Below are positions 1 to 64,000 of a DNA stretch of 64,000 nucleotides, one piece after another (position 1 is the first letter of the stretch; each line of letters opens with the position of its first letter). The translations under genes and the position numbers were made by a program. A model generated the notes under the pieces. The model saw nothing but the letters and a program-made list of their open reading frames with translations. It was not told where the DNA came from and made no database searches. Source of the stretch: Kineosporia babensis (GTDB taxonomy: Bacteria > Actinomycetota > Actinomycetes > Actinomycetales > Kineosporiaceae); assembly GCF_021129305.1 (NCBI RefSeq), contig NZ_JAJOMB010000014.1, forward strand, positions 1 through 64,000. Reading direction: 5' to 3'.

Positions 1-864
1 GACGAGCAGGTCTCGCTGGTGCTGTGCGGGCACCCGCTGGCGGCCGAGGACCGGCGGGTGGTGCAGGCGTTCGCCAACCAGGCGGTGGTGGCGATGCGCC
101 AGCAGCAGCTCAGCGAACAGGCCGCGGCGGCCGGGCCGCTGGCCGAGGTCGACCGGATGCGCACAGCCCTGCTCTCGGCCGTCAGTCACGACCTGCGCAC
201 CCCGCTCGCCTCGGCCAAGGCAGCGATCGGCGGGCTGCGCGCGCCCGGGGTCGAGTTCAGCGCCGACGACCAGGCCGAACTGCTCGCCAGCGTGGAGGAG
301 TCGCTGGACCGGCTGACCCGGCTGGTGGACAACCTGCTGGACATGAGCCGGCTGCAGGCCGGCGCGCTGGCCATGCACCCGCAGCCGACCAGCATCGCCG
401 AGACGGTGGCGATGGCCCTGGACGAGATCGGTCCCCGGAGCAAGGACATCGAGGTGCACCTGCCGGAGGAGTTCCTGGAGGTGACCGGTGACCCGGTGCT
501 GATCGAGCGGGTGCTGGTGAACCTGCTGCGCAACGCCCTGCGCCATTCTCCGGATCACTGCCCGCCGATGGTCGTGGTCAGCGCGCACGCCGGGGAGGTC
601 GAGGCCAAGGTCGTCGATCGGGGCCCGGGGATTCCGGTGGAGAAGTGGGACGACGTCTTCCTGCCCTTCCAGCGTCTGGGCGATCGTGACAACGGCACCG
701 GGGTGGGCCTGGGGTTGGCGCTGTCCCGGGGCCTGGCCGAGGCGATGGGCGGCAGCCTGACCCCGGAGACCACCCCCGGGGGTGGTCTCACGATGAGCCT
801 GAAACTCCAGCAGACCCGGATCGGCCCGCAGACCCAGGAAGAAGCGCAGGCAGAACGACCGTGA
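1..864 (+). CDS. kdpD: Sensor histidine kinase KdpD, C-terminal part (gene starts before the window)
   Basis: The frame is open from base 1, so the gene is cut by the window edge and only about 287 C-terminal residues remain. Visible parts are the end of a GAF-like segment, the dimerisation/phosphoacceptor helix with the H-box 'SAVSHDLRTPLAS', the N-box 'LVNLLRNALRHS', and the ATP-lid glycine motifs 'DRGPGIP' and 'GTGVGLGLALS'. This is the catalytic core of a membrane histidine kinase. It overlaps the following kdpE-type regulator by four bases (GTGA), the usual kdpDE arrangement. In this family the kinase senses potassium limitation or turgor and phosphorylates KdpE. The KdpD assignment rests on the core sequence and on the neighbour, because the Usp-like sensor half is outside the window. 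Confidence 0.9.
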   Translation, partial: DEQVSLVLCGHPLAAEDRRVVQAFANQAVVAMRQQQLSEQAAAAGPLAEVDRMRTALLSAVSHDLRTPLASAKAAIGGLRAPGVEFSADDQAELLASVEESLDRLTRLVDNLLDMSRLQAGALAMHPQPTSIAETVAMALDEIGPRSKDIEVHLPEEFLEVTGDPVLIERVLVNLLRNALRHSPDHCPPMVVVSAHAGEVEAKVVDRGPGIPVEKWDDVFLPFQRLGDRDNGTGVGLGLALSRGLAEAMGGSLTPETTPGGGLTMSLKLQQTRIGPQTQEEAQAERP

Positions 865-1526
865 CCAAGATTCTTCTCGTCGACGACGAACCGCAGATGA
901 TCCGGGTGCTGCGGATCAATCTGCTGGCCCGGCAGTACGACGTCGCTACCGCCACGACCGGGGAAGAAGCGCTGGAACTGGCCCGCGAGGAACATCCGGA
1001 CATCGTCGTTCTGGATCTGGGCCTTCCGGACGTCGACGGTGTGGAGGTCCTGCGCCGGCTGCGCCGGTGGACCAGGTTGCCGGTGATCGTCCTGTCCGGC
1101 CGGGCGGACAGCCGGGACAAGGTCAACGCGCTGGACGCCGGGGCCGACGACTACGTGACCAAGCCGTTCAGCGTGGACGAACTGCTGGCCCGGATCCGGG
1201 TCGTGGCTCGTCGGCAGGAGCCGGCCCGAACGGTGAGGACCGTGAAGATCGGCCGGCATACGATCGACCTGGTCGCTCACACCGTGGACCCGGACGTGCA
1301 CCTGACCCGTACCGAGTGGCAGTTGCTGGAGGTGGTGGTGGCCGAGCCGGGCAAGTTGCTGAGCCAGCGGTACCTTCTGGAGAAGGTGTGGGGCCCGACC
1401 TACCGGGCCGAGACCCAGAACGTGCGCCAGTACATGGCCCAGCTGCGCCGCAAACTGGAGAAGGACCCGACCCGCCCCACCCACCTGCTCACCGAGCCGG
1501 GTATGGGCTACCGCTTCGAGCCCTGA
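861..1526 (+). CDS. kdpE: Response regulator KdpE (OmpR/PhoB type)
   Basis: This 221-residue protein has a receiver domain with the acidic pair 'DDEP' near residue 8, phosphoacceptor Asp in 'VVLDLGLPDVDG' near residue 52, and conserved Lys in 'YVTKPFS' near residue 101. A C-terminal winged-helix trans_reg_C domain follows, with 'LTRTEWQLLEVV' and the end 'GMGYRFEP'. The GTG start overlaps the kdpD stop, so the two are translationally coupled. KdpE-type regulators activate the high-affinity K+ ATPase kdpFABC when phosphorylated. No kdpFABC genes are in the window; they are probably upstream of kdpD. It is convergent with the SmtB-like gene. Confidence 0.92.
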   Translation: MTKILLVDDEPQMIRVLRINLLARQYDVATATTGEEALELAREEHPDIVVLDLGLPDVDGVEVLRRLRRWTRLPVIVLSGRADSRDKVNALDAGADDYVTKPFSVDELLARIRVVARRQEPARTVRTVKIGRHTIDLVAHTVDPDVHLTRTEWQLLEVVVAEPGKLLSQRYLLEKVWGPTYRAETQNVRQYMAQLRRKLEKDPTRPTHLLTEPGMGYRFEP

Positions 1527-1585
1527 GCCGTCAGCCGGTCGCGGGCGCCAGTGCTGACACGGCGCGGCGGGCATGGGTCTTTCGC

Positions 1586-1885
1586 TCAGCTGGTGCCCGG
1601 ATCCTCCAGGACGTGGGACACGGCGTCGGCAACCACATGGGTGACATGGGTGTCGGCGATGTCGTAGAACATCTCCTTGCCGCTGCGCTCGGCGGTCACC
1701 AGCCCGCCCTGCCGTAGGGATCGCAGATGCTGCGAGACCAGGGGCTGGGACAGGCCGGTGAGCTGGGCCAGTTCGCCGACGGTGCGCTGCTGTTCGCCGA
1801 TCAGCCGCAGCAGCCAGAGCCGGGACTCGTTGCCCAGGACCTTGAACAGCTGGGCGGCCTCGGCCAGACCGGGTTCCGGTCGCAC
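1586..1885 (-). CDS. ArsR/SmtB-family zinc-sensing repressor
   Basis: This small winged-helix protein has the recognition helix 'LSQPLVSQHLRSL' and a C-terminal alpha5 helix 'DTHVTHVVADAVSHVLED'. With the start used here (99 residues), the residues D78, H80, H91 and E94 have exactly the spacing (2, 11, 3) of the SmtB alpha5 zinc site D104/H106/H117/E120. This points to Zn(II) sensing rather than arsenic or redox sensing, and no alpha3 CxC motif is present. I chose GTG at 1885 because GAGGTGA lies five bases upstream; a GTG at 1894 would add three residues. It lies 67 bases after the methyltransferase of the Zur-boxed import operon on the same strand and may be its last gene. Proteins of this family release DNA when loaded with zinc. 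No efflux pump gene is adjacent, so its target is unclear. Confidence 0.85.
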   Translation of the reverse strand: MRPEPGLAEAAQLFKVLGNESRLWLLRLIGEQQRTVGELAQLTGLSQPLVSQHLRSLRQGGLVTAERSGKEMFYDIADTHVTHVVADAVSHVLEDPGTS

Positions 1886-1894
1886 AGATCTCAC

Positions 1895-1952
1895 CTCAGT
1901 ACCGGATAAACGGTTTGCAATGTGTTCAAGTGTACTGGGGTGGGCCCGGTGG
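1895..1952 (-). promoter_or_regulatory. Possible own promoter/operator of the SmtB-like gene
   Basis: This short, relatively AT-rich spacer contains widely separated inverted arms CAGTAC (1897-1902) and GTACTG (1932-1937), with TTGCAA between them. It could hold an operator for the adjacent SmtB-type repressor, but it does not clearly match a 12-2-12 SmtB site. The proposal rests on position and local symmetry only. Confidence 0.25.
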
Positions 1953-2720
1953 TCAGTGCAGCCCGTACACCACGTGGTCGTCCAGGTAGCGCCAGACCGT
2001 CCCGGTCTCGGCGAATCCCGCGCTGCGCAGCGTCTCCAGGTGGAATCCGAGGCTGACCTTGGGCGGGGCTACGTGCAGTTCCTCGCCCCAGGTGGCCGCG
2101 CGCAGCCTGACCGCCTCGGCGTAGTGCGGCACGGCCTCGGCGGCCGCCCACCACTGCTCCCAGGTGTCCACGCCGTTCGTGAACGTCTGGGCCTGGAACT
2201 GCTCGTCGTCGGCCTTGGCCAGGGCGTGCAGCGTGGGTTCGGTGCGCTCGTCGTAGTAGAGGTTGTCGCCGTTGAGGAAGATGCCGCCCGGACGAATGAT
2301 CTCGGCGAGCTTCCAGTACACCGCCACCAGCTTGTCCGGCTTCAGCCAGTGCAGGGCGGTGGAACTGACCACCGCGTCGAACGGCGCCTGAGCGATCAGC
2401 GGGTGCTGGGCCCACTCCGGGTCGTCCAGGTCGACGTGGGCGGTCTGCAGTCGGGGATCGGTCTCGGCCAGGTCTGCGGCGATCGCCACCAGGAGAGGGT
2501 CCTTGTCGGCGACCACCGCGGTGGCGCCGGGGATCTCGGCCAGGACGGCCCGGGCCAGCGACCCGGGGCCACCGGCCAGATCCAGGATCCGCGGTGCCGC
2601 AACCCCCTCGTTGATCGAGGAGACAACGCGGGCGATGGTGGCGAACCGCTCGGCCCGGTGCCGGATGTAGCCGGTCTGCTGGGCGTCCCAGCGGGTGATC
2701 AGGTCGAGAGCGATGCTCAT
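1953..2720 (-). CDS. Class I SAM-dependent methyltransferase in the metal-import operon
   Basis: This 255-residue protein has the SAM-binding motif I '[15 protein letters not shown]' near residue 45, an acidic motif II 'AVVADKDP' near 68, and a post-motif region '[10 protein letters not shown]' typical of Methyltransf_11/25 trans-aconitate-like enzymes. It is the last of four overlapping or closely spaced genes (permease, binding protein, ATPase, methyltransferase); its ATG overlaps the ATPase stop by four bases. Placement downstream of a Zur-box candidate suggests it acts on the metallophore or a related zinc ligand, but the substrate cannot be read from the sequence. Confidence 0.8.
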
Positions 2721-3508
2721 GGAGTGGTCCTTTCCTGGGGGAGGTCGAAGGCGAAGTGCTTGGCCTGGCCGGGCAGGCCGGGTGGGGCCGCTACGACGTG
2801 GCTGCGGACCCCGTACACCGGGTCCAGAACGGCCGGGACCAGAACGTCGTCCGGGGCGCCGGTGGCGACGATCCTTCCCCCGGCGATCACCACGACGCGA
2901 TCAGCGAACCGGGCGGCGAGGTCCAGGTCGTGCAGCACCATCACCACCGTCGGGGCCAGAGTCCTGGCCAGGGTGAGAATTTCGAGGCGGTGACGGGGAT
3001 CGAGGTGGTTGGTCGGCTCGTCCAGCAGGACGTGATCGGCACCCTGCATCATGGCCCGGGCCAGGGCGACACGCTGGCGTTCACCCCCGGAAAGGGTTCC
3101 GAGCAGGGCATTGACCTGTGTGCCCAGCCCGACGGCGGTGAGCGCGGTGGCCACCGAGGTGGTGGTGTCGGCCCGTCCGCCCCAACGGCGACGGGCCAGG
3201 GCACCGAGCGCGACCTCTTCGGCCACGCTCAGGCCTGGGTCGCCGTCGACGTGCTGCCCGACGTACGCCACGTGCTGGGCCAGCCAGCGCCGGGAGCGGC
3301 GGGTGACGTCGTCGCCGTCCACCTCGACCCGGCCACTGTGCAACGGCACGGCACGGATCAGGGCGCGCAGAGCGGTCGACTTGCCGCCGCCGTTGGGCCC
3401 GACGATCGCGGTCACCGTCCCGCTGGGAGCCGAGAAATCAAAATCATGGACGATTTCGCGGCCACCCAGCCGAACCGTCACCTGATGGGCGGCGATCACG
3501 GTTACCAC
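2717..3508 (-). CDS. ABC transporter ATP-binding protein, FecE/metallophore type
   Basis: This is a 263-residue ATPase. The Walker A 'GPNGGGKST' is at residues 37-45, the signature '[14 protein letters not shown]' near 138, Walker B plus D-loop '[13 protein letters not shown]' near 160, and the H-loop 'VVMVLHDL' near 191. The sequence resembles siderophore/B12/heme-type ATPases that pair with FecCD permeases, and such a permease and a binding protein lie directly upstream. The GTG start used here lies inside the end of the binding-protein gene (65-base overlap); a second in-frame GTG at 3499 would shorten the overlap slightly. It is probably translationally coupled and powers import of a metal chelate. 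Confidence 0.88.
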
Positions 3509-4499
3509 AGCCGAGTTCGGCCAGGAGCGAGGACAACTGCTGAGGGCCCTTGGTGCTCAGCATGCTCGGCGGGTCGGTGTAGGGGAACGCCAGCACCACC
3601 ACGCGGTCGTTCTTGACCGCGGAGAGGTCGTCCACCCCGGCCGAGGACAGGAACGCCTCGCGGGTCTCCGCCTCCGACACGGAGGTGAGCAGCACGATCG
3701 TCTGCGGATCCCGGGCCATCAGATCCTCGATGTTCACGTCGAACACCCGCTCATCGGTCTCGGCGTACACGTTGCTCAGACCTGCGGCCTCGAACACAGG
3801 TGTGACCATGCTGGGGGCACCGTAGGGCGAAAGGGTCGCACCGCCGGAGGCAACGTAGAGCGCTGCCGCGCTCCCGGCGTCCTCAGGTGTGCTGGAAAGT
3901 TGGTCCTGCGCCTCGGCGACCAGCTTCTCGGCCTGCTCGTCCAGGCCGAGAATGCCGCCCAGGGTGGTGACTTCGGACCAGACCCGGTCGAAGGTCGCGG
4001 TCTGCGACAGTTCCGGGCCGGGCGTGTTGCAGTAGGCACTGGGGACGTAGACCGGGATGCCGGCTGAGGCCAGGGCGGCCCGGTCCACGGCGTTCTCCGG
4101 GGCGATCACCAGGTCTGGAGTGGCGGCCAGGATGGACTCCTGCGAAACCACCGACCCACCGGTGGAATTGGTCTCGGTGGTGAGCAGATCCAGGTCGCCC
4201 AGCGCCTGGTAAGTGGCGTCCTGGTACAGGCCCTCCTGGAGTTCCGCGGTGACGGCGACGACCCGGTCGATGGCGCCGAGCGCCTCGAGGTTGGCCACCT
4301 CATCGCTGTTGACCAGCAGAATCCGTTCGGGGGCGGCCTCGACGGTGACGTCGGTGCCGCAGTTCTCGATGGTCATCGGGAAGGCCGCGGAACCCGGTGT
4401 GACGGCTGCGGTGTTCTCCTCGGAGCTAGCGCCGCCGCAGGCGGCGAGCGGGATCAGCAGGCTTGCCGCCAGGACGGCACGCCAGGATGTGGTTCTCAT
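3444..4499 (-). CDS. Metal/metallophore-binding lipoprotein, FhuD/BtuF-like
   Basis: This 351-residue protein has a lipoprotein signal peptide; the lipobox 'LAAC' puts the acylated Cys at residue 21. The mature part shows the helical-backbone periplasmic-binding fold: '[20 protein letters not shown]' near residue 57, '[12 protein letters not shown]' near 124, and the C-lobe '[13 protein letters not shown]'. It would sit on the outer face of the membrane and deliver ligand to the FecCD-type permease. About 20 low-complexity C-terminal residues are encoded within the overlap with the ATPase gene and look like an add-on. The family binds iron siderophores, cobalamin, heme or related chelates; the nearby Zur box suggests a zinc-loaded ligand here. 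Confidence 0.85.
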
Positions 4500-4514
4500 G
4501 GTTCTTCCTTTTGT

Positions 4515-5606
4515 TCAGTTGCGAAAAGCTTTGCGGCGCAGAAGGAGCAGCAGCAGTGGAGCGCCGACGGCACCGGTCACGACGCCGACCGGCATCTCCT
4601 GGGGAGCGAGCGCGGTGCGGGCCACGGTGTCGGCGGCGATGAGCAGGATGGCCCCGAGCAGGGCGCTGACCGGCAGGACGGCGCGGTGCCGGCCGCCGAC
4701 CAGACGCCGGGCCACGTGCGGGACGACCAGGCCGACGAACCCGACGCCGCCCACGGCTGCGACCACGACACCGACCATGGCCGAGGTGAGAGCCAGCACG
4801 GCGAACCGGGTGCGCTCGGGGTCCAGGCCGGCGGATCGGGCCGAGTCCTCGCCGGAGGCCAGGACGTCCACAGCGGGTGCGAACAGCATCAGCACGGTGA
4901 ACACCACCGCGACGGTGACGGCCGAGGCGATCAGCATCACCGGCTGCACCGTGGCCAGGGAGCCGAGCAGCCAGAACATCACCGAGCGCGCGGCCTCGGG
5001 CGAGTCGGAGGAGAAGACCAGCAGATTGGTCACCGCCGTGAGGGCGTAGCCGACCGCGAGCCCGGCCAGGACCAGCCGGAACGGGCCACGCTGCCCGGCG
5101 GCCCCGCCCAGCATCAGGACCAGGGCGATCGCGCCCATCGCCCCGAGCAGGGCGGAACCGGACATGATCAGCGCGCTGCCGCCGCCCACGACCAGGACGG
5201 CGAATGCGGCCCCGGTGGAGGCACCGGCGTTGAGTCCGAGCACGTACGGGTCGGCCAGGCCGTTGCGCACGACGGCCTGCAGGATCGCCCCGGCGACGGC
5301 GAGCGCTGCCCCGGCGACCGCGGCCATGGCCACCCGGGGTGTGCGAGCTGTCCAGACCACCTGATCCGCGTAGGGAGCCCAGGTCTCGGAGGGCGAGGCG
5401 CCGGCCAGGTGGTGGGCGAGGATCCCCACCACGTCGTCGAGCGGGATTGTGACAGGGCCGATGCCGAGGGCGGCCGCAACCACAGCGATCAGGGCGGCGG
5501 TGAGGAGAAGAACGTGAAAAGTGGCGCGGCGGTGGGCTTGGCGGATCGCGACCTGGGCGGCGTTCACTGCGGTGGTACGGGCCGGGTCGGCCACGGAGGT
5601 TTTCAC
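4515..5606 (-). CDS. FecCD-family ABC transporter permease
   Basis: This is a 363-residue polytopic membrane protein. The frame stays open further upstream, but GTG at 5606 is the best start because AGAAGGAG lies just before it and the encoded protein then has normal FecCD length. The sequence has a hydrophilic N-terminus followed by about ten membrane spans, with family stretches 'WTARTPRVAMAAVAGAALAVAG', 'DPYVLGLNAGASTGA' and, near the C-terminus, 'VGFVGLVVPHVARRLVGG'. It is the first gene of the importer operon and lies 50 bases after a Zur-box candidate. It would form the homodimeric channel for the FhuD-like lipoprotein and the ATPase downstream. Confidence 0.88.
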   Translation of the reverse strand: MKTSVADPARTTAVNAAQVAIRQAHRRATFHVLLLTAALIAVVAAALGIGPVTIPLDDVVGILAHHLAGASPSETWAPYADQVVWTARTPRVAMAAVAGAALAVAGAILQAVVRNGLADPYVLGLNAGASTGAAFAVLVVGGGSALIMSGSALLGAMGAIALVLMLGGAAGQRGPFRLVLAGLAVGYALTAVTNLLVFSSDSPEAARSVMFWLLGSLATVQPVMLIASAVTVAVVFTVLMLFAPAVDVLASGEDSARSAGLDPERTRFAVLALTSAMVGVVVAAVGGVGFVGLVVPHVARRLVGGRHRAVLPVSALLGAILLIAADTVARTALAPQEMPVGVVTGAVGAPLLLLLLRRKAFRN

Positions 5607-5656
5607 ACCCGGCTCCTTCTCGGCTCTGGCTGGTGCGCCCCCATATAACCGCGTAA

Positions 5657-5671
5657 TGAGAATCGTTTGCA
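5657..5671. promoter_or_regulatory. Candidate Zur box upstream of the FecCD importer operon
   Basis: The sequence TGAGAATCGTTTGCA matches 10 of 12 fixed positions of the actinobacterial Zur pattern TGANAATNATTNTCA. Its left half is perfect and its right half degenerate. It lies 50 bases upstream of the permease GTG. It is the weakest of the seven boxes in the window. Confidence 0.5.
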
Positions 5672-5702
5672 AATAGATCGGGAGTGGCGTGCGCCTCCTG
5701 AG

Positions 5703-6130
5703 GCCGGCTACACCAGCTATGACGCCGACAGGGCCGCTCAGTTGCCGGAGGAGGCGGGCTGGGTGGACGACGGCAGCGGCACCCGGGCCAAGGACGGCCA
5801 GAAGCCACCATCCGGCTGCTGACCTTCGGCACCGAGGCCGCCACCGGTGAGGTGCTGCAGGCCCAGTGGGCCCGCAGCAGTCTCGATCTGCAGGTGCGTA
5901 CGCTGCGGACACACTGGTCGCCCAGCCGCTGGAGACCGGCGACGGGGACGCGGTGACGCAGGCCTGTACCAGCCTGGGCAACCAAAGCACGACCTAAGTC
6001 GCGCTGCTGGAGGTGACCGCCCGGGCCGCCGACGAGACCGCCCGCCAAGCGGCCGCTCTGGCCGTCAAAGACGTGATCACCGATGTGGTGCCGCTGATCT
6101 CGGTGCACCCGCGGGTAGCGGCGCTCTCGG
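5703..6130 (+). pseudogene. Decayed fragment of a family 5 (Opp/Nik-type) solute-binding protein
   Basis: Three blocks on the plus strand resemble the C-terminal third of SBP_bac_5 proteins but are broken. The first, 'SYDADRAAQLPEEAGWVD', runs from about 5703 and ends at a stop near 5822. In another frame 'TIRLLTFGTEAATGEVLQ' continues. A later block from about 6010 reads 'DVITDVVPLISVHPRVAAL', as in the end of such proteins. There is no start codon region or N-terminal domain. It is probably a relic of an oligopeptide/nickel/metallophore-binding protein. An intact gene of the same family lies at 16837-18372, so local duplication and decay are possible. Confidence 0.6.
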
Positions 6131-6145
6131 CGGATGCTGCCTGCG

Positions 6146-6391
6146 TTACTTTGCCTGATAGCGCCGCTGGAAGCGGGCGATCCGGCCCTCGGTGTCGTTC
6201 GCGCGGGCCCGGCCCGTCCAGAAGGGGTGGCTGGCGCTGGAGATCTCGACGTCGACGACGGGGTACTCGTTGCCGTCTTCCCACTGGACCGTCTTCTTCG
6301 AGGTCACGGTGGAGCGAGTGAGAAACGCGGTGCCGGCGCTGCGGTCGCGGAAGACGACCGGCCGGTACTCGGGGTGGATGCCAGGCTTCAT
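6146..6391 (-). CDS. rpmE2: 50S ribosomal protein L31 type B, zinc-independent (C-) paralogue
   Basis: This 81-residue protein has the type B L31 layout: '[16 protein letters not shown]' at the start, 'SHPFWTG' in the middle and '[10 protein letters not shown]' at the end. It contains none of the cysteines that bind zinc in the standard L31. Such paralogues replace the zinc form in the large subunit when zinc is short and free a zinc ion per ribosome. It directly follows the L36 gene (one base between) and the CobW-like gene, all on the minus strand, so one Zur box at 7668 probably controls all three. Confidence 0.95.
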
Positions 6392-6392
6392 C

Positions 6393-6515
6393 TCAGCCCT
6401 GCCGTCCTTTCCATCGGGGGTTCTTCTTGTTGATCACGTAGACCTTTCCGCGCCGGCGCACGACGATCGAGCCCGGCTTCTCCTTCAGTGATTTCAGTGA
6501 CGCTCTGACTTTCAT
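6393..6515 (-). CDS. rpmJ2: 50S ribosomal protein L36, zinc-independent paralogue
   Basis: This 40-residue protein begins '[20 protein letters not shown]' and ends '[13 protein letters not shown]'. The CxxC-x(n)-C-x4-H zinc ribbon of the standard L36 is absent, with no Cys at all. The ATG at 6515 gives exactly the family length; the open frame runs further upstream without coding character. It sits between the CobW-like gene and rpmE2 in a three-gene unit. Confidence 0.93.
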
Positions 6516-6543
6516 GGTCCTCTCCGGTGTTTCGCAGTGCCGT

Positions 6544-7647
6544 TCAGGCGCTGAGGTCGTCGATGTCCGCGTCCTGGTCGCCCATCCAGGGGCCGAACCC
6601 GTCGTCGAGTCCGTCCCAGCGGTCAAGCCCCTGTTCCATCTCCTGGTCGGTCATCAGCGCCCGCTGGAAGGCCCGCTGGATCGCCCGGCGTTGTGGGCCG
6701 ATGCCGGTGACCCGCAGCCGGGTGGTACGAACGGCGCCGGGCCAGGTTCCCGCGGCGCCGATGCTCAGCTGGCCGCCGGCCCCGTCCCAGAGACCGATCA
6801 CCTCGGGTCGGCCGGGTAGCCAGAAAGTGCCCCGCGCCCGGATCGGACCGGTGCCCAGCGCCTCGATCTCGGCGTGTAGTCGATCGGGATGGAAAGCCTT
6901 GTGCGAGGCCAGGTCCAGCGACCAGACCGTAGCGGTGTCGGGGGCCTGGGTGTCGCTCAGACGTAGCAGGTCGCCGCGGGGGTCGTCCGGATCTCGGTGG
7001 ACGGCGAAGAGTTCGGCCGCGCCGACCGCGGAGATCGTGGTGCGCGGCACGCCAGGCCCGGCCAGGTGGTCGATCAGGTCGTGCTCGGCCTGCTCAGCCT
7101 GGGCGTCGAGCAGGACGACGTCTGCTGACTCCAACTGGGCGGCCAGGGCCTCGCCCACCGACCGGCGGTCGTCGTCGCGGAACGCCTGCCCCCGCTCGGC
7201 CAGCAGGTCGTCGCCGAACAGGTCTTCGGTCAGGGTCGCCGCCGAGGCGGTGGCCGCGACCGCTGCGACCCGGGCCCCGGGCACCAGGCCGCCGTCCGGG
7301 CCGGGCATCAGGGCGTTGATCAGAGGCGCCGGGTCGCTGCTGACCGGCAGGCCGACGATGATCTGCTGCGGCTTCTCCGACTCGCGGGCCGGTCCGTTGA
7401 CCAGGCCACGCAGGACGGGCAGCAGGTCCTCGCGCAGGGCACAGGACAGGCAGCCGTGCTCCAGCGCCTGAGAATGCCGGTCCCGCACGCCGGACCAGTC
7501 GTGCACGACGCGGCGCAGGACTCCGTCCGGCGTGATGTCGTGCCGGACGGCCACGGCCTGGGGAAGGTCGAGCAGGAGGGCGGAGACTGCGCTGTCGCGC
7601 AGCACCGGATCGATCGAGGTGACAATGGCCACCGGGACATCGGACAT
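6544..7647 (-). CDS. CobW/COG0523-like protein with degenerate P-loop; resembles mycobacterial ribosome-hibernation factor Mrf
   Basis: This 367-residue protein starts '[20 protein letters not shown]', where a COG0523 GTPase would carry a GxxGxGKT Walker A; that motif is missing. The downstream metal motif is retained as '[17 protein letters not shown]' (family GCxCC/GCxxC-x-LRxDL), and the CobW C-terminal domain is present ('[13 protein letters not shown]', '[12 protein letters not shown]'). The P-loop-less architecture beside zinc-free ribosomal protein genes matches, from memory, the Rv0106/MSMEG_6069 family, whose mycobacterial member (Mrf) recruits a hibernation factor to zinc-free ribosomes. 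The Zur box at 7668 lies 20 bases upstream. Function by homology is an inference. The ATG at 7647 was chosen because residues encoded upstream overlap the operator. Confidence 0.75.
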
Positions 7648-7667
7648 GGGACGAACCTTAGTCGGAG

Positions 7668-7682
7668 CGAGAATCATTATCA
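7668..7682. promoter_or_regulatory. Candidate Zur box between the CobW-like/L36/L31 unit and rpmB2
   Basis: CGAGAATCATTATCA matches 11 of 12 fixed positions of TGANAATNATTNTCA. It lies 20 bases from the CobW-like ATG (minus) and 48 bases from the rpmB2 TTG (plus), so it could repress both directions. Confidence 0.8.
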
Positions 7683-7730
7683 ATAAGCTAGCCTGGCGCT
7701 GTTCATTCACCGAGGACATCGGAGGCAGTT

Positions 7731-7967
7731 TTGTCCAGCGTGTGCATGGTGACCGGAGCGGTTCCCGGCTTCGGTCACTCCATCTCGCACTCCCACCGGC
7801 GCACCAAGCGCCGTTGGAACCCGAACATCCAGAAGAAGCGCTACTGGGTGCCCTCGCTGGGGCGTCAGGTGACCCTGACGCTCAGCGTCCGCGGTATCAA
7901 GACCATCGACCGCCGGGGCATCGACGCCGTGGTGCGCGACATCCAGGCGCGGGGGATCAAGCTGTAG
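7731..7967 (+). CDS. rpmB2: 50S ribosomal protein L28, zinc-independent paralogue
   Basis: This 78-residue protein contains the L28 core '[20 protein letters not shown]', '[15 protein letters not shown]' and '[13 protein letters not shown]'. Only one cysteine remains (residue 5), so the two CxxC pairs of the zinc-binding form are lost. The TTG start follows GGAGG at a normal distance and gives the family length and N-terminus. It lies just downstream of a Zur box. Its role is to replace zinc-bound L28 in the large subunit under zinc starvation. Confidence 0.93.
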
Positions 7968-7978
7968 GACGAGGGCGG

Positions 7979-8041
7979 TCCGCACACCGCCGGATCGGCG
8001 GTCGGGTCCGGGCGGTCCCGGCACGGGCGCCGGTGTGCGGT
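7979..8041 (+). terminator. Possible hairpin terminator after rpmB2
   Basis: Arms TCCGCACACCG (7979-7989) and CGGTGTGCGGT (8031-8041) are complementary over about 10 bases, separated by a GC-rich loop that can fold further. The position is right for rpmB2 termination, but the loop is long and there is no T-run. Confidence 0.4.
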
Positions 8042-8097
8042 CTGGTCGATCGGCCGTGGTCGGTGCCCGCGGGGCCGGCCGTGGGGCATCACCAATA

Positions 8098-8112
8098 TGA
8101 TAATCATTCTCA
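8098..8112. promoter_or_regulatory. Candidate Zur box upstream of rpmG2-rpsN2
   Basis: TGATAATCATTCTCA is a perfect match to all 12 fixed positions of TGANAATNATTNTCA. It lies 66 bases upstream of the rpmG2 ATG and is the best operator in the window. Confidence 0.88.
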
Positions 8113-8178
8113 CCTCGCTTGGGTGACCGGATCGACCGGTGCCCGAAGCGGGCTGGGCGACGAAGGAGGACTCCCCGT

Positions 8179-8349
8179 ATGGCCAAGGCAGGAACCGTTC
8201 TGCGGCCGATCATCAAGCTCCGGTCCACCGCAGGTACCGGGTACACGTATGTGACCCGCAAGAACCGCCGCAACAACCCCGACCGCATGGTGCTGAAGAA
8301 GTACGACCCCGTCGTGCGCCGGCACGTCGACTTCCGTGAGGAGCGCTGA
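8179..8349 (+). CDS. rpmG2: 50S ribosomal protein L33, zinc-independent paralogue
   Basis: This 56-residue protein has the L33 signature '[20 protein letters not shown]' and ends '[15 protein letters not shown]'. There are no cysteines, so this is the zinc-free form. The ATG follows AAGGAGGA at 8163-8170. It is the first gene of a two-gene unit with rpsN2 behind a perfect Zur box. Confidence 0.95.
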
Positions 8350-8352
8350 AGT

Positions 8353-8658
8353 TTGGCCAAGAAGAGCAAGATTGCCCGTGATCAGCAGCGCCGTGAGGTC
8401 GTCGCCCGCTACGCCGAGCGTCGCGCCGACCTCAAGCGTCGTTCGGTGAATCCCCATCTGAGCGAGGACGAGCGCGCCGAGGCCATGCGGGAACTGCACC
8501 GTCAGCCGCGCAACGCCTCGGCCACCCGGCTGCGCAACCGCGATGTGGCGGACGGGCGTCCCCGTGGGCATCTGACCAAGTTCGGCCTCTCCCGGGTCAG
8601 GTTCCGCGAGATGGCGCACCGGGGCGAGCTTCCCGGCGTCACGAAGTCGAGTTGGTGA
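8353..8658 (+). CDS. rpsN2: 30S ribosomal protein S14, zinc-independent (long) paralogue
   Basis: This 101-residue protein is the long S14 form, with N-terminal '[20 protein letters not shown]', '[16 protein letters not shown]' and '[19 protein letters not shown]'. The short zinc form carries CxxC-x(12)-CxxC; here no Cys is present. TTG at 8353 begins three bases after the rpmG2 stop, with GAGGAG inside the rpmG2 tail as the ribosome-binding site. Co-transcription with rpmG2 matches the layout known from mycobacteria and Streptomyces. Confidence 0.95.
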
Positions 8659-8712
8659 CCCTGTTCGCGGAACGTTGATGTGCTCACCGTGATGGCTGAA
8701 CAGGGTGAGAAT

Positions 8713-8736
8713 CCCGGCGGGCCGTAAACCGCCGGG
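8713..8736 (+). terminator. Hairpin terminator after rpsN2
   Basis: CCCGGCGG (8713-8720) and CCGCCGGG (8729-8736) form an eight-base-pair GC stem with an eight-base loop, 55 bases after the rpsN2 stop. The likely role is ending the rpmG2-rpsN2 transcript. Confidence 0.6.
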
Positions 8737-9052
8737 GCGGATGGCGTGGGGCCGTCGAGTGTCGAACTCGGCGGCCTCGCCCTCGTCCAGGGGTGCTCTC
8801 TCCGTCGATCGCCAGATCGACGAGGCCGGACGGGGCATGGAGTCACTCGTAGCCCTGTGGGGATGGTCGCCTTGGACGCTGGGCGGGACAGGTGGACCTG
8901 GGCCGTGCCACCGGCCTACCCGAGCGTCGTGCGCCCCCGAGGGCTGGCAACGCGGGCCGGCCGAGCAGGAGCCGGACCCGGCGATTGGGTCAGGGCGATG
9001 CGCGCGGTTGCATCGAGTACTGCTGTAGTGCCGAAGTCCGAACCGGTGAGCT
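8737..9052. other. Stretch without a recognised gene between rpsN2 and zur
   Basis: Open frames exist on both strands, but none has a ribosome-binding site, family resemblance or consistent codon use. The last bases lead into the zur promoter. Confidence 0.5.
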
Positions 9053-9067
9053 TGAGAACGATAATCA
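9053..9067. promoter_or_regulatory. Candidate Zur box upstream of zur
   Basis: TGAGAACGATAATCA matches 10 of 12 fixed positions of TGANAATNATTNTCA and is itself a good imperfect palindrome. It lies 51 bases before the zur start used here, so zur is probably autoregulated. Confidence 0.7.
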
Positions 9068-9118
9068 GATTCGTTAAATTGGAGTCTGGAGCACGGGATG
9101 TTGCTTCCCAGTAGATGA

Positions 9119-9559
9119 ATGTGGGAGGTGCGTTGGCCGGTGCGGGGATCTCACCGCGGCACCAGGCAGAGCGAACTCGTCCGTAAGGCTCTGGCCGATT
9201 CTGCGGGTTTCGTGAGCGCTCAGGCGTTGTTCGCCGAGCTGCGTTCAAGCGGCGACAACATCAGTCTTTCGACGGTCTACCGGCAGTTGCAGGTGCTCGT
9301 CACCGCTGCCGAGGCCGATGTCATTCACGATCCGAACGGGCAGAGTCTCTATCGGTTCTGCGGTCTGGCGCACACGGGCCGTAAGCACCATCATCTGGTC
9401 TGCCGGAGCTGTGCCCGCTCGGCCGAGATCGACAGTGGCGTGCCGGAGGAGTGGATCGAGGCAGTGGCCTCGGAGCACGGCTACCGTGAGGTCGACTGGA
9501 CGCTGGAGATTTTCGGGATCTGCCCCCGTTGCCCGGACGACGGCAGAGCTTCCGCCTGA
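9119..9559 (+). CDS. zur: Fur-family zinc uptake regulator Zur
   Basis: This is a Fur-type repressor with winged helix 'ISLSTVYRQLQVLV' near residue 50 and the metal-rich dimerisation domain. A histidine cluster 'GRKHHHLVCRSCARSAEID' supplies regulatory-site ligands and the first structural CxxC; the second CxxC is 'GICPRCPDD' at the end. These match the structural Zn(Cys)4 site of Zur/Fur. Zur rather than Fur is preferred because the gene sits among zinc-free ribosomal protein genes and carries its own Zur box. ATG at 9119 gives 146 residues; an in-frame GTG at 9140, better placed for the GGAGG at 9124-9128, would give 139. The zinc-bound protein should repress the boxed operons listed here. 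Confidence 0.92.
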   Translation: MWEVRWPVRGSHRGTRQSELVRKALADSAGFVSAQALFAELRSSGDNISLSTVYRQLQVLVTAAEADVIHDPNGQSLYRFCGLAHTGRKHHHLVCRSCARSAEIDSGVPEEWIEAVASEHGYREVDWTLEIFGICPRCPDDGRASA

Positions 9560-9614
9560 AAGCGGTTGTCACAGGCCTGATACCTGGCGCCTGCTGCTCG
9601 TGTTGGATCACGGT

Positions 9615-9645
9615 GCGGTGTACGGGCGCTCTGCCCGTACACCGC
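9615..9645. terminator. Bidirectional hairpin terminator between zur and the methyltransferase
   Basis: Thirteen-base perfect inverted repeat GCGGTGTACGGGC (9615-9627) and GCCCGTACACCGC (9633-9645) with a five-base loop, between two convergent genes. Confidence 0.75.
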
Positions 9646-9651
9646 GAACGT

Positions 9652-10386
9652 TCAGTGCGTGATGAGGTAAAGCCCGCCCGGGGCTGCAGGTTCGTGCAAT
9701 TTCAGGCCGGCCTCGGAGAGTTCGGCAGCCACCTCGTCCGGGGAGAACAGGTGCCACTCGTACCGCACGGTGGTCTCGGAGATGACCGTCTCGCCCTCGC
9801 GCACCTGGTAGTCCATCTGCCACTCCAGCACCCGCGGCGCGATCACCCGGGCCTGCGCGGTGCCGCCGTGCTGACGTTCGCCGAGCGTGATCGCTGCCAT
9901 GTCGAAGGGCGGGATCGCCTCGTCGGTGAACGGTGGCGAAAGGTCGATCACCGCGCGACCTTCGGCCGCCAGACTCGAGGCGAGCCGGTGCCAGGCCGTG
10001 CGCCGGTCGTCCGGGGGCAGGTGTCCCAGAACATTGAGGGCGACCATGCCACTGATGGTCTCCGGCCACGGCGTGCTCAGCAGGTCGGTGGCCGCCACCG
10101 TGACCCGGGCGGCCAGATCGGGGTCGCTGACCACCATGGACAGCAGGGCCGTCCGCAGACCGCGGTCGGGCTCGATCGCCAGAACCCTGGCCTCTGGCAA
10201 GGTTTGGGCGATCGTCCTGGTTGCCGGCCCGGCTCCCGCGCCGACGTCCAGCACCGGGCCGGATGTGGCGTCCAGTCCGTCGAGTGCGCGCGCGAGCGCT
10301 GGTCCGAGACTGCCCCAGGCGGGAGTCATCAGGACGGCGACGTGTTCTCCGGACAGGTCGTAAAGGCCCTGGTGTTTGTCTGTCAT
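9652..10386 (-). CDS. Class I SAM-dependent methyltransferase divergent from the flavin oxidoreductase
   Basis: This 244-residue protein has SAM motif I 'VLDVGAGAGPATRTIAQ' near residue 45, acidic 'VLAIEPDRGLR' near 68 and 'ALNVLGHLPPDDRR' near 119. The C-terminal half is the lid/substrate region ('MDYQVREGETVISETTVRYE'). The start codon lies 19 bases from a Zur box that is equally far from the divergent oxidoreductase. This arrangement suggests joint induction during zinc starvation. The methyl acceptor is unknown. Candidates are the metallophore, or a thiol of it or of a small-molecule zinc ligand, by analogy with thiol methyltransferases paired with dithiol oxidases. Confidence 0.8.
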   Translation of the reverse strand: MTDKHQGLYDLSGEHVAVLMTPAWGSLGPALARALDGLDATSGPVLDVGAGAGPATRTIAQTLPEARVLAIEPDRGLRTALLSMVVSDPDLAARVTVAATDLLSTPWPETISGMVALNVLGHLPPDDRRTAWHRLASSLAAEGRAVIDLSPPFTDEAIPPFDMAAITLGERQHGGTAQARVIAPRVLEWQMDYQVREGETVISETTVRYEWHLFSPDEVAAELSEAGLKLHEPAAPGGLYLITH

Positions 10387-10405
10387 GCAGGGGAATATAC
10401 CTAGG

Positions 10406-10420
10406 TGAGAATGATACTCA
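10406..10420. promoter_or_regulatory. Candidate Zur box in the oxidoreductase/methyltransferase divergent promoter
   Basis: TGAGAATGATACTCA matches 11 of 12 fixed positions of TGANAATNATTNTCA. It is centred in the 53-base gap and lies 19 bases from each start codon. Confidence 0.78.
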
Positions 10421-10439
10421 TAACGCGAGATGGGGAGAG

Positions 10440-11363
10440 ATGAACGACGTCATCATCATCGGCGGCGGGGCAGCCGGGCTCAGCGCAGCACTCGTCCTGG
10501 GGCGTCAGCAGCGCCAGGTCGTGCTGGTCGACAGCGGCCGGCCGCGTAACACCCCGGCCACCGAGATGCACATGTATCTCGGGCGGGACGGCAAGCCCCC
10601 CGCACAGTTGCTGGCCGACGGCCGGGACGAAGTGGCGGCACATCCCAACGTCTCCCAGGTGAAGGGCCGGGTCAGCGCGGTGGCGGGCTCGATCGACGAC
10701 TTCTCGGTCGAACTGGAGGACGGAACCCGGCTCCAGGCGGCACGGTTGCTGTTCACCAGCGGTCTGAGCGACATCCCGATCGAGATCCCCGGGGTGACTG
10801 AGCGCTGGGGAGTCAGCGTGGTGCACTGCCCGTTCTGCCATGGGTACGAAAGCAAGGGGCGGAGCATCGCGGTCCTCGGCGGTGGCGGAAACGCGATGAT
10901 GGCCGCCTACATCGCGGACCGGTTCAGTGCCGACGTGGTGTTGTGCACGCATGGCCCGGCGGACTACCCGGCGGCGGTGGGAGAGGCGCTGGCAGCTCGT
11001 GGAGTCCGGGTCATCGAGACCCCTGTTGCCGGTCTCGAAGGTGAAACCGACAGCCTGAAGCTGACCTTCGACGACGGGACCGTTCTGGACCGGCAGCTCG
11101 TCTTCCACCAGGCGCCGACCCGGCCCAACACCGAGCTCGCCGCCTCGCTCGGCTGTGAGCTGCTGGAGGACGGTGCGGTGAAGATCGACGAGTTCTACGC
11201 CACCAGTGTGCCCGGCGTGTTCGCGGCCGGGGACGCCGCCCACTTGGCCGCCGTGCCCGCGCCAGTCACCCTGGTCTCGGCCGCGGCCGCCGGTGGGGTG
11301 CAGGCCGCTGTCTGGATGGACATGAACCTGTTCCGCTCGCGGCTGCCGGTCGAGCTGGGCTGA
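10440..11363 (+). CDS. Thioredoxin-reductase-like FAD oxidoreductase with CPFC motif (GliT/HlmI-like)
   Basis: This 307-residue flavoprotein has the FAD-binding 'IIIGGGAAGLSAALVLG' at the N-terminus, a redox motif 'VVHCPFCHGYE' near residue 130, a second glycine-rich motif 'IAVLGGGGNAMMAAYIAD', and the C-terminal FAD motif 'GVFAAGDAAH'. The overall layout is that of TrxB, but the CPxCHGYE context is typical of the dithiol oxidase branch (gliotoxin GliT, holomycin HlmI) that uses oxygen to close disulfides. Which branch applies cannot be decided without alignment. ATG at 10440 follows GGGGAGAG. It is Zur-boxed and convergent with the tandem methyltransferase. It may act on a thiol of the metallophore or in redox control of Cys ligands during zinc limitation. 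Confidence 0.82.
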   Translation: MNDVIIIGGGAAGLSAALVLGRQQRQVVLVDSGRPRNTPATEMHMYLGRDGKPPAQLLADGRDEVAAHPNVSQVKGRVSAVAGSIDDFSVELEDGTRLQAARLLFTSGLSDIPIEIPGVTERWGVSVVHCPFCHGYESKGRSIAVLGGGGNAMMAAYIADRFSADVVLCTHGPADYPAAVGEALAARGVRVIETPVAGLEGETDSLKLTFDDGTVLDRQLVFHQAPTRPNTELAASLGCELLEDGAVKIDEFYATSVPGVFAAGDAAHLAAVPAPVTLVSAAAAGGVQAAVWMDMNLFRSRLPVELG

Positions 11364-11368
11364 CGCTG

Positions 11369-11404
11369 TTCCCGGTGCCCGGTCGGATGGCCGGGCACCG
11401 GGAA
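11369..11404. terminator. Bidirectional hairpin terminator between the oxidoreductase and the tandem methyltransferase
   Basis: A perfect 14-base-pair stem TTCCCGGTGCCCGG / CCGGGCACCGGGAA with an eight-base loop separates two convergent genes. It probably ends both the oxidoreductase transcript and the long leftward biosynthetic operon. Confidence 0.82.
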
Positions 11405-11408
11405 GCGG

Positions 11409-13730
11409 TCACAGCCGGCAGGCCACCACCAGTTGCTGGCCGACCGCCGAGAGCGGGGTTCCCGGTTCCGGCACTGTGCTGAGCGAACGGAAACCGGCTT
11501 CGGCCAGTGCATGCCGGCACCCGTCGGGGCTGAGGAACACCGATCCTCCGGCCCGGGCGTCACTTTCCCCGGGCGGGGGCGTGTCGTCGCGCGGCGAGAG
11601 CAGGAACTGCATGGTGGCCAGAACCATCAGGTGCTCGCGAGTCGCCTCGGCCACGACCAGCAGCCCACCGGGGGCCAGCAGGGGCTGGATGTAGCGCAGT
11701 GATGCGCCGATGTCCTGGGCACAGTGCAGCACGTTCGCGGCGAGCACCACGTCGCTGCCGCCGGCGACGGCGCCCTGCTGCACCAGGTCGCGGTCGACGT
11801 CGAGCAGGGTGGTGCGGATCCGCTCGCCCCAGCGCTCCTGTGCCGCCTGGGTGAAGAAGCGTGAGATGTCACTGAAGCAGTAGTCCACGGAGTGGCCCTC
11901 GAGCCCGTCCAGGGCGGCCTCGGTGCCCCCGCCCGCTCCGCCACCCAGTTCCAGCACCCGCAGCGGACCACCTCGGGTGGCAGCGGCCTGGGCGAGCACG
12001 GATCCGGTTGCTCCGTGCAGGTATCCGTTGCTCAGGTTGCGCCGGTCCTTGTCCAGGGACCTGGCCATGTCGCCGTCAGGGAACAGCATGGCCTGCGCCG
12101 GGATCTCGTCCGAAAGCAGTTCCGGCAGGTGTTGCAGGGCGGTGCGGTAGAAGGTGGCCATCCCGGCGGGGTAGCCCAGCGCCGCGCAGGCGCGATCCAG
12201 CAGGGGGCCTTCCGGCTCCAGCATGGCCCGGTCGCGGGCCTGGGGCCCGGCCAGCACACTTTCCCAGCGCCGCAGGATCCACTCGTGCCGGGGCGCCACC
12301 TTGGGCCGCCCCTGGGCGAGGACTCGCTGCATGGCCTGCCGGGCGATGGCGTCGAGCTGATCGATGGCCGTCGGAATCCGCGACAGTGCCTCGTGCGTGA
12401 CGGGGATCCCGTCGCCACCGAGCGCGGTGCGTCCGGCCAGGTCAGCGGCCTGCACCGCGGCCCTGGTCGCCGCAGCGGAATGACCCGCGCCGGAGGGCAC
12501 GTGCACGGTGATGCCGGCCGGGCGGCCGTGTCCCGCCCTGCGCAGCTCGCGGCGGGCCGTCTCCAGAGCGCGGACGCGGGCGAAGGCGGCCAGCGGTTCG
12601 TGGGCCTGTCCCTGGGCGGCGAGCGCGCTGGGGGGCAGGGCGGCGGCAGCAACCGGGAGGGCCAGGCTCAGATGCCGGGGTGACCAGGGATCAAGGCCTA
12701 CGGCGGCGTCCCGGCCGTTCAGGGCTTGGCGCAGGTCCAGCCCGCGGATCGCGTCCGGCTCCGCCGACAGCGGCCGGTGCGGGATGCCGACCACCCGCAC
12801 CGGGCCGGTCAGCTGGGCCAGCGTCGCCGGGTCGGGTCGGCCCAGCTCCTCCCAGCTGCGCTGGGGGACGTCCGGCGAGGGGCTGTCGCCGACCCGGAAG
12901 ACCACGTCGTAGCGGTATCGGGTGAGTTCGTTGTCCGCGCTCAGGGTCTTGGCGAAGAAGGACAGCGTCACCGGCCGGGAAGCGGCGGCGGCCACCGCGG
13001 CCAGGGTGGCCGGGTCGTACAGGAGTTCCTCGTCCGCCTCAGCCGGATTCCCCGACCAGGCGGCCCAGTCCTCGTGCAGCCCGCTGTGCCGGATGTCGCC
13101 CAGCACCAGCGTGCCGCCTACCGGCAGCAGGTCGAGTGCGTCGTGCACGACGCCGGACAGGTAACTGACGTCCGGAAAGCACTGGCTCACCGAATTGATC
13201 AGGACACAGTCCGGCTGCAGCGCCTTCACGGCCGCACGGACCTGGGGGAGCCCGGTCTCATGGGCTGAGGCCTGCAGCACCTCGACCCCGGGCAGCCCGG
13301 CGGCGCGGTGCCGCTCGACCACGTCTGCGGCCACGTCCAGGCCCAGGTAGCCCTTCACCACCGGGGCCAGACGTCGCAGCAGCATCCCGCTGCCGCAGCC
13401 GATCTCCAGCACCCGGGTGGCCCCGGTGGACAGGACCAGTTCCGCGGTCCGGTCCGCCCACTCGCTCATCACCTCGGCCGGCAGCGGCTCACCGGTGTCG
13501 CTGGCCCGCCACCCGACAGTCTCCGCCGGTGGTGCTCCACCGACTTCCTGGTAAGTCCAGTCGTAGACCTCGGTCCAGTGGCCCAGATGATCGGCGACCA
13601 GCTCACCGGGCGCCGGACGGGCAGCCAGGACAGCCGGATCCAGGTGAATCTGCCAGTTTTCCCCGTCCTGGGTGACCTGCCGGAACCAGGGGTGAACCAT
13701 CTCTGCGCCGGTCTGGTCAGTGGTACTCAT
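11409..13730 (-). CDS. Stand-alone tandem methyltransferase (NRPS-type MT + PKS-type MT)
   Basis: This 773-residue protein consists of two different SAM methyltransferases. Residues about 45-300 look like the MT insert of NRPS modules: 'GHWTEVYDWTYQEV', a 'GWRASDTGEPLPAEVM' element, and SAM motif 'VLEIGCGSGMLLRRL'. Residues about 480-770 look like a PKS-type C-methyltransferase: 'WILRRWESVLAG', 'AMLFPDGDMARSL', SAM motif 'VLELGGGAGGGTEA', and 'LAANVLHCAQDI'. In yersiniabactin HMWP1 two such domains are embedded, one in the PKS module and one in the last NRPS module; the HMWP1-like protein here (18418-24843) has neither. I infer that this protein supplies both methylations in trans. It is the last gene of the biosynthetic operon; its start overlaps the preceding ATPase by four bases. 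Confidence 0.85.
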   Translation of the reverse strand: MSTTDQTGAEMVHPWFRQVTQDGENWQIHLDPAVLAARPAPGELVADHLGHWTEVYDWTYQEVGGAPPAETVGWRASDTGEPLPAEVMSEWADRTAELVLSTGATRVLEIGCGSGMLLRRLAPVVKGYLGLDVAADVVERHRAAGLPGVEVLQASAHETGLPQVRAAVKALQPDCVLINSVSQCFPDVSYLSGVVHDALDLLPVGGTLVLGDIRHSGLHEDWAAWSGNPAEADEELLYDPATLAAVAAAASRPVTLSFFAKTLSADNELTRYRYDVVFRVGDSPSPDVPQRSWEELGRPDPATLAQLTGPVRVVGIPHRPLSAEPDAIRGLDLRQALNGRDAAVGLDPWSPRHLSLALPVAAAALPPSALAAQGQAHEPLAAFARVRALETARRELRRAGHGRPAGITVHVPSGAGHSAAATRAAVQAADLAGRTALGGDGIPVTHEALSRIPTAIDQLDAIARQAMQRVLAQGRPKVAPRHEWILRRWESVLAGPQARDRAMLEPEGPLLDRACAALGYPAGMATFYRTALQHLPELLSDEIPAQAMLFPDGDMARSLDKDRRNLSNGYLHGATGSVLAQAAATRGGPLRVLELGGGAGGGTEAALDGLEGHSVDYCFSDISRFFTQAAQERWGERIRTTLLDVDRDLVQQGAVAGGSDVVLAANVLHCAQDIGASLRYIQPLLAPGGLLVVAEATREHLMVLATMQFLLSPRDDTPPPGESDARAGGSVFLSPDGCRHALAEAGFRSLSTVPEPGTPLSAVGQQLVVACRL

Positions 13731-15115
13731 ACAGCTCCCTTTTCTGTGCGGATCAGTGTTCCGTCGGCCAGGTGCAGCACACGGTCGGCGCGGTCGAGAA
13801 CGGCCGGGGAGTGAGTGACGGCGAGGATCGCCGGGCGGGTACCGGTGCCGTGGCGGCCCTCGCGCAGATCGCCGAGCAGGTCGAGAATCCGCTCGGCCGT
13901 CACCGCGTCCAGCGAGGCCGTCACCTCGTCCGCCAGCAGGATCTGCGGTCGCCCGGCCAGGGCACGGGCCAGCGACACCCGCTGACGCTGACCCCCGGAC
14001 AGTTGCCCGGGCCTGCGTTCCAGCACCTCCTCGGCGCGCAGCCCGACGGCTGCGAGCAACTCGCGCGCCTCGGCGCGGGCAGCGTGACGGTCCAGGCCGC
14101 GCAGCGTGCCCAGCGGCCTGAGCAGGGCGTCGCCGGCGCGGCGGGCCGGATTCAGCGAAGCAGCGGGATCCTGGGCCACGAGCGCGATCCGGCCCGGATC
14201 GGCGCGTTCACGCACCGGCCAGGGCAGAACCTCCCCGGCCGTCCACGCGGTGCCGGCCCAGGGCAGATGCAGCCCGGCCAGCGCTCGCAGTAGCGTCGAC
14301 TTCCCGCTGCCGGAAACCCCGCGCACCGCAACGAACTCACCAGGCTGCAGCTCCAGCTGGGCGTCGTTCAGAAGCGGCGGCGAGATCGGGTGCCCCAGCC
14401 GCAGGTTTGTCACGGTCAGGGCAGCCACCGCACTGTCCGGCCGAGGCCGGTTCTGCGGGCCTGGCTCTGGTGCAACAGGGATTTCGCCGACCCGGACCAC
14501 GGCGTCGGCCAGACGCCCGGCCAGGGCCTCGTCGTGGGTGACGAGCAGCGTGGCCATGCGCCCGGACCGGGCGCGTTCGCGGACCAGGTCCGCGACCAGT
14601 TCCAGCGTGCCCGGATCCAGCGCGCTGGTCGGCTCGTCGAGGACGAGCAGGTCCGGGTCTGCGGCGATCGCCCTGGCCAGGGCCACCCGCTGGGCCTGGC
14701 CACCCGAGAGCTGGTGCGGCCGTAGCTGCCGCACGCGCTGCGGATCCAGGCCGACCACGTGCAGCGCAGCGCTCACGTCGCCACCGAGTTCGCCCACGAT
14801 GCGCGCCACCGGCCAGGCCGGGTGCAGCGAACCGCGGGCGTCCTGGGCGACGTATCCGACGTGCGAGCGACGCCATGCGGCGCTTCGGGCGGGCCGGGGC
14901 TGCCCGTCCCACTCGATGCTGCCGCTTTCCAGGCGCAGCCCGGCCGGCAAAGTCCCCAGGGCAGCCAGCAACGCAGTGGTCTTGCCTGCTCCCGAAGGGC
15001 CCAGCAGGGCGACGATCGCGCCGCGGGGCACGCTCAGACCGAAATTGTGGACGATGGTGCGGCCCGTGGTGCTGCGCACCGACAGCGAGCGCACCCGCAG
15101 TCCGGAGCGGTTCAT
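13727..15115 (-). CDS. Fused double ATP-binding protein of an Opp/Nik-type ABC importer
   Basis: This 462-residue protein carries two ATPase domains. The first has Walker A 'GPSGAGKTT' near residue 38 and signature '[14 protein letters not shown]'; the second has 'GVSGSGKST' near 265 and '[14 protein letters not shown]'. Each has a Walker B ('DLLVLDEP', 'QILLADEV'). This corresponds to fused DppD/DppF-type (or CntD/CntF-type) subunits. ATG at 15115 overlaps the stop of the upstream permease; the frame is open further upstream only as a shadow of the permease gene. It energises the importer encoded by the three genes before it. Confidence 0.9.
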   Translation of the reverse strand: MNRSGLRVRSLSVRSTTGRTIVHNFGLSVPRGAIVALLGPSGAGKTTALLAALGTLPAGLRLESGSIEWDGQPRPARSAAWRRSHVGYVAQDARGSLHPAWPVARIVGELGGDVSAALHVVGLDPQRVRQLRPHQLSGGQAQRVALARAIAADPDLLVLDEPTSALDPGTLELVADLVRERARSGRMATLLVTHDEALAGRLADAVVRVGEIPVAPEPGPQNRPRPDSAVAALTVTNLRLGHPISPPLLNDAQLELQPGEFVAVRGVSGSGKSTLLRALAGLHLPWAGTAWTAGEVLPWPVRERADPGRIALVAQDPAASLNPARRAGDALLRPLGTLRGLDRHAARAEARELLAAVGLRAEEVLERRPGQLSGGQRQRVSLARALAGRPQILLADEVTASLDAVTAERILDLLGDLREGRHGTGTRPAILAVTHSPAVLDRADRVLHLADGTLIRTEKGAV

Positions 15116-15909
15116 CGCTGGGCCTGCCGGGCGGCGAAGGCGATCACGAGCGCCAGCACGGTCAGGGCGAAGGCCGGCGCGAGCACGGCGGCCGGGTTCA
15201 GCGGCATCCCGGTGAGGTTCTCGCGCAGCATGACCGCCCAGTCGGACGAGGGCGGGGCCGGCCCGTGGCCGAGCACGGCCAGAGCGGTCGCGAGCTGCAG
15301 GGCCAGCACGGCCCGGATGCCGAGGTCGGCGCTCAGCAACCCGCGATGGGCCGGGACGACCTCGCGCAGCAGGACCGTGAGGGTCGGTTCGCCGCGGCTC
15401 AGGGCCGCTTCGACGTAACCGGTGTGGCGGGCGTTGCGAGTCGCGTCGGCCACGACCCGCAGGGTGAGCGGCGCCCCGCCGAGCACCGTCGCGACGATCA
15501 CTGGCCAGGGCACCGGGACCGCCACCGCGATCACGAGCGCGACCAGGAGCAGAGGGAGCGCGAGCAGAAGATCGGCACCGGCGGCCACGGCCGAGCCCAC
15601 CCGGCTGCGGCTCCAGCCGGCCCAGAGCCCGATCACGGCACCACAGGACGTGGCGATGAGCGCGGCGGCCCCGGCCACCAGCGCCAGTTCCCGGCCACCG
15701 TGCAGCGTACGGGCCAGGACGTCCCGGCCCAGAGCGTCCGCACCGAGCGGGTGTTCGCCCGAGGGCGGGGACCAGGGCCGGGTGAGCGTCTGGGCCGGAT
15801 CGACGTCGGTCAGCCACCCACCGCACAAGGCGAGCACCAGGACGGCCGCGGCCGCCCCGGCCGGCGCCCAACGGACGAGCAGGCCCGATCGACGGGCAGT
15901 AGGGCTCAC
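15112..15909 (-). CDS. ABC transporter permease, DppC/NikC-like
   Basis: This 265-residue membrane protein has about six hydrophobic spans. It carries the N-terminal 'GEHPLGADALGRDVLAR' element that is a hallmark of DppC/NikC/CntC-type permeases, and an EAA-like loop near 'EAALSRGEPTLTVLLREVVP'. Its start overlaps the stop of the other permease by four bases and its stop overlaps the ATPase start. It is part of the Opp/Nik-type importer in the metallophore operon. Confidence 0.88.
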   Translation of the reverse strand: MSPTARRSGLLVRWAPAGAAAAVLVLALCGGWLTDVDPAQTLTRPWSPPSGEHPLGADALGRDVLARTLHGGRELALVAGAAALIATSCGAVIGLWAGWSRSRVGSAVAAGADLLLALPLLLVALVIAVAVPVPWPVIVATVLGGAPLTLRVVADATRNARHTGYVEAALSRGEPTLTVLLREVVPAHRGLLSADLGIRAVLALQLATALAVLGHGPAPPSSDWAVMLRENLTGMPLNPAAVLAPAFALTVLALVIAFAARQAQR

Positions 15910-16835
15910 GCGTGACTTCCTCGGGGATCGGTAAGAACGGCGACCACGTCGGCCAGCCAGAGGCCGAGGACGACAGCAAGGGCCACGAGCATGGCGACGG
16001 CCTGGACCACCGGGGCATCCCGGCTGCCGACGGAGGTGACCAGCAGCTCGCCGAGACCGGCCATTCCGAAAACACTTTCGACCAGAGTGGTGCCGGCGAT
16101 CAGAGAACCGGTGACGACCGCGAACGAGCGGACCGCCGTGGGTGCCACCGCTGGGACCAGGTAGCGAGCCAGGATGGTGCGCCGGGGCAGTCCCCGCACG
16201 CGGGCGTCCTTGACGTGGGGCAGGCCGGTGGCGTCCTCCAGCGCTCCTCGAAGAAGCGCGGCCGTGTAGGCGGCGGTGGGCAGAGCGAGCGTGAGAACCG
16301 GCAGGAACAGCAGGTCAGGGCGCGTCCAGGGAGCCTGGGCGGGGAGTAGGGAGACCGGCGGCACCAGATCCAGGGCCACAGAGAAGATCGCCACCAGGAC
16401 GACGGCCACCACCACCTGGGGGAGCGCGGCCACAGCGGTGGAGCCTGCGCTCACGATCGAGCGCAGGGCCGCCGGGCCCCGGGCCCCCGCCCAGGCCAGC
16501 ACCGCGGTCAGTGGAACGACCACCAGCAGGGACCCCAGGACGAGAGCCGAGGAGACCCACAGGCGTCCGGTCACCAGATCGGCCACCTCCCGGCCGGTGA
16601 CCAGCGACCGTCCGAGGTCTCCGGTCAGCAGCCCGGTCAGCCAGTCCGCCCAGCGCACCAGGACCGGCCGGTCGAGGCCGGCCTCGGCCCTGAGCGCAGC
16701 CAGTTGCTCGGCGCTGGCCCGGCCACCGCTGCGCACCTCGACGGCGTCTCCCGGGAGCGCGGCGGCCGCCAGGAACACCAGGAGCGAGGAGATCAGCAGC
16801 AGGAGCGCTGCCCGCAGCAGCGGCCGGAGCAGCAC
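15906..16835 (-). CDS. ABC transporter permease, DppB/NikB-like
   Basis: This 309-residue protein has an N-terminal membrane span ('LLLLISSLLVFLAAAALPGD'), the 'LTGDLGRSLVTGREV' motif of DppB/NikB permeases and further spans. The EAA-like loop is 'VRGLPRRTILARYLVPAV' and the C-terminal region is 'TTLVESVFGMAGLGELLV'. The GTG start lies directly after the binding-protein stop. It pairs with the DppC-like permease to form the channel. Confidence 0.88.
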   Translation of the reverse strand: MLLRPLLRAALLLLISSLLVFLAAAALPGDAVEVRSGGRASAEQLAALRAEAGLDRPVLVRWADWLTGLLTGDLGRSLVTGREVADLVTGRLWVSSALVLGSLLVVVPLTAVLAWAGARGPAALRSIVSAGSTAVAALPQVVVAVVLVAIFSVALDLVPPVSLLPAQAPWTRPDLLFLPVLTLALPTAAYTAALLRGALEDATGLPHVKDARVRGLPRRTILARYLVPAVAPTAVRSFAVVTGSLIAGTTLVESVFGMAGLGELLVTSVGSRDAPVVQAVAMLVALAVVLGLWLADVVAVLTDPRGSHA

Positions 16836-16836
16836 G

Positions 16837-18372
16837 TCAGTTCGCCAGCTTGACCTGGTCGACGAAGGCCGTGGCGAAGCCGATGCCCTGGGGCAGGCCG
16901 CTGAGCCCGGGAGCGGTCAGGTCCAGCCGGTCACTGACCGCCCAGACCGCGTAGCCACCCTCGTCGCGCAGCCGGGTCTGCAGCTCACCCAGCTGCTCGC
17001 GGCGGGTGGCCTCGTCCGGCTCGGCGAGCGCCGTCGCCAGGTCGGCCGACCACTTCTTGTCCTCCCAGGCCGTCTCGTTACTGGGTGAGCCCGGGGTCAG
17101 GGCCACCCGGACCACGTCCAGGAAGCCGATCCCCCCGAGATAGCTCAGGTAGAAGGGCTTCTGACCGTAGACGTCCACGAAGTAGCTGTCCGGCGGGGAC
17201 AGCTCGACCTTGGCCCGGATACCGATCTCGGCCAGTTGCTCGCTGATCAGGGTGGCGGCGGTGTCCATCCCGGCGTAGGCGGTGGTGGAGTACAGGGTGA
17301 TGTCGACGCCGTCGGCCAGGCCGGCCTGGGCCATCAGTTCCTTGGCCTTCGCCAGGTCCTGCTCGCGCTGCGGCAGGTCCGGGCTGGAGACGTCGGCCGG
17401 GGTAATCAGGTCGTTGCCGAGGTCGCCGTAGCCGAGGAAGACGGTGTCCAGCAGTTGCTGGCGGTCCAGGGCCAGGCGCACGGCCTCACGCACCAGCGGG
17501 TCGTCGAAGGGCTTGGTGTCGGTGCGCATGGTCAGGGGGTACATCGTCGATCCGGGAATTTCCGCCAGAGCAGCGGTTTCCTTGTCGAGGGTCTGCGCCG
17601 CGGTGGCCGGCACAGCGCCGGCCCAGTCGACCTCGCCGGCCAGGAGCGCGTCGGCGCGCGCCTGCGGGTCGGGAATGGCCCGGACCTCGATGTGCTGGGA
17701 CGGCGGCTGCGGGCCCCACCAGTCGTCGTTGCGGTCGAACAGCGCGGTCTGGGCGTCACCACCGGCCGGCACGAACGGGCCGGAGCCCGCGACCGGGGTC
17801 TCGCCGGTGAAGTCGGTGCTGCCCTCGGGCACCACGAACGTGGCACCGGCCAGGGCGATCCCGACCTCGGCGTAGGGCTCCGTCGTCACCAGTTCGAGGG
17901 TGTTCTCGTCGACCGCGGAGGACTTCTTCAGGTCGAACATCCGCAGCCGGGCGAAGTTCTCGGCGGCCTTCTCCTCCATCCGCCGCAGCGAGAAGAGAGC
18001 GTCCGCGGCCCTCACGGGTTCGCCGTCGGAAAAGACGGCGTCATCGCGCAGCTCGATCGTCCAGGTCGTCAGCTTCTCGTCCGGGGTCCACGAGGTAGCC
18101 AGCCGCGGCTGGGCCTCCCCGTCCGGGCCGGGAACGGTCAGCGGGTCGTAAGTCAGCGCCATCCGGACGATGTCGCTCTCACCCGGCAGCAGCCCGTGCG
18201 GGTCGTCGGTGGCCACGGTGGGCGAGCCGGGCGCCGCGTACCGCACCGTCTCGGCCACCCCCTCGGCGCCCGTGTCACTGGAAGAGCCGCTGGAAGAGTC
18301 GCTGGATGACGAGCACCCCGCCAGCAGGGCGGCTGTCACGGCAGCAGCCAGTAGGGGTGAACGGGATCTCAT
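16837..18372 (-). CDS. Family 5 solute-binding lipoprotein (Opp/Nik/Cnt type)
   Basis: This 511-residue lipoprotein has a signal peptide with lipobox 'LLAGC' (acylated Cys at residue 20) and a Ser-rich tether. It then shows the SBP_bac_5 fold: 'YDPLTVPGPDGEAQPRLATS', 'DDAVFSDGEPVRAADALFSL', 'DDPLVREAVRLALDRQQLL'. Such proteins bind peptides, nickel chelates or opine metallophores. It lies 45 bases after the PKS/NRPS gene in the same orientation and is followed without gaps by two permeases and an ATPase. The likely role is to capture the metal-loaded product of the assembly line; this is inferred from its operon position. Confidence 0.87.
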   Translation of the reverse strand: MRSRSPLLAAAVTAALLAGCSSSSDSSSGSSSDTGAEGVAETVRYAAPGSPTVATDDPHGLLPGESDIVRMALTYDPLTVPGPDGEAQPRLATSWTPDEKLTTWTIELRDDAVFSDGEPVRAADALFSLRRMEEKAAENFARLRMFDLKKSSAVDENTLELVTTEPYAEVGIALAGATFVVPEGSTDFTGETPVAGSGPFVPAGGDAQTALFDRNDDWWGPQPPSQHIEVRAIPDPQARADALLAGEVDWAGAVPATAAQTLDKETAALAEIPGSTMYPLTMRTDTKPFDDPLVREAVRLALDRQQLLDTVFLGYGDLGNDLITPADVSSPDLPQREQDLAKAKELMAQAGLADGVDITLYSTTAYAGMDTAATLISEQLAEIGIRAKVELSPPDSYFVDVYGQKPFYLSYLGGIGFLDVVRVALTPGSPSNETAWEDKKWSADLATALAEPDEATRREQLGELQTRLRDEGGYAVWAVSDRLDLTAPGLSGLPQGIGFATAFVDQVKLAN

Positions 18373-18417
18373 GGTGGTGCCTTTCCTGATGGGTTTCGGT
18401 GAGGAGTTGAGGGAGAT

Positions 18418-21400
18418 TCAGCGGTCGGCCAGGTGCTTGCTCAGCAGTTCGTCGACCAGGGTCACGACGGTGGCCAGGACGGGCGGGCGCAGCATGCCGT
18501 AGTGATGGGTGTCCACCCCGTGCACCTGCAGCGGCCCGGCCAGGTGAGCGCCCCATCCCAGGTCCGCCAGCCGCTCGCGTGGGGTGTCGTCCACACCCAT
18601 GCCGATCCCGGAATTGCGCGGGGACGGCTGGTCGGCCCGGATCAGCAGGGTCTGGGTCCGCGGATCCGCCAGGCGTCCGGGAAGGTGCGCGGCCAGGGCC
18701 TGCAGGTGACGGCCGAAGACACCGACCCGGGCGTCGAGGGACTCGTTGCGCCCGAGCAGCCGGTGGCCGCGCAGCCTGGCCGATACGGCCTGTTCCCACT
18801 CCGGCCGGGACAGCCGGGAGAGTTCCCGTACCGCCTCCGGGCCGCTGTCCAGGTCGATGTCCAGGAACGCCTCGAGGGCGTGCAGGTGCCGCAGCGTCAC
18901 CGCCCGGCTGACCTGGTCGGCGTCCGCGCCGGGCACGGCGGTGATGTGGGTGGGATCGTTGGAGTCGAGCATGATCAGGGCGCTGACCACGTCCCCGTCG
19001 GCCTGCAGTTGGCGGGCCATCTCCTGGGCGAGGGTGCCGCCCATCGACCAGCCGCCCAGGAGCCAGGGCGATCGTGCGCCCGAATCCCGCAGCGCAGCAA
19101 TGTACTGCGCTGCGATGGCCGGGACGGTGGTGGCGCCCTCGTCCAGGGCGCCGGTCAGGACCGGATCGGCCAGCGCCGCGACATTGACGTCGGTGTTCAG
19201 CGAACGGGCCAGATCCACGTAGCACAGCACATCCCCACCCGAGGGGTGCACCAGGTACAAGGTGGGGGCCTGCGGCGAGGCCTCCGCCCGCAAGGGCAGC
19301 ACCAGGTCGGCCCCGGTCACCGGCAACGGGGCCGACGGGGCCGACGGGGCACCGACCGTCCAGGCGCCAGGGTCGGCGGCGAGCCCGCGCACGCGCTGCG
19401 TGTGCTGGGAAACCATGTCCTGAAGGGCCGGTTCGGGGAACGCTCCGTCGACGAAGTCCCACTGCAGCCGCAGCTCGCCGGCCTGTTCCAGAACCTGGTG
19501 GTCCAGCCAGGTCTGGGGGGTCTGGCCGACCGCGTGCACCTGCTCGCCGACCCATTCCAGGGATCCGGAATCCTCGAGCTGGTCGTGAACGCCCAGCGCC
19601 CCGGTGAAGACCACCGGCACCGAGTGCTGAGAGCCGGTGCGCCGGGCTCGTTCGGAAAGCACCTCCAGCGCGGAGAACTCGCGGTGGTCCAGATCGGCGA
19701 AGAGCTGGTCCTGGGTGGCCCGGGCCCGCTCCAGGAACGAGGCCGGCGCATTGGCCGGGACCTCGTGCAGCAGTAGCGAGGTGAAGTCCCCGACCACCTG
19801 GTTGACCTGGGGATGGATGGCCGGGCGGTCGAACAGCGTGAGCGTCACGCAGAACCCCCGGTGCCCGGACCAGTCCGCCAGCACGTCGTTGTACACGGTG
19901 AGCAGGACGGCGGTGGGCGTCACCCGGTGCGCCGCCGCCGCGGTGACCAGCTGGGACCACTCGTCTTTGGACAGGCGGGTGGCGATCCGGCGGAACCGTG
20001 GTGCACCGGTGGGCTCGGTGACCGGCAGCCGGGGCGCAGCGGGCAGCGTGTCGTAGCGCGAGCGCCAGTACTGCGCCGCGCGCTGCCCGGCCGGTCCACT
20101 GCGGCGCGCTTCCAGGGCGGCCACGCAACTGGCCGGATGCAGGGTCAGCTCCGGTAGTTCGACGCCCGGCTCCTCGTAGCACCGGCGCAGCTCGGCCTCG
20201 ATGATCCACCAGCTGGAGGCGTCACAGATCAGCACGTCCACACCGATCGCCAGCCGCACCCGCCCGCCCGGCAGCCGGGCCGCCTGCATCTGGACCAGCG
20301 GCCAGCTGTCCGAGGGCCCGGGCCGGTGCGCCACCTGCTCGCGCATCTGTGCCAGCCGCTCGTCCCGTTTCCCCTCGGAGGACTGGGTGAGGTCAAAGGT
20401 CCGGATCCGCAGGGGGCGCACCCGCTCGAGCGTGCGCATCCGTCCTTCCGGGGTGGTGACCGAGCGCAGCATGGGGTGCCGGGCGATCACCGTGTCCCAG
20501 GCCCGGGCGTAGCGGGCCACGTCCAGGTCCGGGCAGTCGTACTCCAGATAGAAGTGGCAGGGCACACCGCCGAAACGATGCCCACCCTCGCGCCCCACCC
20601 AGTAGGCGTGCTGCACCCGGGTCATCGGGAACGACCCGTCCGGGGCCAGCACTACTTCGGGCACCACGAATTCCGGCTCTGGGGAATGCTGTTGCGCGCC
20701 AGATGCCCGCAGTCGCTCGGTGAAGGCGGCGACCGTCGGTGCCGCCAGCAGATCGCGCAGTCCCAGCCGTACGCCCAGCTGTTCCTCCAGGGACACCAGC
20801 ATCCGCGTACCCAACAGGGAGTGCCCGCCCAGGGCGAAGAAGTCGTCCTCGTCGTCGGTCACCGGAGTGCCGAACAGTTCGCTCCACAACGCGGTCACCA
20901 CCTGCTGAACCTGGTCGCCGTTGGTGGAACCCGAAATTGAGGACGTCGTCCCTGCCTCCCGGGGGCGGCTCGCCTGAGCGATCCGCGGGGTCAGATCGGA
21001 CGTCGCCACCGCCACCGTGCTCGGCAGTTCACCCGCCGTACTGGCCGCGAGAAGCCTTTCCAGCGCGGGAAGACCGGTCTGCGCATCGAGGGCGCCGGTG
21101 GTCACCAGCGGACCGCCGGCCACCGACCACGCATCCCACAGCACACTGCACCAGTTCGTCGAGGCATCAGGGGCGGCGGCCAGCGCCCCCATGGCGGCGT
21201 TGGCCGCCGCGTACCCACCGATCCCCAGCCCACCCAGCAACGTGGTGGCCGACGACATCAGCAGCACGGTCTGTGGCCGGTCCTGGGCCGGGAGCGCCGA
21301 GATCGCCTCGCGCAGCACCCGCGCCCCACCGAGCTTGACGCTCAGGTGCGCGGCCAGCTGCTGTGCCTCGAGCGCGTCCAGGCGATCCAGGCTCGCGCCC

Positions 21401-24400
21401 TCGACCACACCGGCCGCGTACACCACGACCTTCAGCCGCCCACCTGCGCTCAGCCGCCCGAGCAGCTCCCGGGTGCCTTCGGCATCGGTGGCGTCCAGCC
21501 GGTACTCGGTCACCGCCGGGTGCGCGGGAGTCTCGGCCAGGTCACCGCGCTGACCACCCCGCGTGGTCACCGCCACCTGGTAACCGCGCTCGGCGAAGTG
21601 CGCGGCGATCAACCGGCCCACGGCGCCACGCCCGCCGATCACCAGAGCCTGCGGCTCCTCCAGCGGGGCCACGGGCAGCGCCGGAAGTTCCGGCTGCCAG
21701 GACACCAGCGTTCGCTGCCAACGGGTCCGGCCCCGCAGAGCGTTCTCGGTACCCGCGGGAGCCGGGTCGTCGGCCAGCGCGGCGGCATGAGCCAGCACAG
21801 CGCCGATCTCGTGCTCCACCGTGCCGTCGAGGGCCAGGTCGAGCGATGCCCAGCGAAGACCGGGACGTTCCTGCCCCAGGACGCGGGGCAGGACTCTGAT
21901 CGCGGCGGTAGCGGGCGCCGGGGCCGGGTCGCTGGCGACCTGCTCACCGCCCCGGGTGACCAGCAGAACCGCCGTGGGTGAGTCGTCGCCGGGCGCGACG
22001 GCCTGGGTGAAAGCGGTCACGGCGTCGAGCACGCTGGCGTCGGTACCGTCCGGTGCCTGGTCGTTCACCACGATGACGCCGGCCAAGCCGTCCTCGGACG
22101 ACCCGGCGGCGAGTTGAGCGCGCAGCCCGAGCGCCAGTTCACTGTTACCGGCCACTGTCCATCGACCAGACGGAGTGACCCGGCGTAGCGGGGCCACCGG
22201 CCGCCAAAGGGGCAGCTGCAACGGCTCGTCCGGGGTGACACGTTCGTCATCGGGCTGCTGGGTGCTCGGCGGGTCGATCCAGGCGCGACGTCGCTGGAAC
22301 GCATACCCCGGGACCTGGACCCGGCGACGGCCGGGGCCGGTCAGGACGCCGGGCTGAACCGGGACACCGTGCGCCCACAACTGGCCGAGGGCGTGCCGTA
22401 CGGTGATCTCGGCCGGCTCTTCCTCGTCGACGGTGAGCAGGGTGGCGCGCACACCGGCGAGCTTGTGCCGGGCGGCCAGCCCGGACAGGGAACCACCCGG
22501 GCCCACCTCGACCAGCACGCTGGGGCCGGTGACCGCCGCGCGCAAAGCGGCGGAGAAGAGCACGGTGCTGCGCAACTGGGCCACCCAGTGCTCCGGATCG
22601 CCGAGCGTGGCACCGTCGGCCGGCTGCCCGGTGACCGTGCTGATCAGCGGTACTGCCGGGTCCGAACCGGTCAGGCCGGTCAGAGCGGCCCGAACCTCGG
22701 GAAGGGCCGGATCGACCCGCCGCGAGTGCATCGCCGCGTCCAGGCGCAGCAGCGTGGCCCGGATCTGCAGACCGGTCAGTTCATCGGCCAGTGCGGTGAT
22801 CTCGGCCATCGGCCCGGAGACCAGACTGGAACCGGGGGCGTTGACTGCCGCCAGGTCCAGTTCCGGGTGGCGGGCGAGCCTTTCCAGAACTTCGGCCTCG
22901 TCCAGTTCCACGGCCAGCATCGCTCCACCGCCGGCGCTGCGGCCCGCAGCCGTGCAGCGGGCAGCGACCAGCCGTGCACCGTCGGCCGGGCTGAGAGCAC
23001 CGGAAACCACTGCGGCGGAGCACTCTCCGAGGCTGTGGCCGATCATCACGTCCGGTTTCACCCCCCAGTGCTGGAGGAGGGCGGCAACCCCGACCGAGAC
23101 GGCGTGGATCACCGGGACGGCCCGGGCGACGTCACGCACCCAGAACGGTTCCGAGGACGTGAAGGAGTCCCGGACATCGGCACCGATCAGGGGTTTCAGT
23201 AGTTCGGCGGTCTCGTCCACGGAGGCAGCGAAGACCGGTTCGGTGCGGTACAGCGTGGCGCCCATCTGGGCGTGGTGCCCGCCGGCGCCGGGGAAGGCGA
23301 AGATCACGCGCGGAGCGGAGGACGCGGCGTGGACCGGTGGTGCGGGCGGCTGGTCTCCCACGATGGTGACGCGGTGCGGGAGCTGGGCCCGGCCGTGGGC
23401 CAGGGTGTGGGCGATGTCGGCCGGTTCCGGTGCAGCAGGATCGTCCGACCAGGTGCGCAGGCGTTCGGCGGTGGCGACCGCAGCCGGTGCGGACGCGGCC
23501 GAGACCATCATGACCTGAGGGCGCGGCTGCGGGGTGACGGGAGTGGTCGCGGTCTCGGGGGCGGGCCCGAGCAGGACGTGGCAGTTGGTCCCGCCGATCC
23601 CGAAGGAGCTGACCCCGGCGAGCGGGGGTCCCTCCCAGGGGCGGGTGGTGTCGAGGACGTGGAACGGTGAACGGGCCAGCTGCAGCCCGGGATTGGCGGG
23701 CCGGGAATTCAGGGACGCCGGCATGGTGCGGTGCTGGACGGCCAGAACCGCCTTGATGAACGAGGCGATCCCGGCCGCCGCGTTGGCGTGCCCGATGGAG
23801 CTCTTGACCGAGCCGAGCCCGCACCAGGCCGGACCCGAACTGCCGAAGACCTTTCGCAGCGCGGCGACCTCGATCGGGTCGCCGATCGGGGTGGCGGTGC
23901 CGTGGGCCTCGATCAGCCCGACCTGTCGGGGATCGGCTCCGGCCACGGCCAGGGCCTCGGCGATCACCCGGGCCTGGCCCCGCACGGACGGCGCGGTGAA
24001 CCCGGCCTTGTCGGAACCGTCGTTGTTGACGGCGGAGCCGTGCAGGACCGCCAGGATCGGGTCATGATCGGCCAGCGCGTCGTCGAGGCGGCGAAGGACC
24101 ACCGCACCGACACCCTGGGAGTACACGACCCCGGTGCCGCTGGCGGCAAAGGGACGCACGACGCCGTCGGAGGAGAAGATCCCGCCGGGTACGTGCACGT
24201 ATCCCCGGCCCTGCGGAACGATCAGCGAGGCTCCGCCTGCGACCGCGGTGTCGCATTCTCCGGCGGTCAGGGACTGCACCGCCAGGTGGATCGCGACCAG
24301 TGAGGTGGAGCAGGTGGTGGCGACCGAGATGGCCGGTCCGGTCAGGCCCAGGCGGTAGGCCACCTGCAGCGGCAGGTAGTCGTTCTGCGTCGACAGCGTG

Positions 24401-24843
24401 GTCTGCATGCTGCCCAGCGGATCTGTCCCGCTACCGGTCGGATCCCAGCGGTCCGCGAGATTGCTGGCCAGGTAGGAGCTCTGGGTCGCTCCGGCGAAGA
24501 CACCGACCTGGCCCGCCTCGACGCCGGAGCCGTGGCCGGCGTCCTCCAGGGCGGTCCAGACCGCCTCCAGGAACAACCGGTGCTGCGGATCCAGCAGCGC
24601 GGCCTCGGCATCGGTCAGGCCGAAGGGGACGGGATCGACGAGATCCTGCCCCTCGATCAGGCCGACCACCGGGACGTGCCCTGGGTGGGAACGGATCTGG
24701 CGTGGCACGGCGGCCAGTTCCTCGGTGTTCAGCCGGCGAAGCCCACTTCGTCCCTCGGACAACAGCGACCAGTAGGCGGAGGTGTCCGAAGCGCCGGGAA
24801 AACGTGAGGCGGTGCCACAGACTGCGATCGGGATCTGGCTCAC
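18418..24843 (-). CDS. Hybrid PKS-NRPS, HMWP1-like: KS-AT-KR-ACP-Cy-TE without MT domains and without a terminal PCP
   Basis: This 2141-residue protein carries six domains. The KS (about 1-425) has active Cys in 'TTCSTSLVAIH' near residue 177, 'EAHGTATPIGDP' and 'SSIGHANAAAG'. The AT (about 505-790) has 'GHSLGE' near 600 and 'AAMHS', suggesting malonyl-CoA. The KR (about 1065-1245) has 'GGRGAVG' and a Ser/Tyr/Asn triad around 'GIGGYAAANA'. The ACP has 'FFALGGHSLLG' near 1335. The Cy (about 1385-1800) has the intact DxxxxDxxS motif 'DVLICDASS' near 1534. The TE (about 1870-2141) has 'GWSMGG' near 1931 and a C-terminal His in 'VDTHHYGM'. Order and types match yersiniabactin HMWP1 (about 3160 residues) except that both MTs and the PCP between Cy and TE are absent. 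It would add malonate, ketoreduce, cyclise a Cys, and release the product. It overlaps the upstream NRPS gene by four bases. Confidence 0.92.
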   Translation of the reverse strand: MSQIPIAVCGTASRFPGASDTSAYWSLLSEGRSGLRRLNTEELAAVPRQIRSHPGHVPVVGLIEGQDLVDPVPFGLTDAEAALLDPQHRLFLEAVWTALEDAGHGSGVEAGQVGVFAGATQSSYLASNLADRWDPTGSGTDPLGSMQTTLSTQNDYLPLQVAYRLGLTGPAISVATTCSTSLVAIHLAVQSLTAGECDTAVAGGASLIVPQGRGYVHVPGGIFSSDGVVRPFAASGTGVVYSQGVGAVVLRRLDDALADHDPILAVLHGSAVNNDGSDKAGFTAPSVRGQARVIAEALAVAGADPRQVGLIEAHGTATPIGDPIEVAALRKVFGSSGPAWCGLGSVKSSIGHANAAAGIASFIKAVLAVQHRTMPASLNSRPANPGLQLARSPFHVLDTTRPWEGPPLAGVSSFGIGGTNCHVLLGPAPETATTPVTPQPRPQVMMVSAASAPAAVATAERLRTWSDDPAAPEPADIAHTLAHGRAQLPHRVTIVGDQPPAPPVHAASSAPRVIFAFPGAGGHHAQMGATLYRTEPVFAASVDETAELLKPLIGADVRDSFTSSEPFWVRDVARAVPVIHAVSVGVAALLQHWGVKPDVMIGHSLGECSAAVVSGALSPADGARLVAARCTAAGRSAGGGAMLAVELDEAEVLERLARHPELDLAAVNAPGSSLVSGPMAEITALADELTGLQIRATLLRLDAAMHSRRVDPALPEVRAALTGLTGSDPAVPLISTVTGQPADGATLGDPEHWVAQLRSTVLFSAALRAAVTGPSVLVEVGPGGSLSGLAARHKLAGVRATLLTVDEEEPAEITVRHALGQLWAHGVPVQPGVLTGPGRRRVQVPGYAFQRRRAWIDPPSTQQPDDERVTPDEPLQLPLWRPVAPLRRVTPSGRWTVAGNSELALGLRAQLAAGSSEDGLAGVIVVNDQAPDGTDASVLDAVTAFTQAVAPGDDSPTAVLLVTRGGEQVASDPAPAPATAAIRVLPRVLGQERPGLRWASLDLALDGTVEHEIGAVLAHAAALADDPAPAGTENALRGRTRWQRTLVSWQPELPALPVAPLEEPQALVIGGRGAVGRLIAAHFAERGYQVAVTTRGGQRGDLAETPAHPAVTEYRLDATDAEGTRELLGRLSAGGRLKVVVYAAGVVEGASLDRLDALEAQQLAAHLSVKLGGARVLREAISALPAQDRPQTVLLMSSATTLLGGLGIGGYAAANAAMGALAAAPDASTNWCSVLWDAWSVAGGPLVTTGALDAQTGLPALERLLAASTAGELPSTVAVATSDLTPRIAQASRPREAGTTSSISGSTNGDQVQQVVTALWSELFGTPVTDDEDDFFALGGHSLLGTRMLVSLEEQLGVRLGLRDLLAAPTVAAFTERLRASGAQQHSPEPEFVVPEVVLAPDGSFPMTRVQHAYWVGREGGHRFGGVPCHFYLEYDCPDLDVARYARAWDTVIARHPMLRSVTTPEGRMRTLERVRPLRIRTFDLTQSSEGKRDERLAQMREQVAHRPGPSDSWPLVQMQAARLPGGRVRLAIGVDVLICDASSWWIIEAELRRCYEEPGVELPELTLHPASCVAALEARRSGPAGQRAAQYWRSRYDTLPAAPRLPVTEPTGAPRFRRIATRLSKDEWSQLVTAAAAHRVTPTAVLLTVYNDVLADWSGHRGFCVTLTLFDRPAIHPQVNQVVGDFTSLLLHEVPANAPASFLERARATQDQLFADLDHREFSALEVLSERARRTGSQHSVPVVFTGALGVHDQLEDSGSLEWVGEQVHAVGQTPQTWLDHQVLEQAGELRLQWDFVDGAFPEPALQDMVSQHTQRVRGLAADPGAWTVGAPSAPSAPLPVTGADLVLPLRAEASPQAPTLYLVHPSGGDVLCYVDLARSLNTDVNVAALADPVLTGALDEGATTVPAIAAQYIAALRDSGARSPWLLGGWSMGGTLAQEMARQLQADGDVVSALIMLDSNDPTHITAVPGADADQVSRAVTLRHLHALEAFLDIDLDSGPEAVRELSRLSRPEWEQAVSARLRGHRLLGRNESLDARVGVFGRHLQALAAHLPGRLADPRTQTLLIRADQPSPRNSGIGMGVDDTPRERLADLGWGAHLAGPLQVHGVDTHHYGMLRPPVLATVVTLVDELLSKHLADR

Positions 24844-27800
24844 CCGGCCACCTCCAGCGCCCGGGCACGCGCCGCGCGACGCTCGGCCGCGGGATCACCG
24901 GTGGCCGGTTCTGGCGGCAGCGGTGGTGCCACCGGTAGGTCGGGTACTTCCGGGGCGTTCAGGTGCGCGGTGATGCAGCCACTCAGTCCGCGTACCGTCG
25001 GGTGGGCGAACAAATCCACCACGCTGAGACTTGCGTCAATCTCGCCGCGGAGGCGGCGGTGCGCCAGCACCAGGGTCAGGGAGGTGGCGCCGAGAGCGAA
25101 GAAGGGCGTGTCCGGGTCGATCAGGGGGATCTCCAGTAGTTCGGCGAAGACGGCCTCGATCGCGGCCTGCACGGCCGGGTCCGGGGCACGAGTCGCGGAG
25201 GGTGGCGAGACCAGGGTTGGTGCCTGGCCGGTCGATGCCTCGACCGGGGGAGTGGTTTCGGCCGGGGCACCGAGCAGCACCTCGACCAGGCCGGAGCTGC
25301 CGAGCCGGGCCTCGTGCGGTACCCGGGCCTGCTCGAGCTGGTTCTGGATCCGGCGCGCCCAGTCGGAGGCGGCGGCCAGGGCCTCGGCCGGGCCGAGTTC
25401 GCCCGGCTGGACCGTCAACTGCAGTTTCAGGCCCCGTCCGGTGGCCTCGCTCCAGGCCGTCTCGAGGGACCAAGGGGTCAGCGGCCCGGTATCCGGTACC
25501 GAGGCGGGCTTCGGCTCCCGAAGATAGGGATTCGGCAGGGCGTTCGGGTCGACCTTGCCGTTGGCGGTGATCGGCAGTGCGCTCTCGTGCACGAAGCGGC
25601 TGGGCACCATGTACTCGGGCAGGTGCGCCCGCAGCGCGGCGACCAGGTCGGCATCGCTGGGCGCGGCACCCGGTTCGGGCACGAGATGGCAGACCAGCCG
25701 GGGACGTCCGTCGGGTCCGGTCACCGAGCGGGCGACCGCCTGCCGTACCCCCGCGAGGCGGTCCAGGGTGGCCTCGATCTCGCCTAGTTCGATGCGGTGA
25801 CCGCGGATCTTCACCTGGCGGTCGGCCCGCCCGAGGAACTGCAGAGTACCGTCGGGGCGCCATTTGCCGAGGTCGCCGGTGCGGTAGACGCGGCCCAGCA
25901 GCGGATGCTCGACGAACCGATGAGCGGTCTGCTCGGCATCACCGAGGTATTCACGGGCCAGGCCGTCGCCACCGATGTGCAGTTCACCGGTCTCACCGAC
26001 CGGACTGGGCGTGCCGTCCTCGTCGAGGACGTCGATGCGCTGACCACGCAGCGCCCGGCCGTAGGGGATCGACGGCCAGGCCGGGTCGACGTCCCCGATC
26101 GGGTAGCAGATCGACCAGATCGAGGCCTCGGTCGCACCGCCCAGGCTCACCACCAGCGCCTGCGGGGCCAGCGCCCGGATCCGGTCGGGCAGGGTGACCG
26201 GGACCCAGTCACCCGACAGGAACACCAGGCGCAGCGTCGACAGCGCCTTCCGGGCGGTCTCGGTCTCCAGTTCGGCGTACTCGACCAGCATCTCCATCAG
26301 GGCAGGGGCGGTGTTCCACACCGTCACCCGGTGCCGTCCCATCAGTTCCAGCCAGTGCTCGGGGTCGCGGGTGTGCGCCGGCTCGGGCAGTACCAGGGCA
26401 CCGCCGCGGCCGAGCAGGGCGTAGATGTCCCACACCGACAGGTCGAAACTGGCCGCCGACAGTGCCAGGACGCGGTCGTCGGGGCGCAGCGGGAACCGCT
26501 CGTCCAGGTCGTCCAGGGTGGTGCGGGCCGCCTGGTGCTCGATCGCAACTCCCTTCGGGGTGCCGGTGGAGCCGGAGGTGAAGATGGCGTAGGCCAGATC
26601 CGCGGGTTCGGCTGCCCGGAGCACCGCCTCATCGCCCGGGTCCCCCTCCGGCGGTACGAGGACCCCGTTCTCGTCGAGCTGGTGAACCGTTACCGATTCG
26701 GGCCATTGGCCGGGATCAGCGCCGGGCCCGACGAGGGCGTGTCGCAGATCTGCTCGTGCGCACACCGACTCCACCCGGGCGGCAGGCCATTCGGGCTCGA
26801 CCGGGACGTAACCGGCGCCACTGGCCGAGACCCCGAGCAGCGCGGTCACCAGGGGCGAGCCCTTCTGCGCGGAGACGCCCACCAGGTCGCCCGGCCCCAG
26901 CCCCAGGGCGGCAAGGGCACGGCCGGTGGCGGTACTGCGCCGGGCGAGCACGCCCGCGGTCACCGGGCCGGAGGCACCCAGGAGGGCCGGGGCGTCCGGC
27001 CGGCGCTGTGCGGCAGCTCGGAACGGGTCGTCCAGCAGCGGCCCACTGTCGTCGAAAGCATCTGCAGGAACTGGGCTCTGAGGGAGGAAGGTCGGGTCGA
27101 CGGAGAGCTGAGGGTCGCTCCAGGCGGACTCGTCGGTGGCGAGTTGCCGGAGAAGCTGGGTGTGTGCGTCGCGCATCCCCTCGGCGAATCCGTCCGGGAG
27201 CGCGCCGTCGCACACGTCCCAGCACACCTCCAGCGCACCGCCGGCGTCGGTGACGATGTGGTCGATCAGGACCTGAGGGCTCTGCGAGACGCCGAAGACC
27301 TGGGTGCCCAGCCAGTCGGTGGCCGGGGCGTCGCTCAGGCCGACTCCGCTGGTGAAGACCACGGGGTGCCGCGGCACGGGAAGGCCGCTTTCGGCGTCGT
27401 GGTTGCGGGGGAGCACCTCGACGGCCGAGACGGCGCGATGGTCCAGGTCGGTCCAGAAGCGCTGGTTGAGCGCGGTGGCGAAGCTGACGAAGTCGCTCCA
27501 GCCGATCGCTCCCACCTCGACCAGGACCGTGGTGGTGAAGTCTCCCACCACCGAGCCGGACCCGGTCGGTTCGTCCTCGTCCACCGGGCGGTCGAAGAGC
27601 GTGGTGTTCAGGCAGAACGGTTCCGCGGCGCCCCATCTGCGCAGCACCAGGGCGTAGGCGGCGAGCAGGAGCCCGGTCGGGCTCAGGCCTCGCCGGCCGG
27701 CCTCGGCGCGCAGTTGTTTCCAGGCCGCGGCGCTGAGCCTTCCGGTGTGCCGGGTGACCCGGGGGACTCCCATCTCGGCGATCGGCCGGGTCCAGGGGAG

Positions 27801-28766
27801 GGCGGGCCCCGAGGGCAGTTCGGCCATCCGGCCCGACCACCAGGCAGCGTCTGCGGATCGGCGCTGCTGGGCCTGGACATCGGCTCGTCGCCGGGCCTGA
27901 AGGTCGGCGAAAGTGTCGGTGAGAACGGGAAGCTGGGCTTCGGGATCGGCGCTCAGCGCTCCCCACTCCCGCATCAGCAGCAGCCAGCTGTGCAGGTCCA
28001 GGGCCAGTACATCGACACCGAGGAAGATCCGGGTGCGGCCGTCGGGCAGCAGCGCCGCGCGGATGTCGAACATCGGCCAGGCATCGACCGGGCGCAACTG
28101 GTGCGAGCACTCGTGCCGAAGGTCGGCCAGCCTGCGGGCGGCGGTGGCGTCATCGTGGTGGCGCAGATCCTCGGTGGCGATCCGGTACCCGGGGACGTCG
28201 GGCAGGATCCGCTGCCGGGCATCCGGCCCGACCGTCATCCGGAGCATCGGATGCCGATGCATCAGCTGATTCCAAGCCTGGGAGAGGCTTTCGACGTCTT
28301 CCCGGGGATCGCCCGCCGGCTCACGGTCGAACTCGTGGTAGTAGAAGGTCCCGACACCACCCAGAGGGAACGCCGGGTCCCGGCCGACCAGATAGGCAGC
28401 CTGGATGGGAGTCAGGGGAAAGGACTCGTCATCCGGGTCGCCGACAAGGTCGACGGCAGGGACCTTCTCCAGCGCGTCGGATGGCAGGGCAACAGCGCCG
28501 GCCTCTTCGTCCAGGACCACGCCCGCGGCAAGTGTACGGGCGGTCGCGGCTCCGAGGAAGGCCGTGAGTGGCAGGTCTAGATCCAGGTCGGCCCTCAGGC
28601 GGCGGCGAAGGCGCACCGCAGCAAAGGATTCCAGGCCAAGAGAGGTCAGGGATGCGTCTGCGTCCAGTTCATCGGGGTCGGCCCCCAGCACGTCGGAGAG
28701 GCACTCCAGTACCTCGGACACCGGGACGATGTGGTCACGACCGGGCTGTGGGTCGGGGGTGCTCAC
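24840..28766 (-). CDS. NRPS, HMWP2-like first half: ArCP-Cy-A(Cys)-PCP
   Basis: This 1308-residue protein has four domains. The N-terminal aryl-type carrier has 'SLTSLGLESF' (phosphopantetheine Ser near residue 47). The Cy domain (about 115-545) has DxxxxDxxS as 'DVLALDLHS' near 249. The A domain (about 590-1090) has 'AIFTSGSTGTPKG', 'GELHIGGDGLAREYL' and 'NGKVDPNALP'. The PCP has 'FFALGATSLTLV' near 1222. Reading pocket residues by eye against GrsA gives D-L-W-N-F-S-L-I-W-K, close to the remembered cysteine code DLYN(L/M)SLIWK, so Cys is predicted. About 80 residues between A and PCP ('PWSLETAWSEATGRGLKLQL' onward) match no domain I know. GTG at 28766 follows GGGAGG. It is the first gene of the leftward operon, 30 bases from a Zur box. 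No starter ligase is nearby. Confidence 0.92.
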   Translation of the reverse strand: MSTPDPQPGRDHIVPVSEVLECLSDVLGADPDELDADASLTSLGLESFAAVRLRRRLRADLDLDLPLTAFLGAATARTLAAGVVLDEEAGAVALPSDALEKVPAVDLVGDPDDESFPLTPIQAAYLVGRDPAFPLGGVGTFYYHEFDREPAGDPREDVESLSQAWNQLMHRHPMLRMTVGPDARQRILPDVPGYRIATEDLRHHDDATAARRLADLRHECSHQLRPVDAWPMFDIRAALLPDGRTRIFLGVDVLALDLHSWLLLMREWGALSADPEAQLPVLTDTFADLQARRRADVQAQQRRSADAAWWSGRMAELPSGPALPWTRPIAEMGVPRVTRHTGRLSAAAWKQLRAEAGRRGLSPTGLLLAAYALVLRRWGAAEPFCLNTTLFDRPVDEDEPTGSGSVVGDFTTTVLVEVGAIGWSDFVSFATALNQRFWTDLDHRAVSAVEVLPRNHDAESGLPVPRHPVVFTSGVGLSDAPATDWLGTQVFGVSQSPQVLIDHIVTDAGGALEVCWDVCDGALPDGFAEGMRDAHTQLLRQLATDESAWSDPQLSVDPTFLPQSPVPADAFDDSGPLLDDPFRAAAQRRPDAPALLGASGPVTAGVLARRSTATGRALAALGLGPGDLVGVSAQKGSPLVTALLGVSASGAGYVPVEPEWPAARVESVCARADLRHALVGPGADPGQWPESVTVHQLDENGVLVPPEGDPGDEAVLRAAEPADLAYAIFTSGSTGTPKGVAIEHQAARTTLDDLDERFPLRPDDRVLALSAASFDLSVWDIYALLGRGGALVLPEPAHTRDPEHWLELMGRHRVTVWNTAPALMEMLVEYAELETETARKALSTLRLVFLSGDWVPVTLPDRIRALAPQALVVSLGGATEASIWSICYPIGDVDPAWPSIPYGRALRGQRIDVLDEDGTPSPVGETGELHIGGDGLAREYLGDAEQTAHRFVEHPLLGRVYRTGDLGKWRPDGTLQFLGRADRQVKIRGHRIELGEIEATLDRLAGVRQAVARSVTGPDGRPRLVCHLVPEPGAAPSDADLVAALRAHLPEYMVPSRFVHESALPITANGKVDPNALPNPYLREPKPASVPDTGPLTPWSLETAWSEATGRGLKLQLTVQPGELGPAEALAAASDWARRIQNQLEQARVPHEARLGSSGLVEVLLGAPAETTPPVEASTGQAPTLVSPPSATRAPDPAVQAAIEAVFAELLEIPLIDPDTPFFALGATSLTLVLAHRRLRGEIDASLSVVDLFAHPTVRGLSGCITAHLNAPEVPDLPVAPPLPPEPATGDPAAERRAARARALEVAG

Positions 28767-28796
28767 GGTGATCCTCCCGGAGGGTGAAGCTTTGGG

Positions 28797-28811
28797 TGAG
28801 AATGGTTATCA
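28797..28811. promoter_or_regulatory. Candidate Zur box, NRPS side of the bidirectional promoter
   Basis: TGAGAATGGTTATCA matches 11 of 12 fixed positions of TGANAATNATTNTCA. It lies 30 bases upstream of the leftward NRPS GTG. Confidence 0.75.
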
Positions 28812-28840
28812 TCCTTACACGATCCAGGTTCCATGGGTAA

Positions 28841-28855
28841 TGGTAATCATTCTCA
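28841..28855. promoter_or_regulatory. Candidate Zur box, methyltransferase side of the bidirectional promoter
   Basis: TGGTAATCATTCTCA matches 11 of 12 fixed positions of TGANAATNATTNTCA. It lies 21 bases upstream of the rightward methyltransferase GTG. With the box at 28797 it forms a pair whose centres are 44 bases apart, about four helical turns. Confidence 0.78.
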
Positions 28856-28876
28856 AAACGTGGTTAGTATCGGGGT

Positions 28877-29953
28877 GTGGAAGAAGCGCTCGCTGCGGCA
28901 GTGGCCGACCTGGACAACCTCGTCCTGCTGGGTCTGGCGGAGTTTCTGGGACGGGAAAGCGACTGGCCGGGACCGGATGTCGATGCTGGCCAGGTGGCCG
29001 ATGCCGTGAAGGTCGAGGCCCGCCACCGGTGGGTGGTCGGCCATTGGCTGAGCGAGCTGGACCGGGCGGGCGTGCGCAGCAGGCCCTCGCAGCGCGAGCT
29101 GCGAGCCGCACGCCGGGCCTGTGCGCCGGCTCTGCTGCGCCTGGGTTACGGCCCTGCGCTCGGTGACCTGCTGGTGAACTCGCTGCGGTTGCTGCCCGAG
29201 CTCCTCACCGGTGTCGTGAACGTACAGACCCTGCTCTATCCGGACGGCGACGTCGCGACGACCGAGGTGGCCTACCGGACCAACGCGGTCAGCCGGAACC
29301 TGAATCAGCTGGCCGCGAGCCGGGCAGCGGAGACGGCCCGGCGCTCGGGCCGCGCGGTCCGGGTGCTCGAACTCGGCGCGGGCATCGGAACAACGGCCGC
29401 CGACCTGCTGCCTGCACTGGGTGGGACTCCCGCCGGCATCGGTGAGTACCGATACACCGACCTGTCCAGCTTCTTTCTGCACCACGGTCGGGAACGCTTC
29501 GGATCGGCCCCCTACCTGCGGTTCGAGGTGCTCGACATCGACGACATCGGACCGGAGAACATCGAGCAGCTGCAGGTTTCGGGACTGTGCGACCTGGACC
29601 TCGTGGTGGCCGGCACGATGGCGCACAATGCTCGTGACGTGGATCGGCTGGCCGCAGGGCTGACCGGGATCCTGGCCCCCGGTGGCCGGCTGATCCTGAT
29701 CGAGCCGGTCCGGGAACACGCCCAGTCGCTGACCACGATGCCGTTCGCGCTCTCCACCGCTACCGGCGCCCCCCGGCGGACCGACCTCAGAGCCGGAACC
29801 ACCCGGACGTACCTGAGCGCCCAGGAGTGGACCGACGTCCTCACCGGGGCCGGATTCAGGGTGGATCCGATTCTCCCGGCCCCGCACGACCCACTCCGCG
29901 CCTTCTCCCAGGCCCTCATCACCGCCACCAACGACCAGAGGAGATCGCAGTGA
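28877..29953 (+). CDS. SAM-dependent methyltransferase, PKS/NRPS accessory type
   Basis: This 358-residue protein has an N-terminal helical region, then 'TLLYPDGDVATTEVAYRTN', a pre-motif seen in PKS C-methyltransferase domains and in the second half of the tandem methyltransferase here ('AMLFPDGDMARSL'). SAM motif I is 'VLELGAGIGTTAADLLP' near residue 157, followed by 'FEVLDIDDIG' and 'LAPGGRLILIEPVREH'. GTG at 28877 lies 21 bases from a Zur box and has a poor ribosome-binding site, so the transcript may be nearly leaderless. It is the first gene of the rightward arm and overlaps the next NRPS gene by four bases. It may replace the MT-like domain embedded in HMWP2 in the classical system. 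Confidence 0.82.
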   Translation: MEEALAAAVADLDNLVLLGLAEFLGRESDWPGPDVDAGQVADAVKVEARHRWVVGHWLSELDRAGVRSRPSQRELRAARRACAPALLRLGYGPALGDLLVNSLRLLPELLTGVVNVQTLLYPDGDVATTEVAYRTNAVSRNLNQLAASRAAETARRSGRAVRVLELGAGIGTTAADLLPALGGTPAGIGEYRYTDLSSFFLHHGRERFGSAPYLRFEVLDIDDIGPENIEQLQVSGLCDLDLVVAGTMAHNARDVDRLAAGLTGILAPGGRLILIEPVREHAQSLTTMPFALSTATGAPRRTDLRAGTTRTYLSAQEWTDVLTGAGFRVDPILPAPHDPLRAFSQALITATNDQRRSQ

Positions 29954-31959
29954 GCAGCACCCCGGCCGCCCCGGCCACCCCGGAGACCAGCCCGGAGACC
30001 GTCCCGGACGAGGACCGCCTGGAGGTCAGGCTCGCGCGGATCTGGGCCGCCCTGCTGGATCTCGATCCAGATCGCGTGCCGACGGACGTGAGCTTCCTGG
30101 AAATGGGCGGTGACTCGGTTCTTTCGGTCCGGCTGTCCGCACAGGTGCGGGCGGCGACGTCGGTTCAGCTGGCGCTGGCGGACGTCCGGGTGGAGATCAC
30201 CCTGGACGAGTTGGCCGCCCTGGTCCGCCGGCGCTCCAGCGACGCCCCCTCGGCCCGCGATCTTCCCGCACAGATCACCCCGCGGGCCGACGCCACCGCC
30301 GAGTTCTCCCTGCTTCCCCTGCAGCAGGGGTATTTCGTCGGCCAGCAGGACGGCTGGGAGCTGTCCTACGAGTCGGCGCACTACTACCTGGACTACGGTC
30401 TGATCGGGGTGGACGGGGACGATGCGCCGGAGGCGCTGGCCGACGCGGTCGCCCGTCTCGCCGAGCACCAGCCGACCCTGCGCGCCCGGATCACCCCGGA
30501 CGGACGACAGCGTCTGCTGCCGCTGGACGCACCGGGCGCGGTACCGCCGGTGCAGGTGCTCGACCTTCGCGACCGTGAACCGCAGGACGTTGCGAAGGAA
30601 CTCGGTGACCTGCGCCAGGCGATGAGCAGCCGCGGTCCGGACCCGGTCAATGCCTCGGCGCTCGACGTTCGCCTGACCCTGTTGCCCGGCGGCGAGGGCC
30701 GTCTGCACCTGGGGATGAGCCTGCTGGTGTTCGACGGCTGGTCGGCCGGTGCGATGAACCGCGACCTGCTGGCCTTCCTGGCCGACTGGAACGCGGTCCT
30801 GCCCGCGCTCGAGATCGATTTCGGGGACTACGTCAGCGCTCTGGACGGGTTGCAGACCTCCGAGGCCTGGCTGGCCGACCGGGACTGGTGGTGGGCCCGT
30901 CTGGACACCCTCCCGCAGCCGCCGGCCCTTCCGCTGATCGCCGACCCCCACGACGTGGCTCCGGTGACCATGGGCAACCGGGAGCACCGGTGGTCGGACG
31001 AACGCTGGTCGGCGGTCCGGGCCCAGTGTTCCGAACGCGGGGTGACACCCTCGACGGCGATGCTCACGGCGTTCTCCGTGGTTCTGGCCCGATGGTCGGG
31101 CCACCACCGGCTGCTGCTGAACTCGCTTCAGCTGAACCGTCTTCCGTTGCACCCCGACGTCCACCGGATCGTCGGTGCCTTCGCGGCCACCATGTTCCTG
31201 CCGGTGGACCTGACCCCGGGCAGCACCTTCGCCGAGCTGGCCACCGGAGCGCAGACCCGTTCCGGTGAGTACATCGCGCACAACCTGATTTCCGGCGTCG
31301 AGGTCGGCCGGGAGCTGGCCCGGCGGCGGGGCACCCGCCGCCCGGTGGGACCCATCGTCTTCCAGTCCGTCCTGGGCGTGGATGCCGCGATGGGCGGTCG
31401 CACCTCCACAGACGCCGGTCCGCTCGGTGAGACCAACGTGACCGACTACAGCCATCAGCTGCGTACCCCCCAGGTGGCCCTGGAACTACGCTGTTTCGAG
31501 ATCGGGGACCAGGTCGTCACGGTTTTCTCGCTGGTCGACGAGCTTTTCGAGGCCGACCAGGTGACCCGGGCGTTCGACGAGTTCATCGCGATCGTCGACG
31601 CCCTGGCCGAGCCGGCCGGCTGGTCGGCGATCCCTGAGCTGCCCGAGGACAGCGAGCCCTCGAACCCCGCGGACGGGGAACTGCGGCTCGGCCTGCTGCC
31701 GGAGGCGGCGAGCGCGACGCACACCGGTCCGCTGGAGGACGACCTGGAGATGACCGTGGCCGAGGTCTTCGAGGATCTGCTGGAGGTGCCGGTACTCGAC
31801 CGTGGTGCCGACTTCTTCGCCCTCGGCGGAGACTCGCTGCTCGCGGTCCGGGCGGTCACCCGGCTGGCCCGGGCCCTGGGCACGACGGTTCCGGTGCGGG
31901 ACTTCCTGGCCGACCCGACAGTGGCCGGCGTCGCGCTGATGGTGCGGGCCGCCCGGTGA
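29950..31959 (+). CDS. NRPS, HMWP2-like second half: PCP-Cy-PCP
   Basis: This 669-residue protein has a first carrier with 'FLEMGGDSVLSV' (Ser near residue 56), a condensation/cyclisation-type domain (about 115-560), and a second carrier with 'FFALGGDSLLAV' (Ser near 627). The middle domain begins 'LLPLQQGYFVGQQ', as in Cy domains, but its signature is 'SLLVFDGWS' near 257: the first Asp of DxxxxDxxS is Ser, while the second Asp and the Ser are kept. There is no A domain, so cysteine must be loaded by the A domain of the other NRPS in trans. The order PCP-Cy-PCP equals the C-terminal third of HMWP2. GTG at 29950 overlaps the methyltransferase stop (GTGA). Confidence 0.88.
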   Translation: MSSTPAAPATPETSPETVPDEDRLEVRLARIWAALLDLDPDRVPTDVSFLEMGGDSVLSVRLSAQVRAATSVQLALADVRVEITLDELAALVRRRSSDAPSARDLPAQITPRADATAEFSLLPLQQGYFVGQQDGWELSYESAHYYLDYGLIGVDGDDAPEALADAVARLAEHQPTLRARITPDGRQRLLPLDAPGAVPPVQVLDLRDREPQDVAKELGDLRQAMSSRGPDPVNASALDVRLTLLPGGEGRLHLGMSLLVFDGWSAGAMNRDLLAFLADWNAVLPALEIDFGDYVSALDGLQTSEAWLADRDWWWARLDTLPQPPALPLIADPHDVAPVTMGNREHRWSDERWSAVRAQCSERGVTPSTAMLTAFSVVLARWSGHHRLLLNSLQLNRLPLHPDVHRIVGAFAATMFLPVDLTPGSTFAELATGAQTRSGEYIAHNLISGVEVGRELARRRGTRRPVGPIVFQSVLGVDAAMGGRTSTDAGPLGETNVTDYSHQLRTPQVALELRCFEIGDQVVTVFSLVDELFEADQVTRAFDEFIAIVDALAEPAGWSAIPELPEDSEPSNPADGELRLGLLPEAASATHTGPLEDDLEMTVAEVFEDLLEVPVLDRGADFFALGGDSLLAVRAVTRLARALGTTVPVRDFLADPTVAGVALMVRAAR

Positions 31960-33038
31960 AGCCCCTGATCGGGGTGCTGGGTGCCTCGGGCGAGGTCGGG
32001 CGCGTGGCGGCCGACCGGATCGCCGCGGCCGGGCTCGGCCGGTTGCGGGTGGGTGGCCGTGACCGGGCCAAGGCGGAGAAGGTGGCCCAGGAACTGCCGC
32101 TGGCCGCGGATGCGCCGCCGGTGGAGGTGCAGGCGGTCGATCTCGACGACGACGAAGCGCTGGCCAGGTTCTGCGAAGGGTGCGCGGTCGTCGTCAACTG
32201 TGCCGGCCCGTCGTACCGGGTGCTCGACCGGGTCGCCCGGGCGGCCTGGGCAGCCGGCGCCGATCACGTCGACGTCGGTGGTGAACTGGTGGCCCGGGAC
32301 GCGCTGGCGAGCTCGGCGGACGGGAAACGGATCGCGATCTTCTCCGCCGGGGTGATGCCTGGGCTCTCCGGCCTGCTGCCGCGACTGCTGGCCGTGCGTC
32401 CGCTGCGGCGGATGGAGACGTACGTGGGAGGTGCTGCCCGGTTCACGTCGATCTCGGCTGTGGACGCTCTGCTCACCCGAGGCGATCGGTTCGGGACTGC
32501 ACAGGCGTCCTGGGTGGACGGGGCGATCCGCCCGAACGTCCTGGGCCCGCTGCGTAACGTCGTCCTTCCCGGGTTCCCGCAGCCGATGCAGGCGCTACCG
32601 TTCCTCACCACGGAGGCCCAGGAACTGCCGGCCCGAGAAGTCAGGGCATACAACGTTTTCGCCTCCGACCGGATCCCCGCGGCACTCACCCAGGCCTGGG
32701 CGGAACTTCCGGTTGGCGCCAGTGCCGAGGAGCTACGGCCGTACGCCCCGGACGTCGTGTCGGCGGCGGATTCGGACGTGGATGAGTACGGCGCGTTCTA
32801 CGTGCTGCTGGTCTCGGCGCGGCCTGAACCTGGCGGTCCGCCGGGGCCGGGCCGCGTGGTGATGCGGGCCACCGACTCCTACGCCCTGAGCGGGGTGGTG
32901 ATGGCGGCGGCGGCGCGAGCCGTCCTTGAGGGAACGTTGGTGCCCGGATCGCATCTGGCGGCCGAGGCACTGGACCCCTTCGCTGTCGCCGAGATCCTGC
33001 GCGCGGATCCGCTCGTGCACGAACTGACCGTGGTCTGA
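31956..33038 (+). CDS. Saccharopine-dehydrogenase-like NADP-binding reductase
   Basis: This 360-residue protein has an N-terminal Rossmann motif 'IGVLGASGEVGRVAADRIAA', the 'VVVNCAGPSYRVLDRVARAA' and 'ADHVDVGGELVARDAL' stretches of saccharopine dehydrogenase NADP-binding domains, and a C-terminal domain without a clear catalytic signature. It is the third gene of the rightward Zur-boxed arm, overlapping the NRPS stop by four bases. Yersiniabactin and pyochelin clusters encode a thiazolinyl imide reductase (Irp3/PchG) of a different Rossmann family; none is present here. This enzyme may take its place and reduce a thiazoline to a thiazolidine. That role is inferred from position and chemistry only. 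Confidence 0.78.
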   Translation: MKPLIGVLGASGEVGRVAADRIAAAGLGRLRVGGRDRAKAEKVAQELPLAADAPPVEVQAVDLDDDEALARFCEGCAVVVNCAGPSYRVLDRVARAAWAAGADHVDVGGELVARDALASSADGKRIAIFSAGVMPGLSGLLPRLLAVRPLRRMETYVGGAARFTSISAVDALLTRGDRFGTAQASWVDGAIRPNVLGPLRNVVLPGFPQPMQALPFLTTEAQELPAREVRAYNVFASDRIPAALTQAWAELPVGASAEELRPYAPDVVSAADSDVDEYGAFYVLLVSARPEPGGPPGPGRVVMRATDSYALSGVVMAAAARAVLEGTLVPGSHLAAEALDPFAVAEILRADPLVHELTVV

Positions 33039-33076
33039 GGCGGGGCTCAGGCGGGTAGTCTCGCCACCGGAGGAGC

Positions 33077-33103
33077 GCCGGGCCCGACATTCCGGAGCCC
33101 GGC
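33077..33103 (+). terminator. Hairpin terminator after the rightward metallophore arm
   Basis: Arms GCCGGGC (33077-33083) and GCCCGGC (33097-33103) form a seven-base GC stem with a 13-base loop that can pair further. It lies 39 bases after the reductase stop. Confidence 0.5.
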
Positions 33104-33130
33104 AGATGACCGAGAGTTCCTCCCCGGCCT

Positions 33131-33802
33131 TCAGTACGCCACCCGGACGATTTGCTGAATGTCATCCTGCCGGGTCGCCGACTGCACCATGAAGTGCGCC
33201 AGGTCGGCGCGGGAGATCGCCCGGCCGCCGGGAATGTTGTGCTGCGCGTTGGTCCGGTACTGGCCGGTCAGCTTCCGGTCCAGCAGCCGCGGCGGCCGGA
33301 CGATGGTCCAGTCCAGGCCGCTGGCCCGGACCTCGTCCTCCATCACCGCGAGATCCTCGTAGATGGTGCCGAAGAAGACCTTGATGATCGGCGTCATTAT
33401 CCGGCGCATCATGAAACTGTCCCCCGGGTCGTTGTTTCCAGGCTCCGGCCGGGCCGGTGAGGGCGTGCTGCCCACCGGGACCGCGCTGATCACGATCAGT
33501 CTCCGGGTGTTGGTCTCCTTCATCGCCCGGATGATCATGTCGGTGCCCTTGGCCACGACCCCGGCCGCTGCCTCGGCCTTGGACCGCGGCCCGAGGCAGG
33601 ACAGGACGGCGTCCGAGTCGCGGACCGCCCCCTCTAGGGTCCCGGCCTCGACCGTGTCCAGGTCGGCTCGGACCACCCGGACATTGCGAGTCAGCCGATC
33701 GGGGTTACGGACCACCACGGTTACCTCGTGCCCGGCATCCACGGCCTGTTCCACAACCTGCTGACCGGTACCACCCGTTGCGCCGAAAATCGTCAACCTC
33801 AT
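33131..33802 (-). CDS. NAD(P)H-binding SDR-like protein (NmrA/atypical SDR)
   Basis: This protein of about 223 residues starts 'MRLTIFGATGGTGQQVVEQA', the NAD(P)-binding motif TGxxGxxG of atypical SDRs. It continues 'VVRNPDRLTRNVRVVRADL', 'DAVLSCLGPRSKAEA', 'RLIVISAVPVG' and 'GLDWTIVRPPRLLD'. No Tyr-x3-Lys catalytic pair is obvious, as is common in this group. ATG at 33802 is chosen because GGAG precedes it; ATG at 33814 would add four residues. It is convergent with the reductase and has no clear link to the zinc island. It could be a quinone/flavin reductase or a redox-sensing protein. Confidence 0.78.
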   Translation of the reverse strand: MRLTIFGATGGTGQQVVEQAVDAGHEVTVVVRNPDRLTRNVRVVRADLDTVEAGTLEGAVRDSDAVLSCLGPRSKAEAAAGVVAKGTDMIIRAMKETNTRRLIVISAVPVGSTPSPARPEPGNNDPGDSFMMRRIMTPIIKVFFGTIYEDLAVMEDEVRASGLDWTIVRPPRLLDRKLTGQYRTNAQHNIPGGRAISRADLAHFMVQSATRQDDIQQIVRVAY

Positions 33803-33923
33803 GGTTCGCTCCATCCAGACGCGCTCTACCTGGCGTGGTTCTGATCAACCCGACTGCGACGAGGCCCACCTTGTAGGGCCAAGACAAACCTCCTTTCTGG
33901 GCGTGTTCTCACTATACGACCAG

Positions 33924-34035
33924 CATTCTGGGGTCTCGGAGGGTTCGGTCATCTACCACTTCGGCGACCGCACCGGCCTGCTCACCGCCGTCATCGAGGA
34001 CGGCGGTGAGCAGTTGGGCGCGACCGGCCCGAGAA
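33924..34035 (+). pseudogene. TetR-family helix-turn-helix remnant
   Basis: One frame reads 'VSEGSVIYHFGDRTGLLTAV', the recognition helix and following helix of TetR regulators. No start, no N-terminal helix and no ligand-binding domain surround it. It is probably the leftover of a regulator once divergent from the SDR-like gene at 33131-33802. Confidence 0.55.
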
Positions 34036-34090
34036 AGGCATCCGGGCCAACATCTATGTCGACGGGGGTGAGAACTGCCTCAAGCCGTGA
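34031..34090 (+). pseudogene. Possible C-terminal tail of a short-chain dehydrogenase
   Basis: The frame 'EKGIRANIYVDGGENCLKP' followed by a stop resembles the last residues of an SDR ('VDGG' near the C-terminus). It abuts the TetR remnant directly. It is too short to be sure. Confidence 0.3.
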
Positions 34091-34286
34091 AGTTCCGAGA
34101 CGTCGCTCTTGATGAGAGCGAGGGCCAGGTGGGGACGTCGGTCAGGCCCTTGCGATGGGCGGTTCACCCGGGCGGGCCGAACGCGTGCGTCCAAAAGCTT
34201 CTGCGTCCCGGCGCGGCGATCGGCTAACCGGCCAGTTGGCGAGCAAGATCCTCTCCATCAGCCGTCTCGGGGGATGCGGAGATCAG

Positions 34287-36617
34287 ATGAAGCTCAGGGC
34301 CGGTGCGGCAGTGGCGGCGACGATGGTCGCGACGCTGGGATTCCTGCCGCTGAACGCAGAGGCGAAATCGTCCGATGTTGTCGCGGTTCTCGGGCATCCG
34401 GCCGCGACCGGGCTGTCGCTTCTGGGCGCATCCACCGGTGGGGTGGTCGTCCGGCAGGAGGGCGCCCTCGGGCAGTCGTTCGACGCCAAGTTCTTCAGCG
34501 GCGCCGAAGGTGGCCAGCTCGCCGAACGACCCGAACTGGCATCGTCACCGGCGCAGTCCACGTCTCCACAAGTGCTGGCCGTCAACGGGACGACGCTGGC
34601 CTGGCAACACGAAATTCCCGGGGCCGGGGTGCACCTGTGGCAGGTCCACCGGATGGACGTGCGCACCGGCAAGGACGTGAACGACGGAAAGATGCCACAG
34701 GCCAACGGGTTCACCAAGGCCGGCTGGCTGAGCACGACCATCGCCAACTTCGCCAGCTGGCCCTTTCCACCGCCGACACTGAAGCGCTATCAGCAGAATC
34801 CGGACAGCGAAGTACTCGCGTCCACCCCGATCGTGGGCGTTGACCAGTTCAGCGGTACGGCCGCGAACGACGAGTCCGCCATGCTCTTCGCCACCCGCGA
34901 GCTCACCGACCTCAACGAGTACGACGGCGAACCGCGCTACAACCTCGACCTGCTCGATCTGAACGCCAAGACGTCCACCCGCCTGGTGGACGAGAGCGAA
35001 GAGACGGTGGTCGCGCTCGCCCTCAGCCCCCAGACGCTGGCCTGGGTGACGCGCTTGGACGACGGGGACGGAGTGACGCCGCACTACACCGGCCCAGCCG
35101 TCGTCCATATCAAGCCTCGTAACGGCAACGGGCCCGTGCGCACCTACATCGAGTCTGCGGCGCCCGAAGGCGCCATGAAGATCGCTGCGACGGATGCCGG
35201 CGTGGGGTACGTCGTCGAGAAGGACGGCGATACGCGACTGCGGTTGGTGAAGGCCGACGGTTCCGGCGCGACGTCCGTCGACCTACCTGATGGCAGTTCC
35301 GGCGTCGCCGCCGTCGGCTCCAGGTTCCTCACCGCGGTTGGGGGTGCGGATGCTGTTGCTGGGATCTACAGCGTGAACGGCACCGTGGTCACGCGCACGG
35401 CCACCGTGCCGAGCGCGACCTACCCGATCGGCAGCATGGCGCTCAGTGCGGGAGTTCTGCATTACACAGACGGCTCGGAGCCCGGTGAGTCCGATACCTT
35501 GTGGCGGCGGTCGGTTTCGGGCAAGAACCGGCCTGTTCTCGGTCCCATCTCCTCGGTGGCCGAGGTCCCGGCCGAGTCCAGTTCCACCTACCCCGGACCG
35601 CCTCTGGCTTTCTCGGCCGGTCGTGGGCTGATCCGCAGTACCTCGGACGGCCGGGGGCACCTGATCGATCGCGGGCAGGAGACCGGGACGATCCCGACCC
35701 AGCACGGCAAGGTCTCCGGCCCCTACACGCTCAGCTCCGGCAAGGTCTACCGGCCCGACGGCGAACTGGTCTGGTCCGAGCCGGCCACGGGCGAGGGCAC
35801 GTCCGCCACCGACGACATCTTCGGTGCCACCCTCGTCTACGCCCGCCAACCGGAGCACGGTGACGCCACGATCTGGGTCGTCCGGGACCTGGAGAATCCT
35901 CAGCCGCAGCAGCTCGGTACGGTCTACCGCACCGACGAATCCTGCCGTAACGCGCCGCAGGTCGCGGTCTGGGGCGAGACCGTGATCTGGGGTAGTGGCT
36001 GCGGTGGCGACGGCCTCAATGTGCGGAATCTGCGAACCGGCGGCTACCGTACCCTGTACTCCCTCACCGGCCTGACCGGATTCACCCTCGGCGAGGGTGT
36101 CCTGGCCTGGCAGACCCTGGCCGGCACCAACGTGCTGAACCTCCGGGCCCCGGACGATACCGCCCCGGTCGTCCTGCCCGGCCCGTCGATGCGGATCATG
36201 CTCGACGACCACCGCATCGCCCGCCAGCAGTGGGCCCGTGCCAAGACCACCTACGACATCCAGCCGCTGCCCTTCGACGAGAAGTACGCCCCGCGCCTGA
36301 TCGCTCCCTACGTCACGGGGGGCTTCACCCAGGGCAAGTCGTGGAGCCCGCAGTTCGACTTCACCAAGCCGCTGAAGGGCGTCAAGCTCACCATCAGCGA
36401 CAGCACCGGCAAGACGGTGCGCAAGCTCGAGGGCACTGCTCCCGACGGCAGCATCCGTGACCTCAGCTGGGACGGGCGCAACGCCAAGGGCGTTCGAGTG
36501 CCGGTCGGCGTATACCGGTGGGAACTGGCCGGGCGGGCTGACGACGGGGACGGTCTGCTCACGGATGCGTGGGGGAGGGCGAATGTGCGCGGGAAAGTGG
36601 AGTTCACAGCCTCCTGA
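34287..36617 (+). CDS. Secreted protein with C-terminal FlgD-Ig-like domain
   Basis: This 776-residue protein starts with a signal peptide ('MKLRAGAAVAATMVATLGFL', cleavage likely after 'LNAEA'). The middle is beta-rich with repeated short blocks such as 'LAWVTRLDDGDG', 'VWGETVIWGSGCG' and 'VLAWQTLAG', suggestive of a propeller-like repeat, though no family is certain. The C-terminus reads 'VKLTISDSTGKTVRKLEG', 'LSWDGRNAKGVRVPVGVYRW', the FlgD Ig-like fold found in many secreted actinobacterial proteins. ATG at 34287 follows GGAG. It stands alone and no catalytic residues are recognisable. It may be a cell-surface or extracellular binding protein. Confidence 0.75.
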   Translation: MKLRAGAAVAATMVATLGFLPLNAEAKSSDVVAVLGHPAATGLSLLGASTGGVVVRQEGALGQSFDAKFFSGAEGGQLAERPELASSPAQSTSPQVLAVNGTTLAWQHEIPGAGVHLWQVHRMDVRTGKDVNDGKMPQANGFTKAGWLSTTIANFASWPFPPPTLKRYQQNPDSEVLASTPIVGVDQFSGTAANDESAMLFATRELTDLNEYDGEPRYNLDLLDLNAKTSTRLVDESEETVVALALSPQTLAWVTRLDDGDGVTPHYTGPAVVHIKPRNGNGPVRTYIESAAPEGAMKIAATDAGVGYVVEKDGDTRLRLVKADGSGATSVDLPDGSSGVAAVGSRFLTAVGGADAVAGIYSVNGTVVTRTATVPSATYPIGSMALSAGVLHYTDGSEPGESDTLWRRSVSGKNRPVLGPISSVAEVPAESSSTYPGPPLAFSAGRGLIRSTSDGRGHLIDRGQETGTIPTQHGKVSGPYTLSSGKVYRPDGELVWSEPATGEGTSATDDIFGATLVYARQPEHGDATIWVVRDLENPQPQQLGTVYRTDESCRNAPQVAVWGETVIWGSGCGGDGLNVRNLRTGGYRTLYSLTGLTGFTLGEGVLAWQTLAGTNVLNLRAPDDTAPVVLPGPSMRIMLDDHRIARQQWARAKTTYDIQPLPFDEKYAPRLIAPYVTGGFTQGKSWSPQFDFTKPLKGVKLTISDSTGKTVRKLEGTAPDGSIRDLSWDGRNAKGVRVPVGVYRWELAGRADDGDGLLTDAWGRANVRGKVEFTAS

Positions 36618-36699
36618 GCCGACAGCAGATCAGGCGGACGACTGGATCGCCCGGTAAGTCCGAGGGCTCTGATCTGCCCCGGGTTGGCCGGCGCCAGTC

Positions 36700-36816
36700 C
36701 ACTGGATTGACGGTGTCGATTCGGAGTTCGTTTCGATGGACGTCAGTCAACCCAGCGCCGAGTGGCAGCGCTGGGTCATGGAAGATCTCGATGTACTCGA
36801 AGATCGCCCTGGGCAA
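36700..36816 (-). mobile_element. IS3-family transposase (OrfB) C-terminal remnant with frameshift
   Basis: On the minus strand 'RAIFEYIEIFH' (ending near 36770) runs into, in another frame, 'QRCHSALG', a stop, then 'LTSIETNSES'. Together this matches the conserved end of IS3-group transposases (aiFeYIe-x-fYNrrRrHSaLGyltPxeyE). Only this tip remains, and no terminal inverted repeat or OrfA was seen. It marks an old insertion point in the region with several broken genes. Confidence 0.6.
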
Positions 36817-36987
36817 CTCGATTCCGTCGGGGCCGAGGAACCCTGGAGAGCCCGGACGCCGGATCCGGCAGTTGCTGGATCTCGCGGATCGCCCGGGCTA
36901 CGGTCCTCGGCTCGATCAGGAACACCAGAGGCCCTGATCGAGCCGAGGATTACCTGCGCAGCTTCCGATCAGCAGGCAGCGTCTGAG

Positions 36988-37830
36988 TCAGCCCAGGTAT
37001 TCGAGTGAGAGGCGGGCCAGACGGCGGACGTCTGGTGAGGTGTCCTCTTCGGCCGCCCGCATCAGCGCCGGGTGGATCTCCTCCTGTCCCAGCCGCTTCT
37101 CTCCCAGCACACAGACTGCGTGCCGCCGGACCACGACGTGCTCGGAGCCGAGGGCGGCCAGCGCGATCGGGACCTCGTCGGGGGTGATGGTGCAGTAGGC
37201 GGCGCCCGGACGGAGTTCCTCGTGCAGAAGCCTTTCCAGCTCGGGCAGAGCCTGTTCGAGCTGGCGGTAGTCCAGGGGCAGGGTGACGACGGCGTGGTCA
37301 CGGAAGCCGAGGTAGGGGGCAGCGACCGCGGCTGCCCGAACATCGTCGGGGACATTGACCACAAGGTCGAGGCGGCCCAGCCGGGACAGCGCCATGGCCG
37401 TCCACCGCTGGTCAGAGGTCTTCAGCCAGGGCAGGGCCGCGCTCAGCGCCTCGACGGCCTCCGGGTCGCCGAGGTCGGCCAGGATCTTCGCGGCCCGCCA
37501 GGCCTCGCCCGTACGGTGCAGGAGCGGTGTCACCGCTTCGCGGGCATCCCGGCCAAGCCCTCGCGGCAGCACCTCGGCCTCTTCGCCCTGGACCACTCCC
37601 TCCCAGGAGCCCAGTCGCGCTGCCAGCTCGAGCGCCCGTTCGGCCCGGGGCAGGGCCTGGAGGCGGGTGAGCTCGGAGGCGTGCTCTGCCAGTTCAGGAA
37701 ACAGCTCGTCAACCTCCGACGCGGGCAGTACCTGCCGGATGAGCTCCTCCCAGAGCTCGTCGTCGAGCGTCAGCACCGGGAACCCGAGATCCAGACGAGC
37801 GCTCACACAGGCCCGGGCGAGAGTGTCCAT
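36988..37830 (-). CDS. HEAT-repeat-like protein of unknown function
   Basis: This 280-residue acidic protein is rich in Leu, Ala and Glu helices. The C-terminal half has HEAT/PBS-lyase-like helical repeats, for example 'DPEAVEALSAALPWLKTSDQ', 'VVRRHAVCVLGEKRL' and 'SPDVRRLARLSLEYLG'. There is no signal peptide or membrane span. It overlaps the upstream small gene by 28 bases and probably forms a two-gene unit with it. Such proteins are protein-binding scaffolds; nothing here tells the partner. Confidence 0.7.
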   Translation of the reverse strand: MDTLARACVSARLDLGFPVLTLDDELWEELIRQVLPASEVDELFPELAEHASELTRLQALPRAERALELAARLGSWEGVVQGEEAEVLPRGLGRDAREAVTPLLHRTGEAWRAAKILADLGDPEAVEALSAALPWLKTSDQRWTAMALSRLGRLDLVVNVPDDVRAAAVAAPYLGFRDHAVVTLPLDYRQLEQALPELERLLHEELRPGAAYCTITPDEVPIALAALGSEHVVVRRHAVCVLGEKRLGQEEIHPALMRAAEEDTSPDVRRLARLSLEYLG

Positions 37831-38126
37831 GAATCGGCGGAAGGTTGCCTCCCAAGGACCTCAGCAGCCTCGAGTTCCCGCTCCCAGCGTGCGATCTCGT
37901 CGTCATTCAGCCACGGCACATCGCCGTCGGACCAGTCGTGCGGATTCCACTGGGCCTCGCCGAGGTCTTCCCACTCGGGACGGGTGACGACGCCGAACAG
38001 CGGGAATCGGATGACCGCGTCCTGTTCGCGGTAGACGAAGTACAGCGCCGCCGCGAACAGATCCCGCTCACCGACGGCGTCCACCATCGCGACATGAACG
38101 GCGTGCTCCAACTCGGCCCATTCCAT
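37803..38126 (-). CDS. Small conserved-looking hypothetical protein
   Basis: This 107-residue acidic, Trp-rich protein reads 'MEWAELEHAVHVAMVDAVGE' at the start and 'LFGVVTRPEWEDLGEAQWNP' in the middle. There is no signal peptide and no family that I recognise. It lies directly before the HEAT-like gene with a 28-base overlap. The two may be an immunity or binding pair, but there is no sequence proof. Confidence 0.55.
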   Translation of the reverse strand: MEWAELEHAVHVAMVDAVGERDLFAAALYFVYREQDAVIRFPLFGVVTRPEWEDLGEAQWNPHDWSDGDVPWLNDDEIARWERELEAAEVLGRQPSADSWTLSPGPV

Positions 38127-38237
38127 GGGCCGAGCTTATCGGCGTAGGCTTCCTTGCCGGGCCACTGACCTCGTCACGTTCGGCAGCAGCGATGGCCGAC
38201 GACATCGGCCCAGGTGGGCTCGGCGGGGTAGTGGTGA

Positions 38238-39110
38238 TCAGGTCCTGGCGCTCGGGGTCAGAACCTTCGCGGTGCGATGACCAACATGCCAGCCGATCTT
38301 CCACAGGAGCGCCTCCGGATGCTGAGTCGCCCGCAGCAGCTTGAGGAAACGCGATCCGATGGAACGTGACGCGGGTACTGCCTCGCTGGTCGGCGTGTTC
38401 GCACCATACCGTTGTTCCAGGAGGGTGTACGCGCGCCCATATCCCAGCCCCTGAAGCCAGATCCCGGTCAGAGAAGTACGAAGTCGTACATGCACGATGG
38501 CCTGAGGCACGAAAGTCAGTTTCTTACCTGCCTTCTGGATGCGCCAACACAGGTCGGTGTCTTCGAGCGTTCCGACCGAGGGGTCAAACCCGCCGACCGA
38601 CTGGAACACGTCGCGGCGTAGCGCCATGTTCCCCGCACCTGCGTGGGGCAGCCCTGGTCCGAAAGGTGATTCCTGGAGACCGGATTGCTGCTGAAGGGCG
38701 CGCGATCTTCTCGTTCGCGGTGAGTTCAGTTTGAGCGTCTCGAAACGTCCTGCAATAAAATCATTCTCCGTCAGGGCCGTGGAAATGGCCGAGAGCCAGG
38801 TCGGTGTGACCTCGTCATCTGCGTCGCAGAAGGCAAGGTAGTCGTACTGGGCGTAGGCGGCAGCGGCGTTGCGAGCCGGACCAGCACCCGGAGTTCGGGA
38901 GGAATCAATGATGCGAAGTTCCGGAAGGCGGCTTCGGAACCGTTCGGCCACAGCGCGTGAGGAGTCTGTTGATCCGTTGTCGCTGACGATGACTTCCCAG
39001 CGGCCCTCGTAGGTCTGCGCCGCCAGAGCCTCAAGCTGAAGCCATAGGGTGTTGGCGGCATTCCTGCAGGCAATGATCACGGTGATGGAGGGGACCATGG
39101 AGGTGCTCAC
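38238..39110 (-). CDS. Family 2 glycosyltransferase
   Basis: This protein of about 290 residues has the GT-A fold start 'SITVIIACRNAANTLWLQLE', UDP-sugar-binding 'VIVSDNGSTDSSRAVAERF', the DxD-type metal motif 'YLAFCDADDEVTP' and acceptor-loop 'GTLEDTDLCWRIQKAGKK'. The GTG at 39110 has AAGGAA upstream; a longer frame to 39209 lacks coding character. It has no obvious membrane span. It is isolated from other glycan genes in the window, so donor and acceptor are unknown. Confidence 0.82.
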   Translation of the reverse strand: MSTSMVPSITVIIACRNAANTLWLQLEALAAQTYEGRWEVIVSDNGSTDSSRAVAERFRSRLPELRIIDSSRTPGAGPARNAAAAYAQYDYLAFCDADDEVTPTWLSAISTALTENDFIAGRFETLKLNSPRTRRSRALQQQSGLQESPFGPGLPHAGAGNMALRRDVFQSVGGFDPSVGTLEDTDLCWRIQKAGKKLTFVPQAIVHVRLRTSLTGIWLQGLGYGRAYTLLEQRYGANTPTSEAVPASRSIGSRFLKLLRATQHPEALLWKIGWHVGHRTAKVLTPSART

Positions 39111-39209
39111 GACGCATTCCTTTGCGATTCGATAGATCGGGAGCTGTTTTGGGGCAAGGGCTGGCCTGGCCGGGACGGGGGCAGCACGAAGTCGTCCGAG
39201 CGTCGACAC

Positions 39210-39906
39210 GATTGCGCAACTGTGGATTCGGACAGTGCGTCCGACAATTCGCTCAGTTGTGCGGAGCCGGATGCGCTAAGGCGAAAAGTGTTTCATCCTT
39301 CCCGTTCAACCGGTGGAGGGATGGATCTCTCGCCCTGGCCTCCCGTGGTCGTCATGAGAACGAGGTGGTTGGCCCGCACTGCAGCATGCGTGACCAGCTT
39401 TTCCTGCATCATTTTTCCCGCGTCGCTAGCTATGGATGTTGTGAGGTAGCTGCAAGCCTGGCGGCAAATGAGGTGCTCCGGAAGGTCCTGAACAGGGAAT
39501 ACAACTTGCGTCGAGGTGTTTTCCGCCCATCGTGGCAGTGCCACCGGAACCGATCGGTCAAAAGTATCACCACGGAAAGACTGTCCAGCTGGCGGTCTCC
39601 TCCCTGCCGATGAATGGCCGCCGCGGCGACGGGACGGAAAGGTAACGAAGCTCTCCCTGGATTCGCACAACCTTTGTGGAAGGTGTCGGTGAGTGATTGT
39701 TTTTCGCTTGCCTCAATCCCACGACGAGAGGGGCGGATACCGGAAACGATTGATCACCCTGGCCTCGATCCCTCACGGGTGATCGCCGATCGGGAGATCG
39801 CCCCGTGGAACTTCAGGCTGCTCCTGGTCGCCGGCCTTAACACCCTTGTCTTCCGTCGATCGACGCACCGGCGGGTGGGGACGCCCCAAGACCGCTGCGG
39901 CCCCGG
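39210..39906. other. About 0.7 kb without a supported gene
   Basis: Base composition is less G/C-rich than in the neighbours, and short frames on both strands lack ribosome-binding sites and family resemblance. I see no IS ends or tRNA. It probably contains decayed sequence together with the upstream region of the glycosyltransferase. Confidence 0.5.
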
Positions 39907-40167
39907 GTGACGGCCACTCCCTACCCGAACGGGCAGGCGGTCGCCTGGCCCTTCGTGGACGCCCTGGTGGACCGGGTGCACTGCACGGTCCACGTCGGCG
40001 CGGTCAATGGCGACGAGATCGTCTACCTGATCCGGGCGGACTCCGACATGCCGTACCGGATGCCCTCCCGGGTCGGACCACCGGCCCGGACCCCGAACAC
40101 CATCACCACGCTGGCCGGGCTGCGCACCGAGACGGCCTGGATCCAGCAGCAGGGCTACACCCCCTGA
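39907..40167 (+). pseudogene. IclR-family regulator fragment (effector-binding domain only)
   Basis: The frame reads 'RVHCTVHVGAVNGDEIVYLI' and 'MPYRMPSRVG', the start of the IclR ligand-binding domain (normally followed by a longer C-terminal part). The helix-turn-helix domain before it and most of the domain after it are missing, and the frame ends in unrelated residues. It lies just before a frameshifted kduD-like gene, a pair often seen together in sugar-acid catabolism. Confidence 0.65.
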
Positions 40168-40196
40168 CCCCTCCGCGCCACCAGGAGAAGCCCGCC

Positions 40197-40986
40197 ATGA
40201 CGAACCCAGTCAGCACCCCACCGCCTACCTGGCCCGCAGCTTCAGCCTGGAGGGCAGGCTCGCGGTCGTGACCGGCGTCAGCAGGGGCATCGGACTGGCG
40301 ATCGCGGAGCATTGGCCTCGGCCGGAGCCGACATCATCGGGGTCAGCAGAGACTTGCCGATGGGCGAGAGCGGGCCTCGCACCACCGTCGAAGGGGTGGG
40401 ACGCAGCTTCACCCCGCTACGCGCTGACCTTTCGGCCCGGGACGCGGTGGCTGAACTCGCGGCCGACCTGGCCGGGCGCCAGGTCGACATCCTGGTCAAC
40501 AACGGTGGCACGATCCGCCGGGCCCCCGTGGCGGCGCACTCCGACGACGACTTCGACTACGTGCTCAACGTGAATCTGCGATCGACGTTCGGGCTTTCCC
40601 GGGAGGTCGGGCGGACGATGCTCGATCGCGGCTCCGGCAAGATCGTCAATCTGGCGTCGATGCTCAGCTTTCAGGGTGGGGTCAACGTTCCCGGCTACAC
40701 CTCGTCCAAGTCGGCGGTCGCCGGCCTGACGAAGGCGCTGGCGAACGAATGGGCCGGACAGGGCGTCAACGTCAACGCCGTGGCACCCGGCTACCTGACC
40801 ACGGCCAACACCCACGACCTGCGGCAGGACTCGGAACGCAGCAAGGAGATCCTGGCCCGCATCCCGGCCACCCGCTGGGCCCGGGCCGAGGACATCGCCG
40901 GTGCGCTCCTGTTCCTCTGCTCAGGCGCCGCCGACTACATCAACGGCGTGGTCCTTCCCGTGGACGGAGGCTGGCTGGCCCGCTGA
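40197..40986 (+). pseudogene. KduD-like short-chain dehydrogenase with two frameshifts
   Basis: An SDR of 2-deoxy-D-gluconate 3-dehydrogenase (KduD) type can be rebuilt from three frames. ATG at 40197 with AGGAG upstream begins it. A shift near 40225 leads to 'SFSLEGRLAVVTGVSRGIG'. A second shift near 40312 leads to the long remaining frame, 'ASAGADIIGVSRD' through 'DILVNNGG', 'YTSSKSAVAGLTKAL' and 'GVVLPVDGGWLAR'. The catalytic Tyr and Lys are intact, so the decay is recent, or the shifts are sequencing errors. With the IclR fragment just upstream it looks like a decaying sugar-acid locus. Confidence 0.7.
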
Positions 40987-41272
40987 ATCAAGCCCGCACC
41001 AGAGCACAGCAGCGAACGCAGGATCGGCCAGGTCTGCGTGGCGGGTCCGCAGGCGCAGACCTCACCACGACGTCCACTGTTGACGGGGTGAGGCTGGACG
41101 CCGGCTGTATGTGTAGGAGAGGGATGCGTCCGGCCCGGCCTGGCTGAGCAGGGCAAGGTGCCGCAGACAGAAGATGATGAGTGACGCAGCTACTGGAAGC
41201 GACACGTCCTGGATGAGGACGCAGACGCGTCAGCCTGATGGGATCCGGTGCAGGTCGCGCTGATCTGGGCGG
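40987..41272. other. Gap of about 0.29 kb, nothing recognised
   Basis: It lies between the kduD-like pseudogene and the convergent GAF-ANTAR gene. No strong hairpin or family-like frame was seen. Confidence 0.4.
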
Positions 41273-42019
41273 TCAGTCACGGGGAACGCTCTGGCGGGCC
41301 GGGGCCTGAAGGCCGGAACCGACCAGCTGCTCGGCGACTTGGCGCAACTTGATGTTGGTGTCCATGCTCAGGCGCGACAGAACTGAGAAGGCCTCCTCGG
41401 CGTCGATCGAGAGCCGCTGCATCAGCATGCCCTTGGCCTGGCCGATGACATCACGGCTTTCCAGAGCCTCGTGCAGTTCCTGAATGTGCACGGCGTGGGC
41501 CCAGGCCTGGGCTGCCTGTGCCGCGAAGAGTTGCGAGACCTGCTGCTCTACTTCTCCGAAAGGGCTCTCGTGGCGCGAGTACAGGCTGAGTGCTCCCAAA
41601 TTGCGGGTCGGTGTGGACAGGCGCAGACTCATCAGGCCGCGAAATCCCAGCTCATGTGCCTTCCTGGTGAAGGAGGGCCAGCGGTGCTTCACCCCCTCGT
41701 CCGCGAGGTCCGGCAAGACAAGGAGTTCTGCTTCTCCGGTCAGGATGACGGAGGCCGGCCCTTGTTCCTCCCAGCACGGCACGGCAGCAAGGTCGCCGAC
41801 CTGGTGGATCGCCCGCGTCGATATGACGCTGGCGGCCTGTACACCGGGGACCAGCCGCGGCGCTGCTTCCACGATGGTGCGAACGGTGGGTTCCGGTTCG
41901 CCGCCCGCGTGCAGTAGCTGCGATGTGCGGATCAGGTTCTGCGCCAGATGATTCCAGGTGGGTAGGGGCGAGGGTGCAGTATTGCCGCCTGCCTCGGAGG
42001 CGGAGTCGTTGTCACTCAT
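41273..42019 (-). CDS. GAF-ANTAR domain regulator (RNA-binding antiterminator type)
   Basis: This is a 248-residue protein. A GAF-like domain covers about residues 45-180 ('LVPGVQAASVISTRAIHQVG', 'GFRGLMSLRLSTPTRNLGAL'). An ANTAR domain sits at about 185-238 ('LHEALESRDVIGQAKGMLMQ', then 'AFSVLSRLS'). ANTAR domains bind paired RNA hexaloops and prevent early termination; in actinobacteria GAF-ANTAR proteins are common stress regulators. There is no phosphoacceptor domain. It stands alone; the ATG start is at 42019. Confidence 0.85.
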   Translation of the reverse strand: MSDNDSASEAGGNTAPSPLPTWNHLAQNLIRTSQLLHAGGEPEPTVRTIVEAAPRLVPGVQAASVISTRAIHQVGDLAAVPCWEEQGPASVILTGEAELLVLPDLADEGVKHRWPSFTRKAHELGFRGLMSLRLSTPTRNLGALSLYSRHESPFGEVEQQVSQLFAAQAAQAWAHAVHIQELHEALESRDVIGQAKGMLMQRLSIDAEEAFSVLSRLSMDTNIKLRQVAEQLVGSGLQAPARQSVPRD

Positions 42020-42774
42020 GGCGGTTCCGTAGGTCGTCGATCAGGTCATGACCGGGCAAGGCCCGGCGAAGGGCTTCGTCCTTCATTGGTTCTCACCGTG
42101 AGACGTGGTGACGGCATCGCCTGTCTGCAGGGTGCAAGAACGTCATGTCGGATCGGCCCAGAGGCCAGGGTGCGGCGGTTTGCTGGCGTGGAACCCGCAG
42201 GGTCCCAGTTACCTGGCAACGGCTCGCAGGGAACGAGGTGAGTCCTCAGCACCCTTCGGGCAGAGTCCGTCGCTGCTCGGATCCGTGGTCCCCGACGGGG
42301 GACGCGTTCACAGCAGCCGACGTGTCGGCGGGCGGAACGGATCGCCTCCGCGGTGGTGTCGACGGGCGTCCCGGCCGGGTGTTGCGCCGTCTCGAAGATC
42401 TGCTGAGTAACCGATCGAGTCACGGAAAAGGTCCGTGCACGCGAGCATCTCAACCACCTCCATGAAGGGGGTCCCGAGCGGAACTCGGTGACCACATCGC
42501 TTCGGCGTGTCTGCCACAGCAGGTGACACAGTCGGTGCCTGCTGAGGGCCGCGCCGATTTTTTAGCATCACTGGCCGGGAGCCGCAAGAGATGACGTCCT
42601 CGTGGTGGAGCGCAGCGCCCCGATCCTCGCGCCGTCAGGACAGCCGGTACGGAGTGGGGCCACCGAGGCATTCCAGCAGCGAGTCGGTGCGATGTAGAAG
42701 GCGTTCTGGCCGGCCTCGAGGGGTTGGCGCCTACCACGAGGTCACCAGAGGCCGACTGGAGTTCCGAAAGCGGG
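42020..42774. other. About 0.75 kb without a supported gene
   Basis: No frame on either strand has a convincing start or family resemblance. I found no repeats, IS ends or RNA gene. It includes the upstream region of the GAF-ANTAR gene. Confidence 0.5.
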
Positions 42775-44064
42775 CTACCGCACCGGTTCGCTGACCGCTG
42801 CGGTCTCCGCGTCGTCTCCCATTGAAGAACTCTGCGGCGCCGAAGGCCGCAGCAGCGTGACCCGGGTGACCTGACCGCTCGCCGCCCGCCGGGCCCGCTG
42901 CTTGGACCCCACCGCGGTCAGCGCGAGAACGATCACCACCAGGCCGAATCCGGTGGTCGTGGGCCGCAGGCCGAACTGCGGTACGGCCAGTCCGGCCAGC
43001 ACGGCGGCCCCTCCGAACGCGAGGTAGCTGGGTACGTAGACCGCCGACATGAGCTCGGCCCGTTCGTGCGGCTGCACCAGCTGCGTCACCGAACCGACCG
43101 CGCCCACGAAGCCCGCCCCGAAACCGATTCCGGTCAGGGCCAGGCCGACGAAGAAGACTGCGATCGTGGTGCTGGCGATCGCGACCAGTAGCACCACCAT
43201 CCCGATGACCAGCACCCACGATGCCGCGAGCATGGTCCAGCGGGCAGGGCGTCCGCGCACCAGGAAGGCCGCGAGCGATCCGGTTCCGGCCATCGCCGTC
43301 ACCACCACGCCCCCGATCACGTGGTTGTGCACCCCGAAGACAGAGGCCGCCAGGGATCCGCCCAGTGAGAGGATCAGTCCGCCAATGGCCCAGGTCGCGA
43401 TGATCACCGGCAGCGCGCTGCGGAAGGCGGCCCGGGCGTTGGGCGGGACCTTCGCGGTGGGCCGCAGACTGGCGAGCGCTCCGGGCCGGCGACCGTCGCC
43501 GCGGGGCAGCACGACCGCGATCGCGGCCAGCAGGATCAGCAGCAAGACGGCCAGTACCTCGTAGACGAGGGTGGTCGGGCGTGGCGCGAACTCCACCAGC
43601 ACTCCCGAGAGCAGCGCGCCGGCCGCGAGCCCGAACGTCGGCGAGGCGACGTTGAGTCCGGCGGCCAGCGACGGACGATCGGCCGGGGCCAGATCGCCGA
43701 GGGCGGCGCTGAGGGCCCCAAGCCCGACGCCGGTGGCGACGCCCTGCAGGGCGCGGGCCACGATGAGCCCGGCCACACCGTTCGCCAGCAGGAACGCGCC
43801 CATCGAGGCGAGCGCGAGTAGCAGCGAGATGAGGATCATCGGGCGGCGCCCGACGAAGTCGGACAGGCCCCCGACCACGAGCAGGGTGATCAGCAGGGCG
43901 ATGGCGTAGAGGGCGAAGACCAGCGTCAGGGTGGGCGCTCCGAAGTGCCATTGCTGCTGGTAGACCACGTAAAGGGGCGATGGGGCGCTGGCGGCGGCGA
44001 GGAACACCACCGAGGTCAGGGCGACCAGCCAGAATCCGGCCGCCCGACGCGAATGCGTGAACAT
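42775..44064 (-). CDS. MFS transporter, drug-efflux type
   Basis: This 429-residue protein has about 12 membrane spans. It starts 'MFTHSRRAAGFWLVALTSVV' and has the MFS motif A-like loop 'GGLSDFVGRRPMILIS' between spans 2 and 3 and a related loop later. ATG at 44064 follows TGGAGGG at a good distance. It is divergent from an ArsR-type regulator gene, with an inverted repeat between them, so its expression is probably ligand-inducible. The substrate is unknown. Confidence 0.85.
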   Translation of the reverse strand: MFTHSRRAAGFWLVALTSVVFLAAASAPSPLYVVYQQQWHFGAPTLTLVFALYAIALLITLLVVGGLSDFVGRRPMILISLLLALASMGAFLLANGVAGLIVARALQGVATGVGLGALSAALGDLAPADRPSLAAGLNVASPTFGLAAGALLSGVLVEFAPRPTTLVYEVLAVLLLILLAAIAVVLPRGDGRRPGALASLRPTAKVPPNARAAFRSALPVIIATWAIGGLILSLGGSLAASVFGVHNHVIGGVVVTAMAGTGSLAAFLVRGRPARWTMLAASWVLVIGMVVLLVAIASTTIAVFFVGLALTGIGFGAGFVGAVGSVTQLVQPHERAELMSAVYVPSYLAFGGAAVLAGLAVPQFGLRPTTTGFGLVVIVLALTAVGSKQRARRAASGQVTRVTLLRPSAPQSSSMGDDAETAAVSEPVR

Positions 44065-44081
44065 CGGGCCCTCCAAGAAGG

Positions 44082-44135
44082 TTCGACTGAAATGGAACTG
44101 TCGAAGAGTAGGCCTAGGTTCCAGAAAAGTCGAAC
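44082..44135. promoter_or_regulatory. Operator candidate in the MFS/ArsR divergent promoter
   Basis: TTCGAC (44082-44087) and GTCGAA (44100-44105) form an inverted repeat with a 12-base spacer, and a third GTCGAAC copy lies at 44129-44135. The repeated half-site between divergent transporter and repressor genes fits autoregulation by the ArsR-type protein. Confidence 0.5.
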
Positions 44136-44165
44136 GATTGGTCCGGCCGGGGTTATGGTGGTCGC

Positions 44166-44492
44166 ATGAGCAGCACGTACTGGCATCCCGACGTCGCGGA
44201 GCTGAGCCTGCCGTCAGTCCTTTTCGCCCTGAGCGACCCGGTTCGCCTGGAGATCGTGGGTCAGCTGGCGGCCTGGCGCGACGGTGAGGTGCCGCTCGTG
44301 TGCGCGTCGGTGGGGCCGGACATGCCGAAGTCCACGCGGTCGCACCACCTGAAGGTGCTGCGCGAGGCTGGGGTCACCCGGTCGGTGCAGAGCGGTCGCG
44401 AACGCCAGCTGTCGCTGCGGCGCGACGAACTCGACGAGCGCTGGCCCGGCCTGCTGTCCGCGGTACTCGCCGGGGTGCCGTCACCCGCCTGA
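44166..44492 (+). CDS. ArsR-type winged-helix repressor
   Basis: This 108-residue protein starts 'MSSTYWHPDVAELSLPSVLF' and has the recognition region 'PKSTRSHHLKVLREAGV' and wing 'VQSGRERQLSLRRDEL'. It has a single Cys and no alpha3 or alpha5 metal site, so it is probably not a metal sensor; similar proteins respond to organic ligands. It is divergent from the MFS exporter and likely represses it. Confidence 0.82.
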   Translation: MSSTYWHPDVAELSLPSVLFALSDPVRLEIVGQLAAWRDGEVPLVCASVGPDMPKSTRSHHLKVLREAGVTRSVQSGRERQLSLRRDELDERWPGLLSAVLAGVPSPA

Positions 44493-44764
44493 TTTTGGGG
44501 TGCTTCTGGCTCAGGATCTTGTGGCGCGTGTCGAGCGAGCTGTTGCGCTGTACGGGTCGGCCCGTCCCCGAAGTCGAACTGCGAGAACGACTCACGGGAC
44601 TACGGCTGGATCCTTACCATGACCTCGGTCTTCGGATCGAGCCGATCACATCCAGTTCTGCCGGCCTGCTGGCCGAGAACGGGCACGACCGACCGGGCTC
44701 CCGCGCAAGTTCAGTGACTTCGTCGGGTGAGCCCGGCCGGCGCGTCGAACGAGCGTGTGCCTGG

Positions 44765-45475
44765 TCAGATCGCGGCTCGGGCTGCGACCACCAGATCCGG
44801 GTCGGTCTCCCAGTGGCTCGCGTCGTCCGCAACTCCCAGGGCGACACGTGAGCCGGTGTGGGCTGGATGCACGATCTTCTTGGCGGAAAGGTGCACTCCT
44901 TCTACCCCGGCAGAGCGCAGAGCGGGGAAGTCGGCGATCTGAACACCGCCACCGGCGGTGATTCCGAGGCCGGGGGCGGCTTGGCGCATCTGCTCCAGGA
45001 CCGCGACGCCCTCTCCGGCACGAGCCGCGCCCCCGGAGCTCAGCACCCGAGCGACCCCGGCGTCGGCTAGGCAGCGGGCAGCGGCTACCGGGTCGGCGGC
45101 CTGGTCGACGGCTCGGTGAAAGGTGACCTCCACACGCCCGGAGACCGCGCCTACCCAGTGCGAGAGCACGGCTTCGTCGACCACGTGATCCGACGTGAGG
45201 GCGCCGATCACTACTCCGGCGACCCCCGCGTCCATCATTCGGGAGATGTCGGCGGCCTGTACGGCCACCTCGTCGGGCGTGTAGACGAAATTGCCTGGGC
45301 GGCTGCGGATCAGAACGTGAACCGGCAGCCCGATGGCGACCACGGCGTCTACCATTGCGGCTGAGGGGGTGAGCCCGCCGAGCTCCAGTGCGGTGCAGAG
45401 CTCTACCCGGTCGGCGCCCTGCTGAGCGGCGATCCGGGCACCGGCCACTCCGGTGACCGCGATCTCCAGCTGCAT
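44765..45475 (-). CDS. cutC: CutC family protein
   Basis: This 236-residue TIM-barrel protein has the family stretches 'QGADRVELCTALELGGLTPS', 'VHVLIRSRPGNFVY', 'VTFHRAVDQAADP' and 'RVLSSGGAARAGEG'. CutC was named for copper tolerance in E. coli, but its biochemical role is unproven. In this window it follows an M81 peptidase gene with a one-base start/stop overlap and belongs to an amino-sugar-type locus. A catabolic role is therefore more likely here than copper handling. Confidence 0.9.
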   Translation of the reverse strand: MQLEIAVTGVAGARIAAQQGADRVELCTALELGGLTPSAAMVDAVVAIGLPVHVLIRSRPGNFVYTPDEVAVQAADISRMMDAGVAGVVIGALTSDHVVDEAVLSHWVGAVSGRVEVTFHRAVDQAADPVAAARCLADAGVARVLSSGGAARAGEGVAVLEQMRQAAPGLGITAGGGVQIADFPALRSAGVEGVHLSAKKIVHPAHTGSRVALGVADDASHWETDPDLVVAARAAI

Positions 45476-46962
45476 TACTGCTGCACCTCCGAAAGCGGCT
45501 GGTTGCTGGCCGGAATCAGCCGGGGGTGCAGATCAGGGGTCGGTGCGTCGGCGTCGTAGGGGTACATCGGGCGCTCGATACGCTGGTGCCCCAGGCGCAG
45601 CAGGTCCTGGTCGACGCCGCCGGGGGTAAGGGCGAGCAGCCAGTCCGAGGCCATGTCGAACAGTTCCGGTTCCAGGTAGCCGATCTTGACGAAAACGATG
45701 TCGGCCGAGCGGGGATCGAGCCCAAGGTCGGTGAAGTCGTGCTCGTGGTGATACGGCTTGCGCCGGCGGGTGAGAATGACGCTGACCGCGCCGCATTTCA
45801 CGACAACCTCGATCTCGGCGTCCCGGTCGCCGTGGCGCACCGCAGTGACCACACCCTCGAGCGTGACCGGGCCGGCGTGCCGGTCGTCCACCCGGGCTCC
45901 AGCTTCGAGACGCACGTGGGCACCAACGCCTGCAGCGGCTGCGGCGTCGGCGGCCTCCAGGTCCGGGATCGACGCGTAAATCACCGTACGGCCGGCCAGA
46001 TCGGTGCGCTCCAGCACCTTTTCCAGGGTCCAGGTCACATCGCCGGCGCCGCCGGCGGTCGGGTTGTCTCCGCTGTCGCTGATGAAGAACGGCCGGGCGG
46101 GGGAGGCGAGTGCCGCGTCCAGGCATTCGTTCAGGTCGCCGGTGGGGGCCACGAACTCGAACTGCTCGCGGACCCGCCAGAAGTGCTCGGCGAGTGAGCG
46201 GGCTCCGGCGACCACCGCGTCCTCGTCGTCACCGGTGACCACGACGGCGGCCTGGTTGCGGGGCTCGTCGGCCCAGGCGTACCCGACCCAGATGGCCGCG
46301 TCGAGCACACCTTCGCCTGCCTCGACGACCGGCACCTGGGCGTAGAGCCCGGCGGCGGGTTCCATCCGGGTGCTGGTCTTCTCGCCCGGCAGCAGCACCG
46401 GCACGGGTACCCAGGCCTTCAGCGGGCGGGCCCGCTCCGGGTCTCCGTTCAGTCGCTCGAGCAGGTTGCGCACGGCCCGCTCGCGGGTCTGCACGACATC
46501 GACGTGCGGGGCCGTGCGGTAGCAGGTGATCAGGTCGCTGAGGTGGACCAGGTCACGGGAGACGTTGCCGTGCAGATCCATCGAGGTGGAGACCAGCGGC
46601 TTCGTCCCGATCACCTCGCGGATCCGGCGCAGCAGCACCACTTCGGGGTCGTCCATGCCCTCGACGCTCATCGCGCCGTGGATGTCGAAGTACAGGCCGT
46701 CCAGGGGGCCGGCCTGCTTCAGCAGCTGCACGATCTCGCTGGTGAGTTCCTCGAAGCCGGCGGCGGTGACCACTCCGCCGGGCAGCGCGCGGCCGACCAG
46801 GGCGGGCTTGAAGTCCGCGGCGTACTCGGGCAGGAAGCTGTAGGACGAGAGCAGGGTGTCGCCGCGCATCGGGTGGAAGGCAGCGGCCTCGGTGCGGGCG
46901 GGTGAGAAGGTGCTGGACTCGATGGCCAGGCCGGCGATCGCGATCCGGGGGAGCTGTGACAC
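45475..46962 (-). CDS. M81-family (MlrC-like) metallopeptidase
   Basis: This 495-residue protein has the N-terminal 'IAIAGLAIESSTFSP', the metal-ligand stretches 'LDGLYFDIHGAMSVEGMDDP' and 'STSMDLHGNVSRDLV', 'DSGDNPTAGGAGDVT', and the MlrC C-terminal domain ('RRRKPYHHEHDFTDLGLDP'). MlrC from microcystin-degrading bacteria cleaves small peptides carrying unusual residues. Here it lies between CutC and a ROK repressor, opposite an Opp-type importer. This suggests cleavage of an imported peptide or an amide-linked sugar. It is cytoplasmic, with no signal peptide. Confidence 0.88.
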   Translation of the reverse strand: MSQLPRIAIAGLAIESSTFSPARTEAAAFHPMRGDTLLSSYSFLPEYAADFKPALVGRALPGGVVTAAGFEELTSEIVQLLKQAGPLDGLYFDIHGAMSVEGMDDPEVVLLRRIREVIGTKPLVSTSMDLHGNVSRDLVHLSDLITCYRTAPHVDVVQTRERAVRNLLERLNGDPERARPLKAWVPVPVLLPGEKTSTRMEPAAGLYAQVPVVEAGEGVLDAAIWVGYAWADEPRNQAAVVVTGDDEDAVVAGARSLAEHFWRVREQFEFVAPTGDLNECLDAALASPARPFFISDSGDNPTAGGAGDVTWTLEKVLERTDLAGRTVIYASIPDLEAADAAAAAGVGAHVRLEAGARVDDRHAGPVTLEGVVTAVRHGDRDAEIEVVVKCGAVSVILTRRRKPYHHEHDFTDLGLDPRSADIVFVKIGYLEPELFDMASDWLLALTPGGVDQDLLRLGHQRIERPMYPYDADAPTPDLHPRLIPASNQPLSEVQQ

Positions 46963-46986
46963 GAAAGTGGTTCCTTATTCTCAGTT

Positions 46987-48162
46987 CTACGGGTTCTCGG
47001 TGGTCAGGGCGTGGGTCACGGCTGCGCTGAGGGCGGCCTGGGCGGCGCCGACCAGCCCGGCGTCGGCGCCCAGGCTGACCTGTTCGATCACCAGGCGCTG
47101 GGTGGCCAGGGGATGGCAGGACTCGTACAGCTGGCTGCGGACCGCGGCGACAAAGGGTTCCAGCGTGGACATCACGCCGCCGAGGTAGACCGCGTCGGGG
47201 TTGAAGAAGCTGACGTTGGCGGCCAGCACCTCGCCCAGCGCGCGCCCGGCGTTGCGCACCAGCAGACCGGCCTCGGGGTGGAAGGCGCGCACCAGGGCCA
47301 CCACGTCGGCCGCGTTGTGCGCCTGCACGCCCCGATCGCGCAGCAGCCGGGCCAGCGCGGCACCGGAGGCGACCGTCTCCAGGCAGCCGGTGTTGCCGCA
47401 ACCGCAAGGGGTTTGGCCGGCGCTGGTGACCCGGACGTGGGTGATGTCTCCCGCCGCGCCGGTGGCACCCTGGTAGAGGCTGCCGTCGATCACGATGCCT
47501 GCGCCGATCGCCGAGCCCGCCTTGACCGTGACCGACTGCCGACGGGCCGGGTCCTGCACGGAATGTTCGCCCAGAGCCATGAAGTTGGCGTCGTTGCCGA
47601 CCGCGACCGGCAGTTCGAGCCGCTCGGTGAGCCAGTCACGTACCCGGAACCCGTCCCAGCCGGGCATCCGTGAGGGGGAGTCGGCGAATCCGCCCGGCAC
47701 GTCGACCGGCCCGGGCAGGGCGATCCCGACCGCCTGGGGCACTCCCGGCCGATCGGTCAGTGTGGACAGTTCGCTCACCAGCCGCTCCAGGCTCACCTGA
47801 GGCCCCTGGGTGATGTCCAGGGCGATGGTGCGCGCGTCGGTGAGCTCGGCGCCCGGCCCGACCGTGCCGATCCGGGCGTGGCTGCCGCCGAGGTCGGCGA
47901 CCAGTGCATAACGGTCACCGCCGCCGGGGCGCAGGATCTTGCGTGGCCGGCCGCCGGTCGAGGCGCCGGTGCCCTCCTCGGTGATCAGGCCCTGCTCGAG
48001 CAGGGCCTGCACGGCCACCGAGATGGTCGAGGGCGCCGCCTTCAGCTGCCGGGACAGCTCGGCCCGCGAGGTGGCCCGGCCGCTCACCACGAGCTTCAGC
48101 ACCTGGGCCGACATCGGCCCGCGCTGTCCCGGGCCCCGCCGGGACGTTCGACTCACCGTCAT
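46987..48162 (-). CDS. ROK-family transcriptional repressor (NagC/Xyl-like)
   Basis: This 391-residue protein has an N-terminal winged helix ('RATSRAELSRQLKAAPSTIS') followed by a ROK sugar-sensing domain: 'DLGGSHARIGTVGPG', 'VGNDANFMALGE', and the zinc motif 'CGCGNTGCLE'. ATG at 48162 gives the family's usual N-terminus; the frame is open further upstream. It is divergent from the importer operon and co-directional with the M81 and cutC genes 24 bases downstream. It probably represses the locus until a sugar or its phosphate binds. Confidence 0.87.
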   Translation of the reverse strand: MTVSRTSRRGPGQRGPMSAQVLKLVVSGRATSRAELSRQLKAAPSTISVAVQALLEQGLITEEGTGASTGGRPRKILRPGGGDRYALVADLGGSHARIGTVGPGAELTDARTIALDITQGPQVSLERLVSELSTLTDRPGVPQAVGIALPGPVDVPGGFADSPSRMPGWDGFRVRDWLTERLELPVAVGNDANFMALGEHSVQDPARRQSVTVKAGSAIGAGIVIDGSLYQGATGAAGDITHVRVTSAGQTPCGCGNTGCLETVASGAALARLLRDRGVQAHNAADVVALVRAFHPEAGLLVRNAGRALGEVLAANVSFFNPDAVYLGGVMSTLEPFVAAVRSQLYESCHPLATQRLVIEQVSLGADAGLVGAAQAALSAAVTHALTTENP

Positions 48163-48385
48163 CGAAAAAAGTCGTTCCCTTCCTTCGGTGACCAGCGCCA
48201 CACCCGTTCGGGGCGGTGCCGGACACGCCTGCACGGCCGTCGTCTGAGCACATGATGCCTGCTTATGGTGTGGCGATGAGTTTTTTCAACGTCGACGAAA
48301 CTTTTCTTTACTTCGTTCTTCTTTTTTCGGCGGGCTGCGAGCAGTTGACTGAGCCCGTCGCAAGCCGTAAGTCCTGAGGAGAGTC
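48163..48385. promoter_or_regulatory. Divergent promoter region of the ROK repressor and Opp-type importer
   Basis: An AT-rich stretch is present at 48276-48330. It has GTCGAC (48291-48296) flanked by TTTTTTCAAC and GAAACTTTTC, and a related TTTTTTCGA element on the minus strand close to the ROK start. These could be ROK operators. The assignment is by position and partial symmetry only. Confidence 0.35.
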
Positions 48386-50209
48386 ATGTTCGGAGCAGCA
48401 GCTTCCCCGTTCCGCCGCCGCGTGCTGCCGGTGAGCGCCGCCCTGGTCGCAGCGGGCGTCGTGCTCGCCGGCTGCAGCGGGTCCGGTGACGAGGGTTCGT
48501 CCGGTTCGAACTCCTCGAAGACGAGCGTCAACTACGCGCTGCCGCCGAACACCACACCCAACTGGATCCTGCCGCTGAGCACGGCCGGGCACATGAACAC
48601 GAACAACATCTCGATCGCCAACTCGCTGTGGCCGCAGCTGATCTCCTACGACGGCTCGACCGGGTCGATCGCCTGGAACAAGGAGTCCAGCCTGGCCTCC
48701 GAGGCGGTGTTCGCCGACGACGCCAAGAGCGTCACGATCACCCTGGCCGAGCGCACCTGGAGCGACGGCACCCCGGTCACCTCCCGGGACGTGGAGTTCT
48801 GGTACAACCTGGTCACCGTCAACAAGGCCGACTGGGCGCCGTACACCGAGGGCAAGGCCCCGGACAACTTCACCGGCTTCGAGACGGTCGACGAGCAGAC
48901 CTTCACGATCACCTTCGACAAGGCCTACAACACCGAGTGGATGCTGGCCAACCAGCTCACCAAGATCAACCCGCTGCCGCACCACGCCTGGGCCAAGGAC
49001 AGCGACGACGCCGAGACCGGCGACGAGGACCGGGACGCCGCCGGTGCCAAGAAGATCTGGGACTACCTGATCTCCAAGGCCGAGGACATGGACGGCTACG
49101 CCACCGACGAGATCTGGAAGACGGTCAGCGGCCCGTACACGATCAGCTCGTTCGACTCCAACGGCAAGGTCGTCCTGGAGGCCAACGCCAAGTACGACGG
49201 CGCCGCCGCCCCGGCGATCAAGACCGTCAACCTGCTGCCGTTCACCAGCTCCGCCGCCGCCACCAACGCGGTGCGCAGCGGTCAGGTCGACTACGGCTAC
49301 ATCAGCGCCTCGGACATGGACCAGGAAGCCCGGTTCACCCAGCTCGGCTACGAGGTGCAGCCCTGGTCCGGCTGGTCGATCACCTACATGCCGTACAACT
49401 TCAACAACCCCACGATGGGCAAGGTCTTCGCCCAGCCCTACGCCCGCCAGGCGATCCAGCGCTCGATCGACCAGACCAGCCTGTCCGAGGTGATCTGGTC
49501 CGGCACCGCCTCACCGCTGTACGGCCCGGTGCCGCAGGGCCAGGAATCGGACTTCATCTCCGACGAGCAGAAGGCCAACCCCTACCCGTTCGACACCACC
49601 GCCGCCCAGAAGCTGCTCACCGACAACGGCTGGGAGATCGGCAGCGACGGCATCGCGGTCTGCGCCGACGCCGGCTCCGCCGCGGGCCAGTGCGGTGAGG
49701 GCGTCGAGGCCGGCACCAAGTTCGAGATGAAGGTGCTCGCCCAGAGCGGCTCCGAGGTCACCGACAACATGATGGCGGCGATCAAGTCCGACCTGGCCAA
49801 GACCGGCATCGGCTTCACCGTCGAGAGCGCCCCGGTGAACACCGTGCTCAGCCGCACCGGCCAGTGCGAGCCCAGCGACTCCGCCTGCGACTGGCAGCTG
49901 TCCTTCTTCGGCACGGCCGGCAGCTGGTACTTCCCGGCCTACCCGACCGGTGAGTCGCTGTTCGCCTCGGACGGCGGCTCCAACTTCGGCTCGTACGACA
50001 ACGCCGAGGTCGACGAACTGATCGACGCCACCACCTCCTCCGCCGACCCGGACGCGATCAAGCAGTACAGCGCCGCGCTGGCCGCGGACCTGCCGGTGAT
50101 CTGGCTGCCCAGCCCGGACTACCAGGTCTCGGTGGTGAAGAAGGGGCTGACCGGGTTCAGCCAGGACAGCCTGGCCAACTTCCACCCGGCCACATGGAGC
50201 TGGTCGTGA
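48386..50209 (+). CDS. Family 5 solute-binding lipoprotein of an Opp/Dpp-type importer
   Basis: This 607-residue lipoprotein has lipobox 'VLAGC' and a Ser/Gly tether, then the SBP_bac_5 fold ('ERTWSDGTPVTSRDVEFWYN', 'QPYARQAIQRSIDQTSL', 'GTASPLYGPVPQGQ'). ATG at 48386 follows GAGGAGAG. It is the first gene of a five-gene run with two permeases, a double ATPase and a ROK sugar kinase, all overlapping by four bases. The kinase in the operon suggests that the ligand contains a sugar, for example a glycopeptide or oligosaccharide. Confidence 0.88.
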   Translation: MFGAAASPFRRRVLPVSAALVAAGVVLAGCSGSGDEGSSGSNSSKTSVNYALPPNTTPNWILPLSTAGHMNTNNISIANSLWPQLISYDGSTGSIAWNKESSLASEAVFADDAKSVTITLAERTWSDGTPVTSRDVEFWYNLVTVNKADWAPYTEGKAPDNFTGFETVDEQTFTITFDKAYNTEWMLANQLTKINPLPHHAWAKDSDDAETGDEDRDAAGAKKIWDYLISKAEDMDGYATDEIWKTVSGPYTISSFDSNGKVVLEANAKYDGAAAPAIKTVNLLPFTSSAAATNAVRSGQVDYGYISASDMDQEARFTQLGYEVQPWSGWSITYMPYNFNNPTMGKVFAQPYARQAIQRSIDQTSLSEVIWSGTASPLYGPVPQGQESDFISDEQKANPYPFDTTAAQKLLTDNGWEIGSDGIAVCADAGSAAGQCGEGVEAGTKFEMKVLAQSGSEVTDNMMAAIKSDLAKTGIGFTVESAPVNTVLSRTGQCEPSDSACDWQLSFFGTAGSWYFPAYPTGESLFASDGGSNFGSYDNAEVDELIDATTSSADPDAIKQYSAALAADLPVIWLPSPDYQVSVVKKGLTGFSQDSLANFHPATWSWS

Positions 50210-51165
50210 CCTGGCCCTCGTTCCTCATCCGGCGCCTGCTCCAGGCGCTGGTGGTGATCCTGCTGATCACGGTCGTGGTCTTCGGGCTGCTGCACTCGCT
50301 GCCCGGAGGCCCCGCCCGGGGCATCCTGGGGGCCCAGGCCACGCCCGATCAGATCGCCGCGTTCAACGCCGAGCAGGGCCTGGACCAGCCGGTGCCGGCC
50401 CAGTACCTGGCGTACCTGGGTGACCTGGTCACCGGCGACCTGGGCGAGTCCTACACGCTGAACTCCTCGGTCTCCGGCCTGATCACCGAACGGCTGCCGA
50501 AGACCCTGGTGATCACCGCCGGCTCGGGCCTGCTGGCGCTGCTGGTGGGCATCCCGCTGGGGATGTGGCAGGCGGCCCGGCGCAATCGCCTGGCCGACCA
50601 GGTGATCACCGGCGTGAGCATGATCGCCTACTCCACCCCGGCGTTCTTCCTGGGCCTGCTGCTGATCATCGCGTTCAGCCTGAATCTGCCCTGGTTCCCG
50701 TCCCAGGCCCCGCAGGGGGCCTCGGCCGGGGCCGTGCTGGCCGAGCCGGCCGGGCTGGTCCTGCCGATCCTGACCGGCGCCGCCGCGATGATCGCGGTGT
50801 TCAGCCGTTACATGCGCGGCGCCACGCTGGACAACCTGAACCAGGACTACGTGCGCACCGCCCGCGCGGGCGGTACCGGCGGCTCCCGGCTGCTGTGGGG
50901 GCACGTCCTGCGTAACTCGCTGACCCCGGTGGTGGCGATGGCCGGCTACTACGTGCCGGTCGCCTTCGGCGGCGCCCTGGTGGTGGAGCAGTTGTTCAAC
51001 TATCCGGGCATGGGCCTGCTGTTCTGGAGTGCGGCCCAGTCGTCCGACTTCCCGGTGCTGCTCGGCTGCATCCTGGTGATCTCCGTGGCGACGGTCGTGG
51101 GCACCCTGCTCGCCGACATCGCCCAGGCCCTGATCGACCCGCGGGTAAAGGTGGGGCAGTCATGA
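50206..51165 (+). CDS. ABC transporter permease, DppB-like
   Basis: This 319-residue membrane protein starts 'MTWPSFLIRRLLQALVVILL' and has the DppB motif 'LVTGDLGESYTLNSSV', the loop 'YVRTARAGGTGGSRLLWGHV' and the end region 'VVEQLFNYPGMGLLFW'. GTG at 50206 overlaps the binding-protein stop (GTGA); an ATG at 50194 is possible but overlaps more. It is the channel partner of the next permease. Confidence 0.9.
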   Translation: MTWPSFLIRRLLQALVVILLITVVVFGLLHSLPGGPARGILGAQATPDQIAAFNAEQGLDQPVPAQYLAYLGDLVTGDLGESYTLNSSVSGLITERLPKTLVITAGSGLLALLVGIPLGMWQAARRNRLADQVITGVSMIAYSTPAFFLGLLLIIAFSLNLPWFPSQAPQGASAGAVLAEPAGLVLPILTGAAAMIAVFSRYMRGATLDNLNQDYVRTARAGGTGGSRLLWGHVLRNSLTPVVAMAGYYVPVAFGGALVVEQLFNYPGMGLLFWSAAQSSDFPVLLGCILVISVATVVGTLLADIAQALIDPRVKVGQS

Positions 51166-52046
51166 GCGTTCCGATTCCCGAACTCACCGCAGACCCGGCC
51201 ACCCGCACCGAGTTCTCCCGGGCGGTGCGCCGGTTCACCCGTAACCGGCTGGCCGTGGCCGGGGTGATCGTGGTGCTGGCGCTGGCCGCGCTGAGCTTCC
51301 TTGGTCCGCTGGTCCACTCCACCGACCAAGTGCACACCGACCTGACCCAGGTGAATCTCAGCCCGGGCAGCGGGCATCCACTGGGCACCGACGCGGTCGG
51401 CTTCGACCAGCTCGGGCGGCTGATGCTCGGCGGGCAGCTCTCGCTCATGGTCGGCGTCTGCGCCGGGATCCTGGCGATGCTGCTGGGCACGGTCTGGGGC
51501 GCGGTGGCCGGCTACGCCGGTGGCTGGGTGGACACCGTGATGATGCGGATCGTCGATGCCGGCATCGCGATTCCCGCCCTGCTGCTCCTCCTGATCGTCT
51601 CGGCGATCTGGACGCCCGGAACCCTGGGCCTGATCGTGATTCTCGGCCTGGTCTCCTGGCTGGTGCCCTCACGTCTGGTCCGGGCCGAGACGCTGACCCT
51701 GGCCAGCCGCGACTACGTGCTCACCATGCGGGCGATGGGCGGCGGGCACACCCGGGCGATCGGCAGGCACATCCTGCCCAACAGCCTCAGCACCATCGTG
51801 GTGGCGGCGACCTTCCAGATTGCGGACGCGATCCTGCTGGTTGCGTACGTCAGTTACCTCGGTCTCGGGGTCCAGTCCCCGGACACCGACTGGGGCGGCA
51901 TGCTCAGCCAGGGTCTGGACGCGGCGTTCAGCGGCCGCTGGTGGCTGATCGCCCCGCCCGGCATCGCGATCATCCTGGTGGTCTGCGCGTTCAACGCGAT
52001 CGGCGACGGGCTGCGCGACGCATTCGAGATCGGAGGACGGCGATGA
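51162..52046 (+). CDS. ABC transporter permease, DppC-like
   Basis: This 294-residue membrane protein has an N-terminal cytoplasmic segment, the hallmark 'GSGHPLGTDAVGFDQLGRLM', the loop 'LTMRAMGGGHTRAIGRHILP' and the end 'TDWGGMLSQGLDAAFSG'. Its ATG overlaps the stop of the preceding permease by four bases. It is part of the same importer. Confidence 0.9.
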   Translation: MSVPIPELTADPATRTEFSRAVRRFTRNRLAVAGVIVVLALAALSFLGPLVHSTDQVHTDLTQVNLSPGSGHPLGTDAVGFDQLGRLMLGGQLSLMVGVCAGILAMLLGTVWGAVAGYAGGWVDTVMMRIVDAGIAIPALLLLLIVSAIWTPGTLGLIVILGLVSWLVPSRLVRAETLTLASRDYVLTMRAMGGGHTRAIGRHILPNSLSTIVVAATFQIADAILLVAYVSYLGLGVQSPDTDWGGMLSQGLDAAFSGRWWLIAPPGIAIILVVCAFNAIGDGLRDAFEIGGRR

Positions 52047-53692
52047 GCCCGGCCGAGAACGTCCTGGAGATCGAGAATCTCAACGTCGTCTTCGGCGGCG
52101 AGGACCACGAGGTCACCGCGGTCGAGTCGGTGAGCCTGAGCCTGCGCGCCGGTGAGGCCCTGGCCCTGGTCGGCGAGTCCGGCTCGGGCAAGAGCACGGT
52201 CGGCTTCGCCACCATCGGCCTGCTGCCGGGCAACGCCCGCACCACCGGCCGGATCATGGTCGGCGGGACCGAGACCACCGGCGCCGACGAGAAGGCCATG
52301 CGGGCGCTGCGCGGTAACGAGATCGGCATGGTGTTCCAGGAGCCGGCCACCGCGCTGAACCCGCTGCGGCGGGTCGGCGATCAGATCGCCGAGGTGATCC
52401 GCAACCACCGCGAGGTCACCCGGGCCCAGGCCCGGGCCGAAGCAGTGCAACTGCTGGAGCGGGTGGGTATCCCGCAGCCGCAGACCCGCAGCCGGGCGTT
52501 CCCGTTCCAGCTCTCCGGCGGGCAGCGGCAGCGGGTGGTGATCGCGATGGCGATCGCCAACCGGCCCAGGCTGCTGATCGCCGACGAGCCGACCACCGCG
52601 CTCGACGTCACCGTGCAGGCCGAGATCCTCGACCTGCTGCGCGACCTGGCCAAGGACTCGGGCACCGGGGTCCTGCTGATCACCCACAACATGGGCGTGG
52701 TGGCCGACTTCGCCGACACCGTGGCGGTGATGCACCAGGGCCGGATCGTCGAGACCGGAACCGTCCGCAAGGTGCTCACCGACCCGGCCGCCGCCTACAC
52801 CCAGAAGCTGCTCGCCGCCGTCCCCCGTTTGCGCACTGAGGCATCCGACGAGATCCGGCCGAGCAAGCCGGAAACCGAGGCAGTGCTCAGCGTCGAGAAG
52901 CTGAACGTCGTCTACGGCCGGGGCCCCGGCGCCGTGCACGCCCTGAAGGATGTCTCGTTCACCGTGCGGGCTGGGCAGACCCTCGGCATCGTCGGCGAAT
53001 CCGGTTCCGGCAAGTCCACCGCGGCCCGCGTGGCCCTGGGACTGATCAAACCCCGCTCCGGCTCGGTCGAACTGTTCGGCCAGGAGCTGAGGGCCGGACG
53101 AGGTGGGCGCGCGCTCCGGGCCGGGATCGGTGTGGTGCTTCAGGACCCGGCCTCGTCGCTGGATCCACGGATGACGGTGGCCCAGGCGATCGCCGAACCG
53201 CTGCACATCCATCGCCGCAGCCTGTCCCGTTCAGACCTGGACACGGCCGTGAAAGAGGCTCTGGAGCAAGTCAACCTGGCACCCTCCCTGGCCTCACGAG
53301 CCCCGCAGGAGCTGTCCGGAGGCCAGCGCCAGCGGGTGAGCCTGGCCCGGGCGCTGATCCTCAAACCGCGGCTGCTGATCGCCGACGAGCCGACCAGCGC
53401 ACTCGACGTGAGTGTTCAGCAGAGTGTGCTCGAGGTGGTCGCCGAGCTTCAGGCAGAACTGGGCTTCGCCTGCGTGTTCGTCTCGCACGACCTGGCCGTG
53501 GTGCAGCGGGTCGCGCAGCAGGTCCTGGTGATGCGGTCCGGCGAGGTGGTCGAGACCGGGCCGACCGAGCGCACCCTGTTGTACCCCGAGACCGACTACA
53601 CCAGAAGACTTCTGGATGCGGTGCCGGTGCCGGACCCGGATCAGCAGAAGATCCGGCGTCAGGCCCGGCTGACTCTCGCGGCCGGGGCGTGA
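52043..53692 (+). CDS. Fused double ATPase of the Opp/Dpp-type importer
   Basis: This 549-residue protein has two ATPase domains. Each has Walker A 'GESGSGKST' (near residues 43 and 315) and signature 'LSGGQRQRV' (near 158 and 427), with 'LLIADEPT' as Walker B in both. This is the fused DppD-DppF arrangement. ATG at 52043 follows GGAGGACGG and overlaps the permease stop by four bases. Confidence 0.92.
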
Positions 53693-54630
53693 TCGCCCTG
53701 GAACACGAAAACGACCTGGTGGCCGGGATCGACATCGGCGGTACCTCGATCAAGGCCGTGCTCTGCTCGGGAGAGGATCTTTCGGTGCTGGCCCGGGCCT
53801 CTGCCCCTACCCCCAGGGGCGGGCAGGCCATGATCGACACCTCCGCCGGGCTGATCCGATCGTTGACCGGGAACACCGAGGGGCGCTTGGTGGCTGCTGG
53901 TCTGGGCGCGGCCGGGGTGATCGACCGGTCGACCGGAACCGTGGTCGCGGCCAGTGACTCGTTCAGCGGCTGGACCGGATTCCCCGCCGGCCAGGCCCTG
54001 AGGGATGCGCTCGGCGTGCCGGTCCGGGTGGACAACGACGTGAATGCCTTCATCCGTGGTGAGGTCCGGGCCGGTGCTGCTGTGGGCGCCCGCCATGCGC
54101 TGGGCATCATGCTCGGTACAGGCGTCGGCGGGGCGCTGTGGCTGGACGGCGAACTGTACGAAGGGCTCAGCGGCGCAGCCGGCGAGATCGGGCACCTGCC
54201 CGGCTACGGGGATCTGCCCTGCACCTGCGGCGGCACCGGCCACCTGGAGACCCTGGCCTCCGGCCGATCGATCAGCGCACGCTACCGGGAGCTCTCGGCC
54301 AGTTCTCCGGTGACCTCGCAAGAGGTGGCACTCCGGGCCCGGCAGGGTGACCCGCACGCGCTGAGCGTGTTCCGCACCGCCGGGCAGGCTTTGGGTCATG
54401 CGGTACTGGTCGGTCTCGGGCTGCTCGGGCTCGGCACGGTGGTGGTGGGCGGTGGCGTGGCCCGGGCCTGGGACCTGCTCGGGCCGGCGATCGAGGCCGA
54501 GGTGCGCCGCGAACCGCCCGTCAGCGGTATCCCGGTGCACGTCGTGCCTGGGAAACTCGACGCCGACGCGGTGGCTCTCGGCGCGGCGGCGCAGTTCAGT
54601 TCTGATGGTTCAGCGCTGGCGAACGCCTGA
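53689..54630 (+). CDS. ROK-family sugar kinase
   Basis: This 313-residue protein has the ATP-binding 'GIDIGGTSIKAVLC' near residue 13, catalytic-region 'VRVDNDVNAFIRGE' near 114, 'GIMLGTGVGGALW', 'AGEIGHLP' and the zinc motif 'CTCGGTGHLE', in which the third Cys of the usual CxCGxxGCxE is His. There is no helix-turn-helix, so it is a kinase rather than a repressor. It probably phosphorylates the sugar released from the imported ligand, for example glucosamine or N-acetylglucosamine/mannosamine, with NagB encoded opposite. GTG at 53689 overlaps the ATPase stop. Confidence 0.87.
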   Translation: MIALEHENDLVAGIDIGGTSIKAVLCSGEDLSVLARASAPTPRGGQAMIDTSAGLIRSLTGNTEGRLVAAGLGAAGVIDRSTGTVVAASDSFSGWTGFPAGQALRDALGVPVRVDNDVNAFIRGEVRAGAAVGARHALGIMLGTGVGGALWLDGELYEGLSGAAGEIGHLPGYGDLPCTCGGTGHLETLASGRSISARYRELSASSPVTSQEVALRARQGDPHALSVFRTAGQALGHAVLVGLGLLGLGTVVVGGGVARAWDLLGPAIEAEVRREPPVSGIPVHVVPGKLDADAVALGAAAQFSSDGSALANA

Positions 54631-54645
54631 CCCGCCAGCGACCAG

Positions 54646-54677
54646 GGTCCCGAGGCGGTTACCACCGCCTCGGGACC
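54646..54677. terminator. Bidirectional hairpin terminator between the ROK kinase and nagB
   Basis: A perfect 14-base-pair stem GGTCCCGAGGCGGT / ACCGCCTCGGGACC with a four-base loop separates two convergent genes. Confidence 0.85.
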
Positions 54678-54683
54678 TGTTCA

Positions 54684-55436
54684 CTACCGGGCGGCCGGAG
54701 CCAGGATCGTGGAAAGCCCTTGCGCAGAGACCTGATCGGCGACAACGGTGACCTGTGGATGGGACTGGAGGAACGACGCGGGGAAGTCCGGCGTGACCGG
54801 CCCCTCGAAAGCTCTTCGCAGAAGCCCGGACTTGGTCGGCCCGTGGACCACGAGCAGCAGTCTGCGCGCCCGCAGGATGGTCGCCACGCCCTGAGTGATG
54901 GCCTGGCGCGGGACCTCATCGGGATGATCGAAGAACCGGGAGTTGTCGATCCGCGTGGCCGGCGTCAGATCCACCACTCGGGTGAGTGAAATACGTTCTG
55001 AACCCGGTTCGTTGAAGGCGATGTGGCCGTTGCCGCCGATCCCGAGGATCTGCAGGTCGATACCACCGGAGGCGGCGATCTGTTCCTCGTACATCCGCGC
55101 GGCGAGGGCCGGGTTTTCGGCCGCGCCGTCGGGTACCCGCACCTTGTGCGGATCCAGGCCCAGCGGCTCGGTCACCTCCCGCCGGACCACCTGGCGATAG
55201 CTCTCCGGATGCTGCGGATCCAGCCCGACATACTCGTCCAGCGCGAAAGCAGCTATCTCCGATAGACCTTCAGGTCGACTTGCGGCCAGCGCGCGGTACA
55301 GCGGCAGCGGAGACGAGCCGGTGGCGACCCCCAGCGTGCTGAGTTCGCCTGCCGTCAGCGCTGCCTCGACGACCCGGGCGGCCTCGCGCCCGACCGCCTG
55401 ACGATCGGGCGCCGTGATGATCTGAGGCTGCCCCAT
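54684..55436 (-). CDS. nagB: Glucosamine-6-phosphate deaminase NagB-like
   Basis: This 250-residue protein has the family motifs 'IAAFALDEYVGLDPQHPESY' (catalytic Asp), 'LQILGIGGNGHIAFNEPGS' and 'RAITQGVATILRARRLLLVV'-like sequence near residue 180. It converts glucosamine-6-phosphate to fructose-6-phosphate and ammonia in amino-sugar catabolism. ATG at 55436 follows AAGGAGA. It is convergent with the ROK kinase. Its presence is the strongest hint that the 44.7-55.4 kb locus handles an amino sugar. Close relatives that act on 6-phosphogluconolactone lack the DEY(V)G motif. Confidence 0.88.
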   Translation of the reverse strand: MGQPQIITAPDRQAVGREAARVVEAALTAGELSTLGVATGSSPLPLYRALAASRPEGLSEIAAFALDEYVGLDPQHPESYRQVVRREVTEPLGLDPHKVRVPDGAAENPALAARMYEEQIAASGGIDLQILGIGGNGHIAFNEPGSERISLTRVVDLTPATRIDNSRFFDHPDEVPRQAITQGVATILRARRLLLVVHGPTKSGLLRRAFEGPVTPDFPASFLQSHPQVTVVADQVSAQGLSTILAPAAR

Positions 55437-55782
55437 GTTCCGGTTCTCCTTGCCGTTGAGATGCTGAGCCTCTGACCGGACATCGGTCCGGCTGCCGGAG
55501 CTACGGTGAACCCGGCCGGGTGAGAGGCACAATCACGATTCGCCGCCCGGGAATTTCCCGAACTGGCATCAGCGGCAAGCATATACGCGTGTGATGGGTG
55601 GCGACGTCCTTCGACACCACGGCCGAGGGTGGGGACCAGTTGATCGATGCGGATCAGGCAGTGCTGGCCGCAGGCGCTTGAGGTAAGTGCCAGGGCAACG
55701 AGCATCACCGAGAATCTTGACGCCCTCTTCCAGCACCATCAAATTGATTGCCATCGGGCAGCCGGAGCGATCAGATGGTGCG
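55437..55782. other. Intergenic region between nagB and the APH-like gene
   Basis: It holds a perfect palindrome (see 55548-55560) and short frames without coding character. No RNA gene was seen. Confidence 0.45.
55548..55560. promoter_or_regulatory. Palindromic operator candidate upstream of nagB
   Basis: CGGGAATTTCCCG is a perfect 13-base palindrome about 110 bases upstream of nagB. It may bind a regulator of amino-sugar genes; the regulator is not identified. Confidence 0.35.
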
Positions 55783-56697
55783 GTGACCACCGAACCCGAC
55801 ACCGTGCCAGTAGCCGACCGCTGCCTCGTCGATGTCGACCTGGTCCGGCGCCTGATCCGCACACAGTTCCCACAGTGGGCCGATCAACAGGTGCGCCCGG
55901 TGGCCAGCAACGGCTGGGACAACCAGACTTTCCACCTGGGCACGGCCATGTCTGTACGGCTGCCGACGGCTGCCGAGTACGCCCTGGCCGTCGACAAGGA
56001 GCACCGCTGGCTGCCGGTCATCGCTGGCCAGGTTCCGCTACCGGTTCCTGTGCCGCTGGCTCACGGCGAACCCGGTGAGGGGTTCGGTCACCCGTGGTCG
56101 GTCTACCGGTGGATCGATGGCGAGCCGGCGTGGCCCGGCACGGTCACCGACGACACCGCGTTCGCCACCGACCTGGCCGGATTCCTGGCAGCGTTGCAGC
56201 TGATCGATCCAGCGGGTGGCCCCGGGCCGGGGATGCACAACTGGTTCCGTGGAGGACCGCTGGAGCGCTACGCGCCGGACGCTCGGGAGGCCATCAACGT
56301 CCTGGGGGACCGGATTGCTGGCGATGCGGTCACCGCGGTCCTTGACGCAGCGCTGGAACCTACGTGGGACCGTCGCCCGGTGTGGTTCCACGGCGACATC
56401 GCCGCCGGGAACCTTCTGGTGCGCGACGGCAGGCTGGCCGCGGTGATCGACTTCGGGACCTGCGGTGTCGGCGACCCGGCCTGCGACCTGGTGATCGCTT
56501 GGACGATGCTGACCGGACGCAGTCGCGAGGCGTTTCGGGAGCGGATCGGCGCCGACGAGGGTACCTGGGCGCGTGCCCGTGGCTGGGCGTTGTGGAAGGC
56601 CCTGATTCTGCTCGCCGCCGCTGACACTCCAGCCGCGGCCGCCGCTGAGCAACGAGTCATCGCTGAAATTCTCGTGGACGCCAGTCAGCGCCGGTGA
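55783..56697 (+). CDS. Aminoglycoside-phosphotransferase-like (APH) kinase
   Basis: This protein of about 304 residues has the APH fold. The ATP-site region is 'VASNGWDNQTFHLGTAMSVR', the hinge 'WSVYRWIDGEPAW', the catalytic loop 'WFHGDIAAGNLLVRDG' (HGDxxxxN) near residue 204, and the metal Asp is in 'VIDFGTCGVGDPACDL'. GTG at 55783 is the likely start; the frame is open upstream. Chromosomal members often phosphorylate small alcohols or amino sugars rather than antibiotics, and resistance cannot be claimed. It stands alone between nagB and the truncated IclR gene. Confidence 0.82.
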   Translation: MTTEPDTVPVADRCLVDVDLVRRLIRTQFPQWADQQVRPVASNGWDNQTFHLGTAMSVRLPTAAEYALAVDKEHRWLPVIAGQVPLPVPVPLAHGEPGEGFGHPWSVYRWIDGEPAWPGTVTDDTAFATDLAGFLAALQLIDPAGGPGPGMHNWFRGGPLERYAPDAREAINVLGDRIAGDAVTAVLDAALEPTWDRRPVWFHGDIAAGNLLVRDGRLAAVIDFGTCGVGDPACDLVIAWTMLTGRSREAFRERIGADEGTWARARGWALWKALILLAAADTPAAAAAEQRVIAEILVDASQRR

Positions 56698-56873
56698 GCT
56701 TCGGTGGTCCGGGCCAACCCAAGGAACCAAATACGCCGGATCGGCCCAGATGCCTGGCATTCCAGTTCAGGCTGTGATCGCGATGAGAGACGTTCAGCTC
56801 GGGTGCGTGGAGCACACGTCGTATGTGCCGCCCCGCGGTGGGGTCGCTCCAGTACAGCGTCCAGGCACCACGG

Positions 56874-57188
56874 TCAGCGCGGTGAAGGCACCGCCGCGCC
56901 GGTGATTTCTTCGAGCAGGGGGCGGGCCGCAGCGAAGCCCAGCCGCTGACCGGCTAGGGCTCCCAGCAACGCCGTGCGAGGCCCGAGGCAGTAGCGGCCG
57001 TTGCCGTCCTGGACCAGCAGCCCGCCCTGGCCGAGAGCCTTGAGCAGCCGGTGTGTGGTGGAGACGCTCAGGCCCAGTTCGCGGGCCACCTCGGTGGCTC
57101 CGAGCGTGGGCCTCGTCTCGAAGCACTGCAGCACCGCCATCGCCCGCTCCAGCGACTGCGCGCCGGTCCGGGTGGACTCCTGGGTCAC
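56874..57188 (-). pseudogene. IclR-family regulator truncated after the DNA-binding domain
   Basis: This 104-residue frame has the complete IclR winged helix ('SLERAMAVLQCFETRPTLGA', 'LGLSVSTTHRLLKALGQGGL', 'DGNGRYCLGPRTALLGAL') and the linker helix 'ARPLLEEITGAA'. It then ends, where a normal IclR protein (about 250 residues) continues with an effector domain. No continuation was found in the other frames downstream. It may still bind DNA as a short protein, but truncation is the simplest reading. Confidence 0.7.
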
Positions 57189-57255
57189 GGTGGTTCCCCT
57201 TCACGAGGCAGAATGCGGGCTTGGGACGCGCGGGAAGAGCCAGGGGTGGCACACG

Positions 57256-57915
57256 GTGAACAGCTTGAGAAGGTCGGCAGCGATCTCAGGGACGGCCGAG
57301 ACGCGGATCGTGGAGATCCTGCGCGAGCGCATCCTGGCCGGTGAGCTGGTCGGCGGTGACCGGCTGCGGCAGCTGGACGTCTCCGAGGAGCTGGGGGTCT
57401 CCACCACCCCGGTGCGAGAGGCCTTCCGTTCGCTGGCGGCGGAGGGGCTGCTGCAGATCGACTCGCACCGGGGCGCCGTGGTGCGGGAGATGTCCCCGGC
57501 CGAGCTTCTGGAGATCTACCAGCTGCAGTTGCTGGTCGAGCGGGACAACCTGGGGCATGCACTGGCCCGGATGACGGCGCAGGCGCTGGCCGAGGCCGAG
57601 CAGGCCCAGGAAGCGATGCGGCAGACCGAGGACGCGGTGCAGTGGGTCCTGCTGAATCGTGACTTCCATCTGGCGCTGGCCCTTCCCGCCGGGCGTCCCC
57701 GGGTCTACCGGCTGCTGTCGGACCTGCTGAACCTGACGGCGGTGCAGATCCGCGGGGACATCGACAGCTGGGACGGGCGCCGGGCGCAGGCCCTGGCCGA
57801 GCACGACCGTCTGCTGCAGGCGGTCCGGGCCGGTCAGGCGCAGACCGCGGCCGCGGTCCTGACCGAGCACACCTCCGCCCCGATCCGGAACCTGGAGGGT
57901 GTGCTCGGTCAGTAA
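57256..57915 (+). CDS. GntR-family regulator, FCD subfamily (paralogue 1)
   Basis: This 219-residue protein has an N-terminal GntR helix-turn-helix ('IVEILRERILAGELVGGDRL', 'LDVSEELGVSTTPVREAFRS') and a helical FCD effector domain with candidate metal/ligand residues in 'LLNRDFHLALALPAG' and 'EHDRLLQAVRAGQ'. It is closely similar along its whole length to the regulator at 61601-62254, clearly a duplication. It is convergent with the RidA gene, the two stop codons being six bases apart. The GTG start was chosen for family length. Confidence 0.85.
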   Translation: MNSLRRSAAISGTAETRIVEILRERILAGELVGGDRLRQLDVSEELGVSTTPVREAFRSLAAEGLLQIDSHRGAVVREMSPAELLEIYQLQLLVERDNLGHALARMTAQALAEAEQAQEAMRQTEDAVQWVLLNRDFHLALALPAGRPRVYRLLSDLLNLTAVQIRGDIDSWDGRRAQALAEHDRLLQAVRAGQAQTAAAVLTEHTSAPIRNLEGVLGQ

Positions 57916-57921
57916 GTGGCC

Positions 57922-59271
57922 CTACATGGCCACGATCAGGTCCACGCTGATGTCGCAGGCCGGGATCTCGTGCGAGCGGGGTGGAGCCTCGAAGAACCCG
58001 CTGGCGGGCCTGCCGTTGGTGAACGGGTCGCCCCAGGTCTGCAGGAAGACCGGCAGGTCGACGAAGTCGGTGAGGAAGCCGTCCACCTTGACCGTGTTCT
58101 CGATCGAGGTGCCGGCCGCCTCACAGATCGCCGCCACGTTCTCGTGGATGCGCCGGACCTGCTCGGCAATGTGCCGGCGGGCCTGTGGCAGACCGTCGCG
58201 CAGGGCGACTGCGCGGGCGGACAGCCCGTTCTCGTCGCGGCCCAGCTGGGTGGACAGGAACAGCAGCGGCCCGGAGCGAACGGCCTGCACAGTGTGGCCG
58301 AGGGGCGTCAGAGCCCGGTCGGTGTGGATGATCTCGCGGTCGCCGCCGTGTTCCGGGCGGGCCACGGTCACGAAGATCTCGACGTTGCCGTGCTTGACCC
58401 CGCCGATGCCGGAGACCGGGACGATCGCCCGGGCCGGTGGGCTGTCCGGCCACTGCTGGGCCCAGACCTCTTCCACGGCAGGCAGGTTCCGGATGCCCTC
58501 GGGAGTCAGGTACAGCACCACCTTGACCACGTCGGACCAGGCCGCCCCGGCCGCCTCCATGGTGATCCGGATCTGGCGCAGCGTCTCCTCGGTCTCGGCG
58601 GCGACCTGGTTGCCGTACCAGATGTGCTGCGGAACGCGGGCGTTCGGGTGCAGGCCGGTCTCGAAGTCGGTGGCGATGAAACCGGCGCTGAACACCCACG
58701 GCCCGGCCTCGACCCCGACGGAGTAGCCGCCGAGCGGGCTGTGCACGTCATGGGCGTAGGCGCGTTTGGTGATCCCGGCGTCCTCGAGCAGGGAGACCAG
58801 CTGGACCTCGATGTCCGAGGCCGGGCTGATCAGCCGGTCCATCGGCATCAGGCAACTGGCCGGGCGGTCGGACAGCAGGAACTCGTTGCGGCCCTGGATG
58901 TAGGCGTGGGCCACGCGCCGCCAGTCCTCCCAGAACAGGCCGTACGGGTCCCGCAGCGTGGGGTGGCGCTCGACCTCACCGTGGTAGGTGGGCTGCCACT
59001 GGTTGATCGACACTCCGCCCTCGAGGCTGGAACCCGCTGCTTTCAGGGCGGTCTCGAGGCGGCGGTAGGCCTCGCGGACCTGAAGCTTGACCGGGTGGCC
59101 GGAGGAGTACGGCAGGCCCGGAGCGGTCGCGGCGGCCGGTACCAGCCCGCCGTTGGTGAAGTCCGCCCCACTCATCGAGGCGGTGAAGGCGAACGGGCCG
59201 GCGGTGACCACGGAGCTGCTGGGGTACCAGTCCGGGAAGTCCGCGCCATCGACGTCGAAAACCTTGCGCAT
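57922..59271 (-). CDS. Three-domain RidA (YjgF/L-PSP) family protein
   Basis: This 449-residue protein appears to contain three RidA-like segments. The first is about 15-160 ('VVTAGPFAFTASMSGADFTN'), the second about 180-305 ('AGPWVFSAGFIATDFETGLH', 'AGAAWSDVVKVVLYL'), the third about 318-448 ('SGPLLFLSTQLGRDENGLSA', 'AGTSIENTVKVDGFL'). Single-domain RidA hydrolyses reactive enamines/imines; long fused members occur in catabolic and biosynthetic operons with unknown substrates. The arginine of the classic active site could not be placed with certainty. It is co-directional with the SDR, small protein and methyltransferase genes upstream. Confidence 0.82.
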   Translation of the reverse strand: MRKVFDVDGADFPDWYPSSSVVTAGPFAFTASMSGADFTNGGLVPAAATAPGLPYSSGHPVKLQVREAYRRLETALKAAGSSLEGGVSINQWQPTYHGEVERHPTLRDPYGLFWEDWRRVAHAYIQGRNEFLLSDRPASCLMPMDRLISPASDIEVQLVSLLEDAGITKRAYAHDVHSPLGGYSVGVEAGPWVFSAGFIATDFETGLHPNARVPQHIWYGNQVAAETEETLRQIRITMEAAGAAWSDVVKVVLYLTPEGIRNLPAVEEVWAQQWPDSPPARAIVPVSGIGGVKHGNVEIFVTVARPEHGGDREIIHTDRALTPLGHTVQAVRSGPLLFLSTQLGRDENGLSARAVALRDGLPQARRHIAEQVRRIHENVAAICEAAGTSIENTVKVDGFLTDFVDLPVFLQTWGDPFTNGRPASGFFEAPPRSHEIPACDISVDLIVAM

Positions 59272-59286
59272 GTGAGGGAACTCCTT

Positions 59287-60075
59287 CTAGAGCGACTGGC
59301 CGCCGTCGACGAACAGGGTGGTACCGAGCAGGAGTTCGTTGTGCGGGCTGAGCAGGAACGCCACCGGCAGGGTGAACTCCTCGGGCTCCATGAGGCGACC
59401 GCCCGGGATCGTGGCCACGACACCGGCGGCGAAGTCCGGGTTCTCGAACAGGGAACGGTTGACGTCGGTCACCGTCGCGGCGGGAGCCATCGCGTTGACC
59501 CGGATACCCTGCGGTGCCCACTCCTTGGCCAGGGTCTCGACCATGTTGCCGATCGCGGCCTTGCTGGCGTTGTAGGCGACCCAGTCGGTGAAACCGCGCT
59601 TGGCGAAGCTGGAACTGGTGAAGACCACCGAACCGCCGCGCTGCATGCGTCGGGCCGCGCTGCGGGCGCTGAGGAAGGCCCCGGTCACGTTGGTGTCCAG
59701 GACGTTGCGGAAGGCGTCGGCGGGGTGCTCGAGAGCGGGCGCGACGTGCGCGATGCCGGCATTGGCGACGACCGCGTCGATGCCGCCGAACTCGGCCACA
59801 GCGGCCTCCATCACGGCCTCGACCTGCTCCTCGTCGGCCACGTCGGCCGACTTGGCCTGCAAGGTCAGGCCCTCGGCGGCGGCGGTCTTGGCCAGCTGCG
59901 CCAACGGCTCGGCGCGGCGGCCGACGCCGATGACCTTCATGCCGGTGCGGGCCAGGCCGAGGGCCACGTCGGCGCCGATTCCGCTCGAGGCGCCGGTGAC
60001 GACCACGGTGCGGCCGGTCAGTCCGAGCGCAGAGCCAAGGGCAGGGAGCTGGTCACGGGGTACCGAAGAGCTCAT
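59287..60075 (-). CDS. Classical short-chain dehydrogenase/reductase
   Basis: This 262-residue protein has the cofactor motif 'VVVTGASSGIGADVALGLAR' near residue 23, 'AVVANAGIAHV' near 98, catalytic 'SVVFTSSSFAKRGFTDWVAY' and 'YNASKAAIGNM' (Tyr-x3-Lys) near 168, and the end 'LLGTTLFVDGGQSL'. It is an NAD(P)-dependent alcohol/ketone oxidoreductase. It lies 15 bases before the RidA gene in the same direction and probably acts on the same metabolite. Confidence 0.88.
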   Translation of the reverse strand: MSSSVPRDQLPALGSALGLTGRTVVVTGASSGIGADVALGLARTGMKVIGVGRRAEPLAQLAKTAAAEGLTLQAKSADVADEEQVEAVMEAAVAEFGGIDAVVANAGIAHVAPALEHPADAFRNVLDTNVTGAFLSARSAARRMQRGGSVVFTSSSFAKRGFTDWVAYNASKAAIGNMVETLAKEWAPQGIRVNAMAPAATVTDVNRSLFENPDFAAGVVATIPGGRLMEPEEFTLPVAFLLSPHNELLLGTTLFVDGGQSL

Positions 60076-60199
60076 GGGTGCTTACCTTTCAATGATGGAC
60101 GCTTGACCTGGCGGCGGCGGACGGCTTGCGGTTCGGGGGTCCGGCGCTCGCGCCGGTGCGACACGACCGCCGTAGAGCGAACCCGTTCCGGGGAGGGCT

Positions 60200-60487
60200 T
60201 CAGCGCTCGACGCTGAGGGGTGCGCCCAGGACCCGCTGGATCAGCCGCTGGCGTTCCCGGTGCAGGCGCTCGTTCAGGTCCGTTCCCGGGGTGTGCTCGT
60301 CGACGGATTCCGGCTTCAGCGAACCGGTCTCGGTGAGGACCTGCTCCAGCACCATCACCCGGTCCCGCAGCACCCACAGTTCCTCGGTCAGGCCCACGAC
60401 CATGCGGGCCAGTTCGTCGGGCGTGGCCTTGCTCAGGTAAGCGGGGGCCGGGTCGTCGGTGGTGGGGTACTTGCTGGTGGCGCTCAC
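60200..60487 (-). CDS. Small helical protein of unknown function
   Basis: This 95-residue protein has a helical middle segment, 'TPDELARMVVGLTEELWVLR' followed by 'DRVMVLEQVLTETG', with a heptad-like pattern that could form a coiled coil. A second charged helix near the end is 'LNERLHRERQRLIQRVLG'. There is no signal peptide. Its start overlaps the methyltransferase stop by four bases, so it is probably a partner or subunit of that enzyme. I do not recognise a family. Confidence 0.6.
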   Translation of the reverse strand: MSATSKYPTTDDPAPAYLSKATPDELARMVVGLTEELWVLRDRVMVLEQVLTETGSLKPESVDEHTPGTDLNERLHRERQRLIQRVLGAPLSVER

Positions 60488-61560
60488 GCCGAGACTCCTT
60501 CGTTCAGCGGCTTCACGCCACGGGTGACCCAGGGGTAGGAGGTGCCGAACTCGGTGACGTCCTGAAAACCGGCGGCGGCGACCAGCCCGGGGCGGTCGGC
60601 CAGCAGAGAGCCTCGCCAGAACGGCTCGGCCCGGTTCTCCGTCTCCCAGTCCAGGACCACGCAGCGGAACAGCGAGGACTGGTTCTTGTAGGGGGCCACG
60701 TCGCCGATCAGGACCTCACCGCCGGGCTTGCAGACCCGGAACGCCTCGGCGAGGATCTGCCGGGCCGCCGGCTGCGGCACCTCGTGCAGCAGGATGAACG
60801 CGGTGACCAGGTCGAAGCTGTCGTCCTCGAAGGGCAGGTCCTCACAGGCAGCCTGGCGCAGATCCCAGGCGAAGCCGTGACGGGCGGCCACCAGCTTGGC
60901 GTGTTCCAGTTCGGTGCGGCCCAGGTCGACACCGGTGATCCGGGCGTCGGGGTAGACGTTCTGCAGGCTGATCGCGTAGCGGCCGGTGCCGATGCCCAGT
61001 TCGAGGATGCTGTCGTAGCGATCCCGGAGACCGGCCTCGGCGGTCTGGGTACGGGCATCGGTGAACTTCTCGTTCGGTCGCACCGCGCCCACGCCGCCGG
61101 TGGCGAAGATCAGATCGTAGACGTAGTCGTGGATCATGAAGCCCATCCGGTCATGACCCTCCCAGCCTCCGGGGGCGAGGTGGAAGTCCGTCTCGGACCA
61201 GTAGGCTGGGACCTTCACCGTGCTGTCGAGGGTGACGGTGCCGCCCTCGGCCGCAGTCGCGTCGTACTCCGCGGTGATCGCCTCGACGCCGTCGTCGTAG
61301 GCGAACTGCGCGGCCTCGAACTGCCGTTCGGCGACCAGCCGGGTGTAGAAGCGGTCCCAGCCGTAGGCCGCGGAACCGTTCTCGAGCAGTTTCGTCGCGG
61401 TGCGGATCCGCTCGTGCACCTCGCCGGGCAGGTCCTTGCCCTCGACCAGGCCGTCGAAGTCCTTCTCGGCTGCGGCCTGCAGCTCCAGTCCGCTCCACCT
61501 GGCTACGTCGGCCAGGAAGTTGAAGTCGGCGCGGCCACGTTGCTTGAGACCCGTTGCCAT
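60484..61560 (-). CDS. Class I SAM-dependent methyltransferase with N-terminal extension
   Basis: This 358-residue protein has an N-terminal helical region of about 180 residues ('MATGLKQRGRADFNFLADVA', 'GSAAYGWDRFYTRLVAERQF') of no known family. The SAM domain follows: 'ILELGIGTGRYAISLQNVYP', 'ITGVDLGRTELEHAKL', 'LPFEDDSFDLVTAFILLHEV', 'KPGGEVLIGDVAPYKNQ'. ATG at 61560 gives the natural N-terminus; the open frame before it overlaps the regulator gene. It heads the block methyltransferase, small protein, SDR, RidA. The substrate is not identifiable. Confidence 0.8.
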   Translation of the reverse strand: MATGLKQRGRADFNFLADVARWSGLELQAAAEKDFDGLVEGKDLPGEVHERIRTATKLLENGSAAYGWDRFYTRLVAERQFEAAQFAYDDGVEAITAEYDATAAEGGTVTLDSTVKVPAYWSETDFHLAPGGWEGHDRMGFMIHDYVYDLIFATGGVGAVRPNEKFTDARTQTAEAGLRDRYDSILELGIGTGRYAISLQNVYPDARITGVDLGRTELEHAKLVAARHGFAWDLRQAACEDLPFEDDSFDLVTAFILLHEVPQPAARQILAEAFRVCKPGGEVLIGDVAPYKNQSSLFRCVVLDWETENRAEPFWRGSLLADRPGLVAAAGFQDVTEFGTSYPWVTRGVKPLNEGVSA

Positions 61561-61600
61561 CAGGCGTCCTCTCTTTTTGTCGTGTCGTCGTTGGTGGCGC

Positions 61601-62254
61601 TCAGGCGCCGAGCCGGGACTCGAGATTGCGCATGGGCGCCCGGGTATGGCCGTCCAAGATGCGCTGGGCCACGTCGAGTGCGCCCAGCCGGATCGCCGCC
61701 AGCAGGTTGTCGTGCTCGGCCAGGGCCTCCTCACGGCGCCCGGCCCAGTGCTCGATGTCCCCGCGAACCTGGACCGCGGTGACGTTGAGCAGGTCGGTGA
61801 GCAGTTGCAGGACCCGGGGCCGGCCCGCGGGCTCGGCGAGGGCCAGATGGAAGTCGCGGTTCAGGAGCGCCCAGTGCACCGCGCTGCGGGTGGTACGCAT
61901 CTCGGACTGCGCGGCCGCCGCCCGATCCAGCGCCTGCGGAGTCATCCTCGCCACCGCGTAACTCAGGTTGTCCCGTTCCAGCAGCAGTTGCAGCTGGTAG
62001 AGCTCCAGCTGCTCGGCCGGGCTCAGGGCGCGAACCACGGCTCCCCGATGAGAGTCGATCTGCAGGAGGCCCTCGGCGGCCAGGGTGCGCAGCGCCTCGC
62101 GGGTGGGGGTGGTGGAGACCCCCAGCTCCTCGGACAGATCCATCTGCCGCAGCCGGGCCCCGACCGGCAGCTCGCCGCTCAGGATGCGCTCGCGCAGGAT
62201 CTGCGCGACCCGTGACTGGGTGGTGAGCGATCCGAGAGCCGTTGTGCTGCTCAC
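61601..62254 (-). CDS. GntR-family regulator, FCD subfamily (paralogue 2)
   Basis: This 217-residue protein has the helix-turn-helix 'QILRERILSGELPVGARLRQ', 'LSEELGVSTTPTREALRTLA' and FCD domain stretches 'LLNRDFHLALAEPAGRPRVL' and 'AEHDNLLAAIRLG'. It is nearly superimposable on the regulator at 57256-57915. The GTG start at 62254 matches the paralogue's N-terminus. It lies 40 bases upstream of the methyltransferase gene on the same strand and is divergent from the MFS gene, so it likely controls both. Confidence 0.85.
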   Translation of the reverse strand: MSSTTALGSLTTQSRVAQILRERILSGELPVGARLRQMDLSEELGVSTTPTREALRTLAAEGLLQIDSHRGAVVRALSPAEQLELYQLQLLLERDNLSYAVARMTPQALDRAAAAQSEMRTTRSAVHWALLNRDFHLALAEPAGRPRVLQLLTDLLNVTAVQVRGDIEHWAGRREEALAEHDNLLAAIRLGALDVAQRILDGHTRAPMRNLESRLGA

Positions 62255-62328
62255 GATCCCGGACCGGGGGTGGGACGGCGCAGCCGCTGCGGGTGGCTTG
62301 TCATACGACCTCCGTCTCGATGGGATAG

Positions 62329-62347
62329 ATGCATAATGCACAATGCA
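62329..62347. promoter_or_regulatory. Operator candidate in the GntR/MFS divergent promoter
   Basis: The repeat TGCATAATGCACAATGCA contains overlapping TGCA half-sites with dyad symmetry, 75 bases upstream of the GntR gene and 64 bases upstream of the MFS gene. Sites of this kind suit FCD-type GntR proteins. The assignment is by position and symmetry. Confidence 0.5.
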
Positions 62348-62409
62348 CAGACGCGGAACAAGACTCCGCTGCTCCACCTCCCGGAAAGATGTCGAGGTGA
62401 TTTCCCCAC

Positions 62410-63678
62410 GTGAGCACCGTTTTCCCGCCTCCCGGCGGCCCTGAACTCCCACATCGTGGGAAAACTGGCTCCTGTGAACCGGAAAGCTTTAACCAGAACG
62501 AAACAGCCGGCGCGAAGCTGCCCGGTGTGATCCGCGTGATGGCCGTCTCGGCCGGGCTGATCGGCGCCAACGTCCACTACGCCCAACCTCTCATCCCGGT
62601 GATCGCGATCTCCGTGGGCGTGGGAACGGACACCACCGGAATGCTGCCCGCCCTCAGCCAGATCGGATTCGCCATCGGACTTCTCGCCGTCCTGCCGCTG
62701 GGCGATCTCCTGGAGCGCCGACGGCTGATCACCACCACGGTCTGGCTCGCCGTAGGAGCCTTGGCCCTGATGGCGCTGGCACCGAATGTGCCGCTGCTGA
62801 TGACCGCCGCGTTCCTGGTCGGCCTGTTCAGCATTGCCCCGCAACTGCTCTCACCCTTCGCTGCTGATCTGGCCCCGCCGGGACGCCAGGGGCAGGCTTC
62901 CGGTCTGGTCATCTCCGGGATCCTGTTCGGAGTGCTGTTCAGCAAGCTGGTGGCCGGGGCGGTGGCAGCCACGGCCGGCTGGCGCTGGCTGTACGTAGGC
63001 GCAGCCCTCACCCTGATCGTCCTGGGCATCGTTCTGCAGCGCACGCTTCCGCTCAGCCGGCCCGCAGACCCACCCCGCTACTCAGTCCTGATGCGCTCGC
63101 TCGGTGAGCTGGTCGTCCATCATCCACGTCTGAGGCTGCACGCCGTTCTCGGCGCGGCGAGTTCGGCCCTGTTCATGATCTTCTGGTCCACGTACGCAGT
63201 GCACCTGGCCGAGCGTTTCGGGTACGGACCGTTCCTGGCCGGTCTTTTCGGCCTCGCGGGTATCGCCGGCAGCCTGCTGGCACCGCTGGCCGGCCGGGCC
63301 ATCGATCGCGGACGGTTCACCCCCGTCCTCTCGGCGGCCATGGCAGCGATCTTCGTTGCGTTCGCCGTGCTGCTCGCGGGCGGAGGGTCGTGGTGGGCCA
63401 TCGTCGTGGGGGCAGTGCTTTTGGACGCTGGTGTGGGAGTCAGTCACGCGGCCAACCAGGCCGCGGCGTTGCGTTTGGATCCCGCCCGGCGAAGCCGGGT
63501 CAACAGCGTCTACATGTTCGGGTACTTCATGGGGGGCGCGCTGGGAACGGCGGTAGCGGGCGGGGTATCGGGGCAGTGGGGATGGTCGGGAGTGTGCTCG
63601 CTGGGACTGGTCCTGACCGCCTGCACGAGCATCCTGGTGGCTGCGTCCCGGTATCCACGGGGGAGCGGCTCATCGTGA
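62410..63678 (+). CDS. MFS transporter, arabinose-efflux/drug-H+ antiporter type
   Basis: This 422-residue protein has a polar N-terminal segment of about 40 residues, then about 12 membrane spans ('VMAVSAGLIGANVHYAQPLI', 'LLAVLPLGDLLERRRLI', 'AAFLVGLFSIAPQLLSPFAA', 'GLAGIAGSLLAPLAGRAIDR'). The loop 'LGDLLERRRLI' is the MFS motif A variant of the YgaY/AraJ-like group. It is divergent from the GntR regulator and likely exports the substrate or product of the adjacent methyltransferase/SDR/RidA block. The start could be further downstream, since the first 40 residues are atypical. Confidence 0.83.
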   Translation: MSTVFPPPGGPELPHRGKTGSCEPESFNQNETAGAKLPGVIRVMAVSAGLIGANVHYAQPLIPVIAISVGVGTDTTGMLPALSQIGFAIGLLAVLPLGDLLERRRLITTTVWLAVGALALMALAPNVPLLMTAAFLVGLFSIAPQLLSPFAADLAPPGRQGQASGLVISGILFGVLFSKLVAGAVAATAGWRWLYVGAALTLIVLGIVLQRTLPLSRPADPPRYSVLMRSLGELVVHHPRLRLHAVLGAASSALFMIFWSTYAVHLAERFGYGPFLAGLFGLAGIAGSLLAPLAGRAIDRGRFTPVLSAAMAAIFVAFAVLLAGGGSWWAIVVGAVLLDAGVGVSHAANQAAALRLDPARRSRVNSVYMFGYFMGGALGTAVAGGVSGQWGWSGVCSLGLVLTACTSILVAASRYPRGSGSS

Positions 63679-64000
63679 CTGGCGTCGGCGTCTCAGCTGC
63701 GCCGGCAGCCCCGCGATCAGCAGCATCAGGCCGATCAGCACCAGGCACAGGCCAATGTTCCGGATCGCCGCGTCCATCGCGGCCGCTGCGGCATCGCGGT
63801 CCGTGGGGACCAGATGGGTCAGCAGGACCGCTGAGACAGCCGCGCCGACGTACTGCGAGGTGCGGTACAGGCCACTGGCGCTGCCGCTGGCCTCGGCGGG
63901 GGCAGCCGCGTGCAGGGTGAGCTGGTTGCCGAGGTTGTTGAATCCGGTCGGCAGCCCGAGCAGGACGTTGGCCAGAACCAGCAGGGCCAGCGGGCTTTCC
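63670..64000 (-). CDS. MFS transporter, C-terminal part (continues beyond the window)
   Basis: On the minus strand the frame is open from the window end to a stop at 63670 and encodes about 109 residues. They include 'LALLVLANVLLGLPTGFNNL', 'ASGSASGLYRTSQYVGAAVS' and the last span 'LCLVLIGLMLLIAGLPAQLR'. This is the C-terminal end of a DHA2-type (EmrB/QacA-like) multidrug transporter. It is convergent with the preceding MFS gene, overlapping it by nine bases. Confidence 0.75.
   Translation of the reverse strand, partial: ESPLALLVLANVLLGLPTGFNNLGNQLTLHAAAPAEASGSASGLYRTSQYVGAAVSAVLLTHLVPTDRDAAAAAMDAAIRNIGLCLVLIGLMLLIAGLPAQLRRRRQSR

Follow-up and report, generated by a model that had tools for sequence, protein, structure and literature searches.

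We propose that a gene cluster of Kineosporia babensis is repressed by Zur and serves to produce and re-import a thiazoline metallophore for zinc, a reading to which we assign a probability of about 0.6. The window, that is, the whole stretch of DNA analyzed, comprises 64,000 nt (NCBI RefSeq GCF_021129305.1, contig NZ_JAJOMB010000014.1, positions 1-64,000, forward strand). The cluster genes and their candidate operators are as follows.

9652..10386, minus strand: methyltransferase (Pfam), with a match in 10/10 relatives at 28-44%
10406..10420: Zur-type box between the methyltransferase and oxidase genes (pattern match)
~10437..11363, plus strand: dithiol oxidase (flavoprotein) of the HlmI/DepH/GliT type, with the motif CPFCHGYE (PDB 4ntd, presumably HlmI, 7e-51; DepH, 5e-43; GliT, 5e-34)
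11409..13730, minus strand: tandem methyltransferase (Pfam; PDB 5wmm and 5thy; range, 45-59%)
13727..15121, minus strand: fused double ABC ATPase of the NikDE/DppDF type (domain and family models)
15112..15909, minus strand: OppC/NikC-type permease (position and translation; homologues in 9/10 relatives)
15906..16835, minus strand: OppB/NikB-type permease (Pfam BPD_transp_1; NCBIfam nickel permease models, below cut-off)
16837..18372, minus strand: NikA/CntA-type substrate-binding lipoprotein (Pfam SBP_bac_5; NikA, 4e-35, and CntA, 6e-20, both below cut-off; PDB matches)
18418..24843, minus strand: PKS-NRPS, KS-AT-KR-ACP-Cy-TE (domain calls), with canonical Cy residues and no PCP of its own
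24840..28766, minus strand: NRPS (nrps1), carrier-Cy-A-PCP (domain calls), with the cysteine-type A code DLWNFSLIW (the general cysteine code is DLYNLSLIW)
28797..28811: Zur-type box 1 in the divergent nrps1/mt1 promoter (pattern and matrix)
28841..28855: Zur-type box 2 in the same promoter (pattern and matrix)
28877..29953, plus strand: mt1, a stand-alone C-methyltransferase-like protein (Pfam Methyltransf_12; PDB CurJ, which we take to be a C-methyltransferase, 7e-19)
~29950..31959, plus strand: nrps2, PCP-Cy*-PCP (domain calls), with replaced Cy residues
31956..33038, plus strand: saccharopine-dehydrogenase-like reductase, of the SrbE kind by Pfam family (PF03435, 1.5e-12; no YbtU match)

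The first-pass annotation had placed five split proteins at this locus, and ORF coordinates together with domain calls recover all of them; the separate mt1 and tandem proteins likewise support its trans methyltransferases. It had not listed the transporter (13727-18372), the reductase, the flavoprotein, or the methyltransferase at 9652-10386, all four of which are conserved together with the cluster among 10 relatives. Since the conserved core thus includes genes outside that list, we place the cluster edge at ~9652. Neither Rfam elements nor tRNAs were found in the 64-kb window.

The nrps2 gene is present on 29 actinobacterial contigs (family counts omit L055, a Chitinophaga locus at 23%). 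The core common to all 10 loci read includes the SrbE-type reductase, the HlmI/GliT-type oxidase, and the further methyltransferase, and the NikA/CntA-type importer is present in 9 of the 10; A. decaplanina keeps the synthases and the oxidase and lacks the importer. Within the class sample, nrps2 occurs in 7 of 393 other genomes, all seven belonging to one other family, and the full-length tandem methyltransferase was not found in 147 other genomes (best match, 395 residues at 37%). Given this sparse distribution of both genes in the sampled genomes, the cluster was probably acquired. Literature searches targeting a cluster of identical architecture returned no published description. Its architecture is common to many actinobacterial contigs, and trans methyltransferases with a reductase of the same Pfam family are known from the coelibactin-like sorangibactin cluster (PMC10127202).

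The cluster lies beside a group of genes that also carry Zur-type boxes.

6150..6515 (approximate), minus strand: rpmE- and rpmJ-type ribosomal protein genes, with 0 cysteines in each translation (zinc-independent paralogues; named by eye)
6544..7719, minus strand: CobW/COG0523 GTPase (Pfam CobW_C)
7668..7682: Zur-type box, cobW/rpmB intergenic (pattern match)
7731..8658 (first start approximate), plus strand: rpmB-, rpmG-, and rpsN-type ribosomal protein genes, with 1, 0, and 0 translated cysteines (named by eye)
8098..8112: Zur-type box upstream of rpmG (0 mismatches to the pattern)
9053..9067: Zur-type box upstream of the Zur paralogue (pattern match)
9119..9559, plus strand: Zur-family regulator, the Zur paralogue (Pfam FUR)

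Zur control of the cluster is well supported at the sequence level, since the nrps1/mt1 boxes share their motif with ZnuA, cobW, cysteine-free ribosomal-protein, and Zur-paralogue genes; the boxes thereby bear out a regulation that had first been stated without evidence. Allowing <=2 mismatches, GAGAATNATTATCA has 9 matches in the window (two places being counted on both strands) versus 0.09 expected; one of them, at position 51631, has no zinc gene nearby. At the same tolerance (<=2 mismatches), TGAKAATNATTMTCA finds 15 sites in the whole genome, versus 1 with the reversed control, and 6 of the 15 fall inside the window. Of the 9 sites outside it, three adjoin genes for ZnuA, a second CobW, and an ABC ATPase, respectively, and 5 have no recognized zinc link. 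The nearest NCBIfam model of the CobW/COG0523 GTPase is MRF (ribosome hibernation, NF047431), at 142 bits and thus below the cut-off of 375.

The relatives point the same way. When a matrix was trained solely on five sites of zinc genes, the best-scoring position anywhere in the locus fell in the cluster promoter for 20 of 23 relatives, and in the other three the promoter ranked 2, 2, and 3; the 23 were scored out of 29 loci, those without a promoter interval (L035, L042, L046, L050, L052, and L053) being left out, and the intervals were chosen after the sequences were seen. Lower scores in the relatives (11.8-17) overlap with the window's best non-zinc positions (18.8 and 16.4). Under the strict pattern (<=2 mismatches), sites are absent from 21 of 29 relatives; of the 10 detected in all, 7 lie at cluster promoters. 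Among 13 window-like relatives, 10 have two boxes and three, all Rhodococcus loci, have one. Candidate operators therefore stand in the cluster promoter both here and in relatives.

Zur and Fur boxes are similar, and one cluster box is 3 mismatches away from an E. coli-type Fur box. Yersiniabactin-type compounds bind iron, and a Fur-type regulator could instead control the locus, with an iron siderophore as the product and the box similarity misleading. However, the same motif precedes ZnuA, cobW, and cysteine-free ribosomal-protein genes, and the regulator adjoining the cluster is closest to Zur/FurB (PDB best 3mwm and 7vo0, E 2e-32; FurB 2o03, 1.2e-27; Fur from 1.5e-12). Iron control in actinobacteria is usually exerted by DtxR/IdeR, and we consider an iron siderophore very unlikely. 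A second Zur-like gene, on contig C45, adjoins uppS; the typical place of a zur gene is beside uppS and recO.

The synthases resemble those of yersiniabactin in long blocks. Residues 8-1031 of nrps1 align to HMWP2 13-1007 at 37%, with the ArCP inside the aligned stretch, and the PKS matches HMWP1 at 38% over KS-AT and 29% over KR-ACP-Cy. The first-pass annotation had read the locus as the complete domain set of HMWP1/HMWP2, dismantled. The split modules stand, but one-to-one orthology and descent by splitting are not supported: in the trees of Cy and C-methyltransferase domains, cluster members form separate clades, and its two canonical Cy domains pair as sisters (support, 1.0) rather than as one-to-one counterparts of HMWP Cy1-3. 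The carrier tree is poorly resolved. In the PKS, Cy and TE are joined by a short linker with no PCP, so that the carrier of the last cysteine must be trans-acting.

These resemblances bear on how the chain starts. The cluster might make a yersiniabactin-type poly-thiazoline zincophore capped with salicylate or another aryl acid, whose synthesis and activation would be encoded elsewhere in the genome. The alignments above, including the ArCP, are in keeping with this, as are the five carriers and three Cy domains of both systems and the role of yersiniabactin as a zincophore in E. coli Nissle (PMC8636617). In the carrier tree, the HMWP2 ArCP is marginally the nearest to the first carrier of nrps1 (5.88 versus 5.95), on long branches that do not decide its type. 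A strong aryl-AMP-ligase-like match (>550 bits) lies elsewhere in 12 of 22 cluster genomes, this one included (C6:217847-219430), and one exceeds the cut-off of 723.55; aryl supply from unlinked genes is therefore possible. Yet a salicylate synthase scores above cut-off in only 3 of the 22, K. babensis not among them, and the ligase search returns nothing at E 1e-60 in 3 genomes and only ~210-230 bits in 7 more.

At the loci themselves, neither YbtS (salicylate synthase) nor a YbtU/Irp3-type thiazolinyl imine reductase has a match (0/11 for each), and YbtE matches are confined to NRPS A domains. Thus none of the 11 carries the linked pair of salicylate synthase and salicyl-AMP ligase of the yersiniabactin family, nor the linked salicylate synthase of coelibactin- and sorangibactin-like systems. 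The first carrier of nrps1 reads GLESFAAVRL versus GLDSIRLM in the HMWP2 ArCP, and the GLDSIR motif, an aryl-type rule drawn from HMWP2 and other examples, is absent at all 11 loci; its PDB matches are weak, with PKS/FAS acyl carriers on top. The earlier call of an ArCP and an aryl start is thus not supported, although the carrier does align with the ArCP in the HMWP2 match. We judge a salicylate/ArCP start unlikely for most genomes that carry the cluster and an aryl-capped product improbable overall. The core yielded no enzyme for loading the starter, the flanks being annotated in part; an MFS transporter recurs near the cluster in 2 of 10 relatives.

The middle Cy domain, in nrps2, has exchanged its catalytic residues: Thr to Gln, Asp to Glu, and DxxxxD to SxxxxD. 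We aligned 37 sequences including that of the window, excluding gaps (1-3 of 37 per position); L089 and L090 may duplicate L030 and L029, so the 37 are not fully independent. The dyad Asp is Glu in 34/34 covered sequences, the dyad Thr is Gln in 33/34 and Leu in 1, and the first Asp is Ser or Asn in 36/36. All three residues are retained by the nrps1 and PKS Cy domains (11/11 loci) and by HMWP Cy1-3. The Thr-Asp dyad of Cy domains has been tied to cyclodehydration (PMC9547227). Judged from sequence only, the cluster therefore departs from the three cyclizing Cy domains of the yersiniabactin family. With the catalytic Asp gone, a product with an open cysteine thiol is plausible, in agreement with the oxidase; the invariant Gln/Glu/Arg may instead point to other chemistry rather than to a missing ring. 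The predicted poly-thiazoline thus keeps its standing as a heterocycle-type metallophore, but not its "poly."

All methyltransferases are in trans. Domain 1 of the tandem protein resembles an NRPS M domain (we take 5wmm to be the N-methylating interrupted A domain of TioS) and is separate from the HMWP2 epimerase-like domain in our tree; domain 2 resembles C-methyltransferases and forms one partly intermixed clade with mt1. Both mt1 and this second half are nearer to HMWP1 MT1 than to MT2, and we rejected the pairing of each trans enzyme with one yersiniabactin methyltransferase. An S-methyltransferase identity for 9652-10386 was also tried and found no support (no PDB match at E 0.001). The reductase, being of the PF03435 type with no YbtU match at 11 loci, is not Irp3-like; its predicted model has a mean pLDDT of 91.2, and antibody light chains, its sole PDB matches, were taken as chance.

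By sequence family and CxxC motif, the flavoprotein belongs to the dithiol oxidases, and CPFCHG is present at 11/11 loci. It lies inside the cluster in all 10 relatives, adjoining the tandem methyltransferase in 7 and sitting between nrps2 and the reductase gene in 3. The HlmI/DepH/GliT family forms disulfides in holomycin, romidepsin, and gliotoxin, and the available text of PMC11317636 also describes P. aeruginosa DnoP, a dithiol oxidase induced under zinc shortage, without presenting it as a member of a biosynthetic cluster. The oxidase could be protective only. As a DnoP-like defense against foreign dithiol zinc chelators, it would share Zur control alone, and the product would need no thiol; its constancy within the cluster (10/10) makes a pathway enzyme the better fit, and we hold the defense role to be somewhat doubtful.

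Alternatively, the product could be a zinc-binding thiol antibiotic, comparable to gliotoxin or holomycin, that starves competitors during zinc shortage, the oxidase then providing self-protection and the ABC system retrieving the product or being unrelated. Gliotoxin-type compounds chelate zinc (PMC10500201), the oxidase family closes disulfides in such antibiotics, and A. decaplanina has oxidase and synthases without the importer. Against this, 9 of 10 relatives have the NikA/CntA-type importer within the cluster, and we find such an antibiotic unlikely. Nickel and peptides are also among the substrates of this importer family.

The best reading of these sequences is a family of Zur-controlled thiazoline/thiol zincophores. 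Of the yersiniabactin-type zincophore first proposed, the Zur-type boxes and the heterocycle-type metallophore are supported and the zinc role is probable, but the yersiniabactin type is not upheld by the Cy and methyltransferase trees or by the lack of YbtS and YbtU. Under our preferred scenario, zinc shortage would release Zur from the two nrps1/mt1 boxes and the methyltransferase/oxidase box, and both arms would be expressed. The sole A domain would charge several carriers with cysteine, as in yersiniabactin. We infer that the nrps1 Cy joins starter and cysteine into a thiazoline, that the altered Cy of nrps2 adds a second cysteine whose ring stays open as a thiol, and that the PKS adds and then reduces a malonyl-type unit. 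Its own Cy would add a third cysteine, delivered in trans from an nrps2 PCP, before TE frees the chain. Tailoring of carrier-bound intermediates would fall to the trans methyltransferases and the SrbE-type reductase, closure or protection of the thiols within the producer to the dithiol oxidase, and retrieval of the zinc complex to the NikA/CntA-type ABC importer.

A tentative and rather speculative extension is that the middle Cy was converted and selected for the open cysteine. The product would then hold one or two thiols, be stored by the oxidase as a harmless disulfide, and bind or release zinc according to its disulfide state; the starter would be cysteine or another non-aryl unit without a dedicated ligase. 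If true, this would define a class of redox-switchable zincophores that bind zinc through thiols, spread across many actinobacterial genera. If a thiol is present at all, the pathway would link zinc nutrition to dithiol chemistry. The antiSMASH rule for chelator-based metallophores omits NRPS-derived thiazolines, and its authors hold that regulatory elements are likely needed to distinguish zincophores from siderophores (available text of PMC12971057). The present family supplies such evidence in its promoter motif, together with a core that reaches twelve genes at most and 29 named contigs as a pool of candidate producers, and it yields two sharp predictions, an open cysteine and a disulfide.

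Compared with the yersiniabactin synthetase (E. coli Nissle copy), the cluster has the same single cysteine A domain, three Cy domains, KS-AT-KR-ACP, TE, C-methyltransferases, and five carriers, with 29-38% identity in long common blocks. It differs in spreading its modules over three proteins with every methyltransferase in trans, in its altered middle Cy and a TE with no adjoining PCP, in lacking YbtS and YbtU matches and having YbtE matches only in NRPS A domains, and in the added oxidase, NikA-type importer, and Zur-type boxes. Its chemistry looks unlike that of yersiniabactin. Coelibactin of S. coelicolor is Zur controlled (PMC6103462), and its structure is still unproven (PMC10127202). 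Sorangibactin requires SrbE, a saccharopine-dehydrogenase-type protein also encoded in the coelibactin cluster, and the trans methyltransferases SrbF/G (PMC10127202). Our cluster encodes a reductase of the same Pfam family as SrbE and has methyltransferases in trans. The sorangibactin system has a salicylate synthase, a salicyl ligase, a P450, and an Irp3-type reductase, with no PKS seen in the available text of PMC10127202, whereas here a PKS module is present and the synthase, ligase, and Irp3-type reductase are unmatched at the loci. The photoxenobactin/piscibactin (pxb) PKS/NRPS is yersiniabactin-like, and some of its Cy domains are proposed to condense without cyclizing, with reactive sulfur termini, which recalls our middle Cy; it differs in its salicylate start and large HMWP1-like protein, and the available text of PMC9396620 shows neither a zinc link nor a dithiol oxidase. 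The Nik/Cnt importers likewise have a binding protein, two permeases, and two ATPase domains, and the NikA and CntA models match, but here the ATPases are fused and the scores fall far under the curated cut-offs. Finally, the flavoprotein shares sequence family and CxxC motif with HlmI/DepH/GliT and the zinc-induced DnoP (PMC11317636), but here it sits among thiazoline-type NRPS/PKS genes that carry Zur-type boxes.

The cluster forms two divergent arms within the window, G000:C6:1-64000 of our own genome (9.4 Mb in 89 contigs). All five NRPS, PKS and methyltransferase (MT) proteins that the first-pass annotation had placed on two divergent arms were located there. The genes are arranged as follows.

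24840-28766, minus arm, innermost: nrps1, carrier-Cy-A-PCP
18418-24843, minus arm: pks, KS-AT-KR-ACP-Cy-TE
16837-18372, minus arm: importer binding protein
between binding protein and double ATPase, minus arm: two permeases
13727-15121, minus arm: fused double ATPase
11409-13730, minus arm, outermost as listed: tandem methyltransferase
28877-29953, plus arm: mt1 methyltransferase
29950-31959, plus arm: nrps2, PCP-Cy-PCP
31956-33038, plus arm: reductase

A single protein from the long ORF-list frame 13727-16075 was rejected, since its first part is out of frame across the permease at 15112-15909. The importer binding protein matches the NikA and CntA models, both below their cut-offs, and NikA structures are among its PDB matches. 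The reductase is of the PF03435 family, not of the YbtU kind, and its predicted model is confident (mean pLDDT 91.2). Adjoining the cluster, 34155-36617 (+) encodes an 820-residue protein whose sole domain match, near its end, is FlgD Ig-like. Elsewhere in the window, 44765-54630 holds a second Opp-type importer (48386-53692), two ROK-family genes, CutC and an M81/MlrC-like gene, and may serve in the uptake of sugars or amino sugars; the 766-residue frame at 57916-60216 (+), which follows a GntR/FCD regulator gene, has no Pfam match at E 0.001.

We scanned genome contigs with nrps2 and obtained 30 loci, 29 of them actinobacterial (54-70% identity) and one from Chitinophaga (23%); Nonomuraea and Planomonospora come nearest, at 69-70%. 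Nonomuraea thailandensis DSM 46694 and Salinispora vitiensis DSM 45548 are among the carriers. Ten 40 kb regions of relatives were read for core genes. All ten contain nrps1, pks, the first tandem MT domain (broken across two frames in Amycolatopsis decaplanina), at least one C-methyltransferase (two in six loci, one in four), nrps2, the reductase, the oxidase and a relative of the methyltransferase at 9652-10386, the last with 28% identity in Umezawaea and 34-44% in the remaining loci. The importer is present in nine of the ten; the A. decaplanina cluster (L078/L079) lacks its genes. Of the ten, two have a stand-alone thioesterase beside the cluster and two have an MFS transporter, the flanks being partly annotated. 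The MFS transporters near the cluster in Rhodococcus (L073:15281-16672, minus strand) and Amycolatopsis keratiniphila (L084:10545-11840, plus strand) are 49% alike, and such a transporter might be an exporter. In the parvosata loci (L033 and L070/L071), three genes (nrps1, mt1 and one of the permeases) are each matched as two fragments, reflecting either sequencing error or decay.

The tandem methyltransferase is matched along its length, at 45-59%, in 11 of 18 genomes searched, in one of these as a series of three neighbouring matches sharing a frame. Its halves match apart in Salinispora, Umezawaea, Lentzea, A. keratiniphila and two Nonomuraea genomes, and the protein is split in A. decaplanina. 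In a class-wide sample of 393 other genomes, nrps2 occurs in seven, all of one family and none from the order of Kineosporia, and no full-length tandem methyltransferase was found in 147 relatives; therefore, the cluster was likely acquired horizontally.

The first-pass annotation had described a dismantled yersiniabactin assembly line. In alignments to the E. coli Nissle proteins, nrps1 matches the first half of HMWP2 at 37% identity, and pks matches HMWP1 in two blocks, at 38% and 29%. Despite these alignments, the trees of Cy and MT domains give the cluster clades of its own and do not support the description. Namely, a clade with support 1.0 unites its two canonical Cy domains and leaves HMWP Cy1-3 outside, and the nrps2 Cy domains form a separate one; mt1 groups with the second tandem half (0.98) apart from MT1 and MT2 of HMWP1, and the first half of the tandem protein is not grouped with the epimerase-like domain of HMWP2.

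The starter is a further point of comparison. YbtS and YbtU have no match in any of 11 cluster loci, YbtE matches NRPS A domains only, and the matches of YbtT are stand-alone thioesterases in two loci and, at a weak score, a PKS thioesterase in a third. Among 22 cluster-bearing genomes, salicylate synthase exceeds its cut-off in three, our own not among them, and a single genome reaches the strict cut-off of the DHB-AMP ligase model. Given the absence of YbtS and these counts, no recognizable aryl route is linked to the cluster, and supply by unlinked genes is conceivable: a ligase match above 550 bits lies outside the cluster in 12 of the 22 genomes, our own included; in three genomes the ligase model has no match at E 1e-60. 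On the contig of the window, well outside it, the aryl-AMP-ligase-like gene G000:C6:217847-219430 scores 590.8 bits to TIGR02275. The first carrier has the motif GLESF, GLDSF or GIDSY followed by [TA]AVRLRR, whereas the HMWP2 counterpart reads GLDSIRLM; the PDB matches of the cluster's first carrier are weak (best 1.5e-4), with PKS carriers foremost, and the carrier tree is indecisive on its type. The core contains a single A domain, whose code is of the cysteine type: DLWNFSLIW in the window and DL[YFH]N[FLM]SLIW in ten relatives, compared with DLYNMSMIW for HMWP2 in the same alignment.

Two palindromes, 28797-28811 and 28841-28855, occupy the nrps1-mt1 intergenic stretch. With up to two mismatches, TGAKAATNATTMTCA occurs at 15 sites in our own genome, against one for the reversed control. 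Six lie in the window: one each upstream of cobW/rpmB, of rpmG, of the Zur paralogue and of the methyltransferase/oxidase pair, and two upstream of nrps1/mt1. Of the other nine, one directly precedes a ZnuA gene (PF01297, E 4e-51), one is upstream of a second cobW gene at a distance of 34 bases, and one is upstream of an ABC ATPase gene at 35 bases; another Zur-type site outside the window, on contig C45 near 325222-326241 (L059), is beside uppS (PF01255) and the best Fur-family gene. For five of the nine no zinc link was recognized. A one-mismatch Zur-type site (G000:C4:219170, L056) lies near an SMI1/KNR4 gene, which has no obvious connection with zinc. The L31-, L36-, L33- and S14-type ribosomal proteins of the window contain no cysteines, and the L28-type contains one. 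Structures closest to the 9119-9559 regulator are 3mwm/7vo0 (2e-32) and FurB (1.2e-27), with Fur far behind (1.5e-12); this regulator and the uppS-adjoining one on C45, the two Zur-like regulators of the genome, may divide the regulon. Near the window's start, 1953-5990 (-) encodes a FecCD permease, a Peripla_BP_2 lipoprotein and an ABC ATPase with a methyltransferase; the NCBIfam models that fit the permease and the binding protein best are those of the putative F420-0 transporter, with scores under the cut-off, and a weak Zur-like site (three mismatches) lies at 5657, inside the permease gene.

Across relatives, the strict pattern finds a site in 8 of 29, with 10 sites in total versus 0, 0 and 1 in three shuffles, and seven of the ten sit at cluster promoters. 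We trained a matrix on five zinc-gene sites of our own genome and used no cluster site for it. Of the 29 relatives in the family, 23 were scored, and in 20 of these the highest-scoring position of the entire locus falls in the cluster promoter; in the other three, this promoter ranks second twice and third once. Promoter intervals were chosen after inspection, yet ranks were computed over whole loci. Two boxes are spaced by 48-49 bases in the ten Nonomuraea and Planomonospora loci and by 44 in the window; the three Rhodococcus loci carry a single box, and relatives with another gene order carry the box between oxidase and reductase.

One study assigns Cy domains a Thr-Asp dyad with a nearby Gln as the putative catalytic set for cyclodehydration, the DxxxxD aspartates being structural (PMC9547227). 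D....D, T and D are retained in HMWP Cy1-3 and in the Cy domains of nrps1 and pks; in the nrps2 Cy they read S....D, Q and E, and the nearby Gln is replaced by R. In 37 sequences including the window (34-36 covering each position), the first Asp is Ser in 35/36 and Asn in 1/36, the Thr place is Gln in 33/34 and Leu in 1/34, and the dyad Asp and the Gln place are Glu and Arg, respectively, in 34/34. The Thr and Gln places are not absolute, since PchE has Ala at the former and the nrps1 Cy has Ile at the latter. Still, such constant replacements point to a different function that has been kept, which would most simply be condensation without ring closure.

Closest to the flavoprotein at about 10437-11363 are 4ntd, the oxidoreductase 3fbs, DepH and GliT, and CPFCHG is present in all 11 oxidases. 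HlmI, DepH and GliT form disulphides of natural products, and their relative DnoP is induced by zinc shortage in P. aeruginosa (PMC11317636). An oxidase acting solely in defence against foreign dithiols is kept as an alternative. In the boldest part of our interpretation, an open cysteine left by the middle Cy and a dithiol oxidase would fit together within one Zur-type-boxed cluster.

In titles and abstract openings of the open literature, with subscription papers and MIBiG outside the scope, we found no description of this cluster. Single features do have counterparts in known systems. For the pxb pathway, Cy domains leaving amides or thioesters have been proposed (PMC9396620), that is, condensation without a ring, as suggested here for the nrps2 Cy. 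Finally, SrbE, which is needed for sorangibactin production and whose kind also occurs in the coelibactin cluster (PMC10127202), is given the same Pfam family, PF03435, as the cluster reductase.
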